A DNA stretch of 64,000 nt, from positions 124,001-188,000 of the forward strand of contig NZ_JAETXX010000006.1 in NCBI RefSeq assembly GCF_021764745.1. The letters are read 5' to 3'. How positions within the stretch are numbered: the stretch's first letter is position 1; the number at the start of each line of letters is the position of its first letter. Under the pieces are notes generated by a model that was not told the origin of the DNA, did no database searches, and saw only the letters and a list, made by a program, of their open reading frames with translations. Below are positions 1 through 64,000 of this stretch, in pieces. The position numbers were made by a program, and so were the translations under genes. This DNA comes from Joostella atrarenae. Lineage in GTDB: Bacteria > Bacteroidota > Bacteroidia > Flavobacteriales > Flavobacteriaceae.

Positions 1-248
1 CTAGTAGTTGGTACGCAAAAGCATTGCATACAGTTTTTGATAATCATACTAAAACAGAAATATTAGGACCAGAGTTTCCGCCTGTTTCTAGAATTCGAAA
101 TGAGTATTTAAAAAATATTATAATTAAAGTTCCGCACAATCAGTCTGTAAAGCAAACAAAAGATGCTATTAGAAGAATAGATAAGAGTTTTCAATCTATA
201 GCAGCCTATAGAAGTGTGAGAATAATATATAATGTAGACGCTTATTAA
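1..248 (+). CDS. priA: Primosomal protein N' (PriA helicase), C-terminal fragment
   Basis: The gene enters from the left edge and is open from base 3; about 81 C-terminal residues are visible. PriA is the 3'-5' DNA helicase that restarts stalled replication forks by loading the primosome. The tail carries the GPEFPPVSRIRN segment, followed by an IIIKVP strand and the SFQSIAAYRS...YNVDAY ending, as remembered for the C-terminal domain of flavobacterial PriA. An in-frame TTG at 24 is an internal leucine and not a start. The gene converges on the LytTR gene at 294, with a strong bidirectional hairpin between them. Catalytic motifs lie outside the window, so the name rests on the C-terminal domain only. 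Confidence 0.85.
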   Translation, partial: SSWYAKALHTVFDNHTKTEILGPEFPPVSRIRNEYLKNIIIKVPHNQSVKQTKDAIRRIDKSFQSIAAYRSVRIIYNVDAY

Positions 249-259
249 TGGTGAGAGTT

Positions 260-290
260 AAATTTAAATAAGGAGATCCTTTTTAAATTT
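260..290. terminator. Bidirectional hairpin terminator between priA and the LytTR gene
   Basis: Arms AAATTT (260-265) and AAGGA (270-274) pair with TCCTT (277-281) and AAATTT (285-290) around a 2-nt loop, with A/T-rich sequence on both sides. It sits between two convergent genes and can serve both. Confidence 0.6.
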
Positions 291-293
291 GGT

Positions 294-992
294 TTAAGAG
301 TTTGTACTGCTTAATGCTTCCGATAGCTCCGTCTTTTTGTTTCTACTAAGCGGAATTTGTTTTCCGTTAACTTCCACATTTTTACTATTAAACTTCTCTA
401 CTTTATCTAAATTAACAATATAAGACTTATGAATTCTTAAGAAGCGATTTTCAGGAAGTTCTTTTTCAAAAGATTTCATCGTAGAAAGAATAACAATGTT
501 AGCATCATCCGTTACTAACTTTATATAATCACCTAAAGCTTCTACCCAATTAATTTCATTTAAAAAGACTTTTCTCTTCTTAAGATTACTCTTTACAAAG
601 ATGTGATCATCATCTTCTTTAGATGCAACTTTTAATTTGAAGTTGTCTTGAGCTCTTTTTATAGAGGCCTCAAAACGTTCTTGAGTAATAGGTTTATGAA
701 GGTAATCTGTTACATCGTAGTCAAATGCTTTAAGGGCATATTGTGCACTTCCAGTAATTAGTATAACTTGCGGTGGTTCGTTAAGAGCTTCTAGTAAGTC
801 GAAACCATTAACAACAGGCATTTCAATATCTAAAAAGATAAGATCAATGCTTTGTTTTTTTAGACCATTCCTTGCTTCTATAGCATTACTGTATTCAGCA
901 ACTAAGTTGAGCATAGGGTGATTTTTTATCAATCTAGCAACAGACATTCTTTGAATGCTTGAGTCGTCTACAATAATGCAATTCATTTTCAT
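294..992 (-). CDS. LytTR-family response regulator (LytR/AlgR type)
   Basis: This is a cytoplasmic two-component response regulator of 232 aa. An N-terminal receiver domain (about 1-120) has the acidic pair D9/D10, phospho-acceptor D55 in FLDIEMP and the conserved lysine in LHKP. A C-terminal LytTR DNA-binding domain (about 130-230) includes the FLRIHKSYIVNLDKV segment typical of the family. No histidine kinase gene lies beside it, so it is an orphan within this window; its partner is probably a LytS-type kinase elsewhere. It is transcribed away from the ribosomal operon and ends 46 nt from the convergent priA gene. Target genes cannot be read from the sequence. Confidence 0.88.
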   Translation of the reverse strand: MKMNCIIVDDSSIQRMSVARLIKNHPMLNLVAEYSNAIEARNGLKKQSIDLIFLDIEMPVVNGFDLLEALNEPPQVILITGSAQYALKAFDYDVTDYLHKPITQERFEASIKRAQDNFKLKVASKEDDDHIFVKSNLKKRKVFLNEINWVEALGDYIKLVTDDANIVILSTMKSFEKELPENRFLRIHKSYIVNLDKVEKFNSKNVEVNGKQIPLSRNKKTELSEALSSTNS

Positions 993-1165
993 TTTGACCT
1001 AATAGGTAAGTGGTTGGATATTTATGAAGTACAATTTTAGTGAAAAAAGTAAGGGTAAGCAAGTAAAATGTTGTGAAAAGGCAGAGTTTTGTTGTCGAAA
1101 GGGGAAAAATAACCTTCTTTTATCGAAATGTTGCAGATTAGCTTTTTTATTACGATAATTAATTC

Positions 1166-1173
1166 TACTTTTG
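1166..1173 (+). promoter_or_regulatory. -7 box of the rpsF operon promoter
   Basis: TACTTTTG matches the Bacteroidota -7 consensus TANNTTTG and is followed by CAGCC. Only a T-rich stretch, not a clean TTG, occupies the -33 position. It lies 32 nt before ATG 1206 and downstream of the ATG at 1128, which supports 1206 as the rpsF start. Confidence 0.6.
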
Positions 1174-1205
1174 CAGCCTTAAAAATTAACAATAATATTC
1201 ACATT

Positions 1206-1544
1206 ATGAATCATTACGAAACTGTTTTCATTCTTAATCCCGTTTTATCTGAGACTCAGATAAAGGAAACAGTTAAGAAGTTTGAAGATTTCTTAACCTC
1301 TAAAGGAGCAGAGTTTGTATCTAAAGAAGATTGGGGGCTAAAAAAATTAGCATATCCTATTCAAAACAAGAAAAGTGGGTTTTACCATCTTTTTGAATTT
1401 AAAGTAGCTGGAGAGGTAATCGAAGGTTATGAATTAGAATTTAGACGTGACGAACGTGTTATGCGTTCTCTAACTGTAAGTTTAGATAAGCACGCTATTT
1501 CTTGGGCAGAAAGAAGAAGAACAAAACTTAAACAAAAAGCTTAG
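1206..1544 (+). CDS. rpsF: 30S ribosomal protein S6
   Basis: This 112-aa protein is the small-subunit protein that pairs with S18 on the platform of the 30S subunit. It begins with the family signature [12 protein letters not shown] and has the [23 protein letters not shown] beta-sheet in the middle of the domain. An in-frame ATG at 1128 would add 26 hydrophobic residues unlike S6 and lies upstream of the probable -7 promoter box, so 1206 is chosen. It is the first gene of rpsF-rpsR-rplI, a conserved bacterial order, with 4 nt to rpsR. Confidence 0.97.
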
Positions 1545-1548
1545 TATT

Positions 1549-1845
1549 ATGTCATCTATAGAGCAACAAGCAAAAGGAAAAAAAGATGGAGAAATTAGAT
1601 ATCTTACTCCACTTAATATAGAAACTAATAAGACAAAGAAATATTGTCGTTTTAAAAAGTCAGGCATCAAGTATATCGATTACAAAGATCCAGACTTTTT
1701 ATTAAAATTAGTAAATGAACAAGGTAAGATCTTACCAAGAAGGTTAACCGGAACATCATTAAAGTATCAAAGAAAAGTATCTGTAGCAATTAAAAGAGCT
1801 CGTCACTTAGCTTTAATGCCTTACGTAGCAGATTTATTAAAATAA
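1549..1845 (+). CDS. rpsR: 30S ribosomal protein S18
   Basis: This 98-aa protein binds S6 and 16S rRNA in the central domain of the small subunit. The core reads [20 protein letters not shown], followed by [35 protein letters not shown], which is diagnostic of S18. A polar N-terminal extension of about 20 residues is present, as in many Bacteroidota. It lies between rpsF (4 nt) and rplI (12 nt) and must be co-transcribed with them. Confidence 0.97.
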
Positions 1846-1857
1846 AAGAAGGTAACC

Positions 1858-2313
1858 ATGGAATTAATATTAAAGAAAGACGTAGATAATTTAGGTTTTA
1901 AAGATGATGTGGTAACTGTAAAAAATGGTTACGGACGTAATTTTTTAATCCCTCAAGGTCAAGCAGTCCTTGCTACAAGCTCAGCTAAGAAAGTATTAGC
2001 TGAAAATTTGAAGCAAAGAGCTTTCAAAGAGAAGAAAGTTATTGAGGATGCTCAAAAAGTTGCAGATCAACTTAAAGACATTCAGGTTAAGATAGTTGCT
2101 AAAGCTGGAGCAGGTAAGAAATTATTTGGTTCTGTTAGTAATATAGATTTATCTGAGGCTATTCAGAAAGAGGCTAGTCTTAATATAGATAAGAAATACA
2201 TTAGCATCTTAGGAGGTAACGTAAAAGTTGCTGGTCCTTACGAAGCTACTATAAGATTACATAGAGAAGTAGTAGTTAATTTCCCTTTCGAAGTTACAGT
2301 AGAAGAGAAGTAA
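1858..2313 (+). CDS. rplI: 50S ribosomal protein L9
   Basis: This 151-aa two-domain protein binds 23S rRNA near the L1 stalk. The N-terminal rRNA-binding domain has MELILKKDVDNLGFKDDVVTVKNGYGRNFLIPQG, the L9 signature. A long connecting helix rich in Lys and Glu follows, then the C-terminal domain with KLFGSVSNIDL. It is the last gene of the operon and is followed within 30 nt by a clear intrinsic terminator. Confidence 0.97.
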   Translation: MELILKKDVDNLGFKDDVVTVKNGYGRNFLIPQGQAVLATSSAKKVLAENLKQRAFKEKKVIEDAQKVADQLKDIQVKIVAKAGAGKKLFGSVSNIDLSEAIQKEASLNIDKKYISILGGNVKVAGPYEATIRLHREVVVNFPFEVTVEEK

Positions 2314-2340
2314 TTAAGAATTCTTTGTTAATAAAATGTT

Positions 2341-2368
2341 AAGGCCACTTGTTAAAGTGGCCTTTTTT
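2341..2368 (+). terminator. Rho-independent terminator of rpsF-rpsR-rplI
   Basis: A perfect 10-bp stem, AAGGCCACTT (2341-2350) with AAGTGGCCTT (2355-2364), encloses a GTTA tetraloop and runs into a T tract. Confidence 0.9.
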
Positions 2369-2422
2369 GTTTGTAGTTTTATTGCTACCGCCAACAAATC
2401 ATAAACATTTAACTCATTAACA

Positions 2423-5400
2423 ATGAAAAAATTACAGTTACTACTTAAGCTATTACTAGTAATGACAGTGGGAACACTTAGTTCCCAAGTAACAACCTCA
2501 AATATTAAAGGGGTTGTAACAGACTCACAAGGTGAGCCACTACCAGGTGCTAGCGTGGTAGCAGTTCATACACCTACAGGGACTAATTATGGTGGAGCAA
2601 CCAATTTTGAAGGTCGCTTTAATCTTCTCAATCTTAGAGTGGGTGGTCCCTACAAATTAACAATCTCATATATTGGTTTTCAATCTCAAGAGGTTACTGG
2701 CGTATATTTAGATTTAGGACAGACCTCAGACTTTGAGATTAAACTGGTTGATGATAGTCAACAATTAGGAGAAGTTGTTGTTACAGGGGATAGTTCTGGT
2801 GCCTTTGATGCTGATAGGACTGGTGCAGAGACGAGTGTAGGAAGAAGAGAGCTTACAAGGCTGCCAACCATTTCTAGATCAGCTCAAGATTTTACAAGAT
2901 TAGAGCCTACCTCAAGTAGTGATGGCTCTTTTGGCGGAAGAAACGATCAGTTTAATAATTTTTCTTTAGACGGAGCTGTTTTTAGCAATCCTTTCGGTTT
3001 GGATGCTGCTACTCCAGGAGGACAAACAGATTCACAACCTATTTCTTTAGATGCTATTGATCAAATTCAGGTATCTATTGCCCCTTATGATGTTACCCAA
3101 TCTGGATTTACAGGAGCATCAGTTAATGCTGTAACTAAAAGTGGAACAAATAATTTTTATGGTACAGTATATGGTTTTTTTAGAAATGAAGATCTTACGG
3201 GAGGTAAGATTGAAGGAGAAAAGGTAATTAAGCCAAAATTAGAGCAAAACCAATATGGTATTAGTATCGGAGGACCAATTATTAAAAATAAGCTTTTCTT
3301 TTTCGCAAATTTTGAAAAAGATGAAAAAACAGATTTAGGTACCTATGGATTCATACCAAATACAGGTTCAGGCGCAGTAAATGAGTCACGAGTTACCGAA
3401 GGGGATTTAATGGATGTTAAAAATGCTTTAGCGGGACTTGGTTACGATACTGGAAGATATGAGGGGTTTACTTATGGAGCAGCTTCCACAAAAGGAATTA
3501 TAAAAATTGATTGGAATATTGATGACAACAACCGACTAGCATTTATTTATAACTTTTTAGATGCTTACAAAGAGAAACCAGCACACCCAACTGCCATCGG
3601 AGTAAGAGGGCCAAGTGCTTCTACGTTACAATTTGAAAATTCTGGGTACCGTATTAATAATAATATTCAATCTTTTCAATTAGAATTAAATTCAAATATA
3701 TCGGATAAAATTGTTAATAAACTACAATCAGGATATACCTACTTTAATGATTATAGAGATCCGTTATCTTCACCCGCACCTAGTATTTTAATAGAACAGA
3801 ATGGTTCTAATTATATTGTTGCAGGCCATGAACCGTTTTCTATAAACAATACTCTAGATCAAAAAGTATTTCAAATTACTGATAATTTAAATATATTAAT
3901 GGGAGATCATAATTTAACGTTAGGTTTTTCTGTTGAAAAATTTGAGTTTGAGAATAGTTTCAATTTAGGGTTTTATGGAGGTACATTTGGATTTGAAATT
4001 GACGGTGATCCAGATACTCCTCCTCGTAATTTTGCTAGTGTTCAAGAGTTTCTAGCAAATTCGCAGCCAGGGGGACTTATAGATAACCTTATACAAGGAG
4101 CAGAAGGTACTTATAATGCTCTAAATGCAAGTGATGGATGGTCGTTGGCTGAAACTAATGTTGGTCAGTTTGCATTTTATGCTCAAGATGAATGGAATAT
4201 TTCTGATGAATTTAAGTTAACTTATGGAGTTCGTTTTGATAAACCTTTATATTTTAATACAAAAGATAAAATTCAAGAGAATATTGATAGAAAAGGAACA
4301 TATGTTCCAGATATTCCCTACTTCGATCCAGAAACAAAGGAAGAAGTAAAGCTTAATTCATTACAACTTCCAAACAACGACTTTCTAGTATCTCCTCGTT
4401 TAGGTTTTAATTGGGATGTTTTAGGAGACAGAAGCTTTAAGTTAAGAGGGGGAACTGGTATTTTTACAGGTAGATTCCCTTTTGTTTGGCTTGGTAACCA
4501 AGTACAGGGAGTAGACGTGTTTTTTTATCAAATTGTCGATGCTGATTTCAAATGGCCACAGGTATGGAGAAATAGCTTAGGTGCAGATTATAAATTTGAA
4601 AATGGTCTGGTTTTAACTACAGATCTTTCATACACAAAAGATATTAATGGAATCAATGTTCAGAATTGGGGGCTTAGTGACCCAAGTGAGAATTTAAATG
4701 CGCCAGGTGATAATCGTGCATATTATGCAGATTCTGATAAGGGAAACAATGCGTATGTATTTACAAATAGTGATAAAGGTCGTGTTTGGAATGCTACTTT
4801 TAAAGCACAGAAATTCTTCAATAATGGGCTTTTTGCAAGTCTTGCATACAATTATTTAAATTCTAAAGATGTTAACTCAATTGAAGCTGAAATTACTGGA
4901 GATGCTTTCGATTTCAATCCAGTAGTTGGAGATGCCAATCAAGATGTATTATCTTTTTCTAAGTACGGAGATTCTCATCGTATTATTGGAGTTATTTCCA
5001 AGCAATTTAAATATGGACATGACAAATGGGCGACTACAATATCCGCTTTTGGAGAATATGCTCAAGGAGGAAGATTTAATTATACTTATGCTGGTAATAT
5101 TAATAATGATAGTTCTTTTCAGAATAATGATCTTATTTATATTCCAACTTCAGAAGAAGTTCAGCAAATGCAATTTATTGGTAATCCAACAGAACAAGCT
5201 ACTCAAGCTGCGGCATATGAAGCATACATCCAGCAGGATGAGTATTTAAATGAAAACAGAGGGGACTACATGGAACGTTATGGCGCTTTAGCACCATGGA
5301 GAAGTAGATGGGATGTGAAAATATTGCAAGATTATAATTTTAAAGTTTCTGAAACAAAAACGAACACAATCCAATTTAGTATTGATATTTTAAATTTTGG

Positions 5401-5593
5401 TAATTTATTAAATTCTGATTGGGGAGTTATTCAGCAACCAAGAAATTTAAACCCGGTATCAGTAGTGTCTATAGATGCTAATAATGTTCCAACATATAGT
5501 TTTGATCCTACTTTAACAGAAACTTTTGGAGCATTTTCTGGAATTCAATCTAGATGGCAAGCTCAAATAGGATTACGCTATATCTTTAATTAA
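2423..5593 (+). CDS. Oar-like TonB-dependent outer membrane receptor
   Basis: This is a 1056-aa outer membrane protein. A signal peptide (about 1-22) precedes a carboxypeptidase-regulatory-like domain (about 28-105, IKGVVTDSQGEPLPGASV...YIGFQSQEV), a TonB-plug region (about 130-240, with NFSLDGAVFSNPFGL and ASVNAVTKSGTNNFYGTVYG) and a long beta-barrel ending near RYIFN. The plug and barrel style match Oar/OmpA-linked TonB receptors, not SusC: there is no SusD partner, and the gene is transcribed alone between two terminators. Such receptors import or display large ligands using TonB energy; the ligand here is unknown. Start ATG 2423 gives a proper signal peptide. Confidence 0.88.
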   Translation: MKKLQLLLKLLLVMTVGTLSSQVTTSNIKGVVTDSQGEPLPGASVVAVHTPTGTNYGGATNFEGRFNLLNLRVGGPYKLTISYIGFQSQEVTGVYLDLGQTSDFEIKLVDDSQQLGEVVVTGDSSGAFDADRTGAETSVGRRELTRLPTISRSAQDFTRLEPTSSSDGSFGGRNDQFNNFSLDGAVFSNPFGLDAATPGGQTDSQPISLDAIDQIQVSIAPYDVTQSGFTGASVNAVTKSGTNNFYGTVYGFFRNEDLTGGKIEGEKVIKPKLEQNQYGISIGGPIIKNKLFFFANFEKDEKTDLGTYGFIPNTGSGAVNESRVTEGDLMDVKNALAGLGYDTGRYEGFTYGAASTKGIIKIDWNIDDNNRLAFIYNFLDAYKEKPAHPTAIGVRGPSASTLQFENSGYRINNNIQSFQLELNSNISDKIVNKLQSGYTYFNDYRDPLSSPAPSILIEQNGSNYIVAGHEPFSINNTLDQKVFQITDNLNILMGDHNLTLGFSVEKFEFENSFNLGFYGGTFGFEIDGDPDTPPRNFASVQEFLANSQPGGLIDNLIQGAEGTYNALNASDGWSLAETNVGQFAFYAQDEWNISDEFKLTYGVRFDKPLYFNTKDKIQENIDRKGTYVPDIPYFDPETKEEVKLNSLQLPNNDFLVSPRLGFNWDVLGDRSFKLRGGTGIFTGRFPFVWLGNQVQGVDVFFYQIVDADFKWPQVWRNSLGADYKFENGLVLTTDLSYTKDINGINVQNWGLSDPSENLNAPGDNRAYYADSDKGNNAYVFTNSDKGRVWNATFKAQKFFNNGLFASLAYNYLNSKDVNSIEAEITGDAFDFNPVVGDANQDVLSFSKYGDSHRIIGVISKQFKYGHDKWATTISAFGEYAQGGRFNYTYAGNINNDSSFQNNDLIYIPTSEEVQQMQFIGNPTEQATQAAAYEAYIQQDEYLNENRGDYMERYGALAPWRSRWDVKILQDYNFKVSETKTNTIQFSIDILNFGNLLNSDWGVIQQPRNLNPVSVVSIDANNVPTYSFDPTLTETFGAFSGIQSRWQAQIGLRYIFN

Positions 5594-5640
5594 ATTTTAA
5601 AGTACTTCTCTAAAAGGATAATTTCTTAAATTTTATTATA

Positions 5641-5670
5641 AAAGGCTATGCACTCCGCATAGCCTTTGTT
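5641..5670 (+). terminator. Terminator of the TonB receptor gene
   Basis: AAAGGCTATG (5641-5650) pairs perfectly with CATAGCCTTT (5658-5667) around a 7-nt loop, followed by GTTATTTTT. Confidence 0.8.
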
Positions 5671-5677
5671 ATTTTTG
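5670..5677 (+). promoter_or_regulatory. -7 box candidate for the DUF6495 gene
   Basis: TATTTTTG matches TANNTTTG and is followed by CAAAA. It lies 32 nt before GTG 5710. It directly follows the terminator stem, so one short spacer ends one transcript and may start the next. No clear -33 TTG is seen. Confidence 0.4.
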
Positions 5678-5709
5678 CAAAATCTAAATTGAATCGTAAA
5701 AAAAATTAG

Positions 5710-6183
5710 GTGAAGTACAGAAGACTTACAAAGGAGCAGTTAGAAGAAATGCATCAAGAATTTATAAATTTCTTAGCAACGCAGACTATAACTGTTGATG
5801 AATGGAACGATATAAAGAAAAATAAACCAGAGGTTGCTGAAGACGAAATTGATGTATTTAGTGATTTAATTTGGGAAGGTGTTTTAAGTAAAGTAGATTA
5901 TTTGGAAAACATCTCTGCTACAGAAATGCATTTATTTTATTTGGGAGAAAAAGAAATGAGACTTATCGCTGTACGCGTACATCAGCCAGGTGTAGATTTA
6001 ACTACAAAAGAAGGGTTTACTTGGTTTAAGAATAACTTTTTAACGGAAGCCGTTGAAATGATGATTGCAAATAAAGCATACTCTGAAGACCGTAATAAGG
6101 ATAAATTTGAGCTTATCGAAAAGGGAGCAGTTATTACAAAAGGAGAGTTATTTAATTATTTTGACGATATATTACCAAATTAA
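5710..6183 (+). CDS. DUF6495 family protein
   Basis: This is a 157-aa soluble acidic protein of unknown function, recognised as the small Bacteroidota family DUF6495. There is no signal peptide or membrane segment. The chain is mostly predicted helix with several aromatic-acidic stretches (TVDEWNDIKK, VFSDLIWEGVL, FNYFDDI). The start is GTG at 5710; no ATG gives a comparable N-terminus, and the MKYRRLTKEQLEE opening fits family members as I remember them. It precedes hisS by 74 nt; that interval holds a hairpin (6206-6229), so the two may or may not share a transcript. Confidence 0.6.
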   Translation: MKYRRLTKEQLEEMHQEFINFLATQTITVDEWNDIKKNKPEVAEDEIDVFSDLIWEGVLSKVDYLENISATEMHLFYLGEKEMRLIAVRVHQPGVDLTTKEGFTWFKNNFLTEAVEMMIANKAYSEDRNKDKFELIEKGAVITKGELFNYFDDILPN

Positions 6184-6257
6184 CTTTAAGATGTGTGTTG
6201 GTGGTCTTTAGAATAATCTATTTCTAAAGTCATTAACTCAAACACAATACTAATATA

Positions 6258-7634
6258 ATGGCACAAAAACCAAGCATAGCTAAAGGAACTAGAGATTTTA
6301 CACCAGAAGAGGTTGTTAAACGTAACTATATAATCGATACCATAAAATCTCATTTTCAAACATTCGGATTTCTTCCAATAGAAACACCGAGTTTTGAGAA
6401 TTCGGATACATTAATGGGGAAATATGGAGATGAAGGAGATCGACTTATTTTTAAGATCTTAAATTCAGGAGACTTCCTTTCTAAGGTTGATGATGCTTTG
6501 TACGAAAAGAAAGATGCAAATGCACTAACGGGAAAGATTTCCGAAAAGGCTTTGCGTTACGATCTTACAGTTCCGTTTGCTCGTTATGTGGTTATGCATC
6601 AAAATGAAATCGAATTGCCTTTTAAGCGTTATCAGGTTCAACCAGTTTGGAGAGCGGATAGACCTCAAAAAGGGCGTTTTAGAGAGTTTTATCAATGTGA
6701 TGCTGATGTAGTAGGCTCGAAGTCTTTATGGCAGGAAGTGGAGTTTGTGCAATTGTATGATGCCGTTTTTCATAGTTTAAAGCTGGAAGGCGTAACTATA
6801 AAAATGAATAACCGTAAAATACTTTCAGGAATTGCTGAAGTTATTGGTGCCAAAGATAAATTGATCGATTTTACAGTAGCTCTAGATAAGCTAGATAAAA
6901 TTGGTGAAGATGGTGTGAAAAAGGAAATGTTGGAAAAAGGAATCAGCGAAGATGCGATTCAGAAAGTACAACCTTTATTTTCTTTTACAGGAAGTAACAC
7001 CGATAAACTAAATAGTTTACGCGCTCTTTTAGAAGCTTCAGAAGAAGGAATGAAAGGTGTCGATGAATTGAGTTTTATAATAGATGCTATTACTGCTTTA
7101 GGACTTAAAACAGCTAAATTAGATTTAGATGTAACATTAGCTCGTGGTTTAAATTATTATACTGGAGCCATTTTTGAAGTGGGAGCTCCTGCAGAAGTAA
7201 AAATGGGTTCTATTGGTGGCGGCGGTCGCTATGATGATCTTACCGGTATTTTTGGACTTAAAAATGTAAGTGGAGTAGGAATCTCTTTTGGATTAGATCG
7301 TATTTATTTGGTTTTAGAAGAATTAGGACTTTTCCCTGAAGAAGTCTCAGAAAGTACTAAAGTATTGTTCTTAAACTTTGGTCAAAACGAAGCATTATAC
7401 TGCCTAAAAGCACTTAAAAAACTTCGTGAAGCAGGTATCAAGTCAGAGATGTATCCTGATGATGCTAAAATGAAAAAGCAAATGAATTATGCTAATAAAA
7501 GAAATATTCCATTTGTAGTTTTAGCTGGTTCTAAGGAAATAGAAGGAGGTACTTTTACATTAAAAAATATGAATTCTGGAGAGCAGTTTGAAGTAACAAC
7601 AGAAGAACTTATTGAGAGAGTAATGATTAAATAG
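6258..7634 (+). CDS. hisS: Histidyl-tRNA synthetase
   Basis: This 458-aa class II aminoacyl-tRNA synthetase charges tRNA-His in the cytoplasm. The N-terminal [10 protein letters not shown] opening, motif 2 ([22 protein letters not shown]), the histidine-specific [14 protein letters not shown] motif, and motif 3 with [11 protein letters not shown] and [10 protein letters not shown] are all present. The C-terminal anticodon-binding domain occupies about residues 360-458. The length is normal. The last 8 nt overlap the 3' end of the convergent DUF6377 gene; no separate terminator is visible between them. Confidence 0.97.
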
Positions 7635-9222
7635 TTTTAATTTCCATAATCTTATTCTCAAAGGAATCTTTGTAATTAGATTTACTTTTAATTCTTGTTT
7701 TGTAGGTGTAAATAGTTGCAACTGAAAGCTCAAGAAAATCGGCAATCTGGTTACTATCTTGGATTCCGAGTCTATATAAAGCAAAAAGGCGGAGCTCTGT
7801 ATTTAGGAGCTCCGATTTTTTTAATATGTATTTGTGCTCTTCTGGAAATAGCTGATTAAAATCTGTTATAAAAGTTGGAAATAGTTTTAGGAATATCTCA
7901 TCGAAATTTTTAAAAAGGTCGCTACGTTCTTTCTTTACACTATATCTATTTAGGACAGTTAGAATTTCATCTGTTTTTTTAGCGATTAGTTTCTGCCGAG
8001 TACTTTTCTGTAAGCGATCTATTTTTTTTATAAAACCTGAAGTGGCTTGAATAAAATAAGTAATGTACTCTTGTTTAATTGCATCTGCTTCTCTTAAATG
8101 CATATTTACTTTTTGTAATTCATCGTATGAAGCTATTAATTCTTTTTTTGATGTATTTCTTACTTTAAGCTGTTTGAAAATTATAAATAAGAAGACAATC
8201 ACTATTATCACTAATACTCCTAAAAGAATTGCAATTTTACTTAATAAACTATTTTGTTGCTCAATTTTATGCATTTGAGCTTCTTCAATAATTGGAAGAA
8301 TACTTGAAATTTGAATTTTTCGGTGCCTTGCATTGTAAAAAGTAGCATCATCCATAGCTAGATGGATATACTTGTTTGCACTGTCTAAGTCATTAATTTC
8401 ATAAAGTTCGTTGGCTAGATTACGTAAAGCTACCGTCTCTTTTGTTGCAGATTGAACATCAGAAATAGCTGCTAAAGCCAGATACTCAATTGCTTTTTCA
8501 GTATAACCGCGTTCCCCATAAATATAACCAAGACTAGAAGTTGCAATACCATAATACTTAGGGGAGAGGTCATAGTTGTTTATCCAATACTCAAAAGCAA
8601 ACTCAGCGCCTTTAAGGTCTTGTTGTTTTAATCTCCTTAAACTCTCTGTTGTCCAATATTCATTAGTATTTTTATCAACATAACTTAAAGCCTTATTTAT
8701 GTATTTATTACCTTTTTGAATATAGTTTATACTAAAGCGATGGTCCTTGTTGTAATCTGCTAAATCGTAGTATGTACGTGCTTTAACAGAGTAATAGTTA
8801 AATTTATTCTCTTTGGATAATAAGTCAGGATTAATATCATTTAATATGTCTATTGCTTCTTTAAATAGTCCTGAAGAAAGTAAAATAAACCCTTCATTAA
8901 TAGCAACTTCATTTATTAATTCTTCCTTTTCTAATTTTATAGCTTTTTGTTTTGCATTCTCTAAATAGTAGTATGCAGAATCATATTTAAAAGAGCGATA
9001 TTCATTAAATAATAGAATATAAGATTGGTATAAACTGTAATCGCCTCCATTAACAATATTTTTTTGAAGCCCTTTTTTTAATATTTCTATCTTTTTGTAT
9101 TTCTGCTGAATGTAGTATTCTTTATTGTCAAGCTCGTTTTCTAGTTTTTTTAAAATTTCTTCATGACCATTAGCAAAAATGCTAGCAGTAATAAAAAAAA
9201 GAAAAACCGAAATGTATCGCAT
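7627..9222 (-). CDS. DUF6377 regulator: periplasmic TPR, membrane helix and C-terminal HTH-like domain
   Basis: This 531-aa protein has a signal peptide (about 1-18), a helical repeat region resembling TPRs (about 20-310), one transmembrane helix (about 325-347, [16 protein letters not shown]), and a cytoplasmic C-terminal part with [32 protein letters not shown], then [34 protein letters not shown]. The last segment looks like a LuxR-type helix-turn-helix and characterises DUF6377. Such proteins are thought to be membrane-spanning regulators of carbohydrate loci; that role is inferred. It is divergent from the GH97 gene across 558 nt, so GH97 is its likeliest target. It overlaps hisS by 8 nt at the 3' ends. 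Confidence 0.75.
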
Positions 9223-9780
9223 TTTAGTATTATAAAAAGGTTGGTTGATAATAGTAGGTATTTGTTATTTATAATTAAAAACTAGTTCATAGAGTGCTTC
9301 ACTAACGCCAAAAAAATGATAACTGATTATTGCTTAGTATATTATTTAATTGTTCTTAACATAATTCATTGCGATTCCATTAATTACAAGCGACAATATA
9401 TGAGTTTTTTAAAATATTGTGCAATATTAATTGCTGAATAATGAATTTTAAACACTAATTACTCTCGATTTAATCTTGATTTTTAAACATTTAATTAAAT
9501 ATTATATTGCTGTAAATGAGTTGTTTGAGTGTTTTTTGAAACTAAATAAATCTTGATTTTTATTATATATTTTTCTAACGGTTTTTCTTGGACTTAGTTT
9601 TGAAACAGCTTGAAGAAAAGTTGAGAAGAATGGGGTTTTCTAATAAATTACCTTGAACATTAAAAACGATTTAATTAAATAGTTAGCTTTAAACCAATGG
9701 ATTAAGTTTTTATGGAAAGCCTCACTCACTTTTAAGAAATAGATAACAGTTTTGTGACTCAATTAAAGAGGAATTATAAA
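9223..9780. other. 558-nt AT-rich intergenic region between DUF6377 regulator and GH97
   Basis: No gene is seen here. It holds a perfect 14-bp direct repeat, AATCTTGATTTTTA, at 9472-9485 and 9549-9562 (77 bp apart). A -7-like box TAGTTTTG lies at 9595-9602, with only TTTT (9571-9574) near the -33 position. If that box is used, the GH97 leader would be about 170 nt. The repeats lie upstream of the box, where an activator site would be expected. Confidence 0.4.
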
Positions 9781-11823
9781 ATGAAAAATATAAAATCAAT
9801 ACCCGAACTTAACCTATTTAATAAGATGCAGAAGTGTCTTTTATTACTCATTTTAACGTTATTTTTTTCATGTGATGAAAAGCCGATATCTATTTTATCT
9901 CCTGATAATAAAAATGAATTGATTTTTAGCTTAACAGAGAAGGGAGAACCTCAATATGTTCTTTCTTCAAGAGGTAAAAACGTGTTGTTACCTTCAAAGC
10001 TTGGTTTTGAATTTGAAGAAAATGAAGCCATGAAAGAAGGATTCAAAATCATCAATATTGAAAAAAGTACTGCCGATGTTTTATGGGAGCAGCCGTGGGG
10101 AGAGTTCAAAGAAATTCGAGATCACCATAATGAATTGATTGTTCATTTAAAGGAAAAAAATGGGAGCGGACGAACAATGGATCTTGTTTTTAGACTTTTC
10201 AATGATGGACTTGGGTTTAGATATATTTTTCCGAAGCAAGAGAATTTAGGGAAAGTGAAAATTTCCAATGAAATTACTGAGTTTACTTTTCCAAATCAAG
10301 AAGATGTATGGTGGATTCCTGTTCATCGTGAGAATAGCTATTATGAAAGTTCTTACCGAAAAACTCCAATTGGACAGACAGATACTATAAATACTCCTGC
10401 TACTTTTGAAACAAAAGACAGTTTATATGTAGCTATTCATGAGGCTAATTTAACCGACTTTGCTTCAATGACCTTACTTAAAAGTAATGAGAAACAGTAT
10501 AAAAGTGAATTAGTACCGTGGGCGGATGGAGTAAAGGTTTATACGGAAACTCCTTTTAAAACTCCTTGGAGAACAGTTATTGTAGGTGAGAATCCTGCTC
10601 AATTAGCTACCTCTACGTTAATGCTTAATCTCAATGAACCTTCTAAGATCGAAGACCTCTCTTGGATTGAGCCTTCTAAATATATTGGAATCTGGTGGGG
10701 AATGCATTTAGAAAAGTATACCTGGGGGCAGGGAGAAAAACACGGAGCTACAACAGAAAATACAAAAAAATATATAGATTTTGCTTCAGAAAATGGATTT
10801 GATGGAGTTTTAGTTGAAGGTTGGAATGTAGGATGGGATGGTGATTGGACAGCAGATGGACGTGCTTTTAGTTTTACAGATGCATATCCTGATTTTGATC
10901 TAGAAGAAATTTGTAAATATGCTGCTCAAAAGAATGTTCGTCTAATTGGTCATCATGAAACTGCTGGAGCTGCAAAGCACTATGAAGACCAGCTTGAAGA
11001 TGCCTTTGCATTGTATAAAAAAAATGGAGTAAACGCTGTGAAAACAGGATATGTAAACAAGTATCTGAACAAAAAGGAATGGCATGATAGTCAATATGGA
11101 GTGAGGCATTACAGGAAAGTGATTGAAACTGCTGCAAAATACCACATCATGATTGATAATCATGAGCCAGTAAAAGGAACAGGGTTACAAAGAACATACC
11201 CTAATTTAATGACTCAAGAAGGCGGTAGAGGTCAAGAATACAATGCGTGGTCTCCAGACGGGGGAAATACTCCCGAGCATACTACAATAATGCCTTTTAC
11301 AAGAATGCTTTCTGGTCCTTTTGACTTTACTCCAGGGAATTTCGATTTTGATTATAAAACGCCAAACGGAGCAATGGTAAATACAACTTTAGCAAAGCAA
11401 TTGGCTCTATATGTAATTATTTATAGTCCGCAGCAAATGGCATCAGATCTACCAGAAAACTATAAAGATCAACAAGCATTTCAATTTATAAAAGATGTGC
11501 CTTCAACCTGGGAAACAACTAAAGTGCTTGATGCTCAGATTGGAGAATATGTTACTACTGTTCGTAAAGATAGAAATAGTAGAAACTGGTATTTAGGTGC
11601 TATTACAAATAAAAAAGCGAGAGATATAAGAGCGGAATTATCTTTTTTAGAACCAGATAAAAAATATGAAGCTACTATATATTCAGATGGGAAAGATGCC
11701 AATTACAAATCGAATCCTTACCCTATAATCATAACAAATCAGTTGGTCAATAATAAAAGTGTATTAAATTTAGAATTGGCTCCAGGCGGCGGAAGTGCTA
11801 TTAAATTTACTCCTGTAGATTAA
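9781..11823 (+). CDS. Glycoside hydrolase family 97 lipoprotein (inverting, alpha-glucosidase-like)
   Basis: This is a 680-aa exo-acting glycosidase related to SusB. An N-terminal super-sandwich domain precedes a (beta/alpha)8 barrel and a C-terminal beta domain. Glu393 (GHHETAG), Glu462 (IDNHEPVKGTG) and Glu486 (GGRGQEYNAW) are spaced 69 and 24 residues apart, exactly as Glu439, Glu508 and Glu532 of B. thetaiotaomicron SusB. VKTGYV stands where retaining members carry the nucleophile Asp, so an inverting mechanism is predicted. The lipobox LFFSC puts the lipidated Cys at 31, giving an envelope location. ATG 9781 is chosen because AAAGAGGA precedes it; GTG 9754 and ATG 9826 are alternatives, the latter giving a compact 15-residue signal peptide. 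The exact sugar is not proven. Confidence 0.9.
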   Translation: MKNIKSIPELNLFNKMQKCLLLLILTLFFSCDEKPISILSPDNKNELIFSLTEKGEPQYVLSSRGKNVLLPSKLGFEFEENEAMKEGFKIINIEKSTADVLWEQPWGEFKEIRDHHNELIVHLKEKNGSGRTMDLVFRLFNDGLGFRYIFPKQENLGKVKISNEITEFTFPNQEDVWWIPVHRENSYYESSYRKTPIGQTDTINTPATFETKDSLYVAIHEANLTDFASMTLLKSNEKQYKSELVPWADGVKVYTETPFKTPWRTVIVGENPAQLATSTLMLNLNEPSKIEDLSWIEPSKYIGIWWGMHLEKYTWGQGEKHGATTENTKKYIDFASENGFDGVLVEGWNVGWDGDWTADGRAFSFTDAYPDFDLEEICKYAAQKNVRLIGHHETAGAAKHYEDQLEDAFALYKKNGVNAVKTGYVNKYLNKKEWHDSQYGVRHYRKVIETAAKYHIMIDNHEPVKGTGLQRTYPNLMTQEGGRGQEYNAWSPDGGNTPEHTTIMPFTRMLSGPFDFTPGNFDFDYKTPNGAMVNTTLAKQLALYVIIYSPQQMASDLPENYKDQQAFQFIKDVPSTWETTKVLDAQIGEYVTTVRKDRNSRNWYLGAITNKKARDIRAELSFLEPDKKYEATIYSDGKDANYKSNPYPIIITNQLVNNKSVLNLELAPGGGSAIKFTPVD

Positions 11824-12270
11824 TATAAACAAAGAAATATATTGCTTTTTGCTACTGATAAGTGAAGGCATCTATAATATCATAAGCGAGTAAAATAATT
11901 AGTTTGATTGAGAAGTGAACTTTTTTATGAACAATGGTTGTAATTCAACCTTGGGTGAAAGCTCAAAAAAACCTGTCTGAATATTATTTTAGACAGGTTT
12001 TTACATTTTAAAAAACTACTAATTAATAAATTTTCATTTAATCAAACATTATTTTTTAGACCAACAACAGTAAGCTGTAGCTAAACAACAGTCAGTATTT
12101 TATAGGTTTAAATAAGTGTTTTTTTCTAATGATTTAGGACAATAAATATTTAATTTTAGAAGGTTTTAGACAATAAATTATTAACCAACTTACTAAATGA
12201 ACTGTGTTTGTATTTTGCGTTTTTTCGGGAAGCTTCAAGATACTTTTATTTCGTTTAGAACTTATACTTT
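11824..12270. other. 447-nt intergenic region after GH97
   Basis: The left part holds an intrinsic terminator (11969-12003). The right part is AT-rich and non-coding. A weak promoter-like pair, TTTG at 12214-12217 and TACTTTTA at 12241-12248, stands just before the TTG start of the next gene. Nothing else was recognised. Confidence 0.4.
11969..12003 (+). terminator. Terminator downstream of GH97
   Basis: AAACCTGTCT (11969-11978) pairs with AGACAGGTTT (11991-12000) around an AT-rich loop and ends in TTTTT. It lies 145 nt after the GH97 stop and separates it from the DUF5009-GH20 pair. Confidence 0.8.
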
Positions 12271-13464
12271 TTGAAATTGAAAACAAGTAAAAGAATACTT
12301 TCTATTGATATTATGAGGGGATTAACGCTCTTCTTGATGCTATTCGTAAATGATTTATTTGAGTCTGGAGTACCAAAATGGTTAGTACATAGTAAAGCAA
12401 CCGAAGATGCTATGGGACTTGCGGATTGGGTGTTTCCAGGGTTTTTATTTATGGTAGGACTTTCTATTCCATTTGCATTTTTATCACGAAGAAAAAAAGG
12501 AGATAATAACCTCGATATATTAAAACATATTTTAATTAGAACTTTAAGTCTCTTACTTATTGGTGTCTTTATGGTTAATATAAATGAACTCAATTCAGTG
12601 CTGGCAGGAATTAATAAATACCTATGGGCTGTTTTAGTGTATATTTCTATATTTCTCATTTGGAATAAATATCCTGATAAGTCTAGTTATAGCGTCTTAT
12701 TTAAGGTGTTAAAAGGAATCGGAATCCTTGGATTAGTACTTTTAGCTTATATTTTTAAAGGAGGAACTGAAGAAAGTCCAACTTGGATGACAACAGGATG
12801 GTGGGGAATTTTAGGACTTATAGGTTGGGGGTATTTTGCTGGATCCATATCTTATTTGCTAACCCGTGGAAAATTAATAGGAGTTGTTATTTTATGGATT
12901 GGTTTTATAGTGCTAAATATATTATCACAGCTACAGTTATTAGGTTTTTTAAATCCAATGAAGCCTTATTTTGGTGTTTTAATTAGTGGAAATACTCCTT
13001 CAATTGTTCTTTGTGGATTGGTAGTCGGAATGCTTTTAAAAGATAATAAAGATGATTTTAAAAAGCTAATGCAGATACTTTTACCATTTGGACTATTGGT
13101 TCTTTTTATTGGATTTATATTTCGAAATTGGTTTATCATATCTAAAATGCAAGGAACGCCTACTTGGGCAATGATTTGTAACGGAATAAGTATTTTGGTT
13201 TTTTGTTTACTCTTTTATGTGATAGATTATTTAAAGATTTCTAAATGGAGTTCAATATTCAAGCCTGCAGGTCAGAATTCTTTAACTACCTATTTGGCGC
13301 CTGATATTATTTATTATACAATTTGGGGTTTCGGATGGAATATTCTTATTTATAAACAAGAAGAATCGGCATTATTGGCTGTAGGCGGTTCTATTATATG
13401 GGCATTTGCTATGATTGGCTTTGCTGCTTTACTTTCAAAAATTAACATCAGACTAAAACTTTAA
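12271..13464 (+). CDS. DUF5009 / HGSNAT-like membrane acyltransferase
   Basis: This 397-aa polytopic inner membrane protein has about ten hydrophobic segments. It belongs to the family of heparan-alpha-glucosaminide N-acetyltransferase and bacterial DUF5009/YeiB proteins. The signature N-terminus KRILSIDIMRGLTLFLMLFVND is followed by VHSKATEDAMGLADWVFPGFLFMVG. The substrate is unknown; relatives acetylate terminal amino sugars across a membrane. The start is TTG 12271 (or TTG 12277), because the first ATG (12313) would cut through the conserved SIDIMRG motif. Only 3 nt separate it from the GH20-like gene, which suggests an operon acting on amino-sugar glycans. Confidence 0.8.
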   Translation: MKLKTSKRILSIDIMRGLTLFLMLFVNDLFESGVPKWLVHSKATEDAMGLADWVFPGFLFMVGLSIPFAFLSRRKKGDNNLDILKHILIRTLSLLLIGVFMVNINELNSVLAGINKYLWAVLVYISIFLIWNKYPDKSSYSVLFKVLKGIGILGLVLLAYIFKGGTEESPTWMTTGWWGILGLIGWGYFAGSISYLLTRGKLIGVVILWIGFIVLNILSQLQLLGFLNPMKPYFGVLISGNTPSIVLCGLVVGMLLKDNKDDFKKLMQILLPFGLLVLFIGFIFRNWFIISKMQGTPTWAMICNGISILVFCLLFYVIDYLKISKWSSIFKPAGQNSLTTYLAPDIIYYTIWGFGWNILIYKQEESALLAVGGSIIWAFAMIGFAALLSKINIRLKL

Positions 13465-13467
13465 AAA

Positions 13468-14529
13468 ATGAAACAGATTTATCTCGTATGTACGTTTTTA
13501 ATTACTTGCTGTTTATTACAAGCGCAGAGTGAGCTTCCTTTGAGAGGAATTGCAATTGCAGCACCAGCAAAACAAGATGTAAACAGGTTTGTTAAGTTTA
13601 TAAATGAAGAGCTCTCCCCCCGAAAAGTAAATACAATGGTATTGAGAGTGGATTATGACTATGAATATAAATCGCATCCTGAATTGGTAAATAAAGGAGC
13701 GCTTTCTACCGAAGAAATTAATAGGATAGTGGCGGCTTGCAAAAGACAAAAAATTAAAATCATTCCACAGATAAATTTATTGGGACATCAATCTTGGGCA
13801 GATTCGATAGAGAAATTATTGCAGGTATATCCTGAGTTCGACGAAACCCCACATGTGAAAATTCCTGAAAAATATGAATGGCCAAACGAAGACGGATTGT
13901 ATTGTAAAAGCTATTGTCCGCTTCATCCAGAAGTTCATAAAGTAGTTTTCGATTTGGTAGATGAAATAATGGAAGTCTTTGATGCCGATGCATTTCATGC
14001 AGGAATGGACGAGGTTTTTTATATTGGAGACTCTAAATGTCCTCGATGTAGCGGAAGGGATAAAGCTGAATTATATGCTGGCGAGGTTACAAAAATAAGA
14101 AACCATTTAGCAAGTAATGGACAGCGTTTATGGATTTGGGGAGATCGATTGATTGATGGAAAAACAACAGGAATTGGGATGTGGGAAGCGAGTATGAATA
14201 ATACTCACCGAGCAATTAATTTAATCCCAAAGGATGTTATTATTTGCGATTGGCATTACGAACGGGCTGATCCTACAGCGGTTTATTTTGCAATGAACGG
14301 TTTTGATGTAGCTACTTGTTCATGGAGAAAACCAGAAGTTGCTTTAAAACAACAACAAATGCTAAAAGATTTAAGAGCGAATGCCACCGATGAGATGAAA
14401 GAGCGCTATAAAGGGATGCTGCACACAGTTTGGACAAGTGCTGGGAATTTTTTAGATATGTTTTATGCAAATGATAGCGAAGAGGTAAATGAGGCTACTA
14501 CTTTTAAAGCATTATTTAAAGCCTCATAA
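13468..14529 (+). CDS. GH20-like beta-N-acetylhexosaminidase
   Basis: This is a 353-aa secreted protein with an N-terminal signal peptide (about 1-19, ending LLQAQ). It is a single TIM-barrel catalytic domain of the GH20 type. The catalytic Asp-Glu pair is in AFHAGMDEVFYIG, the usual H-x-G-x-D-E motif, preceded by strand IIPQINLLGHQSW and followed by LWIWGDRLIDG. It lacks the N-terminal GH20b domain and accessory modules and is shorter than classical hexosaminidases (over 500 aa), so substrate specificity may differ. It forms a two-gene unit with the upstream acyltransferase. The family call is secure; the precise substrate is not. Confidence 0.8.
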   Translation: MKQIYLVCTFLITCCLLQAQSELPLRGIAIAAPAKQDVNRFVKFINEELSPRKVNTMVLRVDYDYEYKSHPELVNKGALSTEEINRIVAACKRQKIKIIPQINLLGHQSWADSIEKLLQVYPEFDETPHVKIPEKYEWPNEDGLYCKSYCPLHPEVHKVVFDLVDEIMEVFDADAFHAGMDEVFYIGDSKCPRCSGRDKAELYAGEVTKIRNHLASNGQRLWIWGDRLIDGKTTGIGMWEASMNNTHRAINLIPKDVIICDWHYERADPTAVYFAMNGFDVATCSWRKPEVALKQQQMLKDLRANATDEMKERYKGMLHTVWTSAGNFLDMFYANDSEEVNEATTFKALFKAS

Positions 14530-14532
14530 ACC

Positions 14533-14748
14533 TTATAACTCCTCACAGCTATATCCTAAACCATGTAATGTATTTGCAATGGTTTTAGCAGTAGTTTGAA
14601 CAGTTTCGACTCTGAGGATTTTATCACAATCCTCAAGGTCGAAATTCCACTGTTCGTTTTTTTGCATTAGTTGATTTAAAAAGGGGCGTAATTTTTTTAG
14701 CTCTTTTCTTCTTTCTACCGAAGTTTTAAATACTAATACTGATTTCAT
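14533..14748 (-). CDS. Small HMA-like protein
   Basis: This is a 71-aa cytoplasmic protein, MKSVLVFKTSV...FDLEDCDKILRVE...LGYSCEEL. The beta-alpha-beta-beta-alpha-beta pattern resembles heavy-metal-associated domains, but the CxxC metal motif is missing; single cysteines lie in DLEDCDKIL and near the C-terminus. Similar small proteins are common in Bacteroidota and uncharacterised. It starts 17 nt after the DinB gene on the same strand and is probably co-transcribed with it. It converges on the GH20-like gene with a 3-nt gap. Function unknown. Confidence 0.6.
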   Translation of the reverse strand: MKSVLVFKTSVERRKELKKLRPFLNQLMQKNEQWNFDLEDCDKILRVETVQTTAKTIANTLHGLGYSCEEL

Positions 14749-14765
14749 AATAAAAAATGAGTCGG

Positions 14766-15266
14766 TTAGCGTTCCCAGAAAAATGGCGGTTCAATATTCA
14801 AACTTCTTAGGTATACATATCCTTGCCCACGATGATGAATTTCATTATCAATAAAATAGAGAATTGAGGATATAACGGTGCCTTCATATTCTCCAAAAAG
14901 TTTTATCTGTTTTGAGAAGTCTTTTGCTTCAAGTTGCTTCCAATAATTATTAATATCTTCAGTAGACTGATCCCATAGTTTTAAAATAGCAGATTTCTTT
15001 CCTCCATGATCAAAATCTTCTCTTAATTTTTCTGTATTTCCAACTACAATTTCTTTCATTCCGGGTGCCGCTATTCCTATAAGTTCCATTGTCATTTCAG
15101 CAAAAGTTCTCATGCCTCCAATATTGTAGTTAAAGAATTTGTCTTCAGGAAAAATCTCTATTACACGACGGGTAAGTGCTCTATGTCCTTGCCAATGCGC
15201 TAATAGCTCGTCTGGAGTTAATACAGTTGCTTTGTTTTCATTGATTTGATTGTCTGCGTTTTTCAT
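14766..15266 (-). CDS. DinB family protein
   Basis: This 166-aa four-helix-bundle protein belongs to the DinB/YfiT superfamily of putative metal-dependent thiol transferases or hydrolases. The opening LLAHWQGHRALTRRVIEIFPEDKF and the C-terminal YFIDNEIHHRGQGYVYLRSLNIEPPFFWER are characteristic; the paired histidines of EIHHRGQ are likely metal ligands. It is divergent from a WYL regulator, and the shared region has twin operators and a TAATTTTG -7 box (15298-15305, minus strand). The regulator very probably controls this gene. The biochemical substrate is unknown. Confidence 0.85.
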   Translation of the reverse strand: MKNADNQINENKATVLTPDELLAHWQGHRALTRRVIEIFPEDKFFNYNIGGMRTFAEMTMELIGIAAPGMKEIVVGNTEKLREDFDHGGKKSAILKLWDQSTEDINNYWKQLEAKDFSKQIKLFGEYEGTVISSILYFIDNEIHHRGQGYVYLRSLNIEPPFFWER

Positions 15267-15297
15267 AATTATATATTTTGTTGTTTACATCTGGAAT

Positions 15298-15305
15298 CAA
15301 AATTA
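15298..15305 (-). promoter_or_regulatory. -7 box of dinB
   Basis: On the minus strand this reads TAATTTTG, a perfect TANNTTTG match, 31 nt before the DinB start. The nearer twin operator ends 11 bp upstream of it. Confidence 0.5.
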
Positions 15306-15316
15306 AATAGGGGAGA

Positions 15317-15332
15317 TGACAGCCTTATGTCA
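15317..15332. promoter_or_regulatory. Operator 1 of the dinB/WYL divergent region
   Basis: TGACA-N6-TGTCA is a perfect 5-bp inverted repeat with a 6-nt spacer. It is identical in arms and spacing to operator 2 and placed 11 bp upstream of the dinB -7 box. It is the likely binding site of the WYL regulator. Confidence 0.65.
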
Positions 15333-15354
15333 GCAGTAAAAAAAAAGTATCTAC

Positions 15355-15370
15355 TGACAAATAGTTGTCA
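15355..15370. promoter_or_regulatory. Operator 2 of the dinB/WYL divergent region
   Basis: A second TGACA-N6-TGTCA lies 38 bp from operator 1. It ends 11 bp upstream of a TAGCTTTG box (15382-15389, plus strand), mirroring the spacing of operator 1 to the dinB box. Confidence 0.65.
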
Positions 15371-15470
15371 CAATAGCTTGATAGCTTTGCTTAATTTAAT
15401 ATAAATAATGGCATTACATATTCAAAATAAAGTTTGCTCATCTGGAGAATTTTATTTTTTCTGGAAGTCT

Positions 15471-15478
15471 TATCTTTG
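15471..15478 (+). promoter_or_regulatory. -7 box immediately before the WYL regulator
   Basis: TATCTTTG matches TANNTTTG and ends 19 nt before ATG 15498, the spacing seen for several other genes here. A second -7-like box, TAGCTTTG (15382-15389), lies next to operator 2. Confidence 0.45.
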
Positions 15479-15497
15479 GAGGATATGCCAAAACATT

Positions 15498-16454
15498 ATG
15501 AGCGATACCACCATAAAACGCTTTGATAGAATCGTAACTATTTTAACGCAGTTACAATCAAAAAAGATAGTCAAAGCACAAGATCTTGCAGAACGTTTTG
15601 AAGTAAGTTTACGTACTATTTACAGAGATATTAGAACGCTAGAAGCATCTGGAGTCCCAATTATTAGTGAGGCTGGAATTGGATATAGTATTATGGAAGG
15701 GTACAGGCTTCCGCCAGTAATGTTTACAAAAGAAGAAGCAGGGAGTTTTGTAGCTGCAGAAAAGCTGATGCAACAGTTTACAGACGATTCTCTTGGAGCT
15801 TACTATCAATCGGCTATGTACAAAATAAAATCTGTTTTACGGGGTTATGAAAAAGATTGGATTGATGCTATAGAATCTCAAGTTACCATAAATTCATCTC
15901 GCGAACTTTTTAATAAAGAGATTCCTAATGCATTGGAGATTATTTTTGAAAGCATTGCAGAGAAACACCAGATTTTTTTAAAATACCAGTCGCTTCACGC
16001 TGAGAAACATTCTGAAAGATTGATAGAACCCGTAGGACTTTTTCATGAGCATAATTATTGGTATATGATGGCGTATTGCCATTTAAGAAAGGATTATCGG
16101 CAGTTCCGCACCGATCGAATTATTAAGATTAGTAGGACGCAGACTCCTTTTTTATTAACGCACGGAACATTAGAAGATTATCGTAAGAAAGAAGAGGAGT
16201 GCGATAAAACTAAGATCGTAATTTTGGTAGACAAGCAGATTGCAAAATACATGAAGAGTAATTGTAATTATTACGGACTTACTTCAGAAAAGATAAAAGG
16301 GAATGACGTTGAAATGACTTTTTTTACTTCTGATGTAAAGGATGGATTTGCACGTTGGTTTCTTATGTTTGCGGACTATGCAACTATTATCGAACCAGCT
16401 TCTTTAAAAGAAAGAGTGAAGGAGATTATTATGGAAGCATCGAGTAGATTATAA
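15498..16454 (+). CDS. WYL-domain transcriptional regulator (YafY type)
   Basis: This is a 318-aa regulator. The N-terminal helix-turn-helix (about 1-60, RFDRIVTILTQLQSKK...VSLRTIYRDIRTLEASGVPI) is followed by a linker and a C-terminal WYL ligand-sensing domain (about 135-225, with YWYMMAYCHLRKDYRQFRTDRI). The usual WYL triad reads WYM here. ATG 15498 is chosen over the in-frame ATG 15408 because it gives the normal MSDTTIKRFDRI family start and follows a -7 box by 19 nt; the longer form adds 30 unrelated residues. It is divergent from dinB, with two matching palindromes between, so it probably regulates dinB and itself. Confidence 0.88.
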   Translation: MSDTTIKRFDRIVTILTQLQSKKIVKAQDLAERFEVSLRTIYRDIRTLEASGVPIISEAGIGYSIMEGYRLPPVMFTKEEAGSFVAAEKLMQQFTDDSLGAYYQSAMYKIKSVLRGYEKDWIDAIESQVTINSSRELFNKEIPNALEIIFESIAEKHQIFLKYQSLHAEKHSERLIEPVGLFHEHNYWYMMAYCHLRKDYRQFRTDRIIKISRTQTPFLLTHGTLEDYRKKEEECDKTKIVILVDKQIAKYMKSNCNYYGLTSEKIKGNDVEMTFFTSDVKDGFARWFLMFADYATIIEPASLKERVKEIIMEASSRL

Positions 16455-16499
16455 CGGATAAGTGCTTCTTAGTTATAACAATTAAATTACAATAAGAAT

Positions 16500-17462
16500 A
16501 TGGAAGTATTTCCGGTAATAGCATCTACAATCTCAGCTAAAGAATTGGGAGATTTTGTAGTAGAAAAATATGGACTTGTAGGGAGTTACGACTGTAAGTT
16601 GTTTCGAACGGGAATGAATCATACGTATTACCTTTCCGAAGGCGAAACAAAATATGTGATTAGGGTTTATAGCCATAATTGGAGGTCAAAATCGGAAATA
16701 GTAGAAGAAATAAAGCTTTTAAATCTATTAAAGGATAATAACCTAAGTATTTCTTATCCTCTTCAAGATAAGAGTGAAGGTTTTATCCAAGAAATAGAAG
16801 CACCAGAAGGGATTAGATATGTAGTTTTATTTTCGTTTGCTAAAGGTGGTAAAGTTAGATTTATGAGCAATAAAACCTGTTACAAAATAGGTGCTCTTAT
16901 GGCTCGATTTCATAAGCTTACAGAGAAAAGTACTATTGATAGAATCTCTTATAACCAACAATCGCTTTTTGAAGCTCCTTATAAGAAATTAAAAGATTTC
17001 TTTTCTGAAGAGTTACCAGAAATGCAGTTTATAAAAGAGCAAGTAATAGCATTTAAAGACTCTGATTTTAAATGTAGTCAGATAGGAATAGTTCATATGG
17101 ATATTTGGTATGATAATATGGCGGTTTCAGATGAAAATGAAATCACCATTTTTGATTTTGACTTCTGTGGTAATGGTTGGCGAGTTTTAGATATTGGGTA
17201 TTTCTGTAATCAATTGTTTAATATTGGAGTTGATAAAGAGGAATATGAAGTTAAGAAGAAAAATTTTTTAGGGGGATACAAAAGTATTAGTGAATTACCA
17301 GAACAGGAAATAGCATTAATCCCAAAAGCAGGATTAGCAGTTTTTATTTTTTACCTCGGAATTCAAGCACAAAGATTCGATTGGTCTAATATTTTTCTTT
17401 CTGAAAACTATCTCAAAATGTATGTAGGTAGAATGAAATCTTGGGTCGATTATACTAGGTGA
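16500..17462 (+). CDS. APH-family small-molecule kinase
   Basis: This is a 320-aa protein-kinase-like phosphotransferase of the aminoglycoside phosphotransferase/homoserine kinase II superfamily. The nucleotide-binding N-lobe carries YVIRVYS (ATP lysine replaced by Arg at this position) and a helix Glu in SEIVEEIKLL. The catalytic loop reads VHMDIWYDNMAV (H-x-D-x4-N) and the metal-binding motif is FDFDFCG. The substrate could be a sugar, amino acid or antibiotic, and nothing here decides. It follows the WYL gene by 45 nt on the same strand and could be co-transcribed. Confidence 0.75.
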   Translation: MEVFPVIASTISAKELGDFVVEKYGLVGSYDCKLFRTGMNHTYYLSEGETKYVIRVYSHNWRSKSEIVEEIKLLNLLKDNNLSISYPLQDKSEGFIQEIEAPEGIRYVVLFSFAKGGKVRFMSNKTCYKIGALMARFHKLTEKSTIDRISYNQQSLFEAPYKKLKDFFSEELPEMQFIKEQVIAFKDSDFKCSQIGIVHMDIWYDNMAVSDENEITIFDFDFCGNGWRVLDIGYFCNQLFNIGVDKEEYEVKKKNFLGGYKSISELPEQEIALIPKAGLAVFIFYLGIQAQRFDWSNIFLSENYLKMYVGRMKSWVDYTR

Positions 17463-17561
17463 TAATTAATAAAGAAGATTTAAAAAGTAAGCGTAATTTT
17501 TGATAAACTGGTATACTAAAATAAACTTATTCTTATTTTAGTAGTTGCAATAAGCAAAACT

Positions 17562-18140
17562 ATGAATCCTAAAGTAGATTTCTTTTTTGAAAAAGATAAC
17601 CAATGGCAAGAATGTTATAAGAGACTAAGAACTATTATTCTCGATTGTGGTCTTATAGAAGAATTAAAATGGGGCGTTCCATGCTATACATTTAATGGGA
17701 GCAATGTGGTTTTAATCCATGGATTTAAATCGTATTGTGCTCTGCTATTTCATAAAGGAGTTTTATTAAATGACGCTGATGATATTTTGATTCAGCAAAC
17801 TAAAAATGTACAATCTGCTCGTCAGATTCGATTTACAAGCCTCCAAGAGATATTAGATTTAGAGCGCACTTTAAAGGCCTATATTTTTGAGGCTGTAGAA
17901 GTGGAGAAAGCAGGATTGAAAGTAGCTTTAAAGAAGACAAAGGAATATGAAATTCCAGAAGAATTTCAAGAAAAACTTGATAATGACCAAAAATTAAAGG
18001 ATGCTTTTTATTCTTTAACACCAGGAAGACAACGGGGTTATCTATTGTATTTTTCTCAAGCAAAGCAATCAAAAACGCGTTTGGCAAGAGTTGAAAAATA
18101 TATTCCTAAGATTTTTGAAGGATTAGGATTGAATGATTAA
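17562..18140 (+). CDS. DUF1801 / YdeI-OmpD-associated family protein
   Basis: This is a 192-aa cytoplasmic protein. The N-terminal DUF1801 domain has LIEELKWGVPCYTFNGSNVVLIHGFKSYCALLFHKGVLL, and the C-terminal helical YdeI-like tail has PEEFQEKL...FYSLTPGRQRGYLLYFSQAKQSKTRLARVEKYIPKI. YdeI relatives in other bacteria are linked to stress and peptide resistance; the biochemical role is unknown. It converges on the Crp-family gene with only 3 nt between stop codons. A 99-nt gap separates it from the upstream kinase. Confidence 0.8.
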   Translation: MNPKVDFFFEKDNQWQECYKRLRTIILDCGLIEELKWGVPCYTFNGSNVVLIHGFKSYCALLFHKGVLLNDADDILIQQTKNVQSARQIRFTSLQEILDLERTLKAYIFEAVEVEKAGLKVALKKTKEYEIPEEFQEKLDNDQKLKDAFYSLTPGRQRGYLLYFSQAKQSKTRLARVEKYIPKIFEGLGLND

Positions 18141-18143
18141 TTT

Positions 18144-18707
18144 TTAAGGTTTTAAAGTATTTAAAACTCTATTTAAACTCCGAGGGGTGATTCCTAAATA
18201 ATTTGCAATGTCTTGTTTAGAAATTTCCTCTATAATAGTAGGGAATTGATGGATTAGCCGTAGCAGATTATCTTCCAGAGTATGCGATTGATTGTAGGCA
18301 TGGCGAACTGCTGTATAAGTGAGTTTTTTACTTAGAGCTTTTAAAATATGCTTGTTAAAAATATGATCTTCCTCTAATAACTCATTAAAATAAGAAGCCT
18401 CTATTTTATATACTTCAACAGTATTTATGGCTTCAATACAACAGAAACTAGTATCGCCATTTATAGCTTCTAATTCTCCAAAAATTTCACCTTCACCAAA
18501 AAATTCTTGGATAAAATCTACACCATTATCTTCTGTAAGATAGCATTTTGTTATTCCAGATTTAATAATATACACCGAAAAAACTCTTTTCTTCTGATCT
18601 AATATTTTTTCTCCAGCGTTATAAGATTGCGTAATGATATTCTGATTAGATTCCTTCAGGAGTTTTTGTGTGATATATTGTAAGAGGTCGGCGTTTTTTC
18701 GTATCAT
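18144..18707 (-). CDS. Crp/Fnr-family transcriptional regulator
   Basis: This 187-aa regulator has an N-terminal cyclic-nucleotide-binding-like beta-roll (about 20-115, with FFGEGEIFGELEAINGD) and a C-terminal winged helix (about 140-187, EEISKQDIANYLGITPRSLNRVLNTL). The Arg and Ser that contact cAMP in Crp are not evident, so another effector, or none, is likely. It is divergent from an MFS exporter across 91 nt. A GGACA-N2-TGTCC inverted repeat 11 nt upstream of its own start suggests autoregulation and control of the exporter. Confidence 0.88.
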   Translation of the reverse strand: MIRKNADLLQYITQKLLKESNQNIITQSYNAGEKILDQKKRVFSVYIIKSGITKCYLTEDNGVDFIQEFFGEGEIFGELEAINGDTSFCCIEAINTVEVYKIEASYFNELLEEDHIFNKHILKALSKKLTYTAVRHAYNQSHTLEDNLLRLIHQFPTIIEEISKQDIANYLGITPRSLNRVLNTLKP

Positions 18708-18718
18708 TTTACTACTTC

Positions 18719-18730
18719 GGACAAATGTCC
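18719..18730. promoter_or_regulatory. Inverted repeat upstream of the Crp-family gene
   Basis: GGACA-AA-TGTCC forms two perfect 5-bp arms, 11 nt upstream of the regulator start and 68 nt upstream of the MFS start. It probably is the operator of the adjacent Crp-type protein. Confidence 0.5.
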
Positions 18731-18798
18731 TTTTTAAAAACTATTACAAACCATTTCTTTGTATTCAAAATAGCTACAAACAAAGATATTTAATAAGC

Positions 18799-19995
18799 AT
18801 GAGCTTTATAAAGAATATAGCGGTAAAATACAATTCGCATCCAATCTACAATTTTAAGTTTGCATTGGTATGTTCTAGTTCATTACTTTTTTCTGCTAGT
18901 TACAATATGCTTATTCCTGAACTTCCTGCTTATTTAAGCTCTTTGGGAGGAGCTAAATACATTGGTTTAATTATAGCATTATTTACGCTTACCGCAGGAA
19001 TTTCTAGACCTTTTAGCGGACGTATTACTGATACCGTTGGGCGTGTTCCTGTGATGGTTTTTGGAGCTTTGGTATGTGTGTTTTGCGGAGTTTTGTATCC
19101 TGTTTTAAATACTGTTGCAGGCTTTTTAATATTGAGACTTCTCCATGGGTTTTCTACAGGTTTCAAACCTACGGCAACCTCAGCATATGTGGCAGATATT
19201 ACACCTCAGCGCGCTTGGGGAGAGGCTATTGGGATGCAAAGTCTATTTTATAGTACAGGAATGGCTGTTGGACCTGCTGTAGGAAGCTTTATAAAAATGA
19301 ATTATTCATACAGCACCTTATTTTATATATCGTCGGCATGTGCTTTTCTTTCGATGCTTATCATTCTAAATATGAAGGAAACATTATCACCCAAGAAAAA
19401 ATTTACTTGGTCATTATTAAAAATATCAAGAAGAGATATTATTGCTATCGAAGTTCTTCCAGCAGGCTTGGTAACATTTTTATGTTATGCCTCTTATGGA
19501 GTTATGCTAACACTTATTCCAGATTGGACAACCCATATTGGAATTGCAAATAAAGGATTGTTTTTTATAGTATTTACCATCTCTTCATTGCTAATAAGAT
19601 TTATAGCTGGGAAAGCTTCTGATAAATATGGACGGACTGTTGTTATCACCTTAGGACTTGTAGTGCTTTCTGTAGCAGTTGTAGTCATTGGATTGGCTAC
19701 TTCACATTTACTATTTATTATAGGAGCCATTTTATATGGTGTTGGAATGGGCGGCTTAACGCCTTCGCTAAATGCATGGACTATAGATATGAGTAGACCA
19801 GAAGCAAGAGGTAAAGCGATGGCGACTATGTATATTGCTCTGGAAGCGGGAATTGGAATTGGGGCTTTATTCTCTGGATGGTATTATCAATCAACAATAA
19901 ATCATATTCCACATGCCTTTTATGCTTCATCAGTTTTAGCAATAATAGGACTTATTTATATGTTGAGGAGAAACACTTCAGCAGTAAATAAATAG
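18799..19995 (+). CDS. MFS transporter (drug/efflux type)
   Basis: This 398-aa inner membrane major facilitator protein has about 12 transmembrane helices. The loop 2-3 motif A reads GRITDTVGRVPV and is echoed as GKASDKYGRTVV between helices 8 and 9. A motif-C-like YSTGMAVGPAVGSFI in helix 5 is typical of exporters. ATG 18799 is chosen; a longer in-frame reading from 18670 would run into the divergent Crp gene and adds non-membrane sequence. The adjacent Crp-family regulator and its operator probably govern expression. Substrate unknown. Confidence 0.85.
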   Translation: MSFIKNIAVKYNSHPIYNFKFALVCSSSLLFSASYNMLIPELPAYLSSLGGAKYIGLIIALFTLTAGISRPFSGRITDTVGRVPVMVFGALVCVFCGVLYPVLNTVAGFLILRLLHGFSTGFKPTATSAYVADITPQRAWGEAIGMQSLFYSTGMAVGPAVGSFIKMNYSYSTLFYISSACAFLSMLIILNMKETLSPKKKFTWSLLKISRRDIIAIEVLPAGLVTFLCYASYGVMLTLIPDWTTHIGIANKGLFFIVFTISSLLIRFIAGKASDKYGRTVVITLGLVVLSVAVVVIGLATSHLLFIIGAILYGVGMGGLTPSLNAWTIDMSRPEARGKAMATMYIALEAGIGIGALFSGWYYQSTINHIPHAFYASSVLAIIGLIYMLRRNTSAVNK

Positions 19996-20021
19996 CTTAG
20001 AGAAGTAACTTCCCTAAGCTA
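19993..20021. terminator. Hairpin between MFS and outer membrane protein genes
   Basis: TAGCTTAG (19993-20000) plus GAAG pairs with CTTC plus CTAAGCTA (20014-20021), with one mismatch. It includes the MFS stop codon and lies between convergent genes. Confidence 0.6.
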
Positions 20022-20029
20022 TTAGAAAC

Positions 20030-21280
20030 TTATTTAACTAAGTTTTTTACAAACCAAAAATCTTGTAAAGTTAAATTAAGAGTAATAAGATGGTAGTTTT
20101 CTTTTACCAAAATATTATCAACAAGACCTTTGCTTCCGTAGCTGTAGGAAAGATTCAAAGTGGAATTATTTCTGTTGCTTATAGGTAATCCTAGTCCTGC
20201 TGTAACACTATAACTGCTTATTTTATTATCATTTATTTCTAAATATCCATCATCATAATTAAAACCTGTACGGTAGGAAATACGCTTAAAATAGCTTTTG
20301 TTTCTAGAATCACTATTGAATTCTAATCCGAGTCCAAAAATATTCTGATTTGCATAGGTTCCTATATGATCCGATTGGTTGGTATCATCCCAAAAACTCT
20401 TTTTATAGTCTCCATTTATGGTAAGTTTATTTTGAAATAAACGAGCGCTAAAACCAAGTCCCAATTGCATAGGGAGTTCAAAATCGGAAACATCACCTTC
20501 CGCTTCTTCTTCGATAGTGACACTATTATAATCAAGGGTTTTATAAGTAGATCGTTTTAAACTTCCACTCAAAGCAGTTGGAAGCTTTAAAGTTCCTCCA
20601 ATGGAAACATTTTTTAAAACTTCGATTTGTGTTCCTAGCCCTAATTGTAGTCCAGAATAAGAGGTTTCTTCCTCTAAAGAAAAGGAGGAGCTACTTAAAG
20701 TAAAGTTTTCTTCCTCTTCAATATTTCCGAATAATACAGAAGCGCTTATCCCCACACTAACTCTCGGAATAATGGTATAACCAAAGTTTCCGCTGAATTC
20801 ATTCAATCCACCGCTTCCTAGAATATTACTTTTAAAAGTCTCCGTAGAGCCTTCAATATTAGTTTCTAATCCAATTAAAGAATACCCTACTTGGCTGTAT
20901 GGAATAAGTGTTAGTCCCATTCCCATTTTACTATTTATAGGAAATGCAAATGCTATGTTTGAGAAATTGAAACTAGTATTATTCTCTGCATTATTTTTAT
21001 TCTCATAAGTGTTAAGTTCAGCCTTTCCTCCAACATCAAATATAAAACTGTTTTGAGGGATAAGAGAATAGGAGGCAGGGTTTAAATTATTAATATACCC
21101 GTCGGATTTCATTGCGATTCCTGTATATCCCATCCCATTTACTTTCCCAATACCACTTTGATTGATAACTCCAAGGCCATATAATGAGTAAGGGGAACTC
21201 GTTAAACTTTCTGATTGTGCATATGTAAATAGTCCAAATAGGGAAAACAGAAGGGCTAGATTAATTTTCATCTTCATCAT
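20030..21280 (-). CDS. Outer membrane beta-barrel protein (FadL-like) paired with DUF4270
   Basis: This 416-aa protein has a signal peptide (about 1-21, ending TYAQ) and an N-terminal SSPYSLYGLGVINQSG...NPASYSLIPQNSFIFDVGG that resembles the OmpP1/FadL-like barrels of Bacteroidota. Alternating beta-strand stretches continue to the end (LITLNLTLQDFWFV). Its start overlaps the end of the DUF4270 gene by 20 nt, so the two are translated from one message. With the divergent Kelch genes it forms an envelope module. The ligand or cargo is unknown. Confidence 0.7.
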   Translation of the reverse strand: MMKMKINLALLFSLFGLFTYAQSESLTSSPYSLYGLGVINQSGIGKVNGMGYTGIAMKSDGYINNLNPASYSLIPQNSFIFDVGGKAELNTYENKNNAENNTSFNFSNIAFAFPINSKMGMGLTLIPYSQVGYSLIGLETNIEGSTETFKSNILGSGGLNEFSGNFGYTIIPRVSVGISASVLFGNIEEEENFTLSSSSFSLEEETSYSGLQLGLGTQIEVLKNVSIGGTLKLPTALSGSLKRSTYKTLDYNSVTIEEEAEGDVSDFELPMQLGLGFSARLFQNKLTINGDYKKSFWDDTNQSDHIGTYANQNIFGLGLEFNSDSRNKSYFKRISYRTGFNYDDGYLEINDNKISSYSVTAGLGLPISNRNNSTLNLSYSYGSKGLVDNILVKENYHLITLNLTLQDFWFVKNLVK

Positions 21281-22592
21281 AAACAGTATATATTAAGTTT
21301 AATTCAATTTTGTAGCTATTGTTAGTACTTCCGTATAAAACCATTCTATCTACACTCGATTCAAAGTCGTTGGGTAATAGAGCAAAAGATTGAATATCGT
21401 CCGTTTCTAAGTTTAAAAGGGTTTCTACATAAGTTCCAAAAGGGAGAACGTAATAGATGTTATTAAACTCTTGGTTTTCTTTATTGAGTATGGCTTGTAC
21501 TGCGCTACCGTCACTATAAGTTAGCTGTTCTGTAACATTATTATTTTGATCTAAAACATAAACATTAAGTGTGTCTCTAAGTGTTAGATTGTCGTTATAC
21601 GACGCTATTTCAGGATGTATATTTAGTGTAGCATCTAGAATAGTTCCTGTGCCTTCAATATCAAAAAGGGTTTTTATGTGAGGAAAACTAATAGCTGTTG
21701 CAACTCCAATTCCAGACTGAATAAAAGATTTATTTTCACTTTGTGAGCTAGAAATAACCTCTTCTTGATCGGTTAGACTTTGTATATATTCGTTAGAGTT
21801 TACTGAGGATATCTGATTAAAAAATGAAGCATAATCAGTTCCTTTATTGATAGGAATATCAAGATAGCTTTGCGAAAGATACGTATCTTCTTCAATCGTA
21901 TAATATAAGCGCATATAGCAGGAAGTAGTTTCCGTAGAAAAACCTATAACAGATCCATTATCGCTGTCTCCAGGTTGTATGGTAATTCCTTTAAAGTAAT
22001 TTTTAAACTCGTCGGAATTTGTAATCACTTTTGTTTGAAGGTTGTCAAATATTTCGTTCCCCAAGTCATCATCTATTTTTATTTCCAAAGTATCTGCCTC
22101 CATTGGGCGAGGTCGGTAAGTAAGTAATCCTATATCTTCAGTGTTATAATCAACTTCACTGGTGTTGTAAAAAACATCTTCATCGGGCTTTACGGCTTCC
22201 GTTACTCTTTTTACATGGATATTATTGTATTGTAGTGTATCGTTATAATAATAGTTGTCGTAATGAAGATAGAGCGCAATACTATCGTAGGTAGCTTCAC
22301 TATCTATGGTGTAACTATCAGGAAGCATTTCAAAATAGCTGGCGGCTTTTACAGTTCCAAATTCGGGATCAGTGTATTTCCCTAAGAGGATTCTATTGCT
22401 ACTTGAAGTTGTAAGACTATCGAACTTCATTGTAGAAGTCTCGATAGTAAGAGTGTCAATTTCTATGACTCTTATCTGACTATCTACAAAAGAGTTACCG
22501 GCATTAAAATCTGGGTCGTAAGGGCTATCATCGGTGCAAGAATAACACATAATAATGGCGAGTGAAATCATAGAAATAATAGGTGTTCGCAT
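21261..22592 (-). CDS. DUF4270 lipoprotein
   Basis: This is a 443-aa surface or periplasmic lipoprotein with lipobox MCYSC (Cys19) followed by acidic residues, which in flavobacteria favours export to the outer membrane surface. The beta-rich body shows the DUF4270 pattern: SRILLGKYTDPEFGTVKAASYFEM, YDSIALYLHYDNYYYND and IKGIT-like FKGITIQPGDSDNGSVIGFS. Function unknown. It leads a two-gene unit with the outer membrane barrel (20-nt overlap) and is divergent from the Kelch lipoprotein, sharing a 216-nt region with a central nested inverted repeat. Confidence 0.82.
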   Translation of the reverse strand: MRTPIISMISLAIIMCYSCTDDSPYDPDFNAGNSFVDSQIRVIEIDTLTIETSTMKFDSLTTSSSNRILLGKYTDPEFGTVKAASYFEMLPDSYTIDSEATYDSIALYLHYDNYYYNDTLQYNNIHVKRVTEAVKPDEDVFYNTSEVDYNTEDIGLLTYRPRPMEADTLEIKIDDDLGNEIFDNLQTKVITNSDEFKNYFKGITIQPGDSDNGSVIGFSTETTSCYMRLYYTIEEDTYLSQSYLDIPINKGTDYASFFNQISSVNSNEYIQSLTDQEEVISSSQSENKSFIQSGIGVATAISFPHIKTLFDIEGTGTILDATLNIHPEIASYNDNLTLRDTLNVYVLDQNNNVTEQLTYSDGSAVQAILNKENQEFNNIYYVLPFGTYVETLLNLETDDIQSFALLPNDFESSVDRMVLYGSTNNSYKIELNLIYTVYDEDEN

Positions 22593-22667
22593 CTGTTTTT
22601 TTGGTAAATGTAACGTGACTATTACGCTATAAAAATCTTAATATATCATCTTAAAAAATTAGTATAC

Positions 22668-22749
22668 AAACCCCTATAATTCTACTACGAATAGAATAGG
22701 AGGTGCTTATAGATAAATACACCCTATTCGTATATTAAAATGGGGGTTT
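22668..22749. promoter_or_regulatory. Nested inverted repeat between DUF4270 and Kelch genes
   Basis: Outer arms AAACCCC (22668-22674) and GGGGTTT (22743-22749) enclose inner arms ACGAATAG (22687-22694) and CTATTCGT (22724-22731) and innermost GGTG (22702-22705) and CACC (22720-22723). Outer and inner arms are separated by 12 and 11 nt. The structure is near the centre of the divergent intergenic region, about 59 nt from the Kelch start and 75 nt from the DUF4270 start. It suits a shared operator, perhaps for the LytTR regulator at 25328. Confidence 0.5.
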
Positions 22750-22808
22750 TATATATTCCATTTCTTAGGTTTTTATCTCTGACTTAGCTTTACCCAAAAA
22801 TTAAATCT

Positions 22809-23801
22809 ATGAAGCGTAATTACAGTTTAAGATCATTACTATTATTAGTATTTGTAAGTACTACATTTATTGCATGCTCGTCTGACGATGATGATGACGA
22901 ATTAGGAAACTGGATCGACCGTTCTATTTTTGATGGCTCTCCAAGAAGTGGGTCGTCTGCCTTTACAATAGGTAATATTGGTTATATGGGCGTTGGTTAT
23001 GATGGCGATGATTATTTAAATGATTTCTGGGCTTACGATATGGATGGGAACTATTGGTCTCAGAAAGCAGATTTCCCTGGTGTAGCAAGAAGTGCAGGAG
23101 TAGGGTTTGAAATTGATGGAAAAGGATATATCGGATCTGGATATGATGGATTGGATGAATTGGGAGATTTCTATGAATATGATCCAGAATTGAATACTTG
23201 GGAAGCAATTGCAGATTTCCCAGGAACTAATAGACGTAGTGCAACAGCATTTAGTATTAATGGATTTGGTTACTTCGGAACTGGTTTTGATGGTGATAAC
23301 GATCGTAAAGATTTCTGGAAATATGACCCTGCAACAGATTCATGGTCAGAATTAGAAGGCTACGGTGGTAATAAAAAGAGAGCCGCTACAACTTTTGTTA
23401 TTGATGGAATTGCTTACCTAGGAACAGGAATTTCTAATGGTGTTTATACAGATGATTTTTGGAAGTTTGATCCAGAAACGAATGCTTGGACGAAATTACT
23501 AGACTTAGATGAAGAAGATGACTATGCCATAATGAGAAGTAATGCAGTAGGCTTTACAATGAATGGTTACGGATATATTGTAACTGGACAGCAGAGTGGA
23601 GCTGTAGCAAGTGCATGGCAATACAATCCTTTAAATGATTTATGGGAAGAGTTAACAAGTTTTGAAGGGTCCTCTCGTCAAGATGCGATTGCTTTTTCAA
23701 ATGGAATAAGAAGTTTCGTAGGGTTAGGTAGAACAGGAAGTCTTTATTTAGATGATATAGATGAGTTTTTCCCAACCATGGAATACGATGATGAAGATTA
23801 A
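22809..23801 (+). CDS. Kelch-repeat beta-propeller lipoprotein
   Basis: This is a 330-aa lipoprotein with lipobox FIAC (Cys23) followed by SSDDDDDE, an acidic tether typical of exported flavobacterial lipoproteins. About five Kelch-type repeats follow, each with a YDP-x-x-x-x-W core: DFWAYDMDGNYWSQ, DFYEYDPELNTWE, DFWKYDPATDSWS, DFWKFDPETNAWT and SAWQYNPLNDLWEE, giving a propeller for protein or glycan binding. No galactose-oxidase catalytic residues are evident. It heads a run with DUF4907, a LytS-type kinase and a LytTR regulator. Partner unknown. Confidence 0.85.
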   Translation: MKRNYSLRSLLLLVFVSTTFIACSSDDDDDELGNWIDRSIFDGSPRSGSSAFTIGNIGYMGVGYDGDDYLNDFWAYDMDGNYWSQKADFPGVARSAGVGFEIDGKGYIGSGYDGLDELGDFYEYDPELNTWEAIADFPGTNRRSATAFSINGFGYFGTGFDGDNDRKDFWKYDPATDSWSELEGYGGNKKRAATTFVIDGIAYLGTGISNGVYTDDFWKFDPETNAWTKLLDLDEEDDYAIMRSNAVGFTMNGYGYIVTGQQSGAVASAWQYNPLNDLWEELTSFEGSSRQDAIAFSNGIRSFVGLGRTGSLYLDDIDEFFPTMEYDDED

Positions 23802-23842
23802 GGCAGGGCTAAAATCTTGCTTGTTTGTTGAGTTTTAAATAT

Positions 23843-23865
23843 GAGGTGCGCTGGATACGCACCTC
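23843..23865 (+). terminator. Hairpin after the Kelch gene
   Basis: GAGGTGCG (23843-23850) pairs perfectly with CGCACCTC (23858-23865) around a 7-nt loop. No T tract follows, so it may only attenuate or stabilise the Kelch message upstream of the DUF4907 gene. Confidence 0.45.
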
Positions 23866-23915
23866 TTAAACTGTTTATACATATTTCTATTTCTAAATTT
23901 TAAGATTTTTTTTGG

Positions 23916-24248
23916 ATGAGGTTAAATAAAACACAAAGCTACCTGCTAATAACCAGTTGTTTAGTATTATTATCCTTGCTTTACTCTTGTAATAAAAAGG
24001 AACCAATTACTAGTGAAGTTATAGAAGTAGATGGAGGATTTGGTTATGAAGTATCCTATAAAAATCGTGTGCTAATAAAGCAGGAATATATTCCCGCAAT
24101 TAGCTTTAGAAAAGCATTTGCCACAAAAGAAGATGCAGCTAAAATTGCAGAAGTGGTAAAAGGGAAATTGATGAAGAAGCAGAAACCGATAATTAATAAA
24201 GAAGAGATCGATAGTTTACACATCAATATAGAAAAATATGAGGACTGA
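23916..24248 (+). CDS. DUF4907 lipoprotein
   Basis: This is a 110-aa small lipoprotein with lipobox LLYSC (Cys25). The DUF4907 pattern is clear: GFGYEVSYKNRVLIKQEYIPAISFRKAFATKEDAAKIAEVV. Function unknown. The 3' end overlaps the start of the histidine kinase by 11 nt, so it is translationally linked to the two-component system and may modulate its input from the periplasmic side; that role is inferred. Confidence 0.75.
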   Translation: MRLNKTQSYLLITSCLVLLSLLYSCNKKEPITSEVIEVDGGFGYEVSYKNRVLIKQEYIPAISFRKAFATKEDAAKIAEVVKGKLMKKQKPIINKEEIDSLHINIEKYED

Positions 24249-25353
24249 TTTAAACTCCATAAATAAATCAAATGGAATTTTTAGTGATGTACTCTTGCAT
24301 GTATTAGTTTGGCTATGTTGGTCGGGAGTAATACTCTTCCAATCGTATAGTAGAACCGGTAGTATAGATTTCTTCTCTATCTTCTCTCCAAGTTTCTTTA
24401 TAAACATCTCATTATTTTACCTCAATTATTACTTTTTAGTACCTAAACTTCTATTAAAGAAAAAAATAATTCCTTATCTCTTTGTATCACTTATAGTAAT
24501 TTTAGTGGTGAATTATATTATGGAACGCACGCTACCTCCAGATATAATGTTCAATAGAGAAGAAGTGAGAGGACTGCCTCCAGCTATAGATCGAAGGTTT
24601 AATTTCCCAAGAGATGAGTGGTTTCGTTTTAAAATGTTTTTAGGTCCAGCTATTGGCGCTGCTTTTTATTTTGTGGTTGGTACAATTATTAGGGTATATA
24701 TTGAGTGGAATAATAACGAACGTCTTCGTGAGAAAACGGAAACTGAGAAGGTAAATTCTGAGCTCCAATTTTTAAAAACACAATTGAATCCTCATTTTTT
24801 ATTCAATTCTTTAAATGCTGTTTATACATTATCCATAAAGAAATCTCCAGATACTTCTGAGGCTATCATAAGTTTATCAGAGTTGATGCGCTATATGATA
24901 TATGAAGCCAATAAAGAGATTGTTTCCTTAGACAAAGAATTGGATTATATAAAGAGCTACATACAGCTTCAGCGATTAAGGTTACCTAATGCAGAAGAGG
25001 TTTATTTTAATATTTATGGCGATGAAAGGGGAAAGACTATAAAGCCACTATTGTTTATCTCTTTTATAGAAAATGCTTTTAAATACGGTACTGATTATAG
25101 AGGTAATACATGGATAAAAATTAATATTTCTATTGATGAAGATAAGATTCATTTGTTTGTAAGGAATAAGATAGGGATTGTTAAGAAATCTCCTGAAAGC
25201 TCCGGGATTGGATTGGAGAATATTCAAAATAGACTAAAACTATTATATCCAGGAGCGCATCGATTAGACATGCAGAATGACGGTAAGTACTATACAATAA
25301 ATTTAACGATATTAAATATTCAAGGCGATGAGATGCATAATAATAGACGATGA
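24238..25353 (+). CDS. LytS-type sensor histidine kinase (His_kinase family)
   Basis: This 371-aa inner membrane kinase has four predicted transmembrane helices in the first 155 residues (for example LLHVLVWLCWSGVILF and YLFVSLIVILVVNYI), then a short coiled coil. The phospho-acceptor is His186 in QLNPHFLFNSLNAV, and a C-terminal ATPase has FIENAFKYG (N box) and SSGIGLENIQNRL (G box). It has no separate sensor domain, so the membrane part or a partner such as DUF4907 must sense. It overlaps the LytTR gene by 26 nt, marking a cognate pair. Confidence 0.93.
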   Translation: MRTDLNSINKSNGIFSDVLLHVLVWLCWSGVILFQSYSRTGSIDFFSIFSPSFFINISLFYLNYYFLVPKLLLKKKIIPYLFVSLIVILVVNYIMERTLPPDIMFNREEVRGLPPAIDRRFNFPRDEWFRFKMFLGPAIGAAFYFVVGTIIRVYIEWNNNERLREKTETEKVNSELQFLKTQLNPHFLFNSLNAVYTLSIKKSPDTSEAIISLSELMRYMIYEANKEIVSLDKELDYIKSYIQLQRLRLPNAEEVYFNIYGDERGKTIKPLLFISFIENAFKYGTDYRGNTWIKINISIDEDKIHLFVRNKIGIVKKSPESSGIGLENIQNRLKLLYPGAHRLDMQNDGKYYTINLTILNIQGDEMHNNRR

Positions 25354-26056
25354 GCCATTAGCAATAGACTTGATAAAAGAATATTGCGGCAAATTAGACT
25401 TTATAGATGTGGTAGGAGTGTTTACTAATGCTTTAGATGCTATTGTAACTATAAAGGAGCGAAATGTAGATTTGATATTTTCTGATATCGAAATGCCTCA
25501 AATTAATGGAATAGACTTTATAAACTCATTAGATAATAAGCCGCTTTTTATTTTTACCACCGCTTATTCTCAATATGCTGTAGAAGGATTTGAGCTTAAT
25601 GCAGTAGACTATCTTGTAAAACCAATTCCATATCATCGATTTATAAAAGCGGTATCTAGAGCTAAAGAAATTATTGCTAATAAAAATTCTACTATGACTA
25701 CAAATGTATTTTCCTCAACTGGCGATCAGAAGCTAGAAAATGACTATATTTTTATAAAGGCAGATTATGAAAATGTAAAAGTTGATCTTGAAGATATAAA
25801 GTATATTCAAGGTCTTAAAGACTACTTAAAAGTTCATATAAACGGGACCAATAAGCCTATTTTGACCCTTATGAGTTTTAAAGAGCTGCTCTCTAAACTT
25901 CCAGAAAAAGACTTTGTACGAATTCATAGGTCTTTTGTTATTAATGTACCTTTTGTTAAGACAATTCAAAAGAATAAGGTAGTGATAGATGATATTAGAA
26001 TTCCGATTGGAGATAGTTACAAAGAAGAGTTTTATAACCGATTAGGAATTAAGTAA
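25328..26056 (+). CDS. LytTR response regulator, partner of the LytS-type kinase
   Basis: This is a 242-aa response regulator. The receiver domain (1-120) has D7/D8, phospho-acceptor D53 in FSDIEMP and lysine in LVKPIP. The LytTR DNA-binding domain (about 140-240) includes DYIFIKADYENVKVDLEDIKYIQGLKDYLKVH and FVRIHRSFVINV. The start ATG 25328 lies inside the kinase gene (26-nt overlap). It presumably regulates the Kelch/DUF4907 and DUF4270/barrel genes around the central inverted repeat. Confidence 0.93.
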   Translation: MRCIIIDDEPLAIDLIKEYCGKLDFIDVVGVFTNALDAIVTIKERNVDLIFSDIEMPQINGIDFINSLDNKPLFIFTTAYSQYAVEGFELNAVDYLVKPIPYHRFIKAVSRAKEIIANKNSTMTTNVFSSTGDQKLENDYIFIKADYENVKVDLEDIKYIQGLKDYLKVHINGTNKPILTLMSFKELLSKLPEKDFVRIHRSFVINVPFVKTIQKNKVVIDDIRIPIGDSYKEEFYNRLGIK

Positions 26057-26153
26057 AAGCAATTCCTTTTTGTGTATTAATTTAAATACAGTTGATACTA
26101 ATTTTTGCAAAAATGAATAAGGTTTACATTTAGTTTAGTATTACTGTATTAAA

Positions 26154-26215
26154 AAAGGCATTCTATAAAGTATGATGATATAATTATACTTTATAGGATG
26201 CCTTTAATTTTTGTG
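26154..26215. terminator. Long bidirectional terminator
   Basis: AAAGGCA (26154-26160) and CTATAAAGTAT (26163-26173) pair with ATACTTTATAG (26186-26196) and TGCCTTT (26199-26205), with a 2-nt internal mismatch. A-rich sequence lies before and T-rich after. It serves the LytTR gene and the convergent porin gene. Confidence 0.8.
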
Positions 26216-26220
26216 TTTTA

Positions 26221-27489
26221 TTAGTTAGCTATTTTATGACTGAAAAGTTTAGGGTTGATAACTAACATTGCCCAAGCCCAGTTATTAGTATTGTCGTTTG
26301 TAACACCACCTTTAACAATACTCATACTATCTGAAGCAAACATATGTGAGTATCCTACTTTTAAAGTAGCAAATTTCATTAGCTTATGAGTGTATTGTAA
26401 GTCGATTTCTGTTCCTAAATAAGAATCAGCATCATTAGGAAGATCTCCATTTGCACCAAAGTAATGTACTGCTGTTAATAGACTTGATTTTTCACCTGTT
26501 TTAAAAACTACTTTACTGTAGATATCATTTAACCCTGCGTTATTTGCATAGTTACCAACATAGAAATAATCCATAAAACCATTAAATCCATGGTTTGTAC
26601 CATATAATGGGAAGAAAGAGTTACTACTGCTATCACCAGAATCAGAACCACTTAATATCTCAAATCCAAGAGCAAATAATGTATTTTGTGGTTTGTAGCT
26701 ACCTTCAAGCATAAGTTCATATGCATTTAAGTTAACATCCAAAGGGTATGCTTTTCCGAACTGATAGTAGAAACTACCTGCAAAATCTAAAACTGAAATA
26801 GGGAACTTAACATAGGTTCCAGCTGTCTGTGTGTAATAAACTCCATCTGCTTCATCATTAATATCAAACTTTTGGAAACCATTATTTAAGAATAGGAAAC
26901 TAGCAGATGCTTTTTCCCATGTTTTTTTAGCATATAAATACTGCATCGTTTTATAAGTAAAGAAACCAGGAACGTCATAAGCAGTTCCTGTGTTTTCCTG
27001 ACTCGTTTGGCTAAAAGCAAAACCTGCATCCGCCATAAAGCTATCGTTACGATACTTTATAAGTGCAGCATCATGAAAACGTCCTTGCATAGCCCAATCA
27101 AGACCACCAAATATACGCTCGTTATCGTATATAATAGTTTGTCGACCAACTTTTGTCGACCAATTCTCATTAATATTTAATTCTGCCCATGCTTGGAATA
27201 ACGAAAAAGAATCGTTTCCGTCAATAGGTAAAATCTGCCTCGTATCTCCCCAGGTACTAACATCTTGCACGCTAACCATTATATTTAATAGTTCCGAACT
27301 ATAATTCATATTTAATCTGGTACGCTGCGTTACAAATGCTGCAGGATCTGCATCATCTGGAAATGGAGCACTATAACCATGGCGATACTCAAAGCGCGGA
27401 CGTATGTCTGCAGAAACATCTAAAGTTTGACTAAAGACAGTGCTTGTAAAACAAACAAAGACAAGTAAGGTGGTAATAATTTTCTTCAT
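26221..27489 (-). CDS. Alginate-export-like outer membrane porin of the nitrate island
   Basis: This 422-aa beta-barrel has a signal peptide (about 1-20, ending VFSQ). It matches the alginate-export/porin family: LDVSADIRPRFEYRHGY, TQRTRLNMNYSSELLNIMVSVQDVSTWG, AWAELNINENWSTKVGRQTIIYDNERIFGGLDWAMQGRFHDAALIKY. ATG 27489 is chosen because it gives the signal peptide and follows a -7-like box by 15 nt; an upstream in-frame start at 27579 would lie in the regulatory region. It shares a NarL-like promoter motif with narK and nirB, so I infer that it carries nitrate or nitrite across the outer membrane. Confidence 0.8.
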   Translation of the reverse strand: MKKIITTLLVFVCFTSTVFSQTLDVSADIRPRFEYRHGYSAPFPDDADPAAFVTQRTRLNMNYSSELLNIMVSVQDVSTWGDTRQILPIDGNDSFSLFQAWAELNINENWSTKVGRQTIIYDNERIFGGLDWAMQGRFHDAALIKYRNDSFMADAGFAFSQTSQENTGTAYDVPGFFTYKTMQYLYAKKTWEKASASFLFLNNGFQKFDINDEADGVYYTQTAGTYVKFPISVLDFAGSFYYQFGKAYPLDVNLNAYELMLEGSYKPQNTLFALGFEILSGSDSGDSSSNSFFPLYGTNHGFNGFMDYFYVGNYANNAGLNDIYSKVVFKTGEKSSLLTAVHYFGANGDLPNDADSYLGTEIDLQYTHKLMKFATLKVGYSHMFASDSMSIVKGGVTNDNTNNWAWAMLVINPKLFSHKIAN

Positions 27490-27504
27490 AATATTAAATT
27501 TATT

Positions 27505-27526
27505 TAAATCTAAGTATAAATACTTA
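27505..27526 (-). promoter_or_regulatory. NarL-like site fused to the porin -7 box
   Basis: On the minus strand, heptamers TAAGTAT and ATACTTA with a TT spacer (27526 to 27511) end in the TA that opens the -7 box TAGATTTA (27512 to 27505). The same arrangement precedes narK and nirB. The -7 box ends 15 nt before the porin ATG. Confidence 0.65.
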
Positions 27527-27557
27527 ATTAATATACATAAACACGTAATTTTTGTGG

Positions 27558-27587
27558 TAATGATTAAAAAAATAATCATTATGTTTG
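27558..27587 (+). promoter_or_regulatory. moeA promoter with 24-bp palindrome
   Basis: TAATGATTA-A6-TAATCATTA (27558-27581) is a perfect 9-bp inverted repeat. Its final TA is also the first TA of the -7 box TATGTTTG (27580-27587), a perfect TANNTTTG, 21 nt before the moeA ATG. The palindrome differs from the NarL-like heptamers, so a different regulator is likely. Confidence 0.6.
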
Positions 27588-27608
27588 TTTTAGTTTAAAG
27601 ATAAAGAA

Positions 27609-28781
27609 ATGATTTCTGTAAAAGAAGCAATTACGTCAATTCTAGACAATTCTATTTCCTTAGGAACTCATCATATTCATATAACTAAAGCATCCGACTC
27701 TTATTTGTCATCGAATATTTACTCAACTATAAATCTACCACTTTTTCGTCAATCAGCAATGGATGGTTTTGCAGTTTGTCAATATAATGGTGATTCTTAT
27801 AAGATTATTGGTGAAATACAAGCGGGTGATAGTAAGGATATAGCATTAAAGAAAGGCGAGGGAGTTAGAATTTTTACAGGGGCACGAGTTCCTAAAGATG
27901 CTGATATCGTTATAATGAAGGAGTATGTGGAAGAGTCTGGTGATGAAATTTTACTACAAAAAAAAATATCACAGAAAACTAATATTAGAATTCCGGGAGA
28001 ATTAATTAAAGAGGGAGACTTAGCTTTAAAAAAAGGAACTTTATTAAATAGTGCTGCACTTGGATTCTTAAGTGGACTAGGTGTTGATAAAGTTACAGTC
28101 TCACAAAAACCACGAGTAGCTATTTTAGTTACAGGTAATGAGTTGGAGAAAGCAGGTACTCCGTTAACTGAAGGTAAAATTTACGATAGTAACTCTATAA
28201 TGTTACAAATGCTATTAAAAAAGGCAGGGGTAACGATTGTAGATTGTTTTAATGTCGAAGATACACAAGCAGCTTCTACTTCTATAGTAAAGGAAGTTTT
28301 GGAAGCATATGATTTTATTATCGCTTCTGGAGGGATTTCGGTGGGCGATTATGACTTAATGAGAAATGCTTTTCATATAAATGGTGTGGATGAAAAATTT
28401 TATAAAATAAATCAGCGGCCAGGGAAGCCTATTTATTTTGGAAAGAAAGATAATACTTTGGTGTTTGGACTTCCAGGGAATCCAGCAGCATGCTTTATAA
28501 ATTATCAAGCGTATGTACTTCCTGCACTTCAATTAGCTATGGGGAAGATCACTGATACCCTTTTTAAAACGGCAACTTTAGAAGATGCTATCACAAATAC
28601 TACAAAAAGGAGTTTGTTCTTAAGAGCTGAGGTAAAAGGTTCTTCAGTAAAAATTTTTAAGAATCAGAATTCGGCAATGCTTCAAAGTCTAGTAAATGCC
28701 AATGCTCTTGTATATATTTCTGAAAAAACTACACAAATAGAAAAGGGAGAAGAAGTTCGTTATTTGGAGATTCTTCAGTAA
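27609..28781 (+). CDS. moeA: Molybdopterin molybdenumtransferase
   Basis: This 390-aa cytoplasmic enzyme inserts molybdate into adenylylated molybdopterin to form Moco. Recognisable segments are LPLFRQSAMDGFAV, GEGVRIFTGARVPKDADIVIMKEYVE, VAILVTGNELEKAG, the DFIIASGGISVGDYD nucleotide motif and NTLVFGLPGNPAACFINYQAYVLPAL. The length is normal. It is the first gene of moeA-moaE-moaCB (gaps 35 and 43 nt), divergent from the porin. It supplies cofactor to the nitrate reductase at 32021-35542. Confidence 0.95.
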   Translation: MISVKEAITSILDNSISLGTHHIHITKASDSYLSSNIYSTINLPLFRQSAMDGFAVCQYNGDSYKIIGEIQAGDSKDIALKKGEGVRIFTGARVPKDADIVIMKEYVEESGDEILLQKKISQKTNIRIPGELIKEGDLALKKGTLLNSAALGFLSGLGVDKVTVSQKPRVAILVTGNELEKAGTPLTEGKIYDSNSIMLQMLLKKAGVTIVDCFNVEDTQAASTSIVKEVLEAYDFIIASGGISVGDYDLMRNAFHINGVDEKFYKINQRPGKPIYFGKKDNTLVFGLPGNPAACFINYQAYVLPALQLAMGKITDTLFKTATLEDAITNTTKRSLFLRAEVKGSSVKIFKNQNSAMLQSLVNANALVYISEKTTQIEKGEEVRYLEILQ

Positions 28782-28816
28782 CTTTATGATTCGAATGAAT
28801 TTTATAATGATTTAAG

Positions 28817-29254
28817 ATGAAAAAGAAGAAAAATGTATTTATGGAGGGAGCAATATCCCCATCATTTATAGCAGATTCTATAGCAAAACACCAATCGAAA
28901 CATTCTATTGGAGCACATAATATTTTCTTAGGACAAGTACGTGCAGATGAGATTGATGGTAATAAGGTGAGTGCAATTGAATATACTACCTACGAAAGTA
29001 TGGCTGATGAAAAGTTATATGAAATTCGGGAGAAAGCTTTTGAGAAGTTCAACCTTACTTGCATGCATATTTATCATAGTTTAGGAAAAGTAAATGCTGG
29101 AGAGATTTGTCTTTTTGTTTTTGTTTCTTCTGAAAGAAGGAAAGAGGTTTACGAAGCTACAGAGGCTATTGTAAATATGATAAAAGAAGAGGTACCCATT
29201 TTTGGAAAAGAAATTTTTGAAGATGAGACTCATCAGTGGAAAGTAAACAGTTAA
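28817..29254 (+). CDS. moaE: Molybdopterin synthase catalytic subunit
   Basis: This 145-aa large subunit of MPT synthase transfers sulfur from the MoaD thiocarboxylate to cyclic pyranopterin monophosphate. The family body is clear: GAHNIFLGQVRADEIDGNKVSAIEYTTYESMADEKL, HSLGKVNAGEICLFVFVSSERRKEVYEA and IKEEVPIFGKEIFEDETHQWK. The second active-site lysine of E. coli MoaE appears shifted by one (FGKE for WKKE), a form I believe common in Bacteroidota. No moaD is visible in the window. Middle gene of the Moco operon. Confidence 0.93.
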   Translation: MKKKKNVFMEGAISPSFIADSIAKHQSKHSIGAHNIFLGQVRADEIDGNKVSAIEYTTYESMADEKLYEIREKAFEKFNLTCMHIYHSLGKVNAGEICLFVFVSSERRKEVYEATEAIVNMIKEEVPIFGKEIFEDETHQWKVNS

Positions 29255-29297
29255 GAGCAGAAACCTTCTTTTTATTTAAATAAGCAATACCCAAAAT

Positions 29298-30185
29298 ATG
29301 AATGATATTTCTCGTGAAATAAAAACAGCTTGTACTTCTATAGCAGCGATTACAATTACACTGAATGAAGAATTGATACCGCTTTATAAAAAAGAGGTTT
29401 TTACATTGGTGAAAACTGGAGCGCAGTTGGCTGTAAAAAATGCCTTTTCGATTATTCCAGATGTATATCCTGCTTTATTGGACAGTATAGATATAACGGA
29501 TGAATTGGAGGGGGAAGAGCTTACATTTACGGTTAGTGTAAAAGCAATTCATAAAACTAATTTAGATTCGGAAGCAATGTTAGGTGCTTCTGTTGCTGCC
29601 ATTACACTAGTAAATACTTTCGAAACTAAAGATGCTGGGATAGCCATTGGTGCTTTAAGGATTGTAAAGAGTAAAAGTGCGCTTAAAGGATTTAAAAGGA
29701 TATTTCCTTCTAATTTGAAAGCCGCTGTTATCGTTTGTTCTGATTCTATTTCTGATGGGAAGAAAGAAGATAGGGCAGGGAAAGCTATTATTGAGAAGTT
29801 AAAGGAATCGTCAATCGAGATTTCTAATTATGAAATTATTCCTGATGAAGCAGTTATTATAGCTGAAAAAGCTTTAGAACTATCTAAAACTAATAATTTA
29901 TTGATTTACACTGGAGGTACAGGACTTTCATACCGAGATGTTACTCCCGAAGCATTGGAGCCTATTATCGAGCGAAGAATTCCAGGGATAGAAGAAGCCA
30001 TTCGTAGTTACGGACAAGAAAGAATGCCGTTTGCAATGCTTTCAAGAAGTGTAGCGGGAACAATCGGGAATTGTTTGGTTTTGGCCTTACCGGGATCTAC
30101 AAACGGAGCTAGCGAATCTATGGAGGCTATATTTCCTCATGTTCTTCATGTTTTTAAAATACTAAGAGGACAGCAACACGATTAG
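29298..30185 (+). CDS. MoaC-MogA/MoaB fusion with a degenerate MoaC domain
   Basis: This is a 295-aa fusion. The C-terminal half (about 140-295) is an intact MogA/MoaB adenylyltransferase domain: VIVCSDSISDGKKEDRAGKAI, IYTGGTGLSYRDVTPEA and LALPGSTNGASESM. The N-terminal half (1-135) aligns to MoaC by DSEAMLGASVAAITLV and IAIGALRIVKSKSALKG. It lacks the catalytic histidine (PCHP or PDCHP becomes PDVYP), the YDM-K aspartate (VNTFETK) and the GGKSG tail. cPMP synthase activity is therefore doubtful, while molybdopterin adenylylation looks preserved. It is the last gene of the Moco operon, followed by a repeat-rich region. Confidence 0.82.
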   Translation: MNDISREIKTACTSIAAITITLNEELIPLYKKEVFTLVKTGAQLAVKNAFSIIPDVYPALLDSIDITDELEGEELTFTVSVKAIHKTNLDSEAMLGASVAAITLVNTFETKDAGIAIGALRIVKSKSALKGFKRIFPSNLKAAVIVCSDSISDGKKEDRAGKAIIEKLKESSIEISNYEIIPDEAVIIAEKALELSKTNNLLIYTGGTGLSYRDVTPEALEPIIERRIPGIEEAIRSYGQERMPFAMLSRSVAGTIGNCLVLALPGSTNGASESMEAIFPHVLHVFKILRGQQHD

Positions 30186-30566
30186 CGCTTTAGCCCGCAG
30201 TTGTTTCAGTATTTTAACACTTCAAACCTTCGAAGGGTATTTGATAGTAAAGTATTGAGTACTCAGCAAACTACTTTGTTTAATAGTTTAAAATAGACTA
30301 CTATTGTCACCCTGAGCTTGTCGTGAGTATTTTGATAGTAAAGTATTGAGTGCTCAGCAAACAGCTTTATTTAAGAGTTTAAAATAGACTACTGTTGTCA
30401 CCCTGAGCTTGTCGAAGGGGGGGGGAGTTAAGTTTTAGTGTTCAAGAAGTAATTTTTATTCTAATTCGGAATTCAAAATTCAAAATTTTAAATTTGCCTA
30501 AAGCCTAAAGCCTAAAGCCTAAAGCCTAAAGCCTAAAGCCTAAAGCCTAAAGCCTAAAGCCTAAAA
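30186..30566. repeat. 381-nt repeat island between moaCB and the rubredoxin-tailed gene
   Basis: No gene is seen between these convergent genes. A 91-bp-period direct repeat has two copies (30241-30323 and 30332-30414), each ending in CACCCTGAGCTTGTCG. The second copy continues to GAAGGG and a 9-G tract. An AT-rich stretch with ATTCAAAATTCAAAATT follows. A perfect heptamer array then reaches to 1 nt from the stop codon of the next gene. Confidence 0.85.
30496..30565. repeat. Heptanucleotide array (GCCTAAA)x10
   Basis: Ten perfect head-to-tail copies of GCCTAAA occupy 70 bp and end 1 nt before the TGA (minus strand) of the rubredoxin-tailed protein. It is a simple-sequence repeat prone to slippage, with no spacers, so not a CRISPR. 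Confidence 0.95.
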
Positions 30567-32009
30567 TCAACTCAGTTCTTTAATCATATTTAGCCTTTTC
30601 ATGGCTGCTTTTGGTGCTTCACATAAAGAGCAGCAGTATTCATTTGGGAGTTGTTCAAAAGCTGTATTTGCAGGAATATCTTGTGTTAAGTCTCCATAGG
30701 TAGGATCGTAAATGGTAAGGCATTCGCCGCATTGGTATACTTCCGTTTCTATCTCTTTTTTAATTTCTATTTCCTTTTTAGGAGTTTCTTTTTCTTCACC
30801 TAAAGTATCAAAATACATTTTACTAAGTTCCATAAGTAAACCTGGGAGCTCTACTTTATCTACATCTTGAACATGTGTTAGGTATTCTATGGTATTAGGA
30901 TCAAAATTCTTTGCATAAAGTAAATTGTAAGTGTCTCGAATTTTAAAATCACCTAATGCTTCTGGCTGTCTATTTTTTTCAATAACAATAGAGGTAAAAT
31001 AGTATGCCTTTTTCGTATAGTCTGTAATTCCAAATGTAAGTCCGTAAGTACTAATATCATTTTGATCAAAATTAGAAACCAAGTATTTTTTTAGCTTTAA
31101 AGCATCTTTATTATTTACAGGAAGATGCCAGTTAAGCTCCAACATTGAGTGACGAACATTAATACCGCGCTTTCCTAAGAATTTCTCCCATTTAAGCTTA
31201 AACTCTGTTTGAATTCCTTTTATGATAAAAGATTTCCAAGGAGTAATACATATTTTTCCAATTTTACATTCAGCACATAAATCGCACATAGCTTTTAGAA
31301 AATCCAAGTCGTATTTATTATTCCTCCAATACAAGCCTAACCAGTATTTATCCGATCCCATTCTATTCATTCCTTCATAATATGGAAAAGGGTAGAAAGG
31401 AACATCTAAAGGCGTGTCAACAGTTCTATTATTGGTGTCGATTGCATCATTTACAAGCTCGAACACCATATTAATAGTTTCGGGTTCTTCTTGAAGTAAC
31501 TCTTCTATAGCAAGCGATACTTTTGCAATATCCCAACTGTAAATTAGAGCGGGGTACATTACTATTTCTTCCCAATTTGGGAGTCGTACATACAAATACC
31601 AATAATCATCGTGAGCAGAAGCTATAAAGTTCAAATGCCCAGTAAAAAGAGGGACAAGACGTTGTTTAGGGTCCGTAATATTTATTTTCAATAAGGGATG
31701 ATGTCTAAATTGCTCTAAAATATATAAATAGCGATCTCCTGTAAGCCACGAATTTTTAGGAAAAATATCAGCAGAAACATAAGAACAAACAATATTTTCT
31801 GTTCCCTTTTCATTCGGAGCAATCCATTCTAAATCGTTAAAATTAGCTATGGATTCTTTAGCTATTTCTTTTGAAAAAAGGATGTCTTGTCGGGAGCCAA
31901 ATGAAATAGTTTTTAAGCCTGAATTTTCAGCAGCTTCAGCAATCGATTTTAATTCTCCAGGAGACAAAACACCGCCTTTTATGATTAATCTGTTCAGTTC
32001 TTTATTCAT
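30567..32009 (-). CDS. Rubredoxin-tailed redox protein of nitrate assimilation
   Basis: This is a 480-aa protein with a C-terminal rubredoxin domain (about 420-470): ligands CGEC and CSLC enclose YDPTYGDLTQDIPANTAFEQLP. The first 400 residues show segments like nitrite/sulfite reductase ferredoxin-like half domains (LIIKGGVLSPGELKSIAEAAENSGLKTISFGSRQDI), but the siroheme-binding cysteine motif is not seen. CDLCAECKIGKICITPWKSFIIKG could hold a metal or cluster. It starts 11 nt after the nitrate reductase gene, clearly one operon, so I infer an electron carrier to nitrate or nitrite reductase. A Lys/Glu-rich linker precedes the rubredoxin. Confidence 0.7.
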   Translation of the reverse strand: MNKELNRLIIKGGVLSPGELKSIAEAAENSGLKTISFGSRQDILFSKEIAKESIANFNDLEWIAPNEKGTENIVCSYVSADIFPKNSWLTGDRYLYILEQFRHHPLLKINITDPKQRLVPLFTGHLNFIASAHDDYWYLYVRLPNWEEIVMYPALIYSWDIAKVSLAIEELLQEEPETINMVFELVNDAIDTNNRTVDTPLDVPFYPFPYYEGMNRMGSDKYWLGLYWRNNKYDLDFLKAMCDLCAECKIGKICITPWKSFIIKGIQTEFKLKWEKFLGKRGINVRHSMLELNWHLPVNNKDALKLKKYLVSNFDQNDISTYGLTFGITDYTKKAYYFTSIVIEKNRQPEALGDFKIRDTYNLLYAKNFDPNTIEYLTHVQDVDKVELPGLLMELSKMYFDTLGEEKETPKKEIEIKKEIETEVYQCGECLTIYDPTYGDLTQDIPANTAFEQLPNEYCCSLCEAPKAAMKRLNMIKELS

Positions 32010-32020
32010 TTGGATCGTTT

Positions 32021-35000
32021 TTAAGCTAAAACACTACTATTTTTTAATAATTCCCTTACTTCCGTTTTACAACTTCCGCAGCCGAGACCAGCTCCTGTTT
32101 GTTTGCATAATTCAGTAAAATCAGAACACCCATTACGGATTACTTCTTCAATATTTCCAACGCCCACTTGACTACATGAACATACGAGATTCCCCATTAC
32201 AGGCTTTGTATTTGTAGCACCACGGAGTAAGGTATTTCTTTTATCGGAGAGTTCCATTTTGCCTTCAATCATTTCCTTGAATTCAGCAAACTCATTTTTA
32301 TCTCCCATTAGAATAGCACCCACTAATAAATCGTCTTTTACAATGCATTTTTTATAATACCTTTTTGTGGCATCCATAAAAATAATTTCTTCATAGCTAG
32401 TATCGTTTTCCGGAACATTTATATCTCCAATACTACAAAGGTTGAGGTCATTAAATTTTAAAATATTCATCAGTACGGAGCCTTTGTATCCGCTGCTAAT
32501 ATCTCCAGCAATAAAATTTGCTAGAATATTGGCTTGCTCTTCCGCAGCAGAAGTAATACCAAAAAGTTCGTTATTAAATTGAGCAATCTCTCCAATTGCA
32601 TAGATTGATGGATCCGAGCTTTGTAAATGCTGATTGATTTTAATTCCGCGACCGCAGTCGATACCAGCATGTTTTGCAATCTCAATATTTGGACGTGTAC
32701 CAATAGCGTAGACAATAGCGTGTGCATTAAAGTTTTTCCCGCTTTTTAGAGTGATTGATAGATCCCCATTTTCATCATCGTCAAAAACGGTACTTACCTC
32801 ATTATCAAAATATATTTGAACCCCTCTTTCTTGAACATCTAAGGCTAGTAATTTACTTGATGTTTTGTCCAACTGACGTTCCATTAAACGAGAAGAACGT
32901 TGAACGATTGTAATTTTTACACCTTGGTGTTTTAATGCTGCTGCGAGCTCTAAACCGAGAAGTCCGCCACCAACAATTACAACGTGTCGCTCTTCAGTAG
33001 GAAGGTTTGTATTTTCTAAGTGGCTTTTAAAATTGTCGGCATCACTTTTACTTCTCATGGTAAATCTTCCAGGAAGCTCCAATTGAACATCATTAGGAAC
33101 AAAAGCACGACTTCCAGTTGCTAGAACTAGTCGGTCGTATTGATGTATATTCCCGTAGCTATCCTTAATATGTTTATTTTCTTTATCAATAGAAACAATA
33201 GAAGTACTACCATGCAGCGTTATTTTAAGCTTTGAGAGCTCATTTTCTTTTAATTTCTGAAGTTGCTCCCATGAAAGTTCTTCTGTGATATATTCTGGTA
33301 ATAAAACTCTATTATAAAATGGATGAGGTTCTTCAGAAAAGGCATGTATTTCATGATGAATAGTATGCTCTCTATAATTTTGAATAAACCTAAAAGCAGC
33401 AGCTCCAGCTCCTACAACTATTATTTTTTCTCTTTGCTTTTTATATTTAGATACTGCAACTGCTGTAAACTTAAAGTCAGGTTCTTTAGACTGCGGATCT
33501 ACAATAGTATTGGTTAGATTATTAGCTCTGTTGAGGTCACTTTTTAATACTTTACCCCAATGCATGGGTATAAATATCACCCCTTCACGAACGCTATCTG
33601 TTACTTTTGCCCGCAATCTTACCACTCCGTTTTTACTTTTTATTTCTGAAACGTCTCCGTTTTTAATTCCGTATAGATAAGCATCAACAGGATTTATTTC
33701 TAAAACGGGAGTAGGGTAGTGCGTATGTAAACGAGATACCTTCCCTGTTTTTGTCATTGTATGCCATTGATCACGAACCCTTCCAGTGGTCAAGATTAGA
33801 GGATATTCGCTAGAAGGTTGGATGGAAGCATTTTCTGTACTATAAGGAACATTAAAAATTGCTTTCTGAGAAGGAGTATAGAACTTCTTATCTTCAAAAA
33901 GGCGTGTTGTTCCTTTATGTCTATAAGCTGGCACTGGCCATTGCATGGTGCCTTCATTTTTAAGTCGGTCGTAATTCAGAAAAGAAATGTCAATATTTGT
34001 GCCTTTGGTCATCGCACAATACTCTTTGTAGATTTCCTCTGTAGCATTGTAATTAAAGCCTCTAAACCCCATTTTATTAGCGAAATCGCATAATATTTCA
34101 ACATCAGGCCTAGCTTCTCCAGGAGCATTGATAACTTTTGGGAGGTAAGAAATCCTACGTTCAGAGTTCGTCATAGTTCCTTCTTTTTCCAACCACCCGG
34201 CAGCAGGTAAAAGTAAATCCGCCATTTTTGTGGTATCAGATTTATGAGAGATATCCTGAACGATAACAAATTTTGCATTTTTTAATGCTTTTTCGACCCT
34301 TCTAACATTCGGCATACTTACCAATGGATTTGTACAAACAATCCACACCGCTTTTAGTTTTCCTTTCTCCAGGGCATCGAACATTTCTGTGGCTGTATAT
34401 CCAGGTTTTCCTGAGATACTATTTACACCCCAGAATTGAGCAACTTCTTTTCGGTGTTCTTCATTGAATAGATTTTTATGAACTGCTAATAAATTGGCCA
34501 TTCCACCAACTTCGCGGCCTCCCATGGCATTTGGTTGCCCTGTTAAGGAGAAAGGTCCAGCTCCAGGTTTTCCAATCTGACCAGTAATTAGTGATAAATT
34601 TAGGAGTGAAAAGTTCTTATCAGTACCAACTACACTTTGATTAAGCCCCATTGCCCACATGCTTATAAAACCTTTAGCAAGGCCAATCATATCGGCAGCT
34701 TTTTTTATGTCATTTTCGGGAACACCGCAGATTTTAGCGGCTTTTTTTATAGAAATTCCTAGAATTTGTTCTTTATACTTCTGAAAATCTTCCGTGTGGT
34801 TTTTTATAAAATTATAATCGATCAATCCACGTTCTAACAGACGCCTCCCTATGGCATTATGGAGTACAACATCGGTTCCAGGAATAAGTTGTAAGTGTAA
34901 ATCAGCAAATTTAGCAGAATCAGTTTTTCTAGGATCGATTACAATTACTTTTACGTTTGGATTCTCTTCTTTATGCTTTTCAAGTCTTCGAAAAAGAATA

Positions 35001-35542
35001 GGGTGACACCAAGCAGGGTTCGCTCCAGAAATTAGAAAACAGTCAGCCAATTCGATGTCTTCATAACCAATTGGAACGGAGTCTTCTCCAAAAGTTTTTT
35101 TATAACCAACAACTGCAGAACTCATGCATAATCTAGAGTTGGTGTCGATATTATTGGTACCTAGAAACCCTTTTGTTAGTTTATTGGCAATATAGTATTC
35201 TTCGGTTAAACACTGCCCAGAAACATAGAAACCTACGCTATCTGGACCGTGTTTTTTTATAATTGATTTAAAAACAGAAGCAGCCCTTTCCATGGCATCA
35301 TCCCAAGAAACACGCTCTCTAGGATGTGATTTACTCCATCGCATTTCTGGATATAAAATTCTATCAGAAGTATCGTTGGCTACATAGTGAAGGTTCATCC
35401 CTTTTGAGCATAACATCCCCTTATTCACTGGATGATCTTTATCTCCTTCCACATGAACTTTGTTTTGAGCATCTTTTTTTATTATTATGCCACAGCCAAC
35501 GCCACAATAGGAACAGGTAGTTTTTACTTCTTCTTTCAGCAT
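32021..35542 (-). CDS. Assimilatory nitrate reductase fused to FAD/NAD(P)H reductase and BFD domains
   Basis: This is a 1173-aa cytoplasmic fusion. Residues 1-690 form a NasA/NapA-type molybdopterin oxidoreductase: [4Fe-4S] ligands C10, C13, C17, C45 (CSYCGVGC...CSKG) and likely Mo ligand C139 (NSRLCMSSAV). Residues from about 700 are an FAD-dependent pyridine nucleotide reductase (IIVVGAGAAAF; VVIVGGGLLGLELAAAL; IYAIGEIAQ). The last 60 residues carry a BFD-type [2Fe-2S] domain (CSCSQ...GLGCGSC). It combines the usual catalytic and electron-transfer subunits in one chain, so NAD(P)H could feed nitrate directly. No signal peptide is present. It follows narK and precedes the rubredoxin-tailed gene (11 nt). 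Confidence 0.93.
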   Translation of the reverse strand: MLKEEVKTTCSYCGVGCGIIIKKDAQNKVHVEGDKDHPVNKGMLCSKGMNLHYVANDTSDRILYPEMRWSKSHPRERVSWDDAMERAASVFKSIIKKHGPDSVGFYVSGQCLTEEYYIANKLTKGFLGTNNIDTNSRLCMSSAVVGYKKTFGEDSVPIGYEDIELADCFLISGANPAWCHPILFRRLEKHKEENPNVKVIVIDPRKTDSAKFADLHLQLIPGTDVVLHNAIGRRLLERGLIDYNFIKNHTEDFQKYKEQILGISIKKAAKICGVPENDIKKAADMIGLAKGFISMWAMGLNQSVVGTDKNFSLLNLSLITGQIGKPGAGPFSLTGQPNAMGGREVGGMANLLAVHKNLFNEEHRKEVAQFWGVNSISGKPGYTATEMFDALEKGKLKAVWIVCTNPLVSMPNVRRVEKALKNAKFVIVQDISHKSDTTKMADLLLPAAGWLEKEGTMTNSERRISYLPKVINAPGEARPDVEILCDFANKMGFRGFNYNATEEIYKEYCAMTKGTNIDISFLNYDRLKNEGTMQWPVPAYRHKGTTRLFEDKKFYTPSQKAIFNVPYSTENASIQPSSEYPLILTTGRVRDQWHTMTKTGKVSRLHTHYPTPVLEINPVDAYLYGIKNGDVSEIKSKNGVVRLRAKVTDSVREGVIFIPMHWGKVLKSDLNRANNLTNTIVDPQSKEPDFKFTAVAVSKYKKQREKIIVVGAGAAAFRFIQNYREHTIHHEIHAFSEEPHPFYNRVLLPEYITEELSWEQLQKLKENELSKLKITLHGSTSIVSIDKENKHIKDSYGNIHQYDRLVLATGSRAFVPNDVQLELPGRFTMRSKSDADNFKSHLENTNLPTEERHVVIVGGGLLGLELAAALKHQGVKITIVQRSSRLMERQLDKTSSKLLALDVQERGVQIYFDNEVSTVFDDDENGDLSITLKSGKNFNAHAIVYAIGTRPNIEIAKHAGIDCGRGIKINQHLQSSDPSIYAIGEIAQFNNELFGITSAAEEQANILANFIAGDISSGYKGSVLMNILKFNDLNLCSIGDINVPENDTSYEEIIFMDATKRYYKKCIVKDDLLVGAILMGDKNEFAEFKEMIEGKMELSDKRNTLLRGATNTKPVMGNLVCSCSQVGVGNIEEVIRNGCSDFTELCKQTGAGLGCGSCKTEVRELLKNSSVLA

Positions 35543-35711
35543 TTTACTTTTGTTTTGCTACTCGTTAGTAGTAATTGCTCGATTTTATATGATCGACCTA
35601 TTTCAATTTCCGATAATTTTTCCTCAAATAAAACAGAGAGACTTCATTATTACGGATGTTATAATTATATAGTATCTAGATTCTTATATTCTTAATTTAT
35701 GGGTATAGATA

Positions 35712-37136
35712 TTATCCATTTGCAGTAGCCAATTCTCCAGAAGCCTGCTTTAATTCTCTTTGAGCTATTTTTTCATCTTGAGCTGAGAATCTTATCGCTA
35801 AGGCACATAATCCTGTTACTACTACCAACATACCTATCATTAAGTAACCACTAGAAACCGCTGAAGCAGCAGCTTCTGATTGGGCAGCTTTTATGGCGGC
35901 TTCACCCATTCCTTGATGATCTGCAATGGCAATTTTTTCTGCTACTGCAGATTTAGACTTTAATAAAATAGCAGCAAGAAAAGCTCCTACATTTCCACCT
36001 GCACCTACAATCCCAGAAATAGATCCAATAGCTTTTTTATTGATAAATGGTACAACAGAAAATGTTGCGCCTTCCGCCATCTGAACAGATAAACTAAAAG
36101 CTATTAAGAATATAATTCCAGCAATTAAGCTTGTCATTGTAGAAAATATAGTAAGCATCAAACCTTCTACCGTAAGGATGGCTACTAGAAATAGAACGCG
36201 TCCTCGGAGGCCTTTACTTTTTCCAAACTTATCCCCGAAAAACCCGCCAAGAGTACGAGCAAAAATATTCATTAGAGCAAATGATAAGACAATATTACCT
36301 GCTGTAATTCTTTCTAGCTGAAATGTGTTTTGTAAATAATCGTCCATCGTTCCATATACTGTAAGTTCAATTCCGAAACACGAAGCATAAACGATAAATA
36401 AAATCCAAACTCTATAATCTTTAATAGCTTCAAGGAAACCAACTTCATCCCTTTTCCCTTTAGGTATTTTTTTACCTTTTTCTCTAAGTTCCTTTATATT
36501 ACCTTCTGGAGTATCTTGAGTAAAGAAATAATATGCAATTCCCATTAAGAAGCATACAGTACCAGCTATAACCATTGCATAGCGCCATGCCTCAGTTTCT
36601 GCAACACCAAAACCGATAACAGCCGCTGCAATAAGTGGCATTCCTAGTCGGTTTGCTCCACCACCAAGATTACCCCATCCTGCAGAAGTAGCATTTGCTG
36701 TTCCCACAACATTTGAAGCGAACATCAAAGAGGTATGTACTTGTGTAATTACAAAAGAAGCTCCTATAAAGCCAATAAAAAATCTACATAATAAGAATTG
36801 AAATGGTGTTTGTACCAATCCGCTTAATATAACAGGAATAGACCCTAATACTAAAAGCCATGTGTAACATAATCTTGGACCATATTTATCACATAATTTT
36901 CCGATTAGCAAACGTGCAAATACAGTTCCTGTTACAGCTAGAATAACGGCATTCCATTTTTGATCTGGAGATAATCCTAGTTCTCTTACCACATCGGGCA
37001 TGAAGGGCACAATACCAAACCATGCGAAGAAACACATGAAAAAGGCAATGGAAGACATCCAAAATGTTCTTATTGGAATACTTCTTAGATCTGTTAAATT
37101 TAACTTGGTCGCTTTAGTTGTAACTGTTGTTTTCAT
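35712..37136 (-). CDS. narK: NarK-type nitrate/nitrite transporter
   Basis: This is a 474-aa inner membrane MFS protein of the nitrate-nitrite porter family with 12 transmembrane helices. The helix 5 nitrate signature reads GWGNLGGGANRLGMPL and is partly repeated as GIVGAGGNVGAFLAAIL; FFAWFGIVPFMP in helix 1 is typical. It imports nitrate (or exchanges nitrite) for the reductase encoded 169 nt downstream on the same strand; no terminator is seen between. The promoter carries a NarL-like heptamer pair joined to the -7 box. Length normal. Confidence 0.94.
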   Translation of the reverse strand: MKTTVTTKATKLNLTDLRSIPIRTFWMSSIAFFMCFFAWFGIVPFMPDVVRELGLSPDQKWNAVILAVTGTVFARLLIGKLCDKYGPRLCYTWLLVLGSIPVILSGLVQTPFQFLLCRFFIGFIGASFVITQVHTSLMFASNVVGTANATSAGWGNLGGGANRLGMPLIAAAVIGFGVAETEAWRYAMVIAGTVCFLMGIAYYFFTQDTPEGNIKELREKGKKIPKGKRDEVGFLEAIKDYRVWILFIVYASCFGIELTVYGTMDDYLQNTFQLERITAGNIVLSFALMNIFARTLGGFFGDKFGKSKGLRGRVLFLVAILTVEGLMLTIFSTMTSLIAGIIFLIAFSLSVQMAEGATFSVVPFINKKAIGSISGIVGAGGNVGAFLAAILLKSKSAVAEKIAIADHQGMGEAAIKAAQSEAAASAVSSGYLMIGMLVVVTGLCALAIRFSAQDEKIAQRELKQASGELATANG

Positions 37137-37156
37137 AATACTTAAATTTACATTTA

Positions 37157-37178
37157 TAAAATTAAGTATTAATACGTA
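37157..37178 (-). promoter_or_regulatory. NarL-like site fused to the narK -7 box
   Basis: On the minus strand, TACGTAT and ATACTTA with a TA spacer (37178 to 37163) end in the TA opening the -7 box TAATTTTA (37164 to 37157), 20 nt before the narK ATG. It has the same architecture as the porin and nirB promoters. Confidence 0.65.
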
Positions 37179-37336
37179 ATAATTAAAATATAAATTAAGT
37201 ATTTAAGTAGAATTATCAAATTGAAAATTTTGACAATCAAAATTGAAATATTTGTAATTCAGTAGAATAAAATATGAAAATAGTGGAAACTAGCTAGAGA
37301 GTTAATTGTTTAAATACGTAGTTTTTAGCGTTTAAG

Positions 37337-37996
37337 TTAAAGGAGATTATAAGTATTAGCTTTATTCGCAAGTTCCATTTGATTCTTTACATCTAATTTT
37401 TTCATTAGATTAAATCGATGTACTTCAGCAGTTCTTTTACTTATTTTAAGTTCTTCCGCAATTTCTTTATTACTTAGTCCTTTTAATACATGAGTAAGTA
37501 TTTGCTTTTCTCTTTTGGTAAGATTAAAGTCATTTTCAGTAGTCGCTGTGTTAGTGGACAACTTAGGCTTTCCATCAACAAAATTATTAATGATGATAGA
37601 AGAAACATCTCCAGTAAAATATTTTCCGCCTTCGGCAACGGTATGTAACGCCTTTATAAATTCTTCTTTACTGGCACCTTTTAATAAGTATCCATCTGCT
37701 CCAGCTTGAATCGATTTAACTACGTATTCTTCAGAATCATGCATGGAGAGTACTAATGCTTTTACTTCTGGAGTTGTTTTTTTTAACTGCTGAACAACTT
37801 CAATCCCATTCATTTCGGGCATTCTAATATCTACGACTAACAGATCAGGCTTATTTTTAGCAATGATTTCTAAAGCTTCTTTACCATTCGAAGCTTCATC
37901 GATTACATTTATTGATTTATCATCTTCCAATAAAGATTTTATCCCATCTCTAACTAGAACATGATCGTCTGCTAGAATAATATTAATTTGCTCCAT
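37337..37996 (-). CDS. NarL-type response regulator
   Basis: This is a 219-aa response regulator of the NarL/FixJ class. The receiver (1-120) has D10/D11, phospho-acceptor D56 (VVDIRMP) and lysine in LLKGAS. The C-terminal LuxR-type HTH (about 150-215) reads LTKREKQILTHVLKGLSNKEIAEELKISKRTAEVHRFNLMKKL. It is the likely partner of the NarX-like kinase at 40197-42008, although a lipoprotein gene lies between them. I infer that it binds the 7-2-7 heptamer sites before porin, narK and nirB. Its own upstream region has inverted half-sites TAAGTAC (38015-38021) and ATACTTA (38036-38042), suggesting autoregulation. Confidence 0.92.
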   Translation of the reverse strand: MEQINIILADDHVLVRDGIKSLLEDDKSINVIDEASNGKEALEIIAKNKPDLLVVDIRMPEMNGIEVVQQLKKTTPEVKALVLSMHDSEEYVVKSIQAGADGYLLKGASKEEFIKALHTVAEGGKYFTGDVSSIIINNFVDGKPKLSTNTATTENDFNLTKREKQILTHVLKGLSNKEIAEELKISKRTAEVHRFNLMKKLDVKNQMELANKANTYNLL

Positions 37997-38050
37997 AGTT
38001 GTTATCGTAGAATCTAAGTACGAAAATACGAAATAATACTTAATTTAATA

Positions 38051-40126
38051 TTATAGCGATACATTAGGTTCGATAAAAAAATTGGCTCTACAGCTAGTGT
38101 AACTATCTAACTCTTCTCTTTTAAAGTAACTAGAAATAATTATTAGTTTGCCTTTGTAATCATTAAATGTGGCCATAGGATACCCCAGCGTTGGATATGT
38201 ATCATACTGGTATTGATTACGCCGTTTAATAACAATTAATTGCTTATTGAAATTTTCATGATTAGTAGAGATATCATCATGATTAGCAGCGTAAAGTTCG
38301 GTTGCATTTTTGCCCCATCCTAAAAAGTATTCTGGAGCAGAATTAGTCATTACTAATTGAGTTTGATTTACTAGGTATATATCTCCTGTATCTAAGTTAA
38401 AAAGTTCATCAGTAGCAGGTTCATATAAAGTACGTGTTTTCCATTGAGATTGAATGCTTATAGCTGTCTGACCAGTAATATCGATTAGGCCTTGATCATC
38501 TATCTCTATGTTTAGACTATAATTAATTTCTTTATGTCCAAGAAGGAAGTTATTAGTTGATGTAGGAATTAAGTGATAAGCATTTGTACTTAAAATTCTA
38601 TCAAAATGAGGTTTACTATCAATCATAGAGAATCCCTCTGAATCTCTTCGGTAGCTTATAAGATGTGTTTTATTGACAAAAAGATAAATTCCATTATCTA
38701 TATATTCAAAATCACTATAGGTTGTGATTTCATATCCTGATTCACCATTTTCATGTAATAAATTAAGATTGTCAGCATCATATATATGTAAATTGCCATT
38801 ATGATTAACAAATAACTCATTTCCTTGATCAGAATTTATTAATTTCATTTCTATACCGGAATATAGTCTTATTCCAGTTTTTTTAGCAACAACTTTTTTA
38901 GTTTCATAATTATATTTAATAATATTATAACCAGTGCCGTTCTTTTCACCTAATCCATTTAAATATATGTAAGGTGCTTTTGGATCATGAGTAAATTGTT
39001 CAATATTGTAGAGGTCAATTAATCCTTCTCTTTCGAAATCTACTTGTTGTCTTAAGTCTAAGTTCTCATATTCTATAGAGGTATTTCCAAAAATATCCTC
39101 AACATAAACTATATATACTGGATTCTTGATATATGAAAATTCATCCGTGAAGTTTAGGGTTTCTTTTTCGTATATTTTTTTTAAAATCTGGGTGTTTCCT
39201 TCAGATTTTATAGGCTGCGCATCAGGATTATCTCCATATACTAATACAGTGTAATTTGAGAAATATGGGGATTGTGACTCTTCCCACTCTAATTCTACTT
39301 GCTGATTTACTACAGTAGGTTGCTTTAAAAAAATTTCTCTCACATGTAATGACCCAGTAAAAACTTTTTGTAATTCACTTTCCCCTAAAAGACCATTTTC
39401 ATTATATATTTTAAAATAGTAATAAAGCTTATCTTGAATAGGAGGATCTAAATCTATAAAAGAATTAATTTTAATGTCATCAATAGTTTTAATTAGAGTA
39501 GCATTATTTTTTGAAAGGGTAGTGCTTCTATAAATTTCATATCGCTCAAATCCATTTACACCTACATAAGTTTGCCAATTGAACTCAATTTGCTCTATGT
39601 GTTCTTCGTTGGTATTCTGTTCAAAAGTATCAGAATATAAATCTTTATCTTCAGCTGGAGTATATGAGTGAGCAGTAAAACTAAAAATCTGGTCTTGTAA
39701 ACTCGCGCTCACATCCATTTTTATCTTGAATATAAGTGTATTATCTGTAGCTTTAATAATAACAATTTCATCAGACTTTCCATTTGCATCTGTAATTGTA
39801 AGAATACCATTATTTAATTTCCAAGAAGAAGTTATTACATTCGCTGTGCAATTATATGAATCTGAATAGATATATTCTCTGTATTTGCCATCCGAAGTAA
39901 TTGAAGTAAAGTCACTTCCACATTCTGGTCTAGACGGCTGTATTATAGAAATTTCTCCATTATATTCAACTGTACTCATAGCCCAATTGCCAGCGATATC
40001 CTCCATTTTCACAGAAGTTAAAGCATTTGCATAAAACAAATCTTCAGGAGTTTGCTCATCATCTTTATCACATGCATAAAAGATGATTCCTACGAAAAAT
40101 ATAATCAAAATTTTAAAAATCTTCAT
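38051..40126 (-). CDS. Large lipoprotein with lipocalin-like and fibronectin-III-like domains
   Basis: This is a 691-aa exported lipoprotein, lipobox FYAC (Cys19) followed by DKDDE. Residues about 35-150 resemble a lipocalin-like domain (DIAGNWAMSTVEYNGE...SWKLNNGILTITDANGKSDEIVII). Residues about 170-340 contain two fibronectin-III-like beta-sandwiches (IEFNWQTYVGVNGFERYEIYRST; VELEWEESQSPYFSNYTVLVYG). The remainder looks like a beta-propeller of YNYETKKVVAKKT-type strands. Function unknown. It sits between the nitrate sensor kinase and its response regulator on the same strand, 70 nt after the kinase and 54 nt before the regulator, so it is probably expressed with them. Confidence 0.65.
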   Translation of the reverse strand: MKIFKILIIFFVGIIFYACDKDDEQTPEDLFYANALTSVKMEDIAGNWAMSTVEYNGEISIIQPSRPECGSDFTSITSDGKYREYIYSDSYNCTANVITSSWKLNNGILTITDANGKSDEIVIIKATDNTLIFKIKMDVSASLQDQIFSFTAHSYTPAEDKDLYSDTFEQNTNEEHIEQIEFNWQTYVGVNGFERYEIYRSTTLSKNNATLIKTIDDIKINSFIDLDPPIQDKLYYYFKIYNENGLLGESELQKVFTGSLHVREIFLKQPTVVNQQVELEWEESQSPYFSNYTVLVYGDNPDAQPIKSEGNTQILKKIYEKETLNFTDEFSYIKNPVYIVYVEDIFGNTSIEYENLDLRQQVDFEREGLIDLYNIEQFTHDPKAPYIYLNGLGEKNGTGYNIIKYNYETKKVVAKKTGIRLYSGIEMKLINSDQGNELFVNHNGNLHIYDADNLNLLHENGESGYEITTYSDFEYIDNGIYLFVNKTHLISYRRDSEGFSMIDSKPHFDRILSTNAYHLIPTSTNNFLLGHKEINYSLNIEIDDQGLIDITGQTAISIQSQWKTRTLYEPATDELFNLDTGDIYLVNQTQLVMTNSAPEYFLGWGKNATELYAANHDDISTNHENFNKQLIVIKRRNQYQYDTYPTLGYPMATFNDYKGKLIIISSYFKREELDSYTSCRANFFIEPNVSL

Positions 40127-40196
40127 AAAGTGGTATTTTAGGAACTGCTAAAATAAAAATTTTATGATTCTATTTACTTTGGGAGATGAAAATTTT

Positions 40197-42008
40197 CTAA
40201 ATAGGAACATTGATGGTAACTCTCGTGCCTTTTCCAGGGGAAGAATTCATAAATAAACGACCGTTAATGTAATTTATTCGTTCTTTCATAAAAGTGAGTC
40301 CCATTCCTCCTTCACCATTTTCTCTTGGTTTTAATTTATTGGTGTCGAAGCCTTTTCCGTTATCGTCAATAGTGACACTGAGGAGCTCCTTGCTATGGGA
40401 AACAGTGATAATAATATGTGTAGAATCAGCATATTTAATGGCGTTATTTACTGCTTCTTGGGTAATTCTGTAAATATTAATTTCAGCAAGAGAATCTAAG
40501 CGATCACTAAATTCAGTTTTATTAAAAAGTACAATATTCTTACCTGTAAATTTTGCTAGTTCTTGAGTAAGTTTAGAAAGCGCAGGAACAACTCCATGAT
40601 CGGTTAATTCTGGAGGTGTTAAGTTAAATGTAGCTGTTCTAACACCTTTGATTATGTTTGAAGTCAGCTCTTTTAAATGTTCAATTTTTTCGGCTGCTTT
40701 GGCTGTATTTTTAACATCAATACTTTCAATATTAAATTTTAAACCGGTTAACATTTGTCCTATTCCATCATGAATATCTTTGGCAATTCTATTTTGTTCT
40801 TGCTCTTGGTTTTCTATGATTTTTGCTGACAATGTTTTCTGCTGATCAATTTTAGCTTCAAAGCGCTCTTTATTTAGTCGCTCTATCTGTAGTTGTGCTT
40901 TTTTTCGCTCGGTAATCTCAAAACAAATGAGTAGTAATTCTTCCTTTTGATCTCCTGGATGATAAGGGATAACAGACATTTCTAGCCAAATAGCTTCATC
41001 ATTGGTAAGCGTTCCTTTAATTTCTCCTTGCCAGCCTGTATTTTGATTATTACTGATTATGTTTTCTATCTGTTCTTGTTCTTTTTCATCCGTAGAAATA
41101 ATTTCTGAAAACTTTGTTGTTGTACTGAAACTTCTATGATTAAACTTGCTAGAAAACTTACTTCCTAAATGTACCAAATAGCCATCGGGAGTAATACGGG
41201 CAAACAATAATGTTTGTTCCATAACCAAGCTTAAAGCTTTTAACTGGTTAACAGATTTCTCTTTTGCTTGGCTTAAAACATCAGCATTATAAGCCATTTC
41301 TTTAGCCTTTTCTTCGGAAACTAATAGATTTTTAATCGTTTGTTTGGTGCGTTTTGCTGCTGGCCAGAAGATAAATAAAAACTCAGCTAATAAAATTGCA
41401 AGCGTTACCACAAGTAAAATAGATTCTAACTTCTGAAGCTTTTCTACTTTATGAGTTGCTTCTTTGTCGTATTGATTCACAATGCGATCCATAATAGCTA
41501 GAAATTCTTGCTCCTGAATTAATAGAACTTTTATTTCTTGCTGAAAATCATCTTTAAAGATAGTTGCATCTGTATTTGCTTCGTGAAGAATATTATTTAC
41601 TGAAGTCTGAATCTGACTAAAGGAAGGTTGCAACTCATCAAACATCTCTTTTATAGCCTCAGAATTATCACCTTCAATGTGTAAACTGTCATTACCATTT
41701 TGAAGTGATTGATGTGAAGACTCCCAAAGGAGAAGTGTTTTTTTAATCTCAATTAAGGCGTCTTTTTTATCTAAAGAACCTTCTTTATTAGAAAGTAATA
41801 GTACTTCTTTGGTTAGTTTCTGACTCAACATTCGCTGTCTACCAGCAATATTTATAATTTTAGCATCGTCTTGTTGGTCGCTTAAAAACTTACGAACTAA
41901 TAACTGACTTATAATTACGGATAGCGCAATAGCGCTTAAAGCTATAATGTATAGTTGTCTAAGCTTGTTGAAAGTATTTTGGTCTAACGAGTTGACCTTT
42001 GTGCTCAT
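40197..42008 (-). CDS. NarX-like nitrate sensor histidine kinase with PAS domain
   Basis: This 603-aa membrane kinase has transmembrane helices at about 18-40 and 193-215 flanking a periplasmic PilJ-N/NarX-like four-helix sensor. Residues 49-65 read AKIINIAGRQRMLSQKL, equivalent to the NarX/NarQ P-box; Arg59 aligns with the nitrate-binding arginine of NarX. A cytoplasmic PAS domain (about 265-375), a HisKA_3 phospho-acceptor in AKDIHDGIGQMLTGL (His near 412) and an HPK7-type ATPase with EAVNNAIKYA and GGMGLTFMKERI follow. The nearby NarL-type regulator is the expected partner. It follows DUF4202 by 6 nt in the nir operon. Confidence 0.92.
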   Translation of the reverse strand: MSTKVNSLDQNTFNKLRQLYIIALSAIALSVIISQLLVRKFLSDQQDDAKIINIAGRQRMLSQKLTKEVLLLSNKEGSLDKKDALIEIKKTLLLWESSHQSLQNGNDSLHIEGDNSEAIKEMFDELQPSFSQIQTSVNNILHEANTDATIFKDDFQQEIKVLLIQEQEFLAIMDRIVNQYDKEATHKVEKLQKLESILLVVTLAILLAEFLFIFWPAAKRTKQTIKNLLVSEEKAKEMAYNADVLSQAKEKSVNQLKALSLVMEQTLLFARITPDGYLVHLGSKFSSKFNHRSFSTTTKFSEIISTDEKEQEQIENIISNNQNTGWQGEIKGTLTNDEAIWLEMSVIPYHPGDQKEELLLICFEITERKKAQLQIERLNKERFEAKIDQQKTLSAKIIENQEQEQNRIAKDIHDGIGQMLTGLKFNIESIDVKNTAKAAEKIEHLKELTSNIIKGVRTATFNLTPPELTDHGVVPALSKLTQELAKFTGKNIVLFNKTEFSDRLDSLAEINIYRITQEAVNNAIKYADSTHIIITVSHSKELLSVTIDDNGKGFDTNKLKPRENGEGGMGLTFMKERINYINGRLFMNSSPGKGTRVTINVPI

Positions 42009-42014
42009 AATTTT

Positions 42015-42599
42015 TTAAGCTAATGCTCGTTTAATAAGCGATAAACTGTTGTCACTTAGGGGTAATTTTAAAGCTGCTTTATGTCCTTTGTTAGACATTT
42101 TTCCCCATGTTTTCTGAAGTATATCGATAAGTTTTTCATCGGAATGTTTATCAGCAAAATCTTCAAAATAATACTGTAAAAAGACTAAACATATAACATC
42201 TTCTAGCGTTTGTGTTCCTTCATCTTTTTTCAACATTTTTTTTCTAATTAAAAAAGATACTCGCTCAGAGAATTCATCGTCATAACCAACTTCTTTTAAA
42301 ATCTCTGAAGTTACATCAGCATGCATTTTTTTAAGCTCTTCTCTCCATTTTAAGTAGCCAACGCGGTCCATAGGGTAGGAGTTACGCTCTATTTTCCATC
42401 TTTCTATATGTTGTGCTCTTGCTGCAATTTGTAATTCTTCAGTAGCCGTAGGTTCAAAAGAAAGCAACGTCTCCGTCATACGTTGGGAATACAATAATTC
42501 TTTTGGATATGTTTTCCCTTGGTAAGTTTCAGTATTTGGATCTTGAGCGTTTGCACGATCTATTTTTTCAATTGCTTCTTTAAAATTTGGTTGGCTCAT
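42015..42599 (-). CDS. DUF4202 family protein
   Basis: This is a 194-aa all-helical cytoplasmic protein of family DUF4202 with the typical opening FKEAIEKIDRANAQDPN and the conserved AARAQHIERWKIERNSYPMDRVGYLKWREELKKMHA. Several conserved His, Asp and Glu residues (QHIERW, KKMHAD) suggest a metal site, perhaps HD-like; this is inference. The family often accompanies nitrate and nitrite reductase genes, but its function is unknown. It lies 11 nt after nirD and 6 nt before the sensor kinase. Confidence 0.82.
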   Translation of the reverse strand: MSQPNFKEAIEKIDRANAQDPNTETYQGKTYPKELLYSQRMTETLLSFEPTATEELQIAARAQHIERWKIERNSYPMDRVGYLKWREELKKMHADVTSEILKEVGYDDEFSERVSFLIRKKMLKKDEGTQTLEDVICLVFLQYYFEDFADKHSDEKLIDILQKTWGKMSNKGHKAALKLPLSDNSLSLIKRALA

Positions 42600-42610
42600 A
42601 TTTGTGTTTA

Positions 42611-42988
42611 TTAATCTGTGAAGCCAATATACACATTTTCATTTTCAATTTTAACAGGATAAGTAGCAATTTTGTAGTCCTCTCCATTTAAGTTCTCTCC
42701 ATTTTCTAAGGAAAATGTTTTTTTGTGAAGCGGACACGCTACTTTTGGAATTCCGCTTAGATCACCAACCATACCACGAGAAAGTACCATTTCCATTTTA
42801 TGAGGACATAGATTCTGACAAGCATACCAAGCAGATTTTCTCGCAAAATGATACACAGCAATCTGCTTAGATTTATACTTTACACATGCACCGCCATCTT
42901 TAGGGAAGTCGTTTATATTTCCAGCTTTAAACCAATGCATAACTTTGTTTTGTGTGACCGATTGATATTGTTGAAGTAGTTGTTCCAT
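42611..42988 (-). CDS. nirD: Nitrite reductase small subunit (Rieske type)
   Basis: This is a 125-aa Rieske-fold protein partnering NirB. The [2Fe-2S] ligands are complete, CPHK (CQNLCPHKMEMVLSRG) and CPLHKK (VACPLHKKTFSLENG), unlike some enterobacterial NirD that lack them. It starts 113 nt after nirB and is followed closely by DUF4202. The 113-nt gap holds degenerate ACTG/CAGTT-type repeats but no terminator. Confidence 0.93.
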   Translation of the reverse strand: MEQLLQQYQSVTQNKVMHWFKAGNINDFPKDGGACVKYKSKQIAVYHFARKSAWYACQNLCPHKMEMVLSRGMVGDLSGIPKVACPLHKKTFSLENGENLNGEDYKIATYPVKIENENVYIGFTD

Positions 42989-43101
42989 AATTTAAATATT
43001 GCGAGGTTAGTATTGTTTTTTCTGAAATTCCTCAGTTCTCAGTTGACATTATTTTCACAACTAACTATCTGCCAACTGATAAACTGATTACTGTAAACAT
43101 A

Positions 43102-45612
43102 TTATACCCATGCTTTAGGCATTTTTTGATCTCTAAGTGCTACATATTCTATGTTGCTATCTCTTTCGTCTGTATTTACAAAGTGCTTAAAGCGTTTCAT
43201 CATTTCTGGATCTTCAATGGCTTGTTTCCATTCGCACTCGTATTTATTTACAAGACTTTGCATTTCTTTTTCTAAATCTTCAGCTATTTCTAAAGAATCT
43301 TCAATAATTACTTTTTTAAGGTATTCTATTCCTCCGTCTAATTTATCTAACCAAGGAGCTGTGCGGGTAAGGGGAGCTGCAGTTCGGATGTAATACATTA
43401 AAAATCTATCTAAATATTTAACACAGGTTTCGTCATCCAATTGTTCCGCCAATAAGATAGCGTGTTTGGGCGTAGCACCTCCGTTACCACATACGTATAA
43501 GTTCCATCCGCCATCCACAGCAATTAGTCCAAAGTCTTTTCCTCTTGCTTCTGCACATTCTCTGATGCATCCAGAAACACCGCCTTTTAATTTATGAGGT
43601 GAGCGTAACCCACGATATCTGTTTTCAATCTCGATTGCAAAAGAGACACTTTCATGCATTCCGTAGCGACACCACGTTGATCCAACACAACTTTTTACCG
43701 TTCTTAATGATTTACCATAAGCGTGACCACTTTCAAAACCAGCGTCTATTAATTCTTTCCAAATAAGAGGTAATTCATGTAACTCAGCTCCAAAAAGATC
43801 AATTCTCTGTCCTCCAGTAATTTTAGTGTATAGATCATATTTCTGCGCTACTTTTCCTAAAACCATTAATTTTTCAGGTGAAATTTCTCCTCCAGCAACC
43901 CTAGGAACAATAGAATAAGTTCCATTACGTTGGATGTTTGCTAAAAACTTGTCGTTTGAATCCTGAATGGTAACTTGCTTATTTGCTGTTTCCATATAGA
44001 TGCTAGCAAATAATGAAGCCAAAGCAGGTTTACAAGTTTCACACCCGTCTCCTTTTCCAAAGAGATCCAAGGCTTCGTCATATGTTTGTACATTATTTAC
44101 TTTAATAAGATCGTACAATTCTTGTCGGTTATAATTAAAGTGTTCACATAATGTTTCTTTAACTTCTTTTCCTAGAGATTTTAAAGTTTCATTTACTAAA
44201 TCTACAACCATCGGCTTACAACCTCCACAACCACTAGTTGCTTTAGTAGCCTTAACTACATCAGAAAGAGAACAACAAGTTTCGTCTTTTATCATTCCGC
44301 AAATGCTTCCTTTTGTAACACTTTCACAAGAACATATTTGAGCAGTATCTGGGAAATCCATTACACTTCCTACTGAGGAGCTTTCACCACCTCGAGCGCC
44401 TAAAATTAGATCTTCAGGATTTTCTGGGAGTTTCATTTCATTGATGTATAATTGAAATAGAGTATTATAATCAGAAGAATCTCCCACTAGAATTCCTCCT
44501 AAGAGTTTTGTTCCGTCTTTAGTAACATTAATTCTCTTGTAAATACCTTTGTGTTTGTTTTCAAAAGAAATAACAGATACATTATCATTTTCTATGAAGG
44601 GATCTCCAAAACTAGCAACTTCTGTTCCTATAAGTTTAAGTTGTGTAGACATATCTATGGAAGAAACCATTTTAATGTCTCCTCCAGTAATTTGTTCCAC
44701 AGCAACGTTTGCCATATCGTAACCTGGAGCAACTAAACCATAAATACCTTCGTTATAAAGCGCTACTTCTCCAATAGCATATACATCTTCTGCCGATGTT
44801 TGCATTTTATTATTTACCCAGATACCTCCGCGTTCACCAACTTTTATCCCTGCATCTCTAGCAAGCTCATCTCTAGGGCGGATCCCCGCAGATATAATTA
44901 ACATATCAACTTTTAAGGAAGAGTTATCATTAAACTGCATAGCTTCAATTGAATCTTCACCGACAATCTCTGAAGTAGCTTTTTCTAAATGGACTTTAAT
45001 ATCCATTTGTTCTATTTTGCTTTTTAATAGGTTACTTGCAGGCAGATCTAATTGTCTTGGCATTAAACGAGGAGCGAACTCTATTACATGAGTTTTCATT
45101 CCTAATTCTTTAGCTGCATTTGCTGCCTCTAATCCTAAAAGTCCACCTCCAAGCACGGCTGCCTGTGTTTTGCCTTCTTTTTTAATTTTAGAAGCATAAC
45201 TTTTCATCGCGTCTAAATCTTCTAAAGTACGATATACAAATACTCCAGATTTTTCTGACCCTTTAATAGGGGGAATGAAGGGGGAGGAACCTGTTGCTAT
45301 AACTAAGTAGTCGTAATTGTATATTTCCTTTTTATACGTAGTAATCTCTTTTTTCTGAGTATCGATATTAGAGATTAGTGAAGAAGTATGTAGAGTGATT
45401 TTATTTTCTGAATACCATTCTGTTGGAGCCATTAATAGCTCCTCTGCAGACTTTTCACCAAAGTACTCGCTTAGATGAACTCTATCGTAAGCTGGCCTAG
45501 GTTCTTCTCCGAAGACTTCGATTTCAAAATCATTTCTATTGGCTTTGTTTATAAGTTTTTCACAGAACTTATAACCAACCATTCCATTTCCGATAACTAT
45601 GACTTTCTTCAT
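43102..45612 (-). CDS. nirB: NAD(P)H-dependent assimilatory nitrite reductase large subunit
   Basis: This is an 836-aa cytoplasmic flavo-siroheme enzyme reducing nitrite to ammonium. The N-terminal FAD/NAD reductase (1-400) has VIGNGMVGYKFCEKL and VLGGGLLGLEAANAA. A BFD [2Fe-2S] region (about 425-475, CSCES...SGCGGCKP) is followed by a second partial one (GDGCETCKP). The C-terminal ferredoxin/sulfite-reductase-like half (about 560-800) carries siroheme/[4Fe-4S] ligands CVGSTWC and CIREC. The length is typical. It is the first gene of nirB-nirD-DUF4202-sensor kinase and has a NarL-like site joined to its -7 box. Siroheme synthesis genes are absent from the window. Confidence 0.95.
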   Translation of the reverse strand: MKKVIVIGNGMVGYKFCEKLINKANRNDFEIEVFGEEPRPAYDRVHLSEYFGEKSAEELLMAPTEWYSENKITLHTSSLISNIDTQKKEITTYKKEIYNYDYLVIATGSSPFIPPIKGSEKSGVFVYRTLEDLDAMKSYASKIKKEGKTQAAVLGGGLLGLEAANAAKELGMKTHVIEFAPRLMPRQLDLPASNLLKSKIEQMDIKVHLEKATSEIVGEDSIEAMQFNDNSSLKVDMLIISAGIRPRDELARDAGIKVGERGGIWVNNKMQTSAEDVYAIGEVALYNEGIYGLVAPGYDMANVAVEQITGGDIKMVSSIDMSTQLKLIGTEVASFGDPFIENDNVSVISFENKHKGIYKRINVTKDGTKLLGGILVGDSSDYNTLFQLYINEMKLPENPEDLILGARGGESSSVGSVMDFPDTAQICSCESVTKGSICGMIKDETCCSLSDVVKATKATSGCGGCKPMVVDLVNETLKSLGKEVKETLCEHFNYNRQELYDLIKVNNVQTYDEALDLFGKGDGCETCKPALASLFASIYMETANKQVTIQDSNDKFLANIQRNGTYSIVPRVAGGEISPEKLMVLGKVAQKYDLYTKITGGQRIDLFGAELHELPLIWKELIDAGFESGHAYGKSLRTVKSCVGSTWCRYGMHESVSFAIEIENRYRGLRSPHKLKGGVSGCIRECAEARGKDFGLIAVDGGWNLYVCGNGGATPKHAILLAEQLDDETCVKYLDRFLMYYIRTAAPLTRTAPWLDKLDGGIEYLKKVIIEDSLEIAEDLEKEMQSLVNKYECEWKQAIEDPEMMKRFKHFVNTDERDSNIEYVALRDQKMPKAWV

Positions 45613-45630
45613 GACTACGTAATTTTAAGT

Positions 45631-45652
45631 CAAATATAAGTAAAAATACTTA
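45631..45652 (-). promoter_or_regulatory. NarL-like site fused to the nirB -7 box
   Basis: On the minus strand, TAAGTAT and TTACTTA with a TT spacer (45652 to 45637) end in the TA opening a perfect -7 box TATATTTG (45638 to 45631), 18 nt before the nirB ATG. Two TACGTAA words flank the site (45616-45622 and 45670-45676). Confidence 0.7.
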
Positions 45653-45765
45653 ATTTTGTATACGTAGATTACGTAATTGAGTTTCTTAGCTCTATTTTTA
45701 TAGAATCATAGATTTTGGGTAATAAAAATTTATAGATGTATAATTTTGAGGGCTTTAAATAAAAA

Positions 45766-45797
45766 TATCCGCACTTTCCATTTGGAAAATGCGGATA
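45766..45797 (-). terminator. Terminator of the outer membrane protein gene
   Basis: TATCCGCA (45766-45773) and TTTCCA pair with TGGAAA and TGCGGATA (45790-45797), with one C/A mismatch. In the minus direction the stem runs into TTTTTATTT. Confidence 0.8.
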
Positions 45798-45798
45798 C

Positions 45799-45840
45799 AA
45801 CGTAAGTTTAAAGGGGAACCCCGTAAAATGGGCTTACGTT
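45799..45840 (-). other. Structured element upstream of the terminator
   Basis: AACGTAAG (45799-45806) pairs with CTTACGTT (45833-45840), enclosing GGGG-AA-CCCC (45813-45822). It lies between the stop codon at 45877 and the terminator, on the transcript of the barrel gene. It may protect the 3' end or be a small RNA. Confidence 0.4.
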
Positions 45841-45876
45841 TAAACTAACACTTAAGCTAGTTCTTAATATTAATTA

Positions 45877-46452
45877 TTAGAACATAAATCCTAATCCAGC
45901 TGAAAATACAGAATTATGAATATCTGTATCTTCTACCACTTCAGATAAACCATATGAATATCTAGCTTGAAGGAAGAATCCATTTTCAAACTTATATTCT
46001 GCACCTCCTGTTAATTGGAAATCAACATCATTTATCTCATCGGTATCAAAGTCTCCAGCATCTTCTGTAGGTTCAAAATCTAATTCTTCATTTACTTTAA
46101 AACCTACTTGCGGACCTGCATGTAAGTTAAAACCTTCAGCTAGATAGATTTTAGCAAGAAGGGGAACTTGTATGTAGTCTACTTGAAACTCGGTATCTTG
46201 GTCATCTACATCGAACCCTTGTCCGGAATAGAATACCTCAGGTTGAATGGAAACTCGTTCGCTAATTGGCGCCTCAGCAACCAAACCTGCATAGAAACTA
46301 GTTCTGTTATCTGGACTGTCAATGTCATCTCCAGTAACGCTAGAAAAGTTTACACCTCCACGAGCTCCTAATTGGAATTCATCCGACCAAGATTGTGCAC
46401 TTGCTACTGTTCCTACTAATAAAGTTGCTATTACTAAAATGTGTTTTTTCAT
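45877..46452 (-). CDS. Small outer membrane beta-barrel protein (PorT-like)
   Basis: This is a 191-aa protein with a signal peptide (about 1-19, ending ASAQ) and the OMP_b-brl_2 pattern of Bacteroidota: QLGARGGVNFSSVTGDD, FYAGLVAEAPISERVSIQPEVFYSGQG, DYIQVPLLAKIYLAEGFNLHAGPQVGFKV and a C-terminal FSAGLGFMF with an aromatic end. It is strongly acidic in its loops. It is probably a monomeric eight- to ten-stranded barrel; function unknown. It has its own promoter (-7 box 46495-46502) and a strong terminator, consistent with high expression. Confidence 0.82.
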   Translation of the reverse strand: MKKHILVIATLLVGTVASAQSWSDEFQLGARGGVNFSSVTGDDIDSPDNRTSFYAGLVAEAPISERVSIQPEVFYSGQGFDVDDQDTEFQVDYIQVPLLAKIYLAEGFNLHAGPQVGFKVNEELDFEPTEDAGDFDTDEINDVDFQLTGGAEYKFENGFFLQARYSYGLSEVVEDTDIHNSVFSAGLGFMF

Positions 46453-46811
46453 GATTGAATAGTTTTAATTATTTATTACTATTGGTTTGTTTTTCAAATG
46501 TAGGAGGCTTATTAAAGCAAAATTGTTAACCGATTTATAAGTGTTTTCTAAGAAAAACTTAAATATTAAGTAGACTATATGCTCATTTTTTTTAGTGTCG
46601 GGTTTCTAGCAATTATTGTGTGTTTATTTGCAACTAGTTACCTGTTTGTTTTTAAATACTATTTTCTATTGTGTAGGTTTTTAACTTTAGGAAAACTTTA
46701 ATAGAGACACTTTTTATACCTTTACAAAAACATATTTTTAATGCATTAATATGTTATTATGTGTCTAGAAATTCACCTAGATATAAAACAGCACCGATAA
46801 AAAATAAATAG
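46453..46811. other. 359-nt intergenic region between divergent barrel and VanX-like genes
   Basis: It carries the minus-strand -7 box of the barrel gene near its left end. A 40-codon open frame on the plus strand (46579-46701) would encode a single hydrophobic segment, but it has no clear start signals. A weak -7-like TACCTTTA lies near 46717 before the VanX-like gene. Otherwise it is AT-rich, with no RNA gene recognised. Confidence 0.4.
46495..46502 (-). promoter_or_regulatory. -7 box of the small barrel gene
   Basis: The minus strand reads TACATTTG, a perfect TANNTTTG, 42 nt before the ATG. A TTTTG word lies about 15 nt further upstream as a short-spaced -33 candidate. Confidence 0.45.
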
Positions 46812-47540
46812 ATGAAAGGATTATCAATTGTTCTAATTATAATAGTATGTTTCTCTTGTAAGGAAACTCCCAAAGCAGAGAAAAAACAAGAAGAGATAAC
46901 ACAAGAAATTGAAAAACCTTTGGAAGAGGTTGTCGATTCTGTAGTTCCTGCAGAGGAAGAAAAGAAGCAAGTAGTTCCTTTAGCTTCAATTCCAGATACT
47001 ACTTTTGTTAGATTGGCAGACTATAGCGATGATTTTGCTTATGAAATGAAATACGCTACCGAAGATAATTTTTTGAAGGCACAAGTATATGATTGCGGTG
47101 AATGTTATGTTCGAGCGGTTACAGCACGAGGATTGCTAAAAGCTAATGCCGCTTTTGTTGAAAAGGGATATCGAATCAAGTTTTTTGATTGCTACCGTCC
47201 GCATGATGTGCAAAAGAAAATGTGGAAAATAGTGCCAAATGCTACTTATGTTGCTAATCCTGCCAAAGGATCGATACATAATAAAGGAGGTGCTGTAGAT
47301 ATTACATTAGAGACGTTAGCAGGGGAAGAGTTGGATATGGGAACTCCTTTTGATTTCTTCGGAAGAAAAGCAAGACACGCTTATACCGATTTACCAAAAG
47401 AGGTATTGGATAATAGAAAATTATTAAAAACTACAATGGAGTCTTTCGGTTTTGGAGCGATTACTTCAGAGTGGTGGCATTATAATTATAAACCTACCTT
47501 AAATTATAAGGTAGCCAATTTCACTTGGGATTGTGAGTAA
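46812..47540 (+). CDS. D-alanyl-D-alanine dipeptidase, VanX family lipoprotein
   Basis: This is a 242-aa M15D peptidase. The lipobox CFSC (Cys16) is followed by a Lys/Glu-rich linker (about 20-60) and the catalytic domain. Zinc ligands are visible in GSIHNKGGAVDITL (His and Asp) and EWWHYNY (His, with the catalytic Glu). FDCYRPHDVQKKMW supplies the conserved arginine. It cleaves D-Ala-D-Ala in the periplasm, most likely for peptidoglycan turnover; no vanH or vanA accompanies it, so this is not a vancomycin resistance cluster. It converges on rsmE with no intergenic bases between the stop codons. Confidence 0.88.
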   Translation: MKGLSIVLIIIVCFSCKETPKAEKKQEEITQEIEKPLEEVVDSVVPAEEEKKQVVPLASIPDTTFVRLADYSDDFAYEMKYATEDNFLKAQVYDCGECYVRAVTARGLLKANAAFVEKGYRIKFFDCYRPHDVQKKMWKIVPNATYVANPAKGSIHNKGGAVDITLETLAGEELDMGTPFDFFGRKARHAYTDLPKEVLDNRKLLKTTMESFGFGAITSEWWHYNYKPTLNYKVANFTWDCE

Positions 47541-48245
47541 TTAACCATTCATTAAAGAAACAATATGGCAAGCAACAATAGCTGCCGTTTCTGTTCTTAA
47601 TCGGTTGTCACTCAAACTAACAGGAGTAAAACCTTTATTTTTGGCGGTTTCTATTTCATTAATCGAGAAATCGCCTTCTGGACCAATAAGGATTAGAACC
47701 TGATTGTCTGCCATTACTTTTCTCTTAAGATCAGATTTCTCTTGATCTTCACAATGGGCAATAAATAATTGACCATTAAAATCACCATCCATAAAATCAT
47801 TATAAGAAATGGCTTCATTCAATATTGGGAGATAGCAATTTAAAGATTGCTTCATGGCAGCCTGCAATATTTTTTCATAGCGTTCTGGTTTTATGGTTTT
47901 ACGCTCAGAGTGATCGCAGATAATGGGAGTAATTTCATCGATTCCTATTTCTGTAGCTTTTTCTAAAAACCATTCAAAACGGTCGTTCATTTTTGTAGGA
48001 GCAACAGCCATGTGCAGATAGTAATTCTTTTTACGTTTTAGCTCGCTACTTTTAATGGTAACAACACAATTTTTTATATCAGCATTAATAATTTCAGCAT
48101 TAAAAAGCCATCCTTTACCGTTAGTAATATAAAGTGTATCGCCTTCTTTTTTACGAAGCACTTTACTAATATGTCTACTTTCCTCTTTATCGAAAGTAAA
48201 TTGCTCGGTGTTGCTCTCTATTTCTGGTGCGTAAAAAAGTTGCAT
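47541..48245 (-). CDS. rsmE: 16S rRNA m3U1498 methyltransferase
   Basis: This 234-aa SPOUT-class methyltransferase acts on U1498 of 16S rRNA in the assembled 30S subunit. An N-terminal PUA-like domain (about 1-75, HISKVLRKKEGDTLYITNGKG) is followed by the knotted SAM-binding domain with VLILIGPEGDFSINEIETAKNKGFTPVSLSDNRLRTETAAIVA, the diagnostic motif. Normal length. It lies 49 nt downstream of tsaD on the same strand and is probably co-transcribed. Confidence 0.95.
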   Translation of the reverse strand: MQLFYAPEIESNTEQFTFDKEESRHISKVLRKKEGDTLYITNGKGWLFNAEIINADIKNCVVTIKSSELKRKKNYYLHMAVAPTKMNDRFEWFLEKATEIGIDEITPIICDHSERKTIKPERYEKILQAAMKQSLNCYLPILNEAISYNDFMDGDFNGQLFIAHCEDQEKSDLKRKVMADNQVLILIGPEGDFSINEIETAKNKGFTPVSLSDNRLRTETAAIVACHIVSLMNG

Positions 48246-48294
48246 GAATGTGTGTTAAAAGGTTTGTAAAGATAAAACTGAATCTACTATTTGT

Positions 48295-49317
48295 TTATAA
48301 TGAAAAACGTGCTTTTGCTGTAATTTTTTCGTTAGTAAAATCTTCATTTAAATATTTATAATACCCAACAATACCAATCATAGCTGCATTATCTGTAGTA
48401 TATTCAAATTTAGGAACAAATGTTTCCCATCCAAAGCGTTGCTCACCATCTTTTAGCGCTTTTCGGATTCCTGAATTTGCAGAAACTCCTCCGCCGATAG
48501 CAATTTGTTTGATTCCAGTTTGCTTCGTAGCTTTCTTTAATTTATCAATCAAAATATTAATAATTGTATATTGGATCGAAGCACAGATGTCTTTCAGGTT
48601 TTCTTCAATGAAATTAGGATTTTCTTTTACTTCTTTCTGAATAAAATAGAGAACAGCTGTTTTAAAACCACTGAAGCTAAAGTTTAATTCGCCTACTTTT
48701 GGCTTAGGAAATGGAAATGCCTTAGGGTTTCCTTCTTGAGCATATTTATCGATAAGAGGACCGCCAGGATAAGGGAGTCCTAAAATTTTGGCAGATTTAT
48801 CAAAGGCTTCTCCAACGGCATCATCAATCGTTTCTCCAATAACTTCCATATCGAAGTAATCGTTAACTTTTACAATCTGTGTATGTCCGCCACTAATTGT
48901 CATTCCTAAAAAAGGAAAGGTAGGAATAGGTGTATCTTTTTCTTTTATAAAATGAGCCAAAAGATGCGCTTGCATATGGTTTACTTCAATTAGAGGGATA
49001 TTTAATCCTTGAGATAACGACTTAGCAAAAGACGTTCCAACGAGTAGTGAACCCATTAATCCAGGTCCGCGCGTAAAAGCTATTGCAGCTAACTGTTTTT
49101 TATCGATATTTGCCTTGCTCAAAGCTTGATGCACTACAGGGACAATATTTTGTTGATGCGCTCTAGAAGCAAGTTCTGGAACTACGCCACCATATTCTTC
49201 GTGAATTTTTTGGCTAGCCACAACATTGCTAAGCACTTTATCGTTGTGAAGAACAGCTGCAGAAGTGTCATCGCAAGAAGATTCTATAGCTAGTATGTAA
49301 ACATCTTGAGTATTCAT
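48295..49317 (-). CDS. tsaD: tRNA N6-threonylcarbamoyladenosine synthase subunit TsaD
   Basis: This 340-aa ASKHA-fold protein transfers the threonylcarbamoyl group to A37 of ANN-decoding tRNAs, with TsaB and TsaE. The signature ILAIESSCDDTSAAVL, VVPELASRAHQQNI, metal-binding HMQAHLLAHF and nucleotide-binding IAIGGGVSANSGIR are all present. Normal length. Its start codon region overlaps the divergent tamB start by 12 nt, so the two promoters must lie inside each other's coding sequence or the tamB start is further in. Confidence 0.96.
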   Translation of the reverse strand: MNTQDVYILAIESSCDDTSAAVLHNDKVLSNVVASQKIHEEYGGVVPELASRAHQQNIVPVVHQALSKANIDKKQLAAIAFTRGPGLMGSLLVGTSFAKSLSQGLNIPLIEVNHMQAHLLAHFIKEKDTPIPTFPFLGMTISGGHTQIVKVNDYFDMEVIGETIDDAVGEAFDKSAKILGLPYPGGPLIDKYAQEGNPKAFPFPKPKVGELNFSFSGFKTAVLYFIQKEVKENPNFIEENLKDICASIQYTIINILIDKLKKATKQTGIKQIAIGGGVSANSGIRKALKDGEQRFGWETFVPKFEYTTDNAAMIGIVGYYKYLNEDFTNEKITAKARFSL

Positions 49318-52300
49318 GCTATATTTGAACTGGAATTAAGTGGCAAAGGTAAAACATTAAAATCTATCAGAAAACTAAGAAAAATATTATTTAGAATACT
49401 CCTTGTTGTCATCTTAATATTGGTGTTGGCAAGTATTTTTCTGTCCCTACCATTTGTGCAAACTTCTATTGCAAAAAGAGCTACAAACTATTTAAATGAG
49501 ACATTTAATACACACATTTTTATAGATGGTGTGCAGTTTATGCCTTTTTTTGGAGATGTAAATATAAAAGGGGTTTATGTTGAAGATTATAAACAAGACA
49601 CTTTAGTTTATATAAATAAATTAAATACTTCCATTTTAAGTTTACAAAATATAGTAAAAGGAGATTTAGAATTTGGAGATATAAAAGCAGATGAGTTATT
49701 GCTGAATCTTAAAATTCATAAAGGAGAAGATAATACGAATTTAAATGTTTTTGTTGATAAATTAGATAAAGGAGAGGGAGACCCTGAGAATCCATTTTTA
49801 ATGACTTCTTCTCATATTTCCGTAAAGAAAAGTGAATTCCGTTTGGTGGATGAAAATAAAGAGACACCTCTTATTTTAGGATTAGAAGATCTTCATATTG
49901 AAGCTGATGATTTTCAGATTTTAGGACCTAAAGTTACTGTGGATATAAATCAATTGGATTTTACCTCTAAAAAGGGAGTTGTTGTAAATCAATTAAAAAC
50001 AAACTTTTCTTATTCTAAAACGGAAATGAGACTGGATGAATTTTCCTTAGAAACTCCAGAATCATTTATTCAAGGGGATATCGTTTTTAATTATGAGGTT
50101 GAAGATTTTAAAGACTTTTTAAATAAAGTGAATCTAAAAGGTAACTTTAAAGAGTCTACCGTAGCATTGGATGAGATAAATCTTTATTTCAATGAATTTG
50201 GTAAAGGAAGAGAGGTTAGATTGTCATCAGATTTTGAAGGAGTTTTAAACAAACTCTCAATGAATAATCTCGATATGACTTCTGAGAATACCATTATAGA
50301 TGGAGATTTTGTTTTTAATAATTTATTTGAAAAAGCAAAACCTTTTAGCATCGAAGCAAAGGTTAATAATGTATCTTCTAATTATTATCAGTTAACCAAT
50401 TTATTGCCTGGAATTCTAGGTAAAACTTTGCCTTCTTCATTTAGTAGATTAGGGCAGCTTTCTATATTTGGAAATATGACAATTACGGAGCAATCTGTAT
50501 ATGCTAAAGTAAATTTGATTTCAGATATTGGGAAAGGGTATTCCGACTTAACGCTTACTAATATTGATAATATCGATAATGCTTCTTATGATGGATTTCT
50601 TTCATTACAGGATTTTGATATGGGAATTTTTCTGGAAGATGAGTCCCTTGGATTAACAAATTTAGATGTTAATGTAGATGGACTTGGATTTAAGCAGGAA
50701 GTGCTCAATACAGAAATTATAGGAGAGATATATAGCGTTGATTATAATGGATATAAATATAGTAATGTAAAGGTTTCAGGAATTCTTAAAGACCAATTAT
50801 TTGATGGGTCCGTAACTTCAAAAGACAAGAACTTTGATATAGCTTTTAAAGGGCTTGCAGATCTTTCTGGAGAGACCAATGAGTTTAAATTTGTGGCTTC
50901 CGTAAATAATATAGACCTAAATAGATTGAATTTTGTTAGCAGGGATAGTATTTCCGTATTTAAAGGGAATATTGTAGCAGATATGGCTGGAAATACGCTC
51001 TATGATCTTGCTGGGGAGATTAGCTTCAATAAGACTAACTATGTAAACCAGAATGACAGTTATTATTTTGATGATTTTACAGTCACTTCAGAATTTAAAG
51101 GTGTAGAGCGAATTATTACAGTTAATTCTCCGGATATTATTACAGGATCTTTAAAAGGTAAATATCGAGTTAGAGAACTCGGGAATCTTGTTAAGAATTC
51201 TATAGGTAGTATTTATACAAATTATAAACCAGAGGAAGTAGCTCCAGGACAATATGTAGACTTTAACTTTAAGATTTATAATAAAATTGTAGAGGTCTTT
51301 TTCCCGAAGATAGAATTTGGTAGTAATACTCTTATAAAGGGAAGCATTGTTGCTGATGAAGGGGATTTTAAATTGAGTTTTAATTCACCTAAAATTAATG
51401 CGAATGGAAATATTTTTGATAATATTGAAATTCAAATCGATAATAAAAATCCACTTTACAACACATATGTAGAAGTTAAAAATATCGATTCTAATATCTA
51501 TGATGTTAATGATTTCTCACTGATAAATACTAAGATTAACGACACCCTATTTTTTAGAACTGAGTTTAAAGGAGGGAAGGAGTTTAATGATGTTTACAAT
51601 CTTAATTTCTATCATACATTTAATAATAAGCAAGAATCTGTTATCGGATTAAAACGTTCACAACTAGGTTTTAAAGGACGCGATTGGATTATTAATGAAA
51701 ACAACGATACCGATAATAAAGTGAGCTTTAGTAAGACGTTAGACACCGTGAATATTAGTCAGGTGGTAATGAATTACAAAGAGGAACAAATAAGTTTAGA
51801 AGGTACCATAATTGATAGTACATATAAAGATATCGACCTTGAATTCGATAAGGTTACTTTAGATAAAATCATTCCAGATATAGATAGTCTAAAATTAGAC
51901 GGAACAGTAGATGGTTATCTTAATATCTTACAGCGAAATAGTAATTATACGCCTTCTTCGAATGTGAAAATTTCAAACTTCGAAGTGAATGATTATAAGT
52001 TAGGAAATCTTTTCCTTTCTATTCTTGGGAATGATAACTTAACCAAGTTTGGTGTAAACGCTAAAATTGTAAATCAAGATAGAGAATCTTTGAATATTCT
52101 CGGAGATATTATTTCTACTGAAGAGCAAACGGAATTAGATTTAAGGGGGCATTTGGAGAATTTAAATCTAAGTGTTTTAAGTCCTTTAGGGGGAGATGTT
52201 ATTTCTAATATGCGGGGATTTGCTTCTGGAGATTTTAAAATGACAGGTCCTATCGATAATCCAGATATGGACGGTGGGTTACAAATTACCGATGGAGGTT

Positions 52301-53838
52301 TAAAGATTCCGTATCTAAATGTAGACCTTGATTTCGAAAAGATTGCCGATGTTAGTTTAGAGGGGCGTTCCTTTAAATTCGATAATGTTGGTATTACAGA
52401 CACCCAATATAATACTGAAGCTACGCTAAATGGATCTATAACATACGATTATTTTAGAGATTGGTATTTAGATTTAAATTTAGACACCAATGGCGAGCGG
52501 TTTTTGGTGCTTAATACAAGAGGCGAAGAGGAGTCTTTATATTACGGAACAGGATTTATAAGTGGAGATGCTCAGATTTATGGGCTCACCAATAAGATCA
52601 TAAATATCGATGTGAATGCTAAAACGGAGAGAGGGACAACTTTTGTAATTCCGTTAAGTGATATTACAGAAATTGGAGATACTTCTATTATTAATTTTAT
52701 CGATAAAGGAGAAACTGAAGAAGAGGCTTTTCAGCAAAAATTAGCAGAGGTAAAAGGGGTAGAGATGCAATTTGATCTCGATGTAACTCCAGAAGCCGAA
52801 ATTGAAATTATTATAGATCCAAAGACAAGAAGTACTCTAAAAGGAACTGGAGCGGGAAGTTTATTAATAGAAATAAATACCAACGGTAAGTTTAGGATGT
52901 ATGGTGACTTTATAACCTATACAGGAGAATATTTGTTTAAATATGGCGGTTTTATAAACAAACGCTTCGTTGTACAGCCAGGGGGAACCATCAACTGGGA
53001 GGGAGATCCTTTAGACGATGTAGATATGAATATTGCAGCTAAATATTCACTCTACGCAAATCCAGCCGTATTGTTAGAGAATAGTCAGCTTACAAGGAAA
53101 ATCGAAACGGACGTTATCATAGAGCTTCAGGGGCAACTTATGCAGCCATCTTTAGATTATACTATCAATTTTCCATCTGCAAATGCTGTTATAAATGCAG
53201 AGTTACAATACCGATTAGATGATAATGCAAAAAGGGAGCTTCAAGCCTTCTCTTTATTGTCGCAAGGAGTGTTTTTAAATGAGTTAAGTATTAATCAGAC
53301 AGCTGTAACGGGGAATTTAGTACAAACAGCTTCGAGTTTATTCAATCAAGTTTTAAATTCTGGTGATGGTAAGTTTGATGTAGGTGTTTCTTATGATATT
53401 GGAGAGCGAAACCCAGAATTAGATTTTGTTACAGAAGATCGTTTGGGAGTTACCGTTTCTACACAGATTAGTGATAGGATACTTATAAACGGAAAAATTG
53501 GAGTTCCAGTTGGTGGAGTTACAGAAACAGTTGTTGCAGGAGATGTAGAAATACAAATTCTTTTAAATGAAGAAGGAAGTTTAACAGCAAGGATATTCAA
53601 TCGTGAAGATGAGATTCAGCAATTCTTTGCACAACAGCAAGGATACACTCAGGGAATGGGAATTTCATATCAAGTAGAGTTTGATACTTTTAGAGAACTC
53701 ATGAAAAAAATATTTGTTGGTAATAAAGATAAAAAGGAAGAGAAAAAAGCCCCAGAAAAAAAGGAAGAAAAGAAAGACGATTCTATGGGGAATGGTTTAG
53801 TTAATTTTAGAACTAAAAAAAGTAAGGAATCACCTTAG
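49306..53838 (+). CDS. tamB: TamB-family translocation and assembly module protein
   Basis: This is a 1510-aa inner-membrane-anchored periplasmic protein. An N-terminal transmembrane helix (about 28-50, ILLVVILILVLASIFLSLPFV) is followed by an AsmA/TamB-like beta-solenoid of over 1000 residues. A C-terminal DUF490 domain has FNTNGKFRMYGDFITYTGEYLFKYGGFINKRFVVQPGGTINWEGDP and ends in a Lys/Glu-rich tail. TamB helps lipid transport and outer membrane protein assembly. No ATG starts before the helix; TTG 49306 overlaps the tsaD start by 12 nt, so a later non-ATG start is possible. No tamA/BamA-like gene lies next to it. Confidence 0.9.
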   Translation: MSIHAIFELELSGKGKTLKSIRKLRKILFRILLVVILILVLASIFLSLPFVQTSIAKRATNYLNETFNTHIFIDGVQFMPFFGDVNIKGVYVEDYKQDTLVYINKLNTSILSLQNIVKGDLEFGDIKADELLLNLKIHKGEDNTNLNVFVDKLDKGEGDPENPFLMTSSHISVKKSEFRLVDENKETPLILGLEDLHIEADDFQILGPKVTVDINQLDFTSKKGVVVNQLKTNFSYSKTEMRLDEFSLETPESFIQGDIVFNYEVEDFKDFLNKVNLKGNFKESTVALDEINLYFNEFGKGREVRLSSDFEGVLNKLSMNNLDMTSENTIIDGDFVFNNLFEKAKPFSIEAKVNNVSSNYYQLTNLLPGILGKTLPSSFSRLGQLSIFGNMTITEQSVYAKVNLISDIGKGYSDLTLTNIDNIDNASYDGFLSLQDFDMGIFLEDESLGLTNLDVNVDGLGFKQEVLNTEIIGEIYSVDYNGYKYSNVKVSGILKDQLFDGSVTSKDKNFDIAFKGLADLSGETNEFKFVASVNNIDLNRLNFVSRDSISVFKGNIVADMAGNTLYDLAGEISFNKTNYVNQNDSYYFDDFTVTSEFKGVERIITVNSPDIITGSLKGKYRVRELGNLVKNSIGSIYTNYKPEEVAPGQYVDFNFKIYNKIVEVFFPKIEFGSNTLIKGSIVADEGDFKLSFNSPKINANGNIFDNIEIQIDNKNPLYNTYVEVKNIDSNIYDVNDFSLINTKINDTLFFRTEFKGGKEFNDVYNLNFYHTFNNKQESVIGLKRSQLGFKGRDWIINENNDTDNKVSFSKTLDTVNISQVVMNYKEEQISLEGTIIDSTYKDIDLEFDKVTLDKIIPDIDSLKLDGTVDGYLNILQRNSNYTPSSNVKISNFEVNDYKLGNLFLSILGNDNLTKFGVNAKIVNQDRESLNILGDIISTEEQTELDLRGHLENLNLSVLSPLGGDVISNMRGFASGDFKMTGPIDNPDMDGGLQITDGGLKIPYLNVDLDFEKIADVSLEGRSFKFDNVGITDTQYNTEATLNGSITYDYFRDWYLDLNLDTNGERFLVLNTRGEEESLYYGTGFISGDAQIYGLTNKIINIDVNAKTERGTTFVIPLSDITEIGDTSIINFIDKGETEEEAFQQKLAEVKGVEMQFDLDVTPEAEIEIIIDPKTRSTLKGTGAGSLLIEINTNGKFRMYGDFITYTGEYLFKYGGFINKRFVVQPGGTINWEGDPLDDVDMNIAAKYSLYANPAVLLENSQLTRKIETDVIIELQGQLMQPSLDYTINFPSANAVINAELQYRLDDNAKRELQAFSLLSQGVFLNELSINQTAVTGNLVQTASSLFNQVLNSGDGKFDVGVSYDIGERNPELDFVTEDRLGVTVSTQISDRILINGKIGVPVGGVTETVVAGDVEIQILLNEEGSLTARIFNREDEIQQFFAQQQGYTQGMGISYQVEFDTFRELMKKIFVGNKDKKEEKKAPEKKEEKKDDSMGNGLVNFRTKKSKESP

Positions 53839-54115
53839 ATTTCGTCTAAAGAAGAGCAATACGATTTTCGTAATTCTTCAGAATTATATTTTAGCAATTC
53901 ATACTTCTTGATTTTCAATCATAATTTTTTAGTATTTTATCTTTCTGAAGCGTTTTTTTCTTGAAAATCGGAAAATAACTCACATAAAAAATAACAGAAT
54001 TGTTAAGAATTTATCAACGAAAACGATTGAAACTTTCATTATTGTATTTTTAATTAAAACAATATGAGAAAATTGAAATTTCTTTGGTAGTTTTACGATT
54101 CAAATAATTTAATTA

Positions 54116-55102
54116 ATGTCTACAAACATCAAAAAAATAGGAGTTTTGACGTCTGGTGGCGATGCGCCAGGAATGAATGCTGCACTTCGTGCGGTAGTAA
54201 GAACTTGTGCATACCATAATATAGAATGTGTTGGGATCTACAGAGGATACCAAGGACTTATTGAAGGAGATTTAGAAGCATTAGACGCAAGAAGTGTAAG
54301 AAATATAATTAACCGTGGAGGTACGATTCTTAAATCGGCAAGATCCAAAGATTTTAGAACTAAAGAAGGAAGAGCTAAAGCACATGAGCAGCTTATAGCT
54401 AATGAAATTGATGCCTTAGTTTTAATTGGAGGTGACGGTACTTTCACTGGAGGAATGATTTTTAATGAAGAATATGGGTATCCTGTTATTGGAATCCCTG
54501 GAACTATAGATAACGATATCGATGGTACAACCTTTACTTTGGGTTACGATACAGCTTTAAATACAGTTGTAGATGCTATTGATAGAATTAGAGATACAGC
54601 GAGTTCACACGATCGTTTGTTTTTTATTGAAGTAATGGGACGCGATTGCGGACAATTAGCTTTAAATTCTGGAGTAGGAGCAGGAGCAGAAGAAATTCTT
54701 ATTCCTGAAGCAAATCTAGGATTAGATCGCTTATTACATTCTTTAGAACGTAGTAGAAATAGTGGAAAAACATCTAGTATTGTTGTGGTTGCTGAAGGAG
54801 ATAAATCTGGGAAGAATGTTTTCGAACTAGCAGAATATGTAGAAGAAAACCTTCCAAATTACGACATTAGAGTTTCTGTATTAGGACATATGCAGCGTGG
54901 AGGATCACCTTCTTGCTTTGACCGTGTGTTAGCTAGTAGAATGGGAGTTCGTGCGGTAGAATCGCTTATGGAAGGTAAATCAAACTTAATGGTAGGACTT
55001 ATTAAGGATGAAATTGTATTAACACCAATAGAACAAGCAATCAAAGGGAAGTCGTCAATAGATGCTGAGCTGATGAGAGTTTGTGAAATAATGTCAACAT
55101 AA
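54116..55102 (+). CDS. pfkA: ATP-dependent 6-phosphofructokinase
   Basis: This 328-aa cytoplasmic glycolytic enzyme phosphorylates fructose 6-phosphate. Motifs are GVLTSGGDAPGMNAALRAVVR, GGDGTFTGG (Gly after GGDGT indicates ATP use), PGTIDNDIDGT with the catalytic Asp, and MGRDCG. Normal length. It is followed 93 nt later by gapA; two small hairpins (CTCTCG...CGAGAA and CCACTTAGTGG) lie between but no T tract, so co-transcription is likely. A TAGTTTTA word 20 nt upstream is a weak -7 candidate. The 277-nt gap before it shows nothing else. Confidence 0.96.
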   Translation: MSTNIKKIGVLTSGGDAPGMNAALRAVVRTCAYHNIECVGIYRGYQGLIEGDLEALDARSVRNIINRGGTILKSARSKDFRTKEGRAKAHEQLIANEIDALVLIGGDGTFTGGMIFNEEYGYPVIGIPGTIDNDIDGTTFTLGYDTALNTVVDAIDRIRDTASSHDRLFFIEVMGRDCGQLALNSGVGAGAEEILIPEANLGLDRLLHSLERSRNSGKTSSIVVVAEGDKSGKNVFELAEYVEENLPNYDIRVSVLGHMQRGGSPSCFDRVLASRMGVRAVESLMEGKSNLMVGLIKDEIVLTPIEQAIKGKSSIDAELMRVCEIMST

Positions 55103-55177
55103 AAAGTAATTAATCAACACACCTCTCGGGGTAAAAACGAGAAATAAAGCCACTTAGTGGTAATTAATAATTAATAA

Positions 55178-56197
<1,020 letters not shown>

Positions 56198-56295
56198 ATT
56201 TATATAGGATCTAAAGAAAAGTAATCTAAACAAGATTACAATTTTATTAAGATCTGCTTATTAAACTAACTCAAGAGCTAACTATTTGGTAGGTT

Positions 56296-56325
56296 ATAAG
56301 CCTTAATACAATTATTAAGGCTTAT
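56296..56325 (+). terminator. Terminator of gapA
   Basis: ATAAGCCTTAAT (56296-56307) pairs perfectly with ATTAAGGCTTAT (56314-56325). The T tract is weak (TCTTACTGATTTT). Confidence 0.6.
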
Positions 56326-56397
56326 TCTTACTGATTTTCGAGAAACCTAAAGCAGACTTAATAGTTTTTCAGGAAGCTATTAATTTAATTTTAACGT

Positions 56398-57255
56398 ATG
56401 ATTTTAATTGTAGATAGTGGTGCAACAAAATCTGATTGGATCGCATTAGATGAAGAAGGGAACAAGTTATTTGTAACAAAGACCTTAGGGTTAAGTCCTG
56501 AAGTATTAACAAAGGAAATTATAGACGAACGTCTAGCAAATAATTTTGAACTCTATAAACATCGTAAAGAAGTAACACAACTATATTTTTATGGAGCTGG
56601 TTGTGGTACAGATAGAATGCGAAAATTTTTAAAAGGTATTTTTGTAGAGTACTTTCCTGAAGCTAAAATTTCAGTAAAAGAAGATACATATGCTGCTATT
56701 TACGCTACTGTAGATCCAGATCAACATGCAATTGTATGTATATTGGGAACTGGTTCTAATTGTAGCTATTGGGATGGTAAAGAATTGTTCCAGAAAGTAA
56801 CCTCACTAGGATATATTTTAATGGACGATTGTAGTGGTAATTATTTTGGAAGACAACTTCTAAGAGATTTTTACTACCATAAAATACCAAAAAAATTAGC
56901 CGAGAAATTTGCAAGTGAATACGATCTAGAAGAAGATAGTATAAAAAATCATTTGTATAAGCAACCGAATCCAAATACCTATTTGGCAACGTTTGCTAAG
57001 TTTTTGATCCAAAACAAGGATGAAGAATATTCTCAAGCTTTAATCAGAAAGGGAATGCAGTTATTTATAGATAACTCTATTACCCAATTTGAACAAGCAA
57101 AAGATGTTCCTGTTCATTTTATTGGAAGTATTGCTTATTATCTACAAGATGAGTTAAAACAAGCGCTTTCTGAAAATGGATTGTCTATTGGTAAGGTTTT
57201 AAGAAGACCTATTGATGGATTAGTGGAATATCATAAATCTGTTCTTTTTGAATAG
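56398..57255 (+). CDS. BadF/BadG-type N-acetylglucosamine kinase
   Basis: This is a 285-aa ASKHA-fold cytoplasmic sugar kinase. The phosphate-1 motif LIVDSGATKSDWIALD, the adenosine-side ILGTGSNCSYWDGKEL and PVHFIGSIAYYLQDEL match the family of N-acetylglucosamine and N-acetylmuramic acid-related kinases in Bacteroidota. It probably phosphorylates GlcNAc imported or released from glycans. It converges on the GHL10-SusD-SusC locus, which may supply such sugars. It is transcribed alone and ends in a strong terminator. Confidence 0.82.
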   Translation: MILIVDSGATKSDWIALDEEGNKLFVTKTLGLSPEVLTKEIIDERLANNFELYKHRKEVTQLYFYGAGCGTDRMRKFLKGIFVEYFPEAKISVKEDTYAAIYATVDPDQHAIVCILGTGSNCSYWDGKELFQKVTSLGYILMDDCSGNYFGRQLLRDFYYHKIPKKLAEKFASEYDLEEDSIKNHLYKQPNPNTYLATFAKFLIQNKDEEYSQALIRKGMQLFIDNSITQFEQAKDVPVHFIGSIAYYLQDELKQALSENGLSIGKVLRRPIDGLVEYHKSVLFE

Positions 57256-57273
57256 TATATAAAATATATAATT

Positions 57274-57309
57274 AAAAGGCTGCTTACAAGATTCTAAGCA
57301 GCCTTTTTG
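57274..57309 (+). terminator. Terminator of the GlcNAc kinase gene
   Basis: AAAAGGCTGCTTA (57274-57286) pairs perfectly over 13 bp with TAAGCAGCCTTTT (57295-57307) and continues into TT. Confidence 0.9.
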
Positions 57310-57369
57310 TTTTGTAAATAATTCAACGAAGCGCTATTTTTATAGCTTCAAAGCATATAAGTATGAATA

Positions 57370-58926
57370 TTATTTAATATTCTCTTCGAAAAATAAACTT
57401 TGATTCCCAACGCGATCTACCGCAGTAATTCCAACTTTTATTAAAGGATTTTTAGAGTCCCCTTCATAAAATGGGAGTGAGGTTGAAAAATCATTTCTAT
57501 TGAGTATTATATAATCCCAGTTTTTACCTTTGTATTTAAAGTAAACAACATATCTAAATATTTCTTTTTTTGTAGAATGTTTCCATTCTAAGTTAATGAT
57601 TTCATCTTTTTGCTCGACTCTCAAAGTAGGTTGCAGTGGAGGGATGTTGTCTAACCATGGACTAGGCGGAACGATAGTTTTTTTAGCATATGGCTTTTCT
57701 TTAATGGCTATAGAAAGCGAATCATATTTAATGAGAGGACCTATACTCCAATGTACGGATCCTTTGCTTTTAGGTGTTATTCCTCGAGTTATCATAATTT
57801 GATTGATAACTTCATCCGCATTTTTTTCTCCTCCTCCACGATCCATTTTTATACCTGGCCAAAGATGTCTTTGTTGAGTGTTTTCATTTTCCCACCAGCC
57901 TAGTAGTTCAGGAAAGCTTTGTCCAATCTTATTGGTTTCCCAATATAACTGTGGGGTAAAATAATCAATCCATCCTTTATTAAGCCATAGTTTAGCATCT
58001 GCATAAAGTTTATCATATTGATCAAATCCAACAACAGACTGAGGATATCCAGGTCTCCATATTCCAAATGGACTTAAACCAAATTTTATAGAAGGATTTT
58101 CTTCTTTAATAGCTTCATAAACCATTTTTATAAAACTGTTCACATTGTCTCTTCTCCAATCGCCTCTAGAAAGTTCCCCGCCTGAATTTAAATATTGTTG
58201 CCAACTTTTGTCATCAGGAAAATCTTTACCATTATTATAAGAATCATATGGATAAAAATAATCATCAAAATGTACTCCGTCGATATCATATCTCTTTACA
58301 ATATCTTTAACTACTGCTAGAGAATGTTCTTTGGTGCCTTCTAAGGAAGGGTCCATCCAATACATTCCATTCTCGAGTTTTACTACAAGCTCTGGATGCA
58401 TTTTTACGATAGATTTTTCGGTAATTTGTTTTCCTTGAGTATGATGAGCTCTATATGGATTAAGCCATACATGAAGTTCAATACCCCTTTTATGAGCCTC
58501 TTCAATCCAGAATTCTAATGGGTCGTAATATGGAGATGGAGCTTCACCTTGTTTTCCAGATAAATAATAAGACCAAGGCTCTAAGTTGCTTTTGTACAAA
58601 GCGTCTGCTTGTGGTCTTACTTGAAAAATGGCAGCATTATAGTTATGTTGCTCTAAAAAATCTAAAAGTTTAATAGCTTCGTCTTTTTGCACTTTCGTAG
58701 AAAGGCCTGGTTTACTTGGCCAGTTGATATTTGCCACTGTTGCTATCCAAGCGGCTCTAAATTCCTCAATATTATAGGGAGTTTTTGGGTTCCAAATTTG
58801 ATTACGTTGTTTTTTGTTTGATAGGTTTACGCCATCTTTTTTATTATAGTATGTTAAGGTTGCCTCAGATTTACAAGAGATTATAAATAAGAAAAGGAGT
58901 AGTGAGTAAATTATTTTTTTAGTCAT
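57370..58926 (-). CDS. GHL10/DUF187 glycosyl hydrolase-like lipoprotein
   Basis: This is a 518-aa lipoprotein, lipobox FIISC (Cys18). The catalytic TIM barrel (about 55-400) has the family hallmarks FRAAWIATVANINWPSKPG, FQVRPQADALYKS, HVWLNPYRAH, YDIDGVHFDDYFYPY and HLWPGIKM. A C-terminal fibronectin-III-like domain (about 430-518) follows. The E. coli relative DigH/YddW cleaves denuded peptidoglycan glycan strands. It is encoded 94 nt after susD on the same strand with an attenuating hairpin between, so it is the likely enzyme of this utilisation locus. Substrate inferred only. Confidence 0.85.
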   Translation of the reverse strand: MTKKIIYSLLLFLFIISCKSEATLTYYNKKDGVNLSNKKQRNQIWNPKTPYNIEEFRAAWIATVANINWPSKPGLSTKVQKDEAIKLLDFLEQHNYNAAIFQVRPQADALYKSNLEPWSYYLSGKQGEAPSPYYDPLEFWIEEAHKRGIELHVWLNPYRAHHTQGKQITEKSIVKMHPELVVKLENGMYWMDPSLEGTKEHSLAVVKDIVKRYDIDGVHFDDYFYPYDSYNNGKDFPDDKSWQQYLNSGGELSRGDWRRDNVNSFIKMVYEAIKEENPSIKFGLSPFGIWRPGYPQSVVGFDQYDKLYADAKLWLNKGWIDYFTPQLYWETNKIGQSFPELLGWWENENTQQRHLWPGIKMDRGGGEKNADEVINQIMITRGITPKSKGSVHWSIGPLIKYDSLSIAIKEKPYAKKTIVPPSPWLDNIPPLQPTLRVEQKDEIINLEWKHSTKKEIFRYVVYFKYKGKNWDYIILNRNDFSTSLPFYEGDSKNPLIKVGITAVDRVGNQSLFFEENIK

Positions 58927-58968
58927 TGTTAAGTGTTGGAAGGAATATTTAAATTTAATTATATTAAA

Positions 58969-59009
58969 ATCATATAAGCTCTCCTTTAAAATAAGAGAAC
59001 TTATATGAT
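58969..59009 (-). terminator. Hairpin between susD and the GHL10 gene
   Basis: ATCATATAAG (58969-58978) and TCTC pair with GAGA and CTTATATGAT (59000-59009). In the minus direction it is followed by TTTTAATATAATT. It probably makes the enzyme gene less expressed than susCD. Confidence 0.6.
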
Positions 59010-59020
59010 AGTTTCTATAG

Positions 59021-60733
59021 TTACCAGCCAGGGTTTTGTTCTAAAACAACTCCTTGGTCGCTGTATAGTTTTATTTGGTCTAATGGAATAGGGCTTAAAT
59101 AAACTCTAGGATTGTCGAAAACTCTAGCTGATTCTTGGGCTGATGCTGGGATAATATATCCTTGGTCACCTTCCGTAAGACTAATACTTTCGAGATTAGC
59201 ATCTGGATAATCAGATTTTACAATCCAAGCACCTCTATTTATATCTTCATTTTCAATCATATCTGTATATTCGAGCTTTTTCCACCTTCTTAAGTCGTCT
59301 AATCTAAAGCCTTCCATCATCAGTTCTATTCTTCGTTCTCTTCTTATTTCCCAAAGAATAGGAGTTACATCAGAATCTCTATTAGGGTCATCGTAGGTTG
59401 TTCCGTTTACAGCAACCGAGGATCCTGATACTTGTAAGTGAGGTAAATTAACCCCTGTTCGATCTCTTAATACATTGATAGAAATATTTATATCTTGTTG
59501 GGATAGAGAAGGGCCTCCAACAGAAGCTAACTCTGCTGCAGCTTCTGCATAATTAACTAATACCTCTCCATATCTAATTATAGGGGCATCTGTTGGATTT
59601 AGATTTGAACTGCCTTCTGGGTCATCTTTTATTTCTTCATTTAAAAACTTATGAACAGCATAACCAGTTGTAGAGAAATTGAAGTCTATTCCATTTATTC
59701 TTAAAACATTAGGTACAAAGGTTTCATACATCCTAGCGTCTCTGTTGGACATAGCATTCTCAACTCCCATATCACCTTGATAAGCAGGAGATATATCGAT
59801 TGGAAGACCATCATTAGCTAAATAAGATTCAAAGGCATTTTTAGAAGCCCCTGTTTGTGGTTCTTTATTATTATAACTATTTAGAGAGTGAGTTAATAAG
59901 CCTGCTTCATATTCTCTAAATAAAATCACTTCTGGGTTACTAGCTAAATCTAAAGAGTTAAAAACATTTCTATAATTACCTAAAGAGTAATTACCACCAT
60001 CTATTACTTGTTTTGCCGCCCATTTTGCAGCTTCTAGATATTCTGCTGCTTTACTAGTGTTATTTTCATGATATTTTTGCCATGTACCTTCAAATAAGAA
60101 TATTCTTGACATATAGGCTAGTACAACATCTCTGTTCACTTCACTTCCTTGTGCATCAACTGTAGTTCTTACATTATTTGCAGCAAACTGGAAATCTTCT
60201 AGAACTTTATCCATAACGAAAGATCTATCGTCTCTTTCTTTATATAACAATTCTGAATCATTTTCGGACAACTCCTCATCGTAATAAGGGACATCTCCAA
60301 ACCTGTTAACTAGATCGTGATACTCCATTCCTCTGAAGAATCTTCCAACACCTGTCCAATGGTTAATTGCTTCTTCTTCCATCGGAACAGTCTGAACTCT
60401 ATTAATAAAAATATTTGCTTTTCTAACGTAGCTAAAAGACCAACCTCCTCCAGAGGCAGGTACTTGTTGTTGAAATTGAGGTGGATTCGTAGGAGCAAAA
60501 TCATCATTTAGAGATTGTCCAGAGAAATAGCTACCCCAAGTATATCCAGAACCATATCCCCTAAAGTATCCTGTATAAAACCCAAAGGCAAAAGTTCTTA
60601 CATTTCCTTCATTTGTCCAGTAGGTTTCATCAACTAGTAAATCTTTTGGAGGCTGATCTAAAAAATCATCTTCACAACCAAAAAATGATATCAAGGATAC
60701 TAGAATTATTGATAATCTATATATATTTTTCAT
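59021..60733 (-). CDS. SusD/RagB-family glycan-binding lipoprotein
   Basis: This is a 570-aa outer membrane surface lipoprotein, lipobox FFGC (Cys20), that caps the SusC transporter and binds ligand. The family pattern is clear: EDDFLDQPPKDLLVDETYW, the TPR-like helical core with AKWAAKQVIDGGNYSLG, PIIRYGEVLVNYAEAAAELA, and the C-terminal LWEIRRERRIELMMEGFRLDDLRRWKKL and ending YLSPIPLDQIKL...NPGW. It lies 16 nt after susC. The ligand is not deducible from sequence. Confidence 0.95.
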   Translation of the reverse strand: MKNIYRLSIILVSLISFFGCEDDFLDQPPKDLLVDETYWTNEGNVRTFAFGFYTGYFRGYGSGYTWGSYFSGQSLNDDFAPTNPPQFQQQVPASGGGWSFSYVRKANIFINRVQTVPMEEEAINHWTGVGRFFRGMEYHDLVNRFGDVPYYDEELSENDSELLYKERDDRSFVMDKVLEDFQFAANNVRTTVDAQGSEVNRDVVLAYMSRIFLFEGTWQKYHENNTSKAAEYLEAAKWAAKQVIDGGNYSLGNYRNVFNSLDLASNPEVILFREYEAGLLTHSLNSYNNKEPQTGASKNAFESYLANDGLPIDISPAYQGDMGVENAMSNRDARMYETFVPNVLRINGIDFNFSTTGYAVHKFLNEEIKDDPEGSSNLNPTDAPIIRYGEVLVNYAEAAAELASVGGPSLSQQDINISINVLRDRTGVNLPHLQVSGSSVAVNGTTYDDPNRDSDVTPILWEIRRERRIELMMEGFRLDDLRRWKKLEYTDMIENEDINRGAWIVKSDYPDANLESISLTEGDQGYIIPASAQESARVFDNPRVYLSPIPLDQIKLYSDQGVVLEQNPGW

Positions 60734-60749
60734 CGCTTACATTTTTAAA

Positions 60750-63700
60750 TTAAAAAGTTAATTGTAGACCAAAAGATAAAGATCTTCTGAATGGATATAC
60801 TCTCCCGTAAGAAGAGGTGTCGTTTAGCCCCGCAGTAGTGTAGTCTACTTCAGGGTCTACTGGAATTTGACTTCCTGTAAACTCAAATAGATTTTCTCCA
60901 CTAAAATAAACTCTAAAACGCTCAATATTTATTTTTGAAGTTAACGATTGTGGAATGGTGTAACCAAAGGTTAAGTTTTTCATTCTTAAGTAAGATAAGT
61001 CTAATAAATATTTAGTTTGTGGCAAAAAGTTCATAGAGCCATTAGATTGTTGTTGGTCATTAGGCCTTGGGTAATATGCATCGGTATTTTCTGGTGTCCA
61101 ATAATCCAGTTGGTGCTCATACCATGCTTCTGCATAGCGATATCCAGGAATAAAAACAGGACCATTAGCCCAGAAGTCTCTTTTCCCAACACCTTGCATA
61201 AAAAAACTTAAATCGAAACCTTTCCAATCTGCTCCAAATTGAAAACCATATTGATAGCGAGGTGTAGTATTTCCAATAACTTTCATGTCGCCAGTATCTC
61301 CAACAGTAGCAGACCCATAATCAATTACTCCGTCTCCGTTTTGATCTTTATATTTAATATCTCCTGGTCCATAATTAAACCATCCATTAGTTTCATATAG
61401 CTCTTGGCTAGGTACTCCGTCTGCATAACTTCCGTCAGAATTAAAATCTCCTTCATTAAAGAAACGATCAGTCTCATACCCCCAAATTTCTCCTAGTTGC
61501 TTTCCTTCGTAGTAGGAGTAAATACCTTTAGTAGTATTTGCATATTTTGTTATTTCCTCTTTATAATCACTTAAGGTGGCAGTAGCATTGATATTTAGTC
61601 CGTTTTTAAATTGATGTCTAAAATTAATAGCTAGTTCCCAACCAGTGGTTTGTAATTCTCCGTAGTTTCTAACAGGAGATGAGGTTCCAAATGAGCTAGG
61701 TAATGTTACTCCAGGACTATGCATATCTGAAACTGTACGCTCGTACCAATCGAAAACAACACCTAGTTTGTCGTTAAAAAACTTAGCGTCAAAACCAAGA
61801 TCTAATGTTGTGATTGTCTCCCAAGTTAGAGATGAAGGTATAGCTCCAGGTGTTCCTGTGGTTACTTGGTTCTGTCCATCTATAAGCCATCCAGAATTAT
61901 ACGATGACATTATTCTGTAAATGTTTGATAGATAAGTATTTTGATTTCCTACTGAACCGTATGATCCTCTGAATTTAAAAAACGACAAGGTAGGTTTTAG
62001 GCTTTCCATAAATTTTTCCTCAGTTATAACGTATCCAGCTGAAAAGGAAGGGAAATACCCCCATTTTTTATCACTCGATAATCTTGAAGAACCATCATAT
62101 CTTGCATTAACCTCTAATAATATTTTATTTTTATAGCTATAATTAACACGGCTGAAGAAACCTAACGTAGTCCACTTATCTCTATCACCACCAACAAATT
62201 GATCTCCTGTTGCTAAATCTAACTCTCCTTGATCAGGGTTTAATAGATTTCTTCTTTGTGAATATTGAAACCAATCTTCATATTCTTCTAAATCCCCACC
62301 AACTGTAAATTTAAAATCATGTACGTCATTAAAAGAAGCACTATAATTAGTAAACATTTTTGCCGTATTTCTTCTACTCCATTCAGAATTGTACTGTACC
62401 CTATCGTAAGCAGGGCTGCTATATGGACCATATGAAAAATCTGCTCCTTGGGCCCAAAAATTATAAGCATAAAGAGTACCACCTGTTTGATGTTCATGCT
62501 CCTCTTCTCTGTCATGTGTGAAATCAAGGTTGATGGACAAATCTTTGATTGGTTTAATAGTAGTACCAAGATTTAATCGAGATAATGAATAATCTTTTTC
62601 ATTCATTTTTGCTTGTTCAACTTCAGATATATGATTTCTAAATGGTTTTCCATCTACTGTACCGTAAGGATAGTACGCTGGCCATCTAGTGGTGTAGTAC
62701 CATGCATCGTAAGTTGCAGAACCAAATTTAAAAGGTTCTGTGGTGATAGAATTTGTGTTTAAAACTTTTGCTCTTATATCTAACCAGTCTGTAACGCTTG
62801 TATTAATACTCAAATTAACATTATAGCGTTTGTATTCATCAGGGTTCGTTTTATAAACTCCACCTTGATTTAAATATCCTAATCCTAAATAGTAGTTAGT
62901 ACGTTCGCTTCCCCCTGAAACAGAAACATCATGCTTTTGTTGTAATGCCCAATCATCTACAAACATTTCTCCAGGATCCCAGGATCTATAAAAAAATAGT
63001 CTTCCGTCTCTTACCTCATAATCACGTCCTTCAACCATTTCCATTCCTAGATCTTGCCCTCCATAAAGGTTTTCCCATTCTTTCATTTTTTCAATAGCAG
63101 TTTGGTCTAAGTACATTCCGACCAATCCAAAAGCATCTAAAGAAGGAATTCTTCTATTGACAGCAGCAAAGGCCATTTCTGCTCCTTCTGCTGCTGGAGC
63201 AACTTTAGGGGTTTCTGTAGGAGTTGCCCATGAAAAGTTGTTTGAGTAGCTCACCGTAGGTGTTCTTTGTCTATTACCACTTTTGGTTGTAATAAGAATA
63301 ACTCCCCAAGCCCCACGAGCTCCGTAAATAGAAGTAGAAGCAGCATCCTTTAATACAGATATATCTTTTACATCTTCTGGATTAATGGATTGTAAACTCG
63401 GAATTTCAACATTATCGACTAAGATAAGTGGGCTAGCTCCTCCTGAAGTACCTAAGGTACCTACTGAACCACGTAGCTTAATAATTGGATCTTGCCCAAT
63501 TTGTCCACTTGCTGATTGAATTGTTAACCCCGGAGACACTCCTTGTAGTCCTCTTCCTATATCTGTTATGGGTCTTGATTCTAATACCTTACTATCAATA
63601 GTAGCTACAGCACCAGTTAAATTTCTTTTTTTCTGATTACCATAACCTACTACGACTACTTCATCTAAACCTGTAACGTCCATTTTTAGCTCTACACTGA

Positions 63701-63977
63701 TATATGATTGTCCTTTAATAGGCATTTCTAGTGTAATATAGCCTAGGTACGAAAACACTAAGGTACCATTCGATTGCGAGGCAATGTTTATGGAGTACTT
63801 ACCGTCAAAATCAGTAGCAACACCATTTTTTGTTCCTTTTTCTACAACGCTTACTCCAGGAAGTGGGACTCCGTCAGAATCTAATACACTACCTGTAATT
63901 GGTCTGGTTTGTCCCATTAGGGATAAGGATGAAATAATTGCAAAAAACAGCAATAATTTGTTGAGTTTTTTTTTCAT
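60750..63977 (-). CDS. SusC/RagA-family TonB-linked outer membrane transporter
   Basis: This is a 1075-aa outer membrane transporter. A signal peptide (about 1-22) precedes the carboxypeptidase-regulatory-like domain (about 25-105, ITGSVLDSDGVPLPGVSVVEKGTKNGVATDFDGKYSI), the TonB-box region and the plug (about 110-235, LDEVVVVGYGNQKKRNLTGAVATI; RGSVGTLGTSGGASPLILVDNVEIPSLQSINPEDVKDISVLKDAASTSIYGARGAWGVILITTK). The barrel ends SFGLQLTF with a terminal Phe. It forms the SusCD pair with the next gene. The promoter and any regulator lie beyond the right edge (only 23 nt remain). Confidence 0.96.
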   Translation of the reverse strand: MKKKLNKLLLFFAIISSLSLMGQTRPITGSVLDSDGVPLPGVSVVEKGTKNGVATDFDGKYSINIASQSNGTLVFSYLGYITLEMPIKGQSYISVELKMDVTGLDEVVVVGYGNQKKRNLTGAVATIDSKVLESRPITDIGRGLQGVSPGLTIQSASGQIGQDPIIKLRGSVGTLGTSGGASPLILVDNVEIPSLQSINPEDVKDISVLKDAASTSIYGARGAWGVILITTKSGNRQRTPTVSYSNNFSWATPTETPKVAPAAEGAEMAFAAVNRRIPSLDAFGLVGMYLDQTAIEKMKEWENLYGGQDLGMEMVEGRDYEVRDGRLFFYRSWDPGEMFVDDWALQQKHDVSVSGGSERTNYYLGLGYLNQGGVYKTNPDEYKRYNVNLSINTSVTDWLDIRAKVLNTNSITTEPFKFGSATYDAWYYTTRWPAYYPYGTVDGKPFRNHISEVEQAKMNEKDYSLSRLNLGTTIKPIKDLSINLDFTHDREEEHEHQTGGTLYAYNFWAQGADFSYGPYSSPAYDRVQYNSEWSRRNTAKMFTNYSASFNDVHDFKFTVGGDLEEYEDWFQYSQRRNLLNPDQGELDLATGDQFVGGDRDKWTTLGFFSRVNYSYKNKILLEVNARYDGSSRLSSDKKWGYFPSFSAGYVITEEKFMESLKPTLSFFKFRGSYGSVGNQNTYLSNIYRIMSSYNSGWLIDGQNQVTTGTPGAIPSSLTWETITTLDLGFDAKFFNDKLGVVFDWYERTVSDMHSPGVTLPSSFGTSSPVRNYGELQTTGWELAINFRHQFKNGLNINATATLSDYKEEITKYANTTKGIYSYYEGKQLGEIWGYETDRFFNEGDFNSDGSYADGVPSQELYETNGWFNYGPGDIKYKDQNGDGVIDYGSATVGDTGDMKVIGNTTPRYQYGFQFGADWKGFDLSFFMQGVGKRDFWANGPVFIPGYRYAEAWYEHQLDYWTPENTDAYYPRPNDQQQSNGSMNFLPQTKYLLDLSYLRMKNLTFGYTIPQSLTSKINIERFRVYFSGENLFEFTGSQIPVDPEVDYTTAGLNDTSSYGRVYPFRRSLSFGLQLTF

Positions 63978-64000
63978 AACTAGTTCTTTAAGTTGGTTTG

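Follow-up and report, generated by a model that had tools for sequence, protein, structure and literature searches.

An inverted-heptamer site fused to the -7 box, candidate operator-promoter of a NarX/NarL-type nitrate system in Flavobacteriaceae

Introduction

In Escherichia coli, the NarL heptamer follows the consensus TACYNMT, and the base contacts of the protein are made by K188, V189 and K192. NarX and NarL pair a nitrate sensor with a LuxR-type regulator, and the locus described here encodes a similar pair. According to the accessible parts of two reports, NarL operators are inverted heptamers with a 2-bp spacer that are bound by a dimer, accompanied by single 7-base elements, and the heptamer carries TA(C) at its outer end and T at its inner end, all of which resembles the site studied here (PMC4549865; PMC7419079). 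For instance, the same accessible parts give an engineered E. coli narG site as TACCCCTAAAGGGGTA (PMC4549865; PMC7419079). With respect to position, the second report, as far as it is accessible, describes activation of ogt by NarL from -44.5 and -77.5, as well as from an engineered -67.5, and activation of yeaR from a position slightly upstream of -35 (PMC7419079).

Among the known systems closest to the present one are the narHK sensors of Bacteroidetes, which in the available portion of a review lack HAMP and GAF-like domains, carry PAS in Flavobacteriales and Cytophagales, and are encoded near a distinct regulator (narRR) and nitrate genes (PMC8199190). That review covers sensors, and the word "heptamer" does not occur in its text (PMC8199190). 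In Pseudomonas aeruginosa, the outer-membrane porin OpdQ shows a nitrate response that involves NarXL, according to the accessible part of the report (PMC4694141); a porin also belongs to the locus described here.

The nitrate island

The window, that is, the whole stretch of 64,000 nucleotides of Joostella atrarenae that was analysed, contains a nitrate island with the following genes:

26221-27489, minus strand: Alginate_exp-family outer-membrane porin, predicted target gene (Pfam; same frame with a longer start)
30567-32009, minus strand: protein with a NIR_SIR ferredoxin-like half domain and rubredoxin, 3' of the nitrate reductase (domain match)
32021-35542, minus strand: assimilatory-type nitrate reductase fused to a NirB-like reductase module (domain and family matches)
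35712-37136, minus strand: narK-type nitrate/nitrite transporter, predicted target gene (299.7 bits, just under the family cut-off of 311.7)
37337-37996, minus strand: NarL-type response regulator (receiver and LuxR/GerE helix-turn-helix), proposed binder of the site
40197-42008, minus strand: NarX-like sensor kinase with PilJ sensor, PAS, HisKA_3 and HATPase domains (Pfam)
42015-42599, minus strand: DUF4202 protein, between nirD and narX
42611-42988, minus strand: nirD, nitrite reductase small subunit
43102-45612, minus strand: nirB, nitrite reductase large subunit, first gene of nirB-nirD-DUF4202-narX

The first-pass annotation recognised a NarX-like sensor and a NarL-class regulator in this island, and Pfam domains were found for both, the P-box-like stretch of the sensor being recognised by eye. 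The two genes lie 2.2 kb apart. With its PilJ sensor, PAS and HisKA_3 kinase domains, and with Pfam listing neither a HAMP nor a GAF match, the sensor has the narHK architecture; its gene also sits with a regulator and nitrate genes, as described for that class. When the sensor was searched against PDB sequences, most matches were to kinase/ATPase domains; EsxA and, weakly, a chemoreceptor (E 0.07) also matched. The regulator carries the Pfam domains Response_reg and GerE, and its best PDB sequence match is NarL itself (1a04, E 5.5e-39). It scores 168.3 bits against the NCBIfam NarL equivalog PRK10651, under the cut-off of 250, and its best NCBIfam match, MctR, is also below threshold (194 against 300).

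Composite sites in the window and in the genome

Three promoters of the island carry a composite of the form TAMGTAT-NN-WTACKTA fused to a -7 box:

27505-27526, minus strand: porin site TAAGTATTTATACTTAGATTTA, with core 27511-27526 and -7 box 27505-27512; 15 nt before the ATG at 27489
37157-37178, minus strand: narK site TACGTATTAATACTTAATTTTA, with core 37163-37178 and -7 box 37157-37164; 20 nt before the ATG at 37136
45631-45652, minus strand: nirB-operon site TAAGTATTTTTACTTATATTTG, with core 45637-45652 and -7 box 45631-45638; 18 nt before the ATG at 45612

The three sites were located where the first-pass annotation had placed them, 15-20 nt before start codons, and the last TA of the core is indeed the TA of the -7 box, the coordinates of core and box overlapping in every case. 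The porin core is a perfect palindrome (TAAGTAT-TT-ATACTTA). The box had been given as TANNTTTR; it was found fused to the core, and its family consensus can be refined to TAnnTTTG, the last position being G in 88% of aligned nirB sites and 53% of narK sites.

The pattern TAMGTATNNWTACTTANNTTTR has three matches in the window, which are these sites, and the slightly wider TAMGTATNNWTACKTANNTTTR matches exactly the same three across the 71 contigs of the 4 Mb genome, where a reversed control pattern has none. Searched on its own, the 7-2-7 core (TAMGTATNNWTACKTA) has one further exact match in the genome, on contig C1, adjoining an operon named by eye as sdh-like; this fourth copy has a -7-like box that is one mismatch off on either strand, no gene start was found just after it, and we judge it to be chance, as we do a one-mismatch site in locus L019. 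A degenerate site precedes narL (38027-38042, minus strand; one core mismatch, imperfect -7 box TATTTTCG), a sequence hint that this gene may be autoregulated.

Conservation and co-occurrence

Among 199 genomes of the family, the exact composite was present in 42 of the 46 with a close NarX-like sensor and in 2 of the 153 without one (Fisher p 6e-36). Exactly the same 46 genomes possess a NarL ortholog, a close NarX and NirB; since the three co-occur perfectly within the family, they are separable only by genomes outside it (nine without and two with). In all nine NirB-bearing Bacteroidota without close NarX/NarL, taken from a phylum draw, the composite is absent before nirB (4-7 mismatches), and TACGTA was not found in the 220 bp before that gene. 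A GC-rich genome that has NarXL (G368, 61% GC) shows six TACGTA half-sites in the same interval, with no exact composite found. An exact site lies at the nirB gene of locus L338. The flavobacterial NarXL regulon proposed from the window thus gains support, the composite tracking the NarX/NarL pair within the family and being absent before nirB in the nine genomes without it. In the family gene-order loci narL sometimes falls outside the stretch examined, and in G180 nirB is on a different contig from narX and narL.

Orthologous promoters keep the site, as would be expected of a shared promoter architecture: 111 of 115 distinct nirB upstreams (80 exact, 31 with one mismatch) and 58 of 66 distinct narK upstreams (39 exact, 19 with one mismatch). 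Shuffle controls at one mismatch or fewer gave 1/1150 and 0/660, respectively. For sites within this limit, pairwise identity is 0.82-0.83 inside the motif and 0.38-0.41 in the 60 bp upstream. Other genes of the islands seldom carry the composite (20 of 552 ORFs), and 18 of these 20 are again nitrate-, siroheme-, porin- or Fnr-related. Seen across related genomes, the regulon would in this way extend to an Fnr-like regulator, nasA, moeA, siroheme genes and further porins, including porins of the same family as that of the window (porin assignments come from Pfam for five proteins and from reading the N-termini of seven more).

Exact matches were also present in 9 of 348 phylum genomes without a known close NarX. 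The eight sites of loci L361-L365 (G455, G477, G279) are palindromes followed by T-rich sequence, terminator-like by eye, and for seven of them no ORF of at least 80 aa starts within 500 bp on the same strand. Loci L361 and L362 also encode LuxR-type regulators that are more distant (39% and 33% identity), so a link to a regulator may exist there. In the other NarX-negative loci the next ORF starts 47-413 nt away (L366-L371) or 49-113 nt away (L192-L194; G076, G042), none being nitrate-related by eye.

Register and additional half-sites

The register between core and box is strict, NNTTTR following the core directly in 99 of 112 nirB cores and 49 of 57 narK cores. Hexamer pairs most often have a gap of 4, which corresponds to 7-2-7 (118 pairs for nirB, 59 for narK); the second most frequent spacing accounts for 50 and 16. 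A conserved -33 element was not found: TTG at spacing 19-21 occurs in 5 of 162 composite promoters, against 29 of 254 generic -7 boxes. At spacing 18 it occurs in 8 of the 162, against about 0.4% in the generic set; pooling spacings 18-21 gives 13 of 162, with a noisy generic comparison.

Isolated TACGTA half-sites surround the core:

45616-45621, minus strand: half-site between the nirB site and its ATG, with counterparts in relatives
45661-45666 and 45670-45675, minus strand: half-sites upstream of the nirB site, with counterparts in relatives
37315-37320, minus strand: half-site far upstream of narK

The downstream half-site, before the ATG, is found in 68 of 106 nirB promoters. Phasing of the half-sites is roughly helical (10.5-11 bp), although a period of 9 bp gives a moderate signal too (pooled R 0.52) and one of 10 bp a weak signal (0.25). 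Upstream of nirB there is a further conserved block, ATTTGNNAAAT, present in 23 of 34 genomes with an Fnr-like gene and in 4 of 12 without it, a borderline difference (p 0.049).

The recognition helix

The recognition-helix residues R188, T189, E191, H193, R194, F195 and N196 are invariant in the regulators of all 46 genomes and are kept in G368. In two divergent relatives the helix is altered, and their nirB promoters lack the site. E191, V192 and F195 align to the three contact residues of E. coli NarL; E and F are invariant (46/46) and V is present in 33 of 46. This is apparently a case of a recognition helix and its DNA site changing together.

Proposed mechanism and alternatives

Site, fixed register, conservation, co-occurrence with NarL and neighbouring genes can be stated firmly at the level of sequence. 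The regulator encoded at 37337-37996 is, with high confidence, the predicted binder. A NarL-type dimer would occupy the 16-bp inverted 7-2-7 site and, because the core shares its last TA with the sigma-A -7 box, would cover about -26 to -11. Further TACGTA half-sites, about one helical turn apart on both sides, could bring more regulator to the same face. The sensor would read nitrate, its presumed signal, through the PilJ/P-box domain and phosphorylate the regulator, which would then turn on nirBD-narX(L), narK, nas and the porin, and in other species also the Fnr-like gene, moeA and siroheme genes. Taken as a whole, including regulator, phasing, targets and activation, the composite is probably the operator-promoter of a Bacteroidota NarX/NarL-type nitrate system.

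The sign of the effect is less certain, activation being somewhat favoured over repression. A repressor reading, in which the same NarL-type protein sits on the -7 box until it is released by a change of state in response to nitrate or to another signal, seems unlikely. Overlap with the -7 box is more usually a sign of repression, the half-sites before the nirB ATG and the few TTG at spacing 18 would suit it, and E. coli NarL represses frdA-lacZ according to the accessible part of one report (PMC4549865). However, occlusion does not need the fixed register between core and box, the -33 element is not conserved, and nitrate should raise the expression of the targets because they are nitrate-use genes.

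A Crp/Fnr-like protein autoregulating its own gene, instead of NarL, is a very improbable binder. Such proteins bind palindromes, and the composite precedes a gene of this type in 15 of 34 extra loci from NarX-positive genomes; however, single half-sites flanking the core are more in keeping with binding by a NarL-family protein, and the candidate was rejected on its distribution: 34 of 46 genomes have a close ortholog (E<1e-80) and 12, including that of the window, do not, and 10 of these 12 keep exact sites.

That AT-rich composition or a sigma-factor promoter variant gave rise to the motif, either accidentally or as a class of promoter with no regulator, can practically be dismissed, since, although these genomes are AT-rich, -7 boxes are common and some NarX-negative genomes have exact matches, the reversed pattern matched only 5 times in 199 family genomes, shuffled and NarX-negative nirB upstreams speak against it too, the motif is found mainly in 46 genomes and before one set of genes, and the TACGTA cluster persists at 61% GC.

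Returning to activation by the NarL-type regulator, a specific form can be put forward tentatively, as a proposal that in its entirety is rather more likely wrong than right: the dimer would act from inside the core promoter, lying on the spacer and the first two -7 bases in one fixed register, replacing the missing -33 contact and spreading over roughly helically phased half-sites that reach from the start codon up to about -80, and this mode would go together with a rewritten recognition helix common to Flavobacteriaceae and Algoriphagus (Cytophagales). To our knowledge, no NarL or LuxR-type response regulator has been described to activate in this way.

Significance and comparison with known systems

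For a large group of marine and soil bacteria, the site offers a candidate operator code of their nitrate two-component system; the available portion of the review describes the sensors of these bacteria without a DNA site (PMC8199190). Beyond that review, the present analysis adds the DNA site, the regulon and the recognition helix. Target genes, and hence a putative nitrate regulon, become readable from genome sequence in dozens of genera, and nitrate sensing is linked to an Fnr-like regulator, porins, and siroheme and molybdenum cofactor genes. It also raises the question of how a response regulator works while touching the -7 box.

In comparison with OpdQ, the porin described here belongs to an unrelated host and to the Alginate_exp family of barrels, and is linked to the system by the shared site. 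Compared with E. coli, the operator differs in its heptamer, TAMGTAT instead of TACYNMT. The first-pass annotation had called it unlike the enterobacterial one, which holds in part: the two share their geometry, and TACGTAT deviates from the consensus at position 4 only, TAAGTAT at positions 3 and 4. The regulator presents E191, V192 and F195 where NarL makes its contacts with K188, V189 and K192, and the site differs in position, being fused to the -7 box and centred at about -18.5. Overall, this appears to be a known type of system that is novel in its site and helix, and more likely activating than repressing.

The composite site in the nitrate island

The nitrate island encodes on one strand nirB, nirD, DUF4202, a PilJ-PAS-HisKA_3 sensor kinase, a lipocalin-domain protein, a NarL-type regulator, narK, a fused nitrate reductase and a rubredoxin-NIR_SIR protein; moeA, moaE and a moaC-mog fusion are placed divergently. 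Much of this order is found again in relatives. In many of them it suggests that nirB through narL form one transcript; if so, the system would regulate itself. Among named sensors, that of Galbibacter mesophilus is the closest (74% identity). A DUF4202 gene (42015-42599 in the window) lies beside narX in all but one of the 46 family loci retrieved (45/46), in none of which did tblastn find a match to the 691-aa lipocalin-like-domain protein encoded between narX and narL (38051-40126). The 1173-aa nitrate reductase (32021-35542) is fused to a NirB-like module of Pyr_redox_2, Rubredoxin_C and BFD.

Three minus-strand promoters in the window carry TAMGTAT-NN-WTACTTA followed by NNTTTR, the final TA of the inverted repeat doubling in each as that of the Bacteroidetes -7 box (TANNTTTR). 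The first-pass annotation had described three promoters with 7-2-7 heptamers fused to the -7 box and an ATG 15-20 nt further on, and all three were seen.

Composite sites in the window
27505-27526, minus strand, composite 15 nt before the ATG (27489) of an Alginate_exp-family porin gene
37157-37178, minus strand, composite 20 nt before the start codon (37136) of narK
45631-45652, minus strand, composite 18 nt before the start codon (45612) of nirB

The composite (16-bp core TAMGTAT-NN-WTACKTA plus -7 box) occurs three times in 64 kb, and exactly three times in the whole 4 Mb genome (71 contigs), where the reversed pattern used as control has no match. The core alone has one additional exact copy adjoining an sdh-like operon (L001:1495-1516, contig C1); its -7-like box is off by one mismatch on either strand, no gene starting just after it was found, and it was judged a chance occurrence, a link to succinate dehydrogenase being nevertheless conceivable. 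A degenerate copy, with one core mismatch and an imperfect -7 box, precedes narL (38027-38042). Copies resembling TACGTATGGTAACGTA, devoid of a -7 box, are clustered at five loci of the same genome (L010-L012, L017 and L018; contigs C7 and C56) and probably form a family of repeats that has nothing to do with the operator.

Conservation in orthologous promoters

The upstream regions compared come from three sources: the window itself, another 46 loci of the family (taken as 20 kb islands or shorter pieces of contigs) and 80 named NarX loci, including those of Galbibacter, Flavobacterium, Polaribacter, Tamlana, Salegentibacter and Algoriphagus, the last a member of the Cytophagales. Upstreams identical over the 100 bp preceding the gene were counted once, and regions below 200 bp, matches below 50% identity and unplaceable starts were excluded. 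Among 115 distinct nirB upstreams, 80 carry the exact composite, 31 a version with one mismatch, three with two and one with four; the corresponding figures for 66 narK upstreams are 39 exact, 19 with one mismatch, six with two and two with three. Conservation before narK and nirB orthologues, a check named at first pass, therefore extends at one mismatch or fewer to 111/115 nirB and 58/66 narK promoters, as against 1/1150 and 0/660 shuffled sequences (ten per upstream), and the reversed pattern has no match in these upstreams. For the sites with no more than one mismatch and a long enough upstream region (106 nirB, 56 narK), mean pairwise identity is 0.82-0.83 within the motif versus 0.38-0.41 in the 60 bp upstream.

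Co-occurrence with the sensor and regulator

In a family sample of 199 genomes, the close sensor (E <= 2.8e-91), NirB (E <= 1e-100) and the NarL ortholog (E <= 1e-50) are each present in the same 46. The exact composite is found in 42 of these but in only two of the other 153 (Fisher p 6e-36), and the four positive genomes devoid of it (G001, G075, G129 and G162) have near versions at their nirB promoters. The reversed control had five matches across the 199 genomes, of which two fell in NarX-positive genomes.

A draw of 365 genomes over the phylum separates NirB from NarXL, since NirB is present in 26 and the close sensor in 17 of these. Fifteen of the 17 have nirB promoters with at most one mismatch and one has two; the last, G368 (GC 61%), lacks an exact composite and has six TACGTA within 220 bp upstream of nirB. 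In the same interval, the nine NirB genomes without a close sensor show 4-7 mismatches and no TACGTA. Genome-wide, exact composites occur in 15/17 close-sensor genomes versus 9/348 others, NarX having been searched only in those with NirB. One of the nine is a NirB genome (G415) whose site is on a different contig from nirB. The matches in G279, G477 and G455 are palindromes resembling terminators, which can mimic the motif in some NarX-negative genomes; in the remaining six, 47-413 nt separate the site from the next ORF, which by eye looked unrelated. At L361-L365, loci of such NarX-negative genomes, TACGTATTTATACGTATTTTT-like palindromes are followed by T-rich sequence and mostly by no ORF. 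Distant LuxR-type regulators are also present at L361 and L362 (genomes G455 and G477).

Other genes preceded by the site

A census of the same loci (ORFs of 150 aa or more, preceded by a gap of 50 bp or more, duplicates kept) gave exact composites before nirB (84/125), narK (43/73), nasA (10/81), narL (1/91), DUF4202 (0/124) and other genes (20/552). The latter answer the question, raised earlier, of how often the motif precedes unrelated genes: only two of the 20, HupE/UreJ and a beta-lactamase family member, are seemingly unrelated. The rest, identified like these by Pfam (ten of the 20), BLAST or eye, are nine porins, three narK-like transporters, three Crp/Fnr-like regulators and one each of an NMT1-type (ABC binding-protein-like) lipoprotein, a tetrapyrrole methylase and a siroheme synthase.

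Another 34 loci with exact composites in NarX-positive genomes contributed 40 sites, strands counted separately. Within 400 nt, 15 have a gene for a Crp/Fnr-like protein with N-terminal cysteines, five nasA, three narK, and one each a narK-like gene, moeA and an Alginate_exp porin. One site precedes a BBP2 porin (L185:1047-3659) followed by an ammonium transporter gene, an arrangement which suggests that ammonium uptake there may be under nitrate control. Three precede other genes (thioesterase-like, aconitase-like by eye, and one unknown), and for ten no ORF was found on the same strand within 400 nt.

The Crp/Fnr-like regulator (L175:2229-2987 and 14 other loci), often preceded by the composite, carries C-x2-C-x4-C at its N-terminus and another cysteine further on. 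With a threshold of E<1e-80, it is present in 34/46 NarX-positive family genomes and 0/153 others. The nirB upstreams (e.g. L076 and L077) have a further conserved block about 30-100 bp before the core, CAATTTGAGAAATT-like (ATTTGNNAAAT) and then TAATAAT; its association with the Fnr-like gene is weak (23/34 genomes with the gene, 4/12 without).

Promoter architecture and mode of action

The hexamer spacing equal to 7-2-7 is dominant (118 nirB and 59 narK pairs). NNTTTR follows 99/112 nirB and 49/57 narK cores, and 16 of the 21 cores without it are off by one letter (hand count). In F. psychrophilum the -7 box spans -12 to -5 (PMC9723704); on that numbering, the core would cover approximately -26 to -11.

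Of 106 nirB promoters, 63 have extra TACGTA copies upstream and 68 have them before the ATG, where mononucleotide shuffles predict 1.4 and 0.6, respectively; for narK the counts are 39/56 and 12/56. Their distances from the dyad are in phase with the core half-sites at 10.5 bp (R 0.70 for nirB, 0.53 for narK). Pooled, R is 0.65 at 10.5 and 0.63 at 11, yet 0.52 at 9 and 0.25 at 10 bp; the 45 distinct positions give 0.47 at 10.5 and 0.51 at 11, matched by none of 20,000 random placements. A TTG at -33 spacing (19-21) is carried by 5/162 composite versus 29/254 generic promoters (p 0.003), and one at spacing 18 by 8/162 versus about 0.4% of the generic set.

The site, its register, conservation, co-occurrence and neighbouring genes can be read directly from the genomes compared. 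Nitrate would act through the sensor on the regulator, which, once phosphorylated, would bind the core. A NarL-type protein bound there could repress these promoters, since the site overlaps the -7 box. However, the fixed register, the kind of genes targeted and the lack of any conserved -33 element speak for activation from inside the core promoter, which we regard as the somewhat likelier outcome. A more specific form of activation, in which a dimer on the spacer and the start of the -7 box replaces the missing -33 contact and spreads over the half-site array, is put forward only tentatively. The TTG at spacing 18 lowers confidence in both.

The regulator and known systems

Bacteroidetes nitrate-sensing kinases have been described as a class without HAMP and GAF domains, the genes being labelled narHK and narRR; "heptamer" is absent from the text of that review (PMC8199190). 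No description of the composite site was found in the open literature on NarL, its binding motifs and nitrate assimilation, Bacteroidetes included, as covered by titles and abstract openings of the 7-15 top-ranked matches out of 7-193 per search, subscription papers and preprints lying outside.

The best solved relative of the regulator is E. coli NarL (1a04), but the regulator itself scores below the NarL equivalog cut-off. Within its recognition helix (S-K-R-T-A-E-V-H-R-F-N-L-M), R188, T189, E191, H193, R194, F195 and N196 are invariant in 46/46 orthologs, some of them only 52% identical overall, and the same seven are kept in G368. L379 and L380 come from two NirB genomes that lack the site and encode a divergent NarL next to nirB; there E191 is changed to A or D and F195 to A. 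Helix and operator therefore appear to change together, and this concordance, drawn from two negative and 47 positive genomes, is the best evidence for the regulator as the putative binder. At the aligned positions, the contacts of E. coli NarL are K188, V189 and K192.
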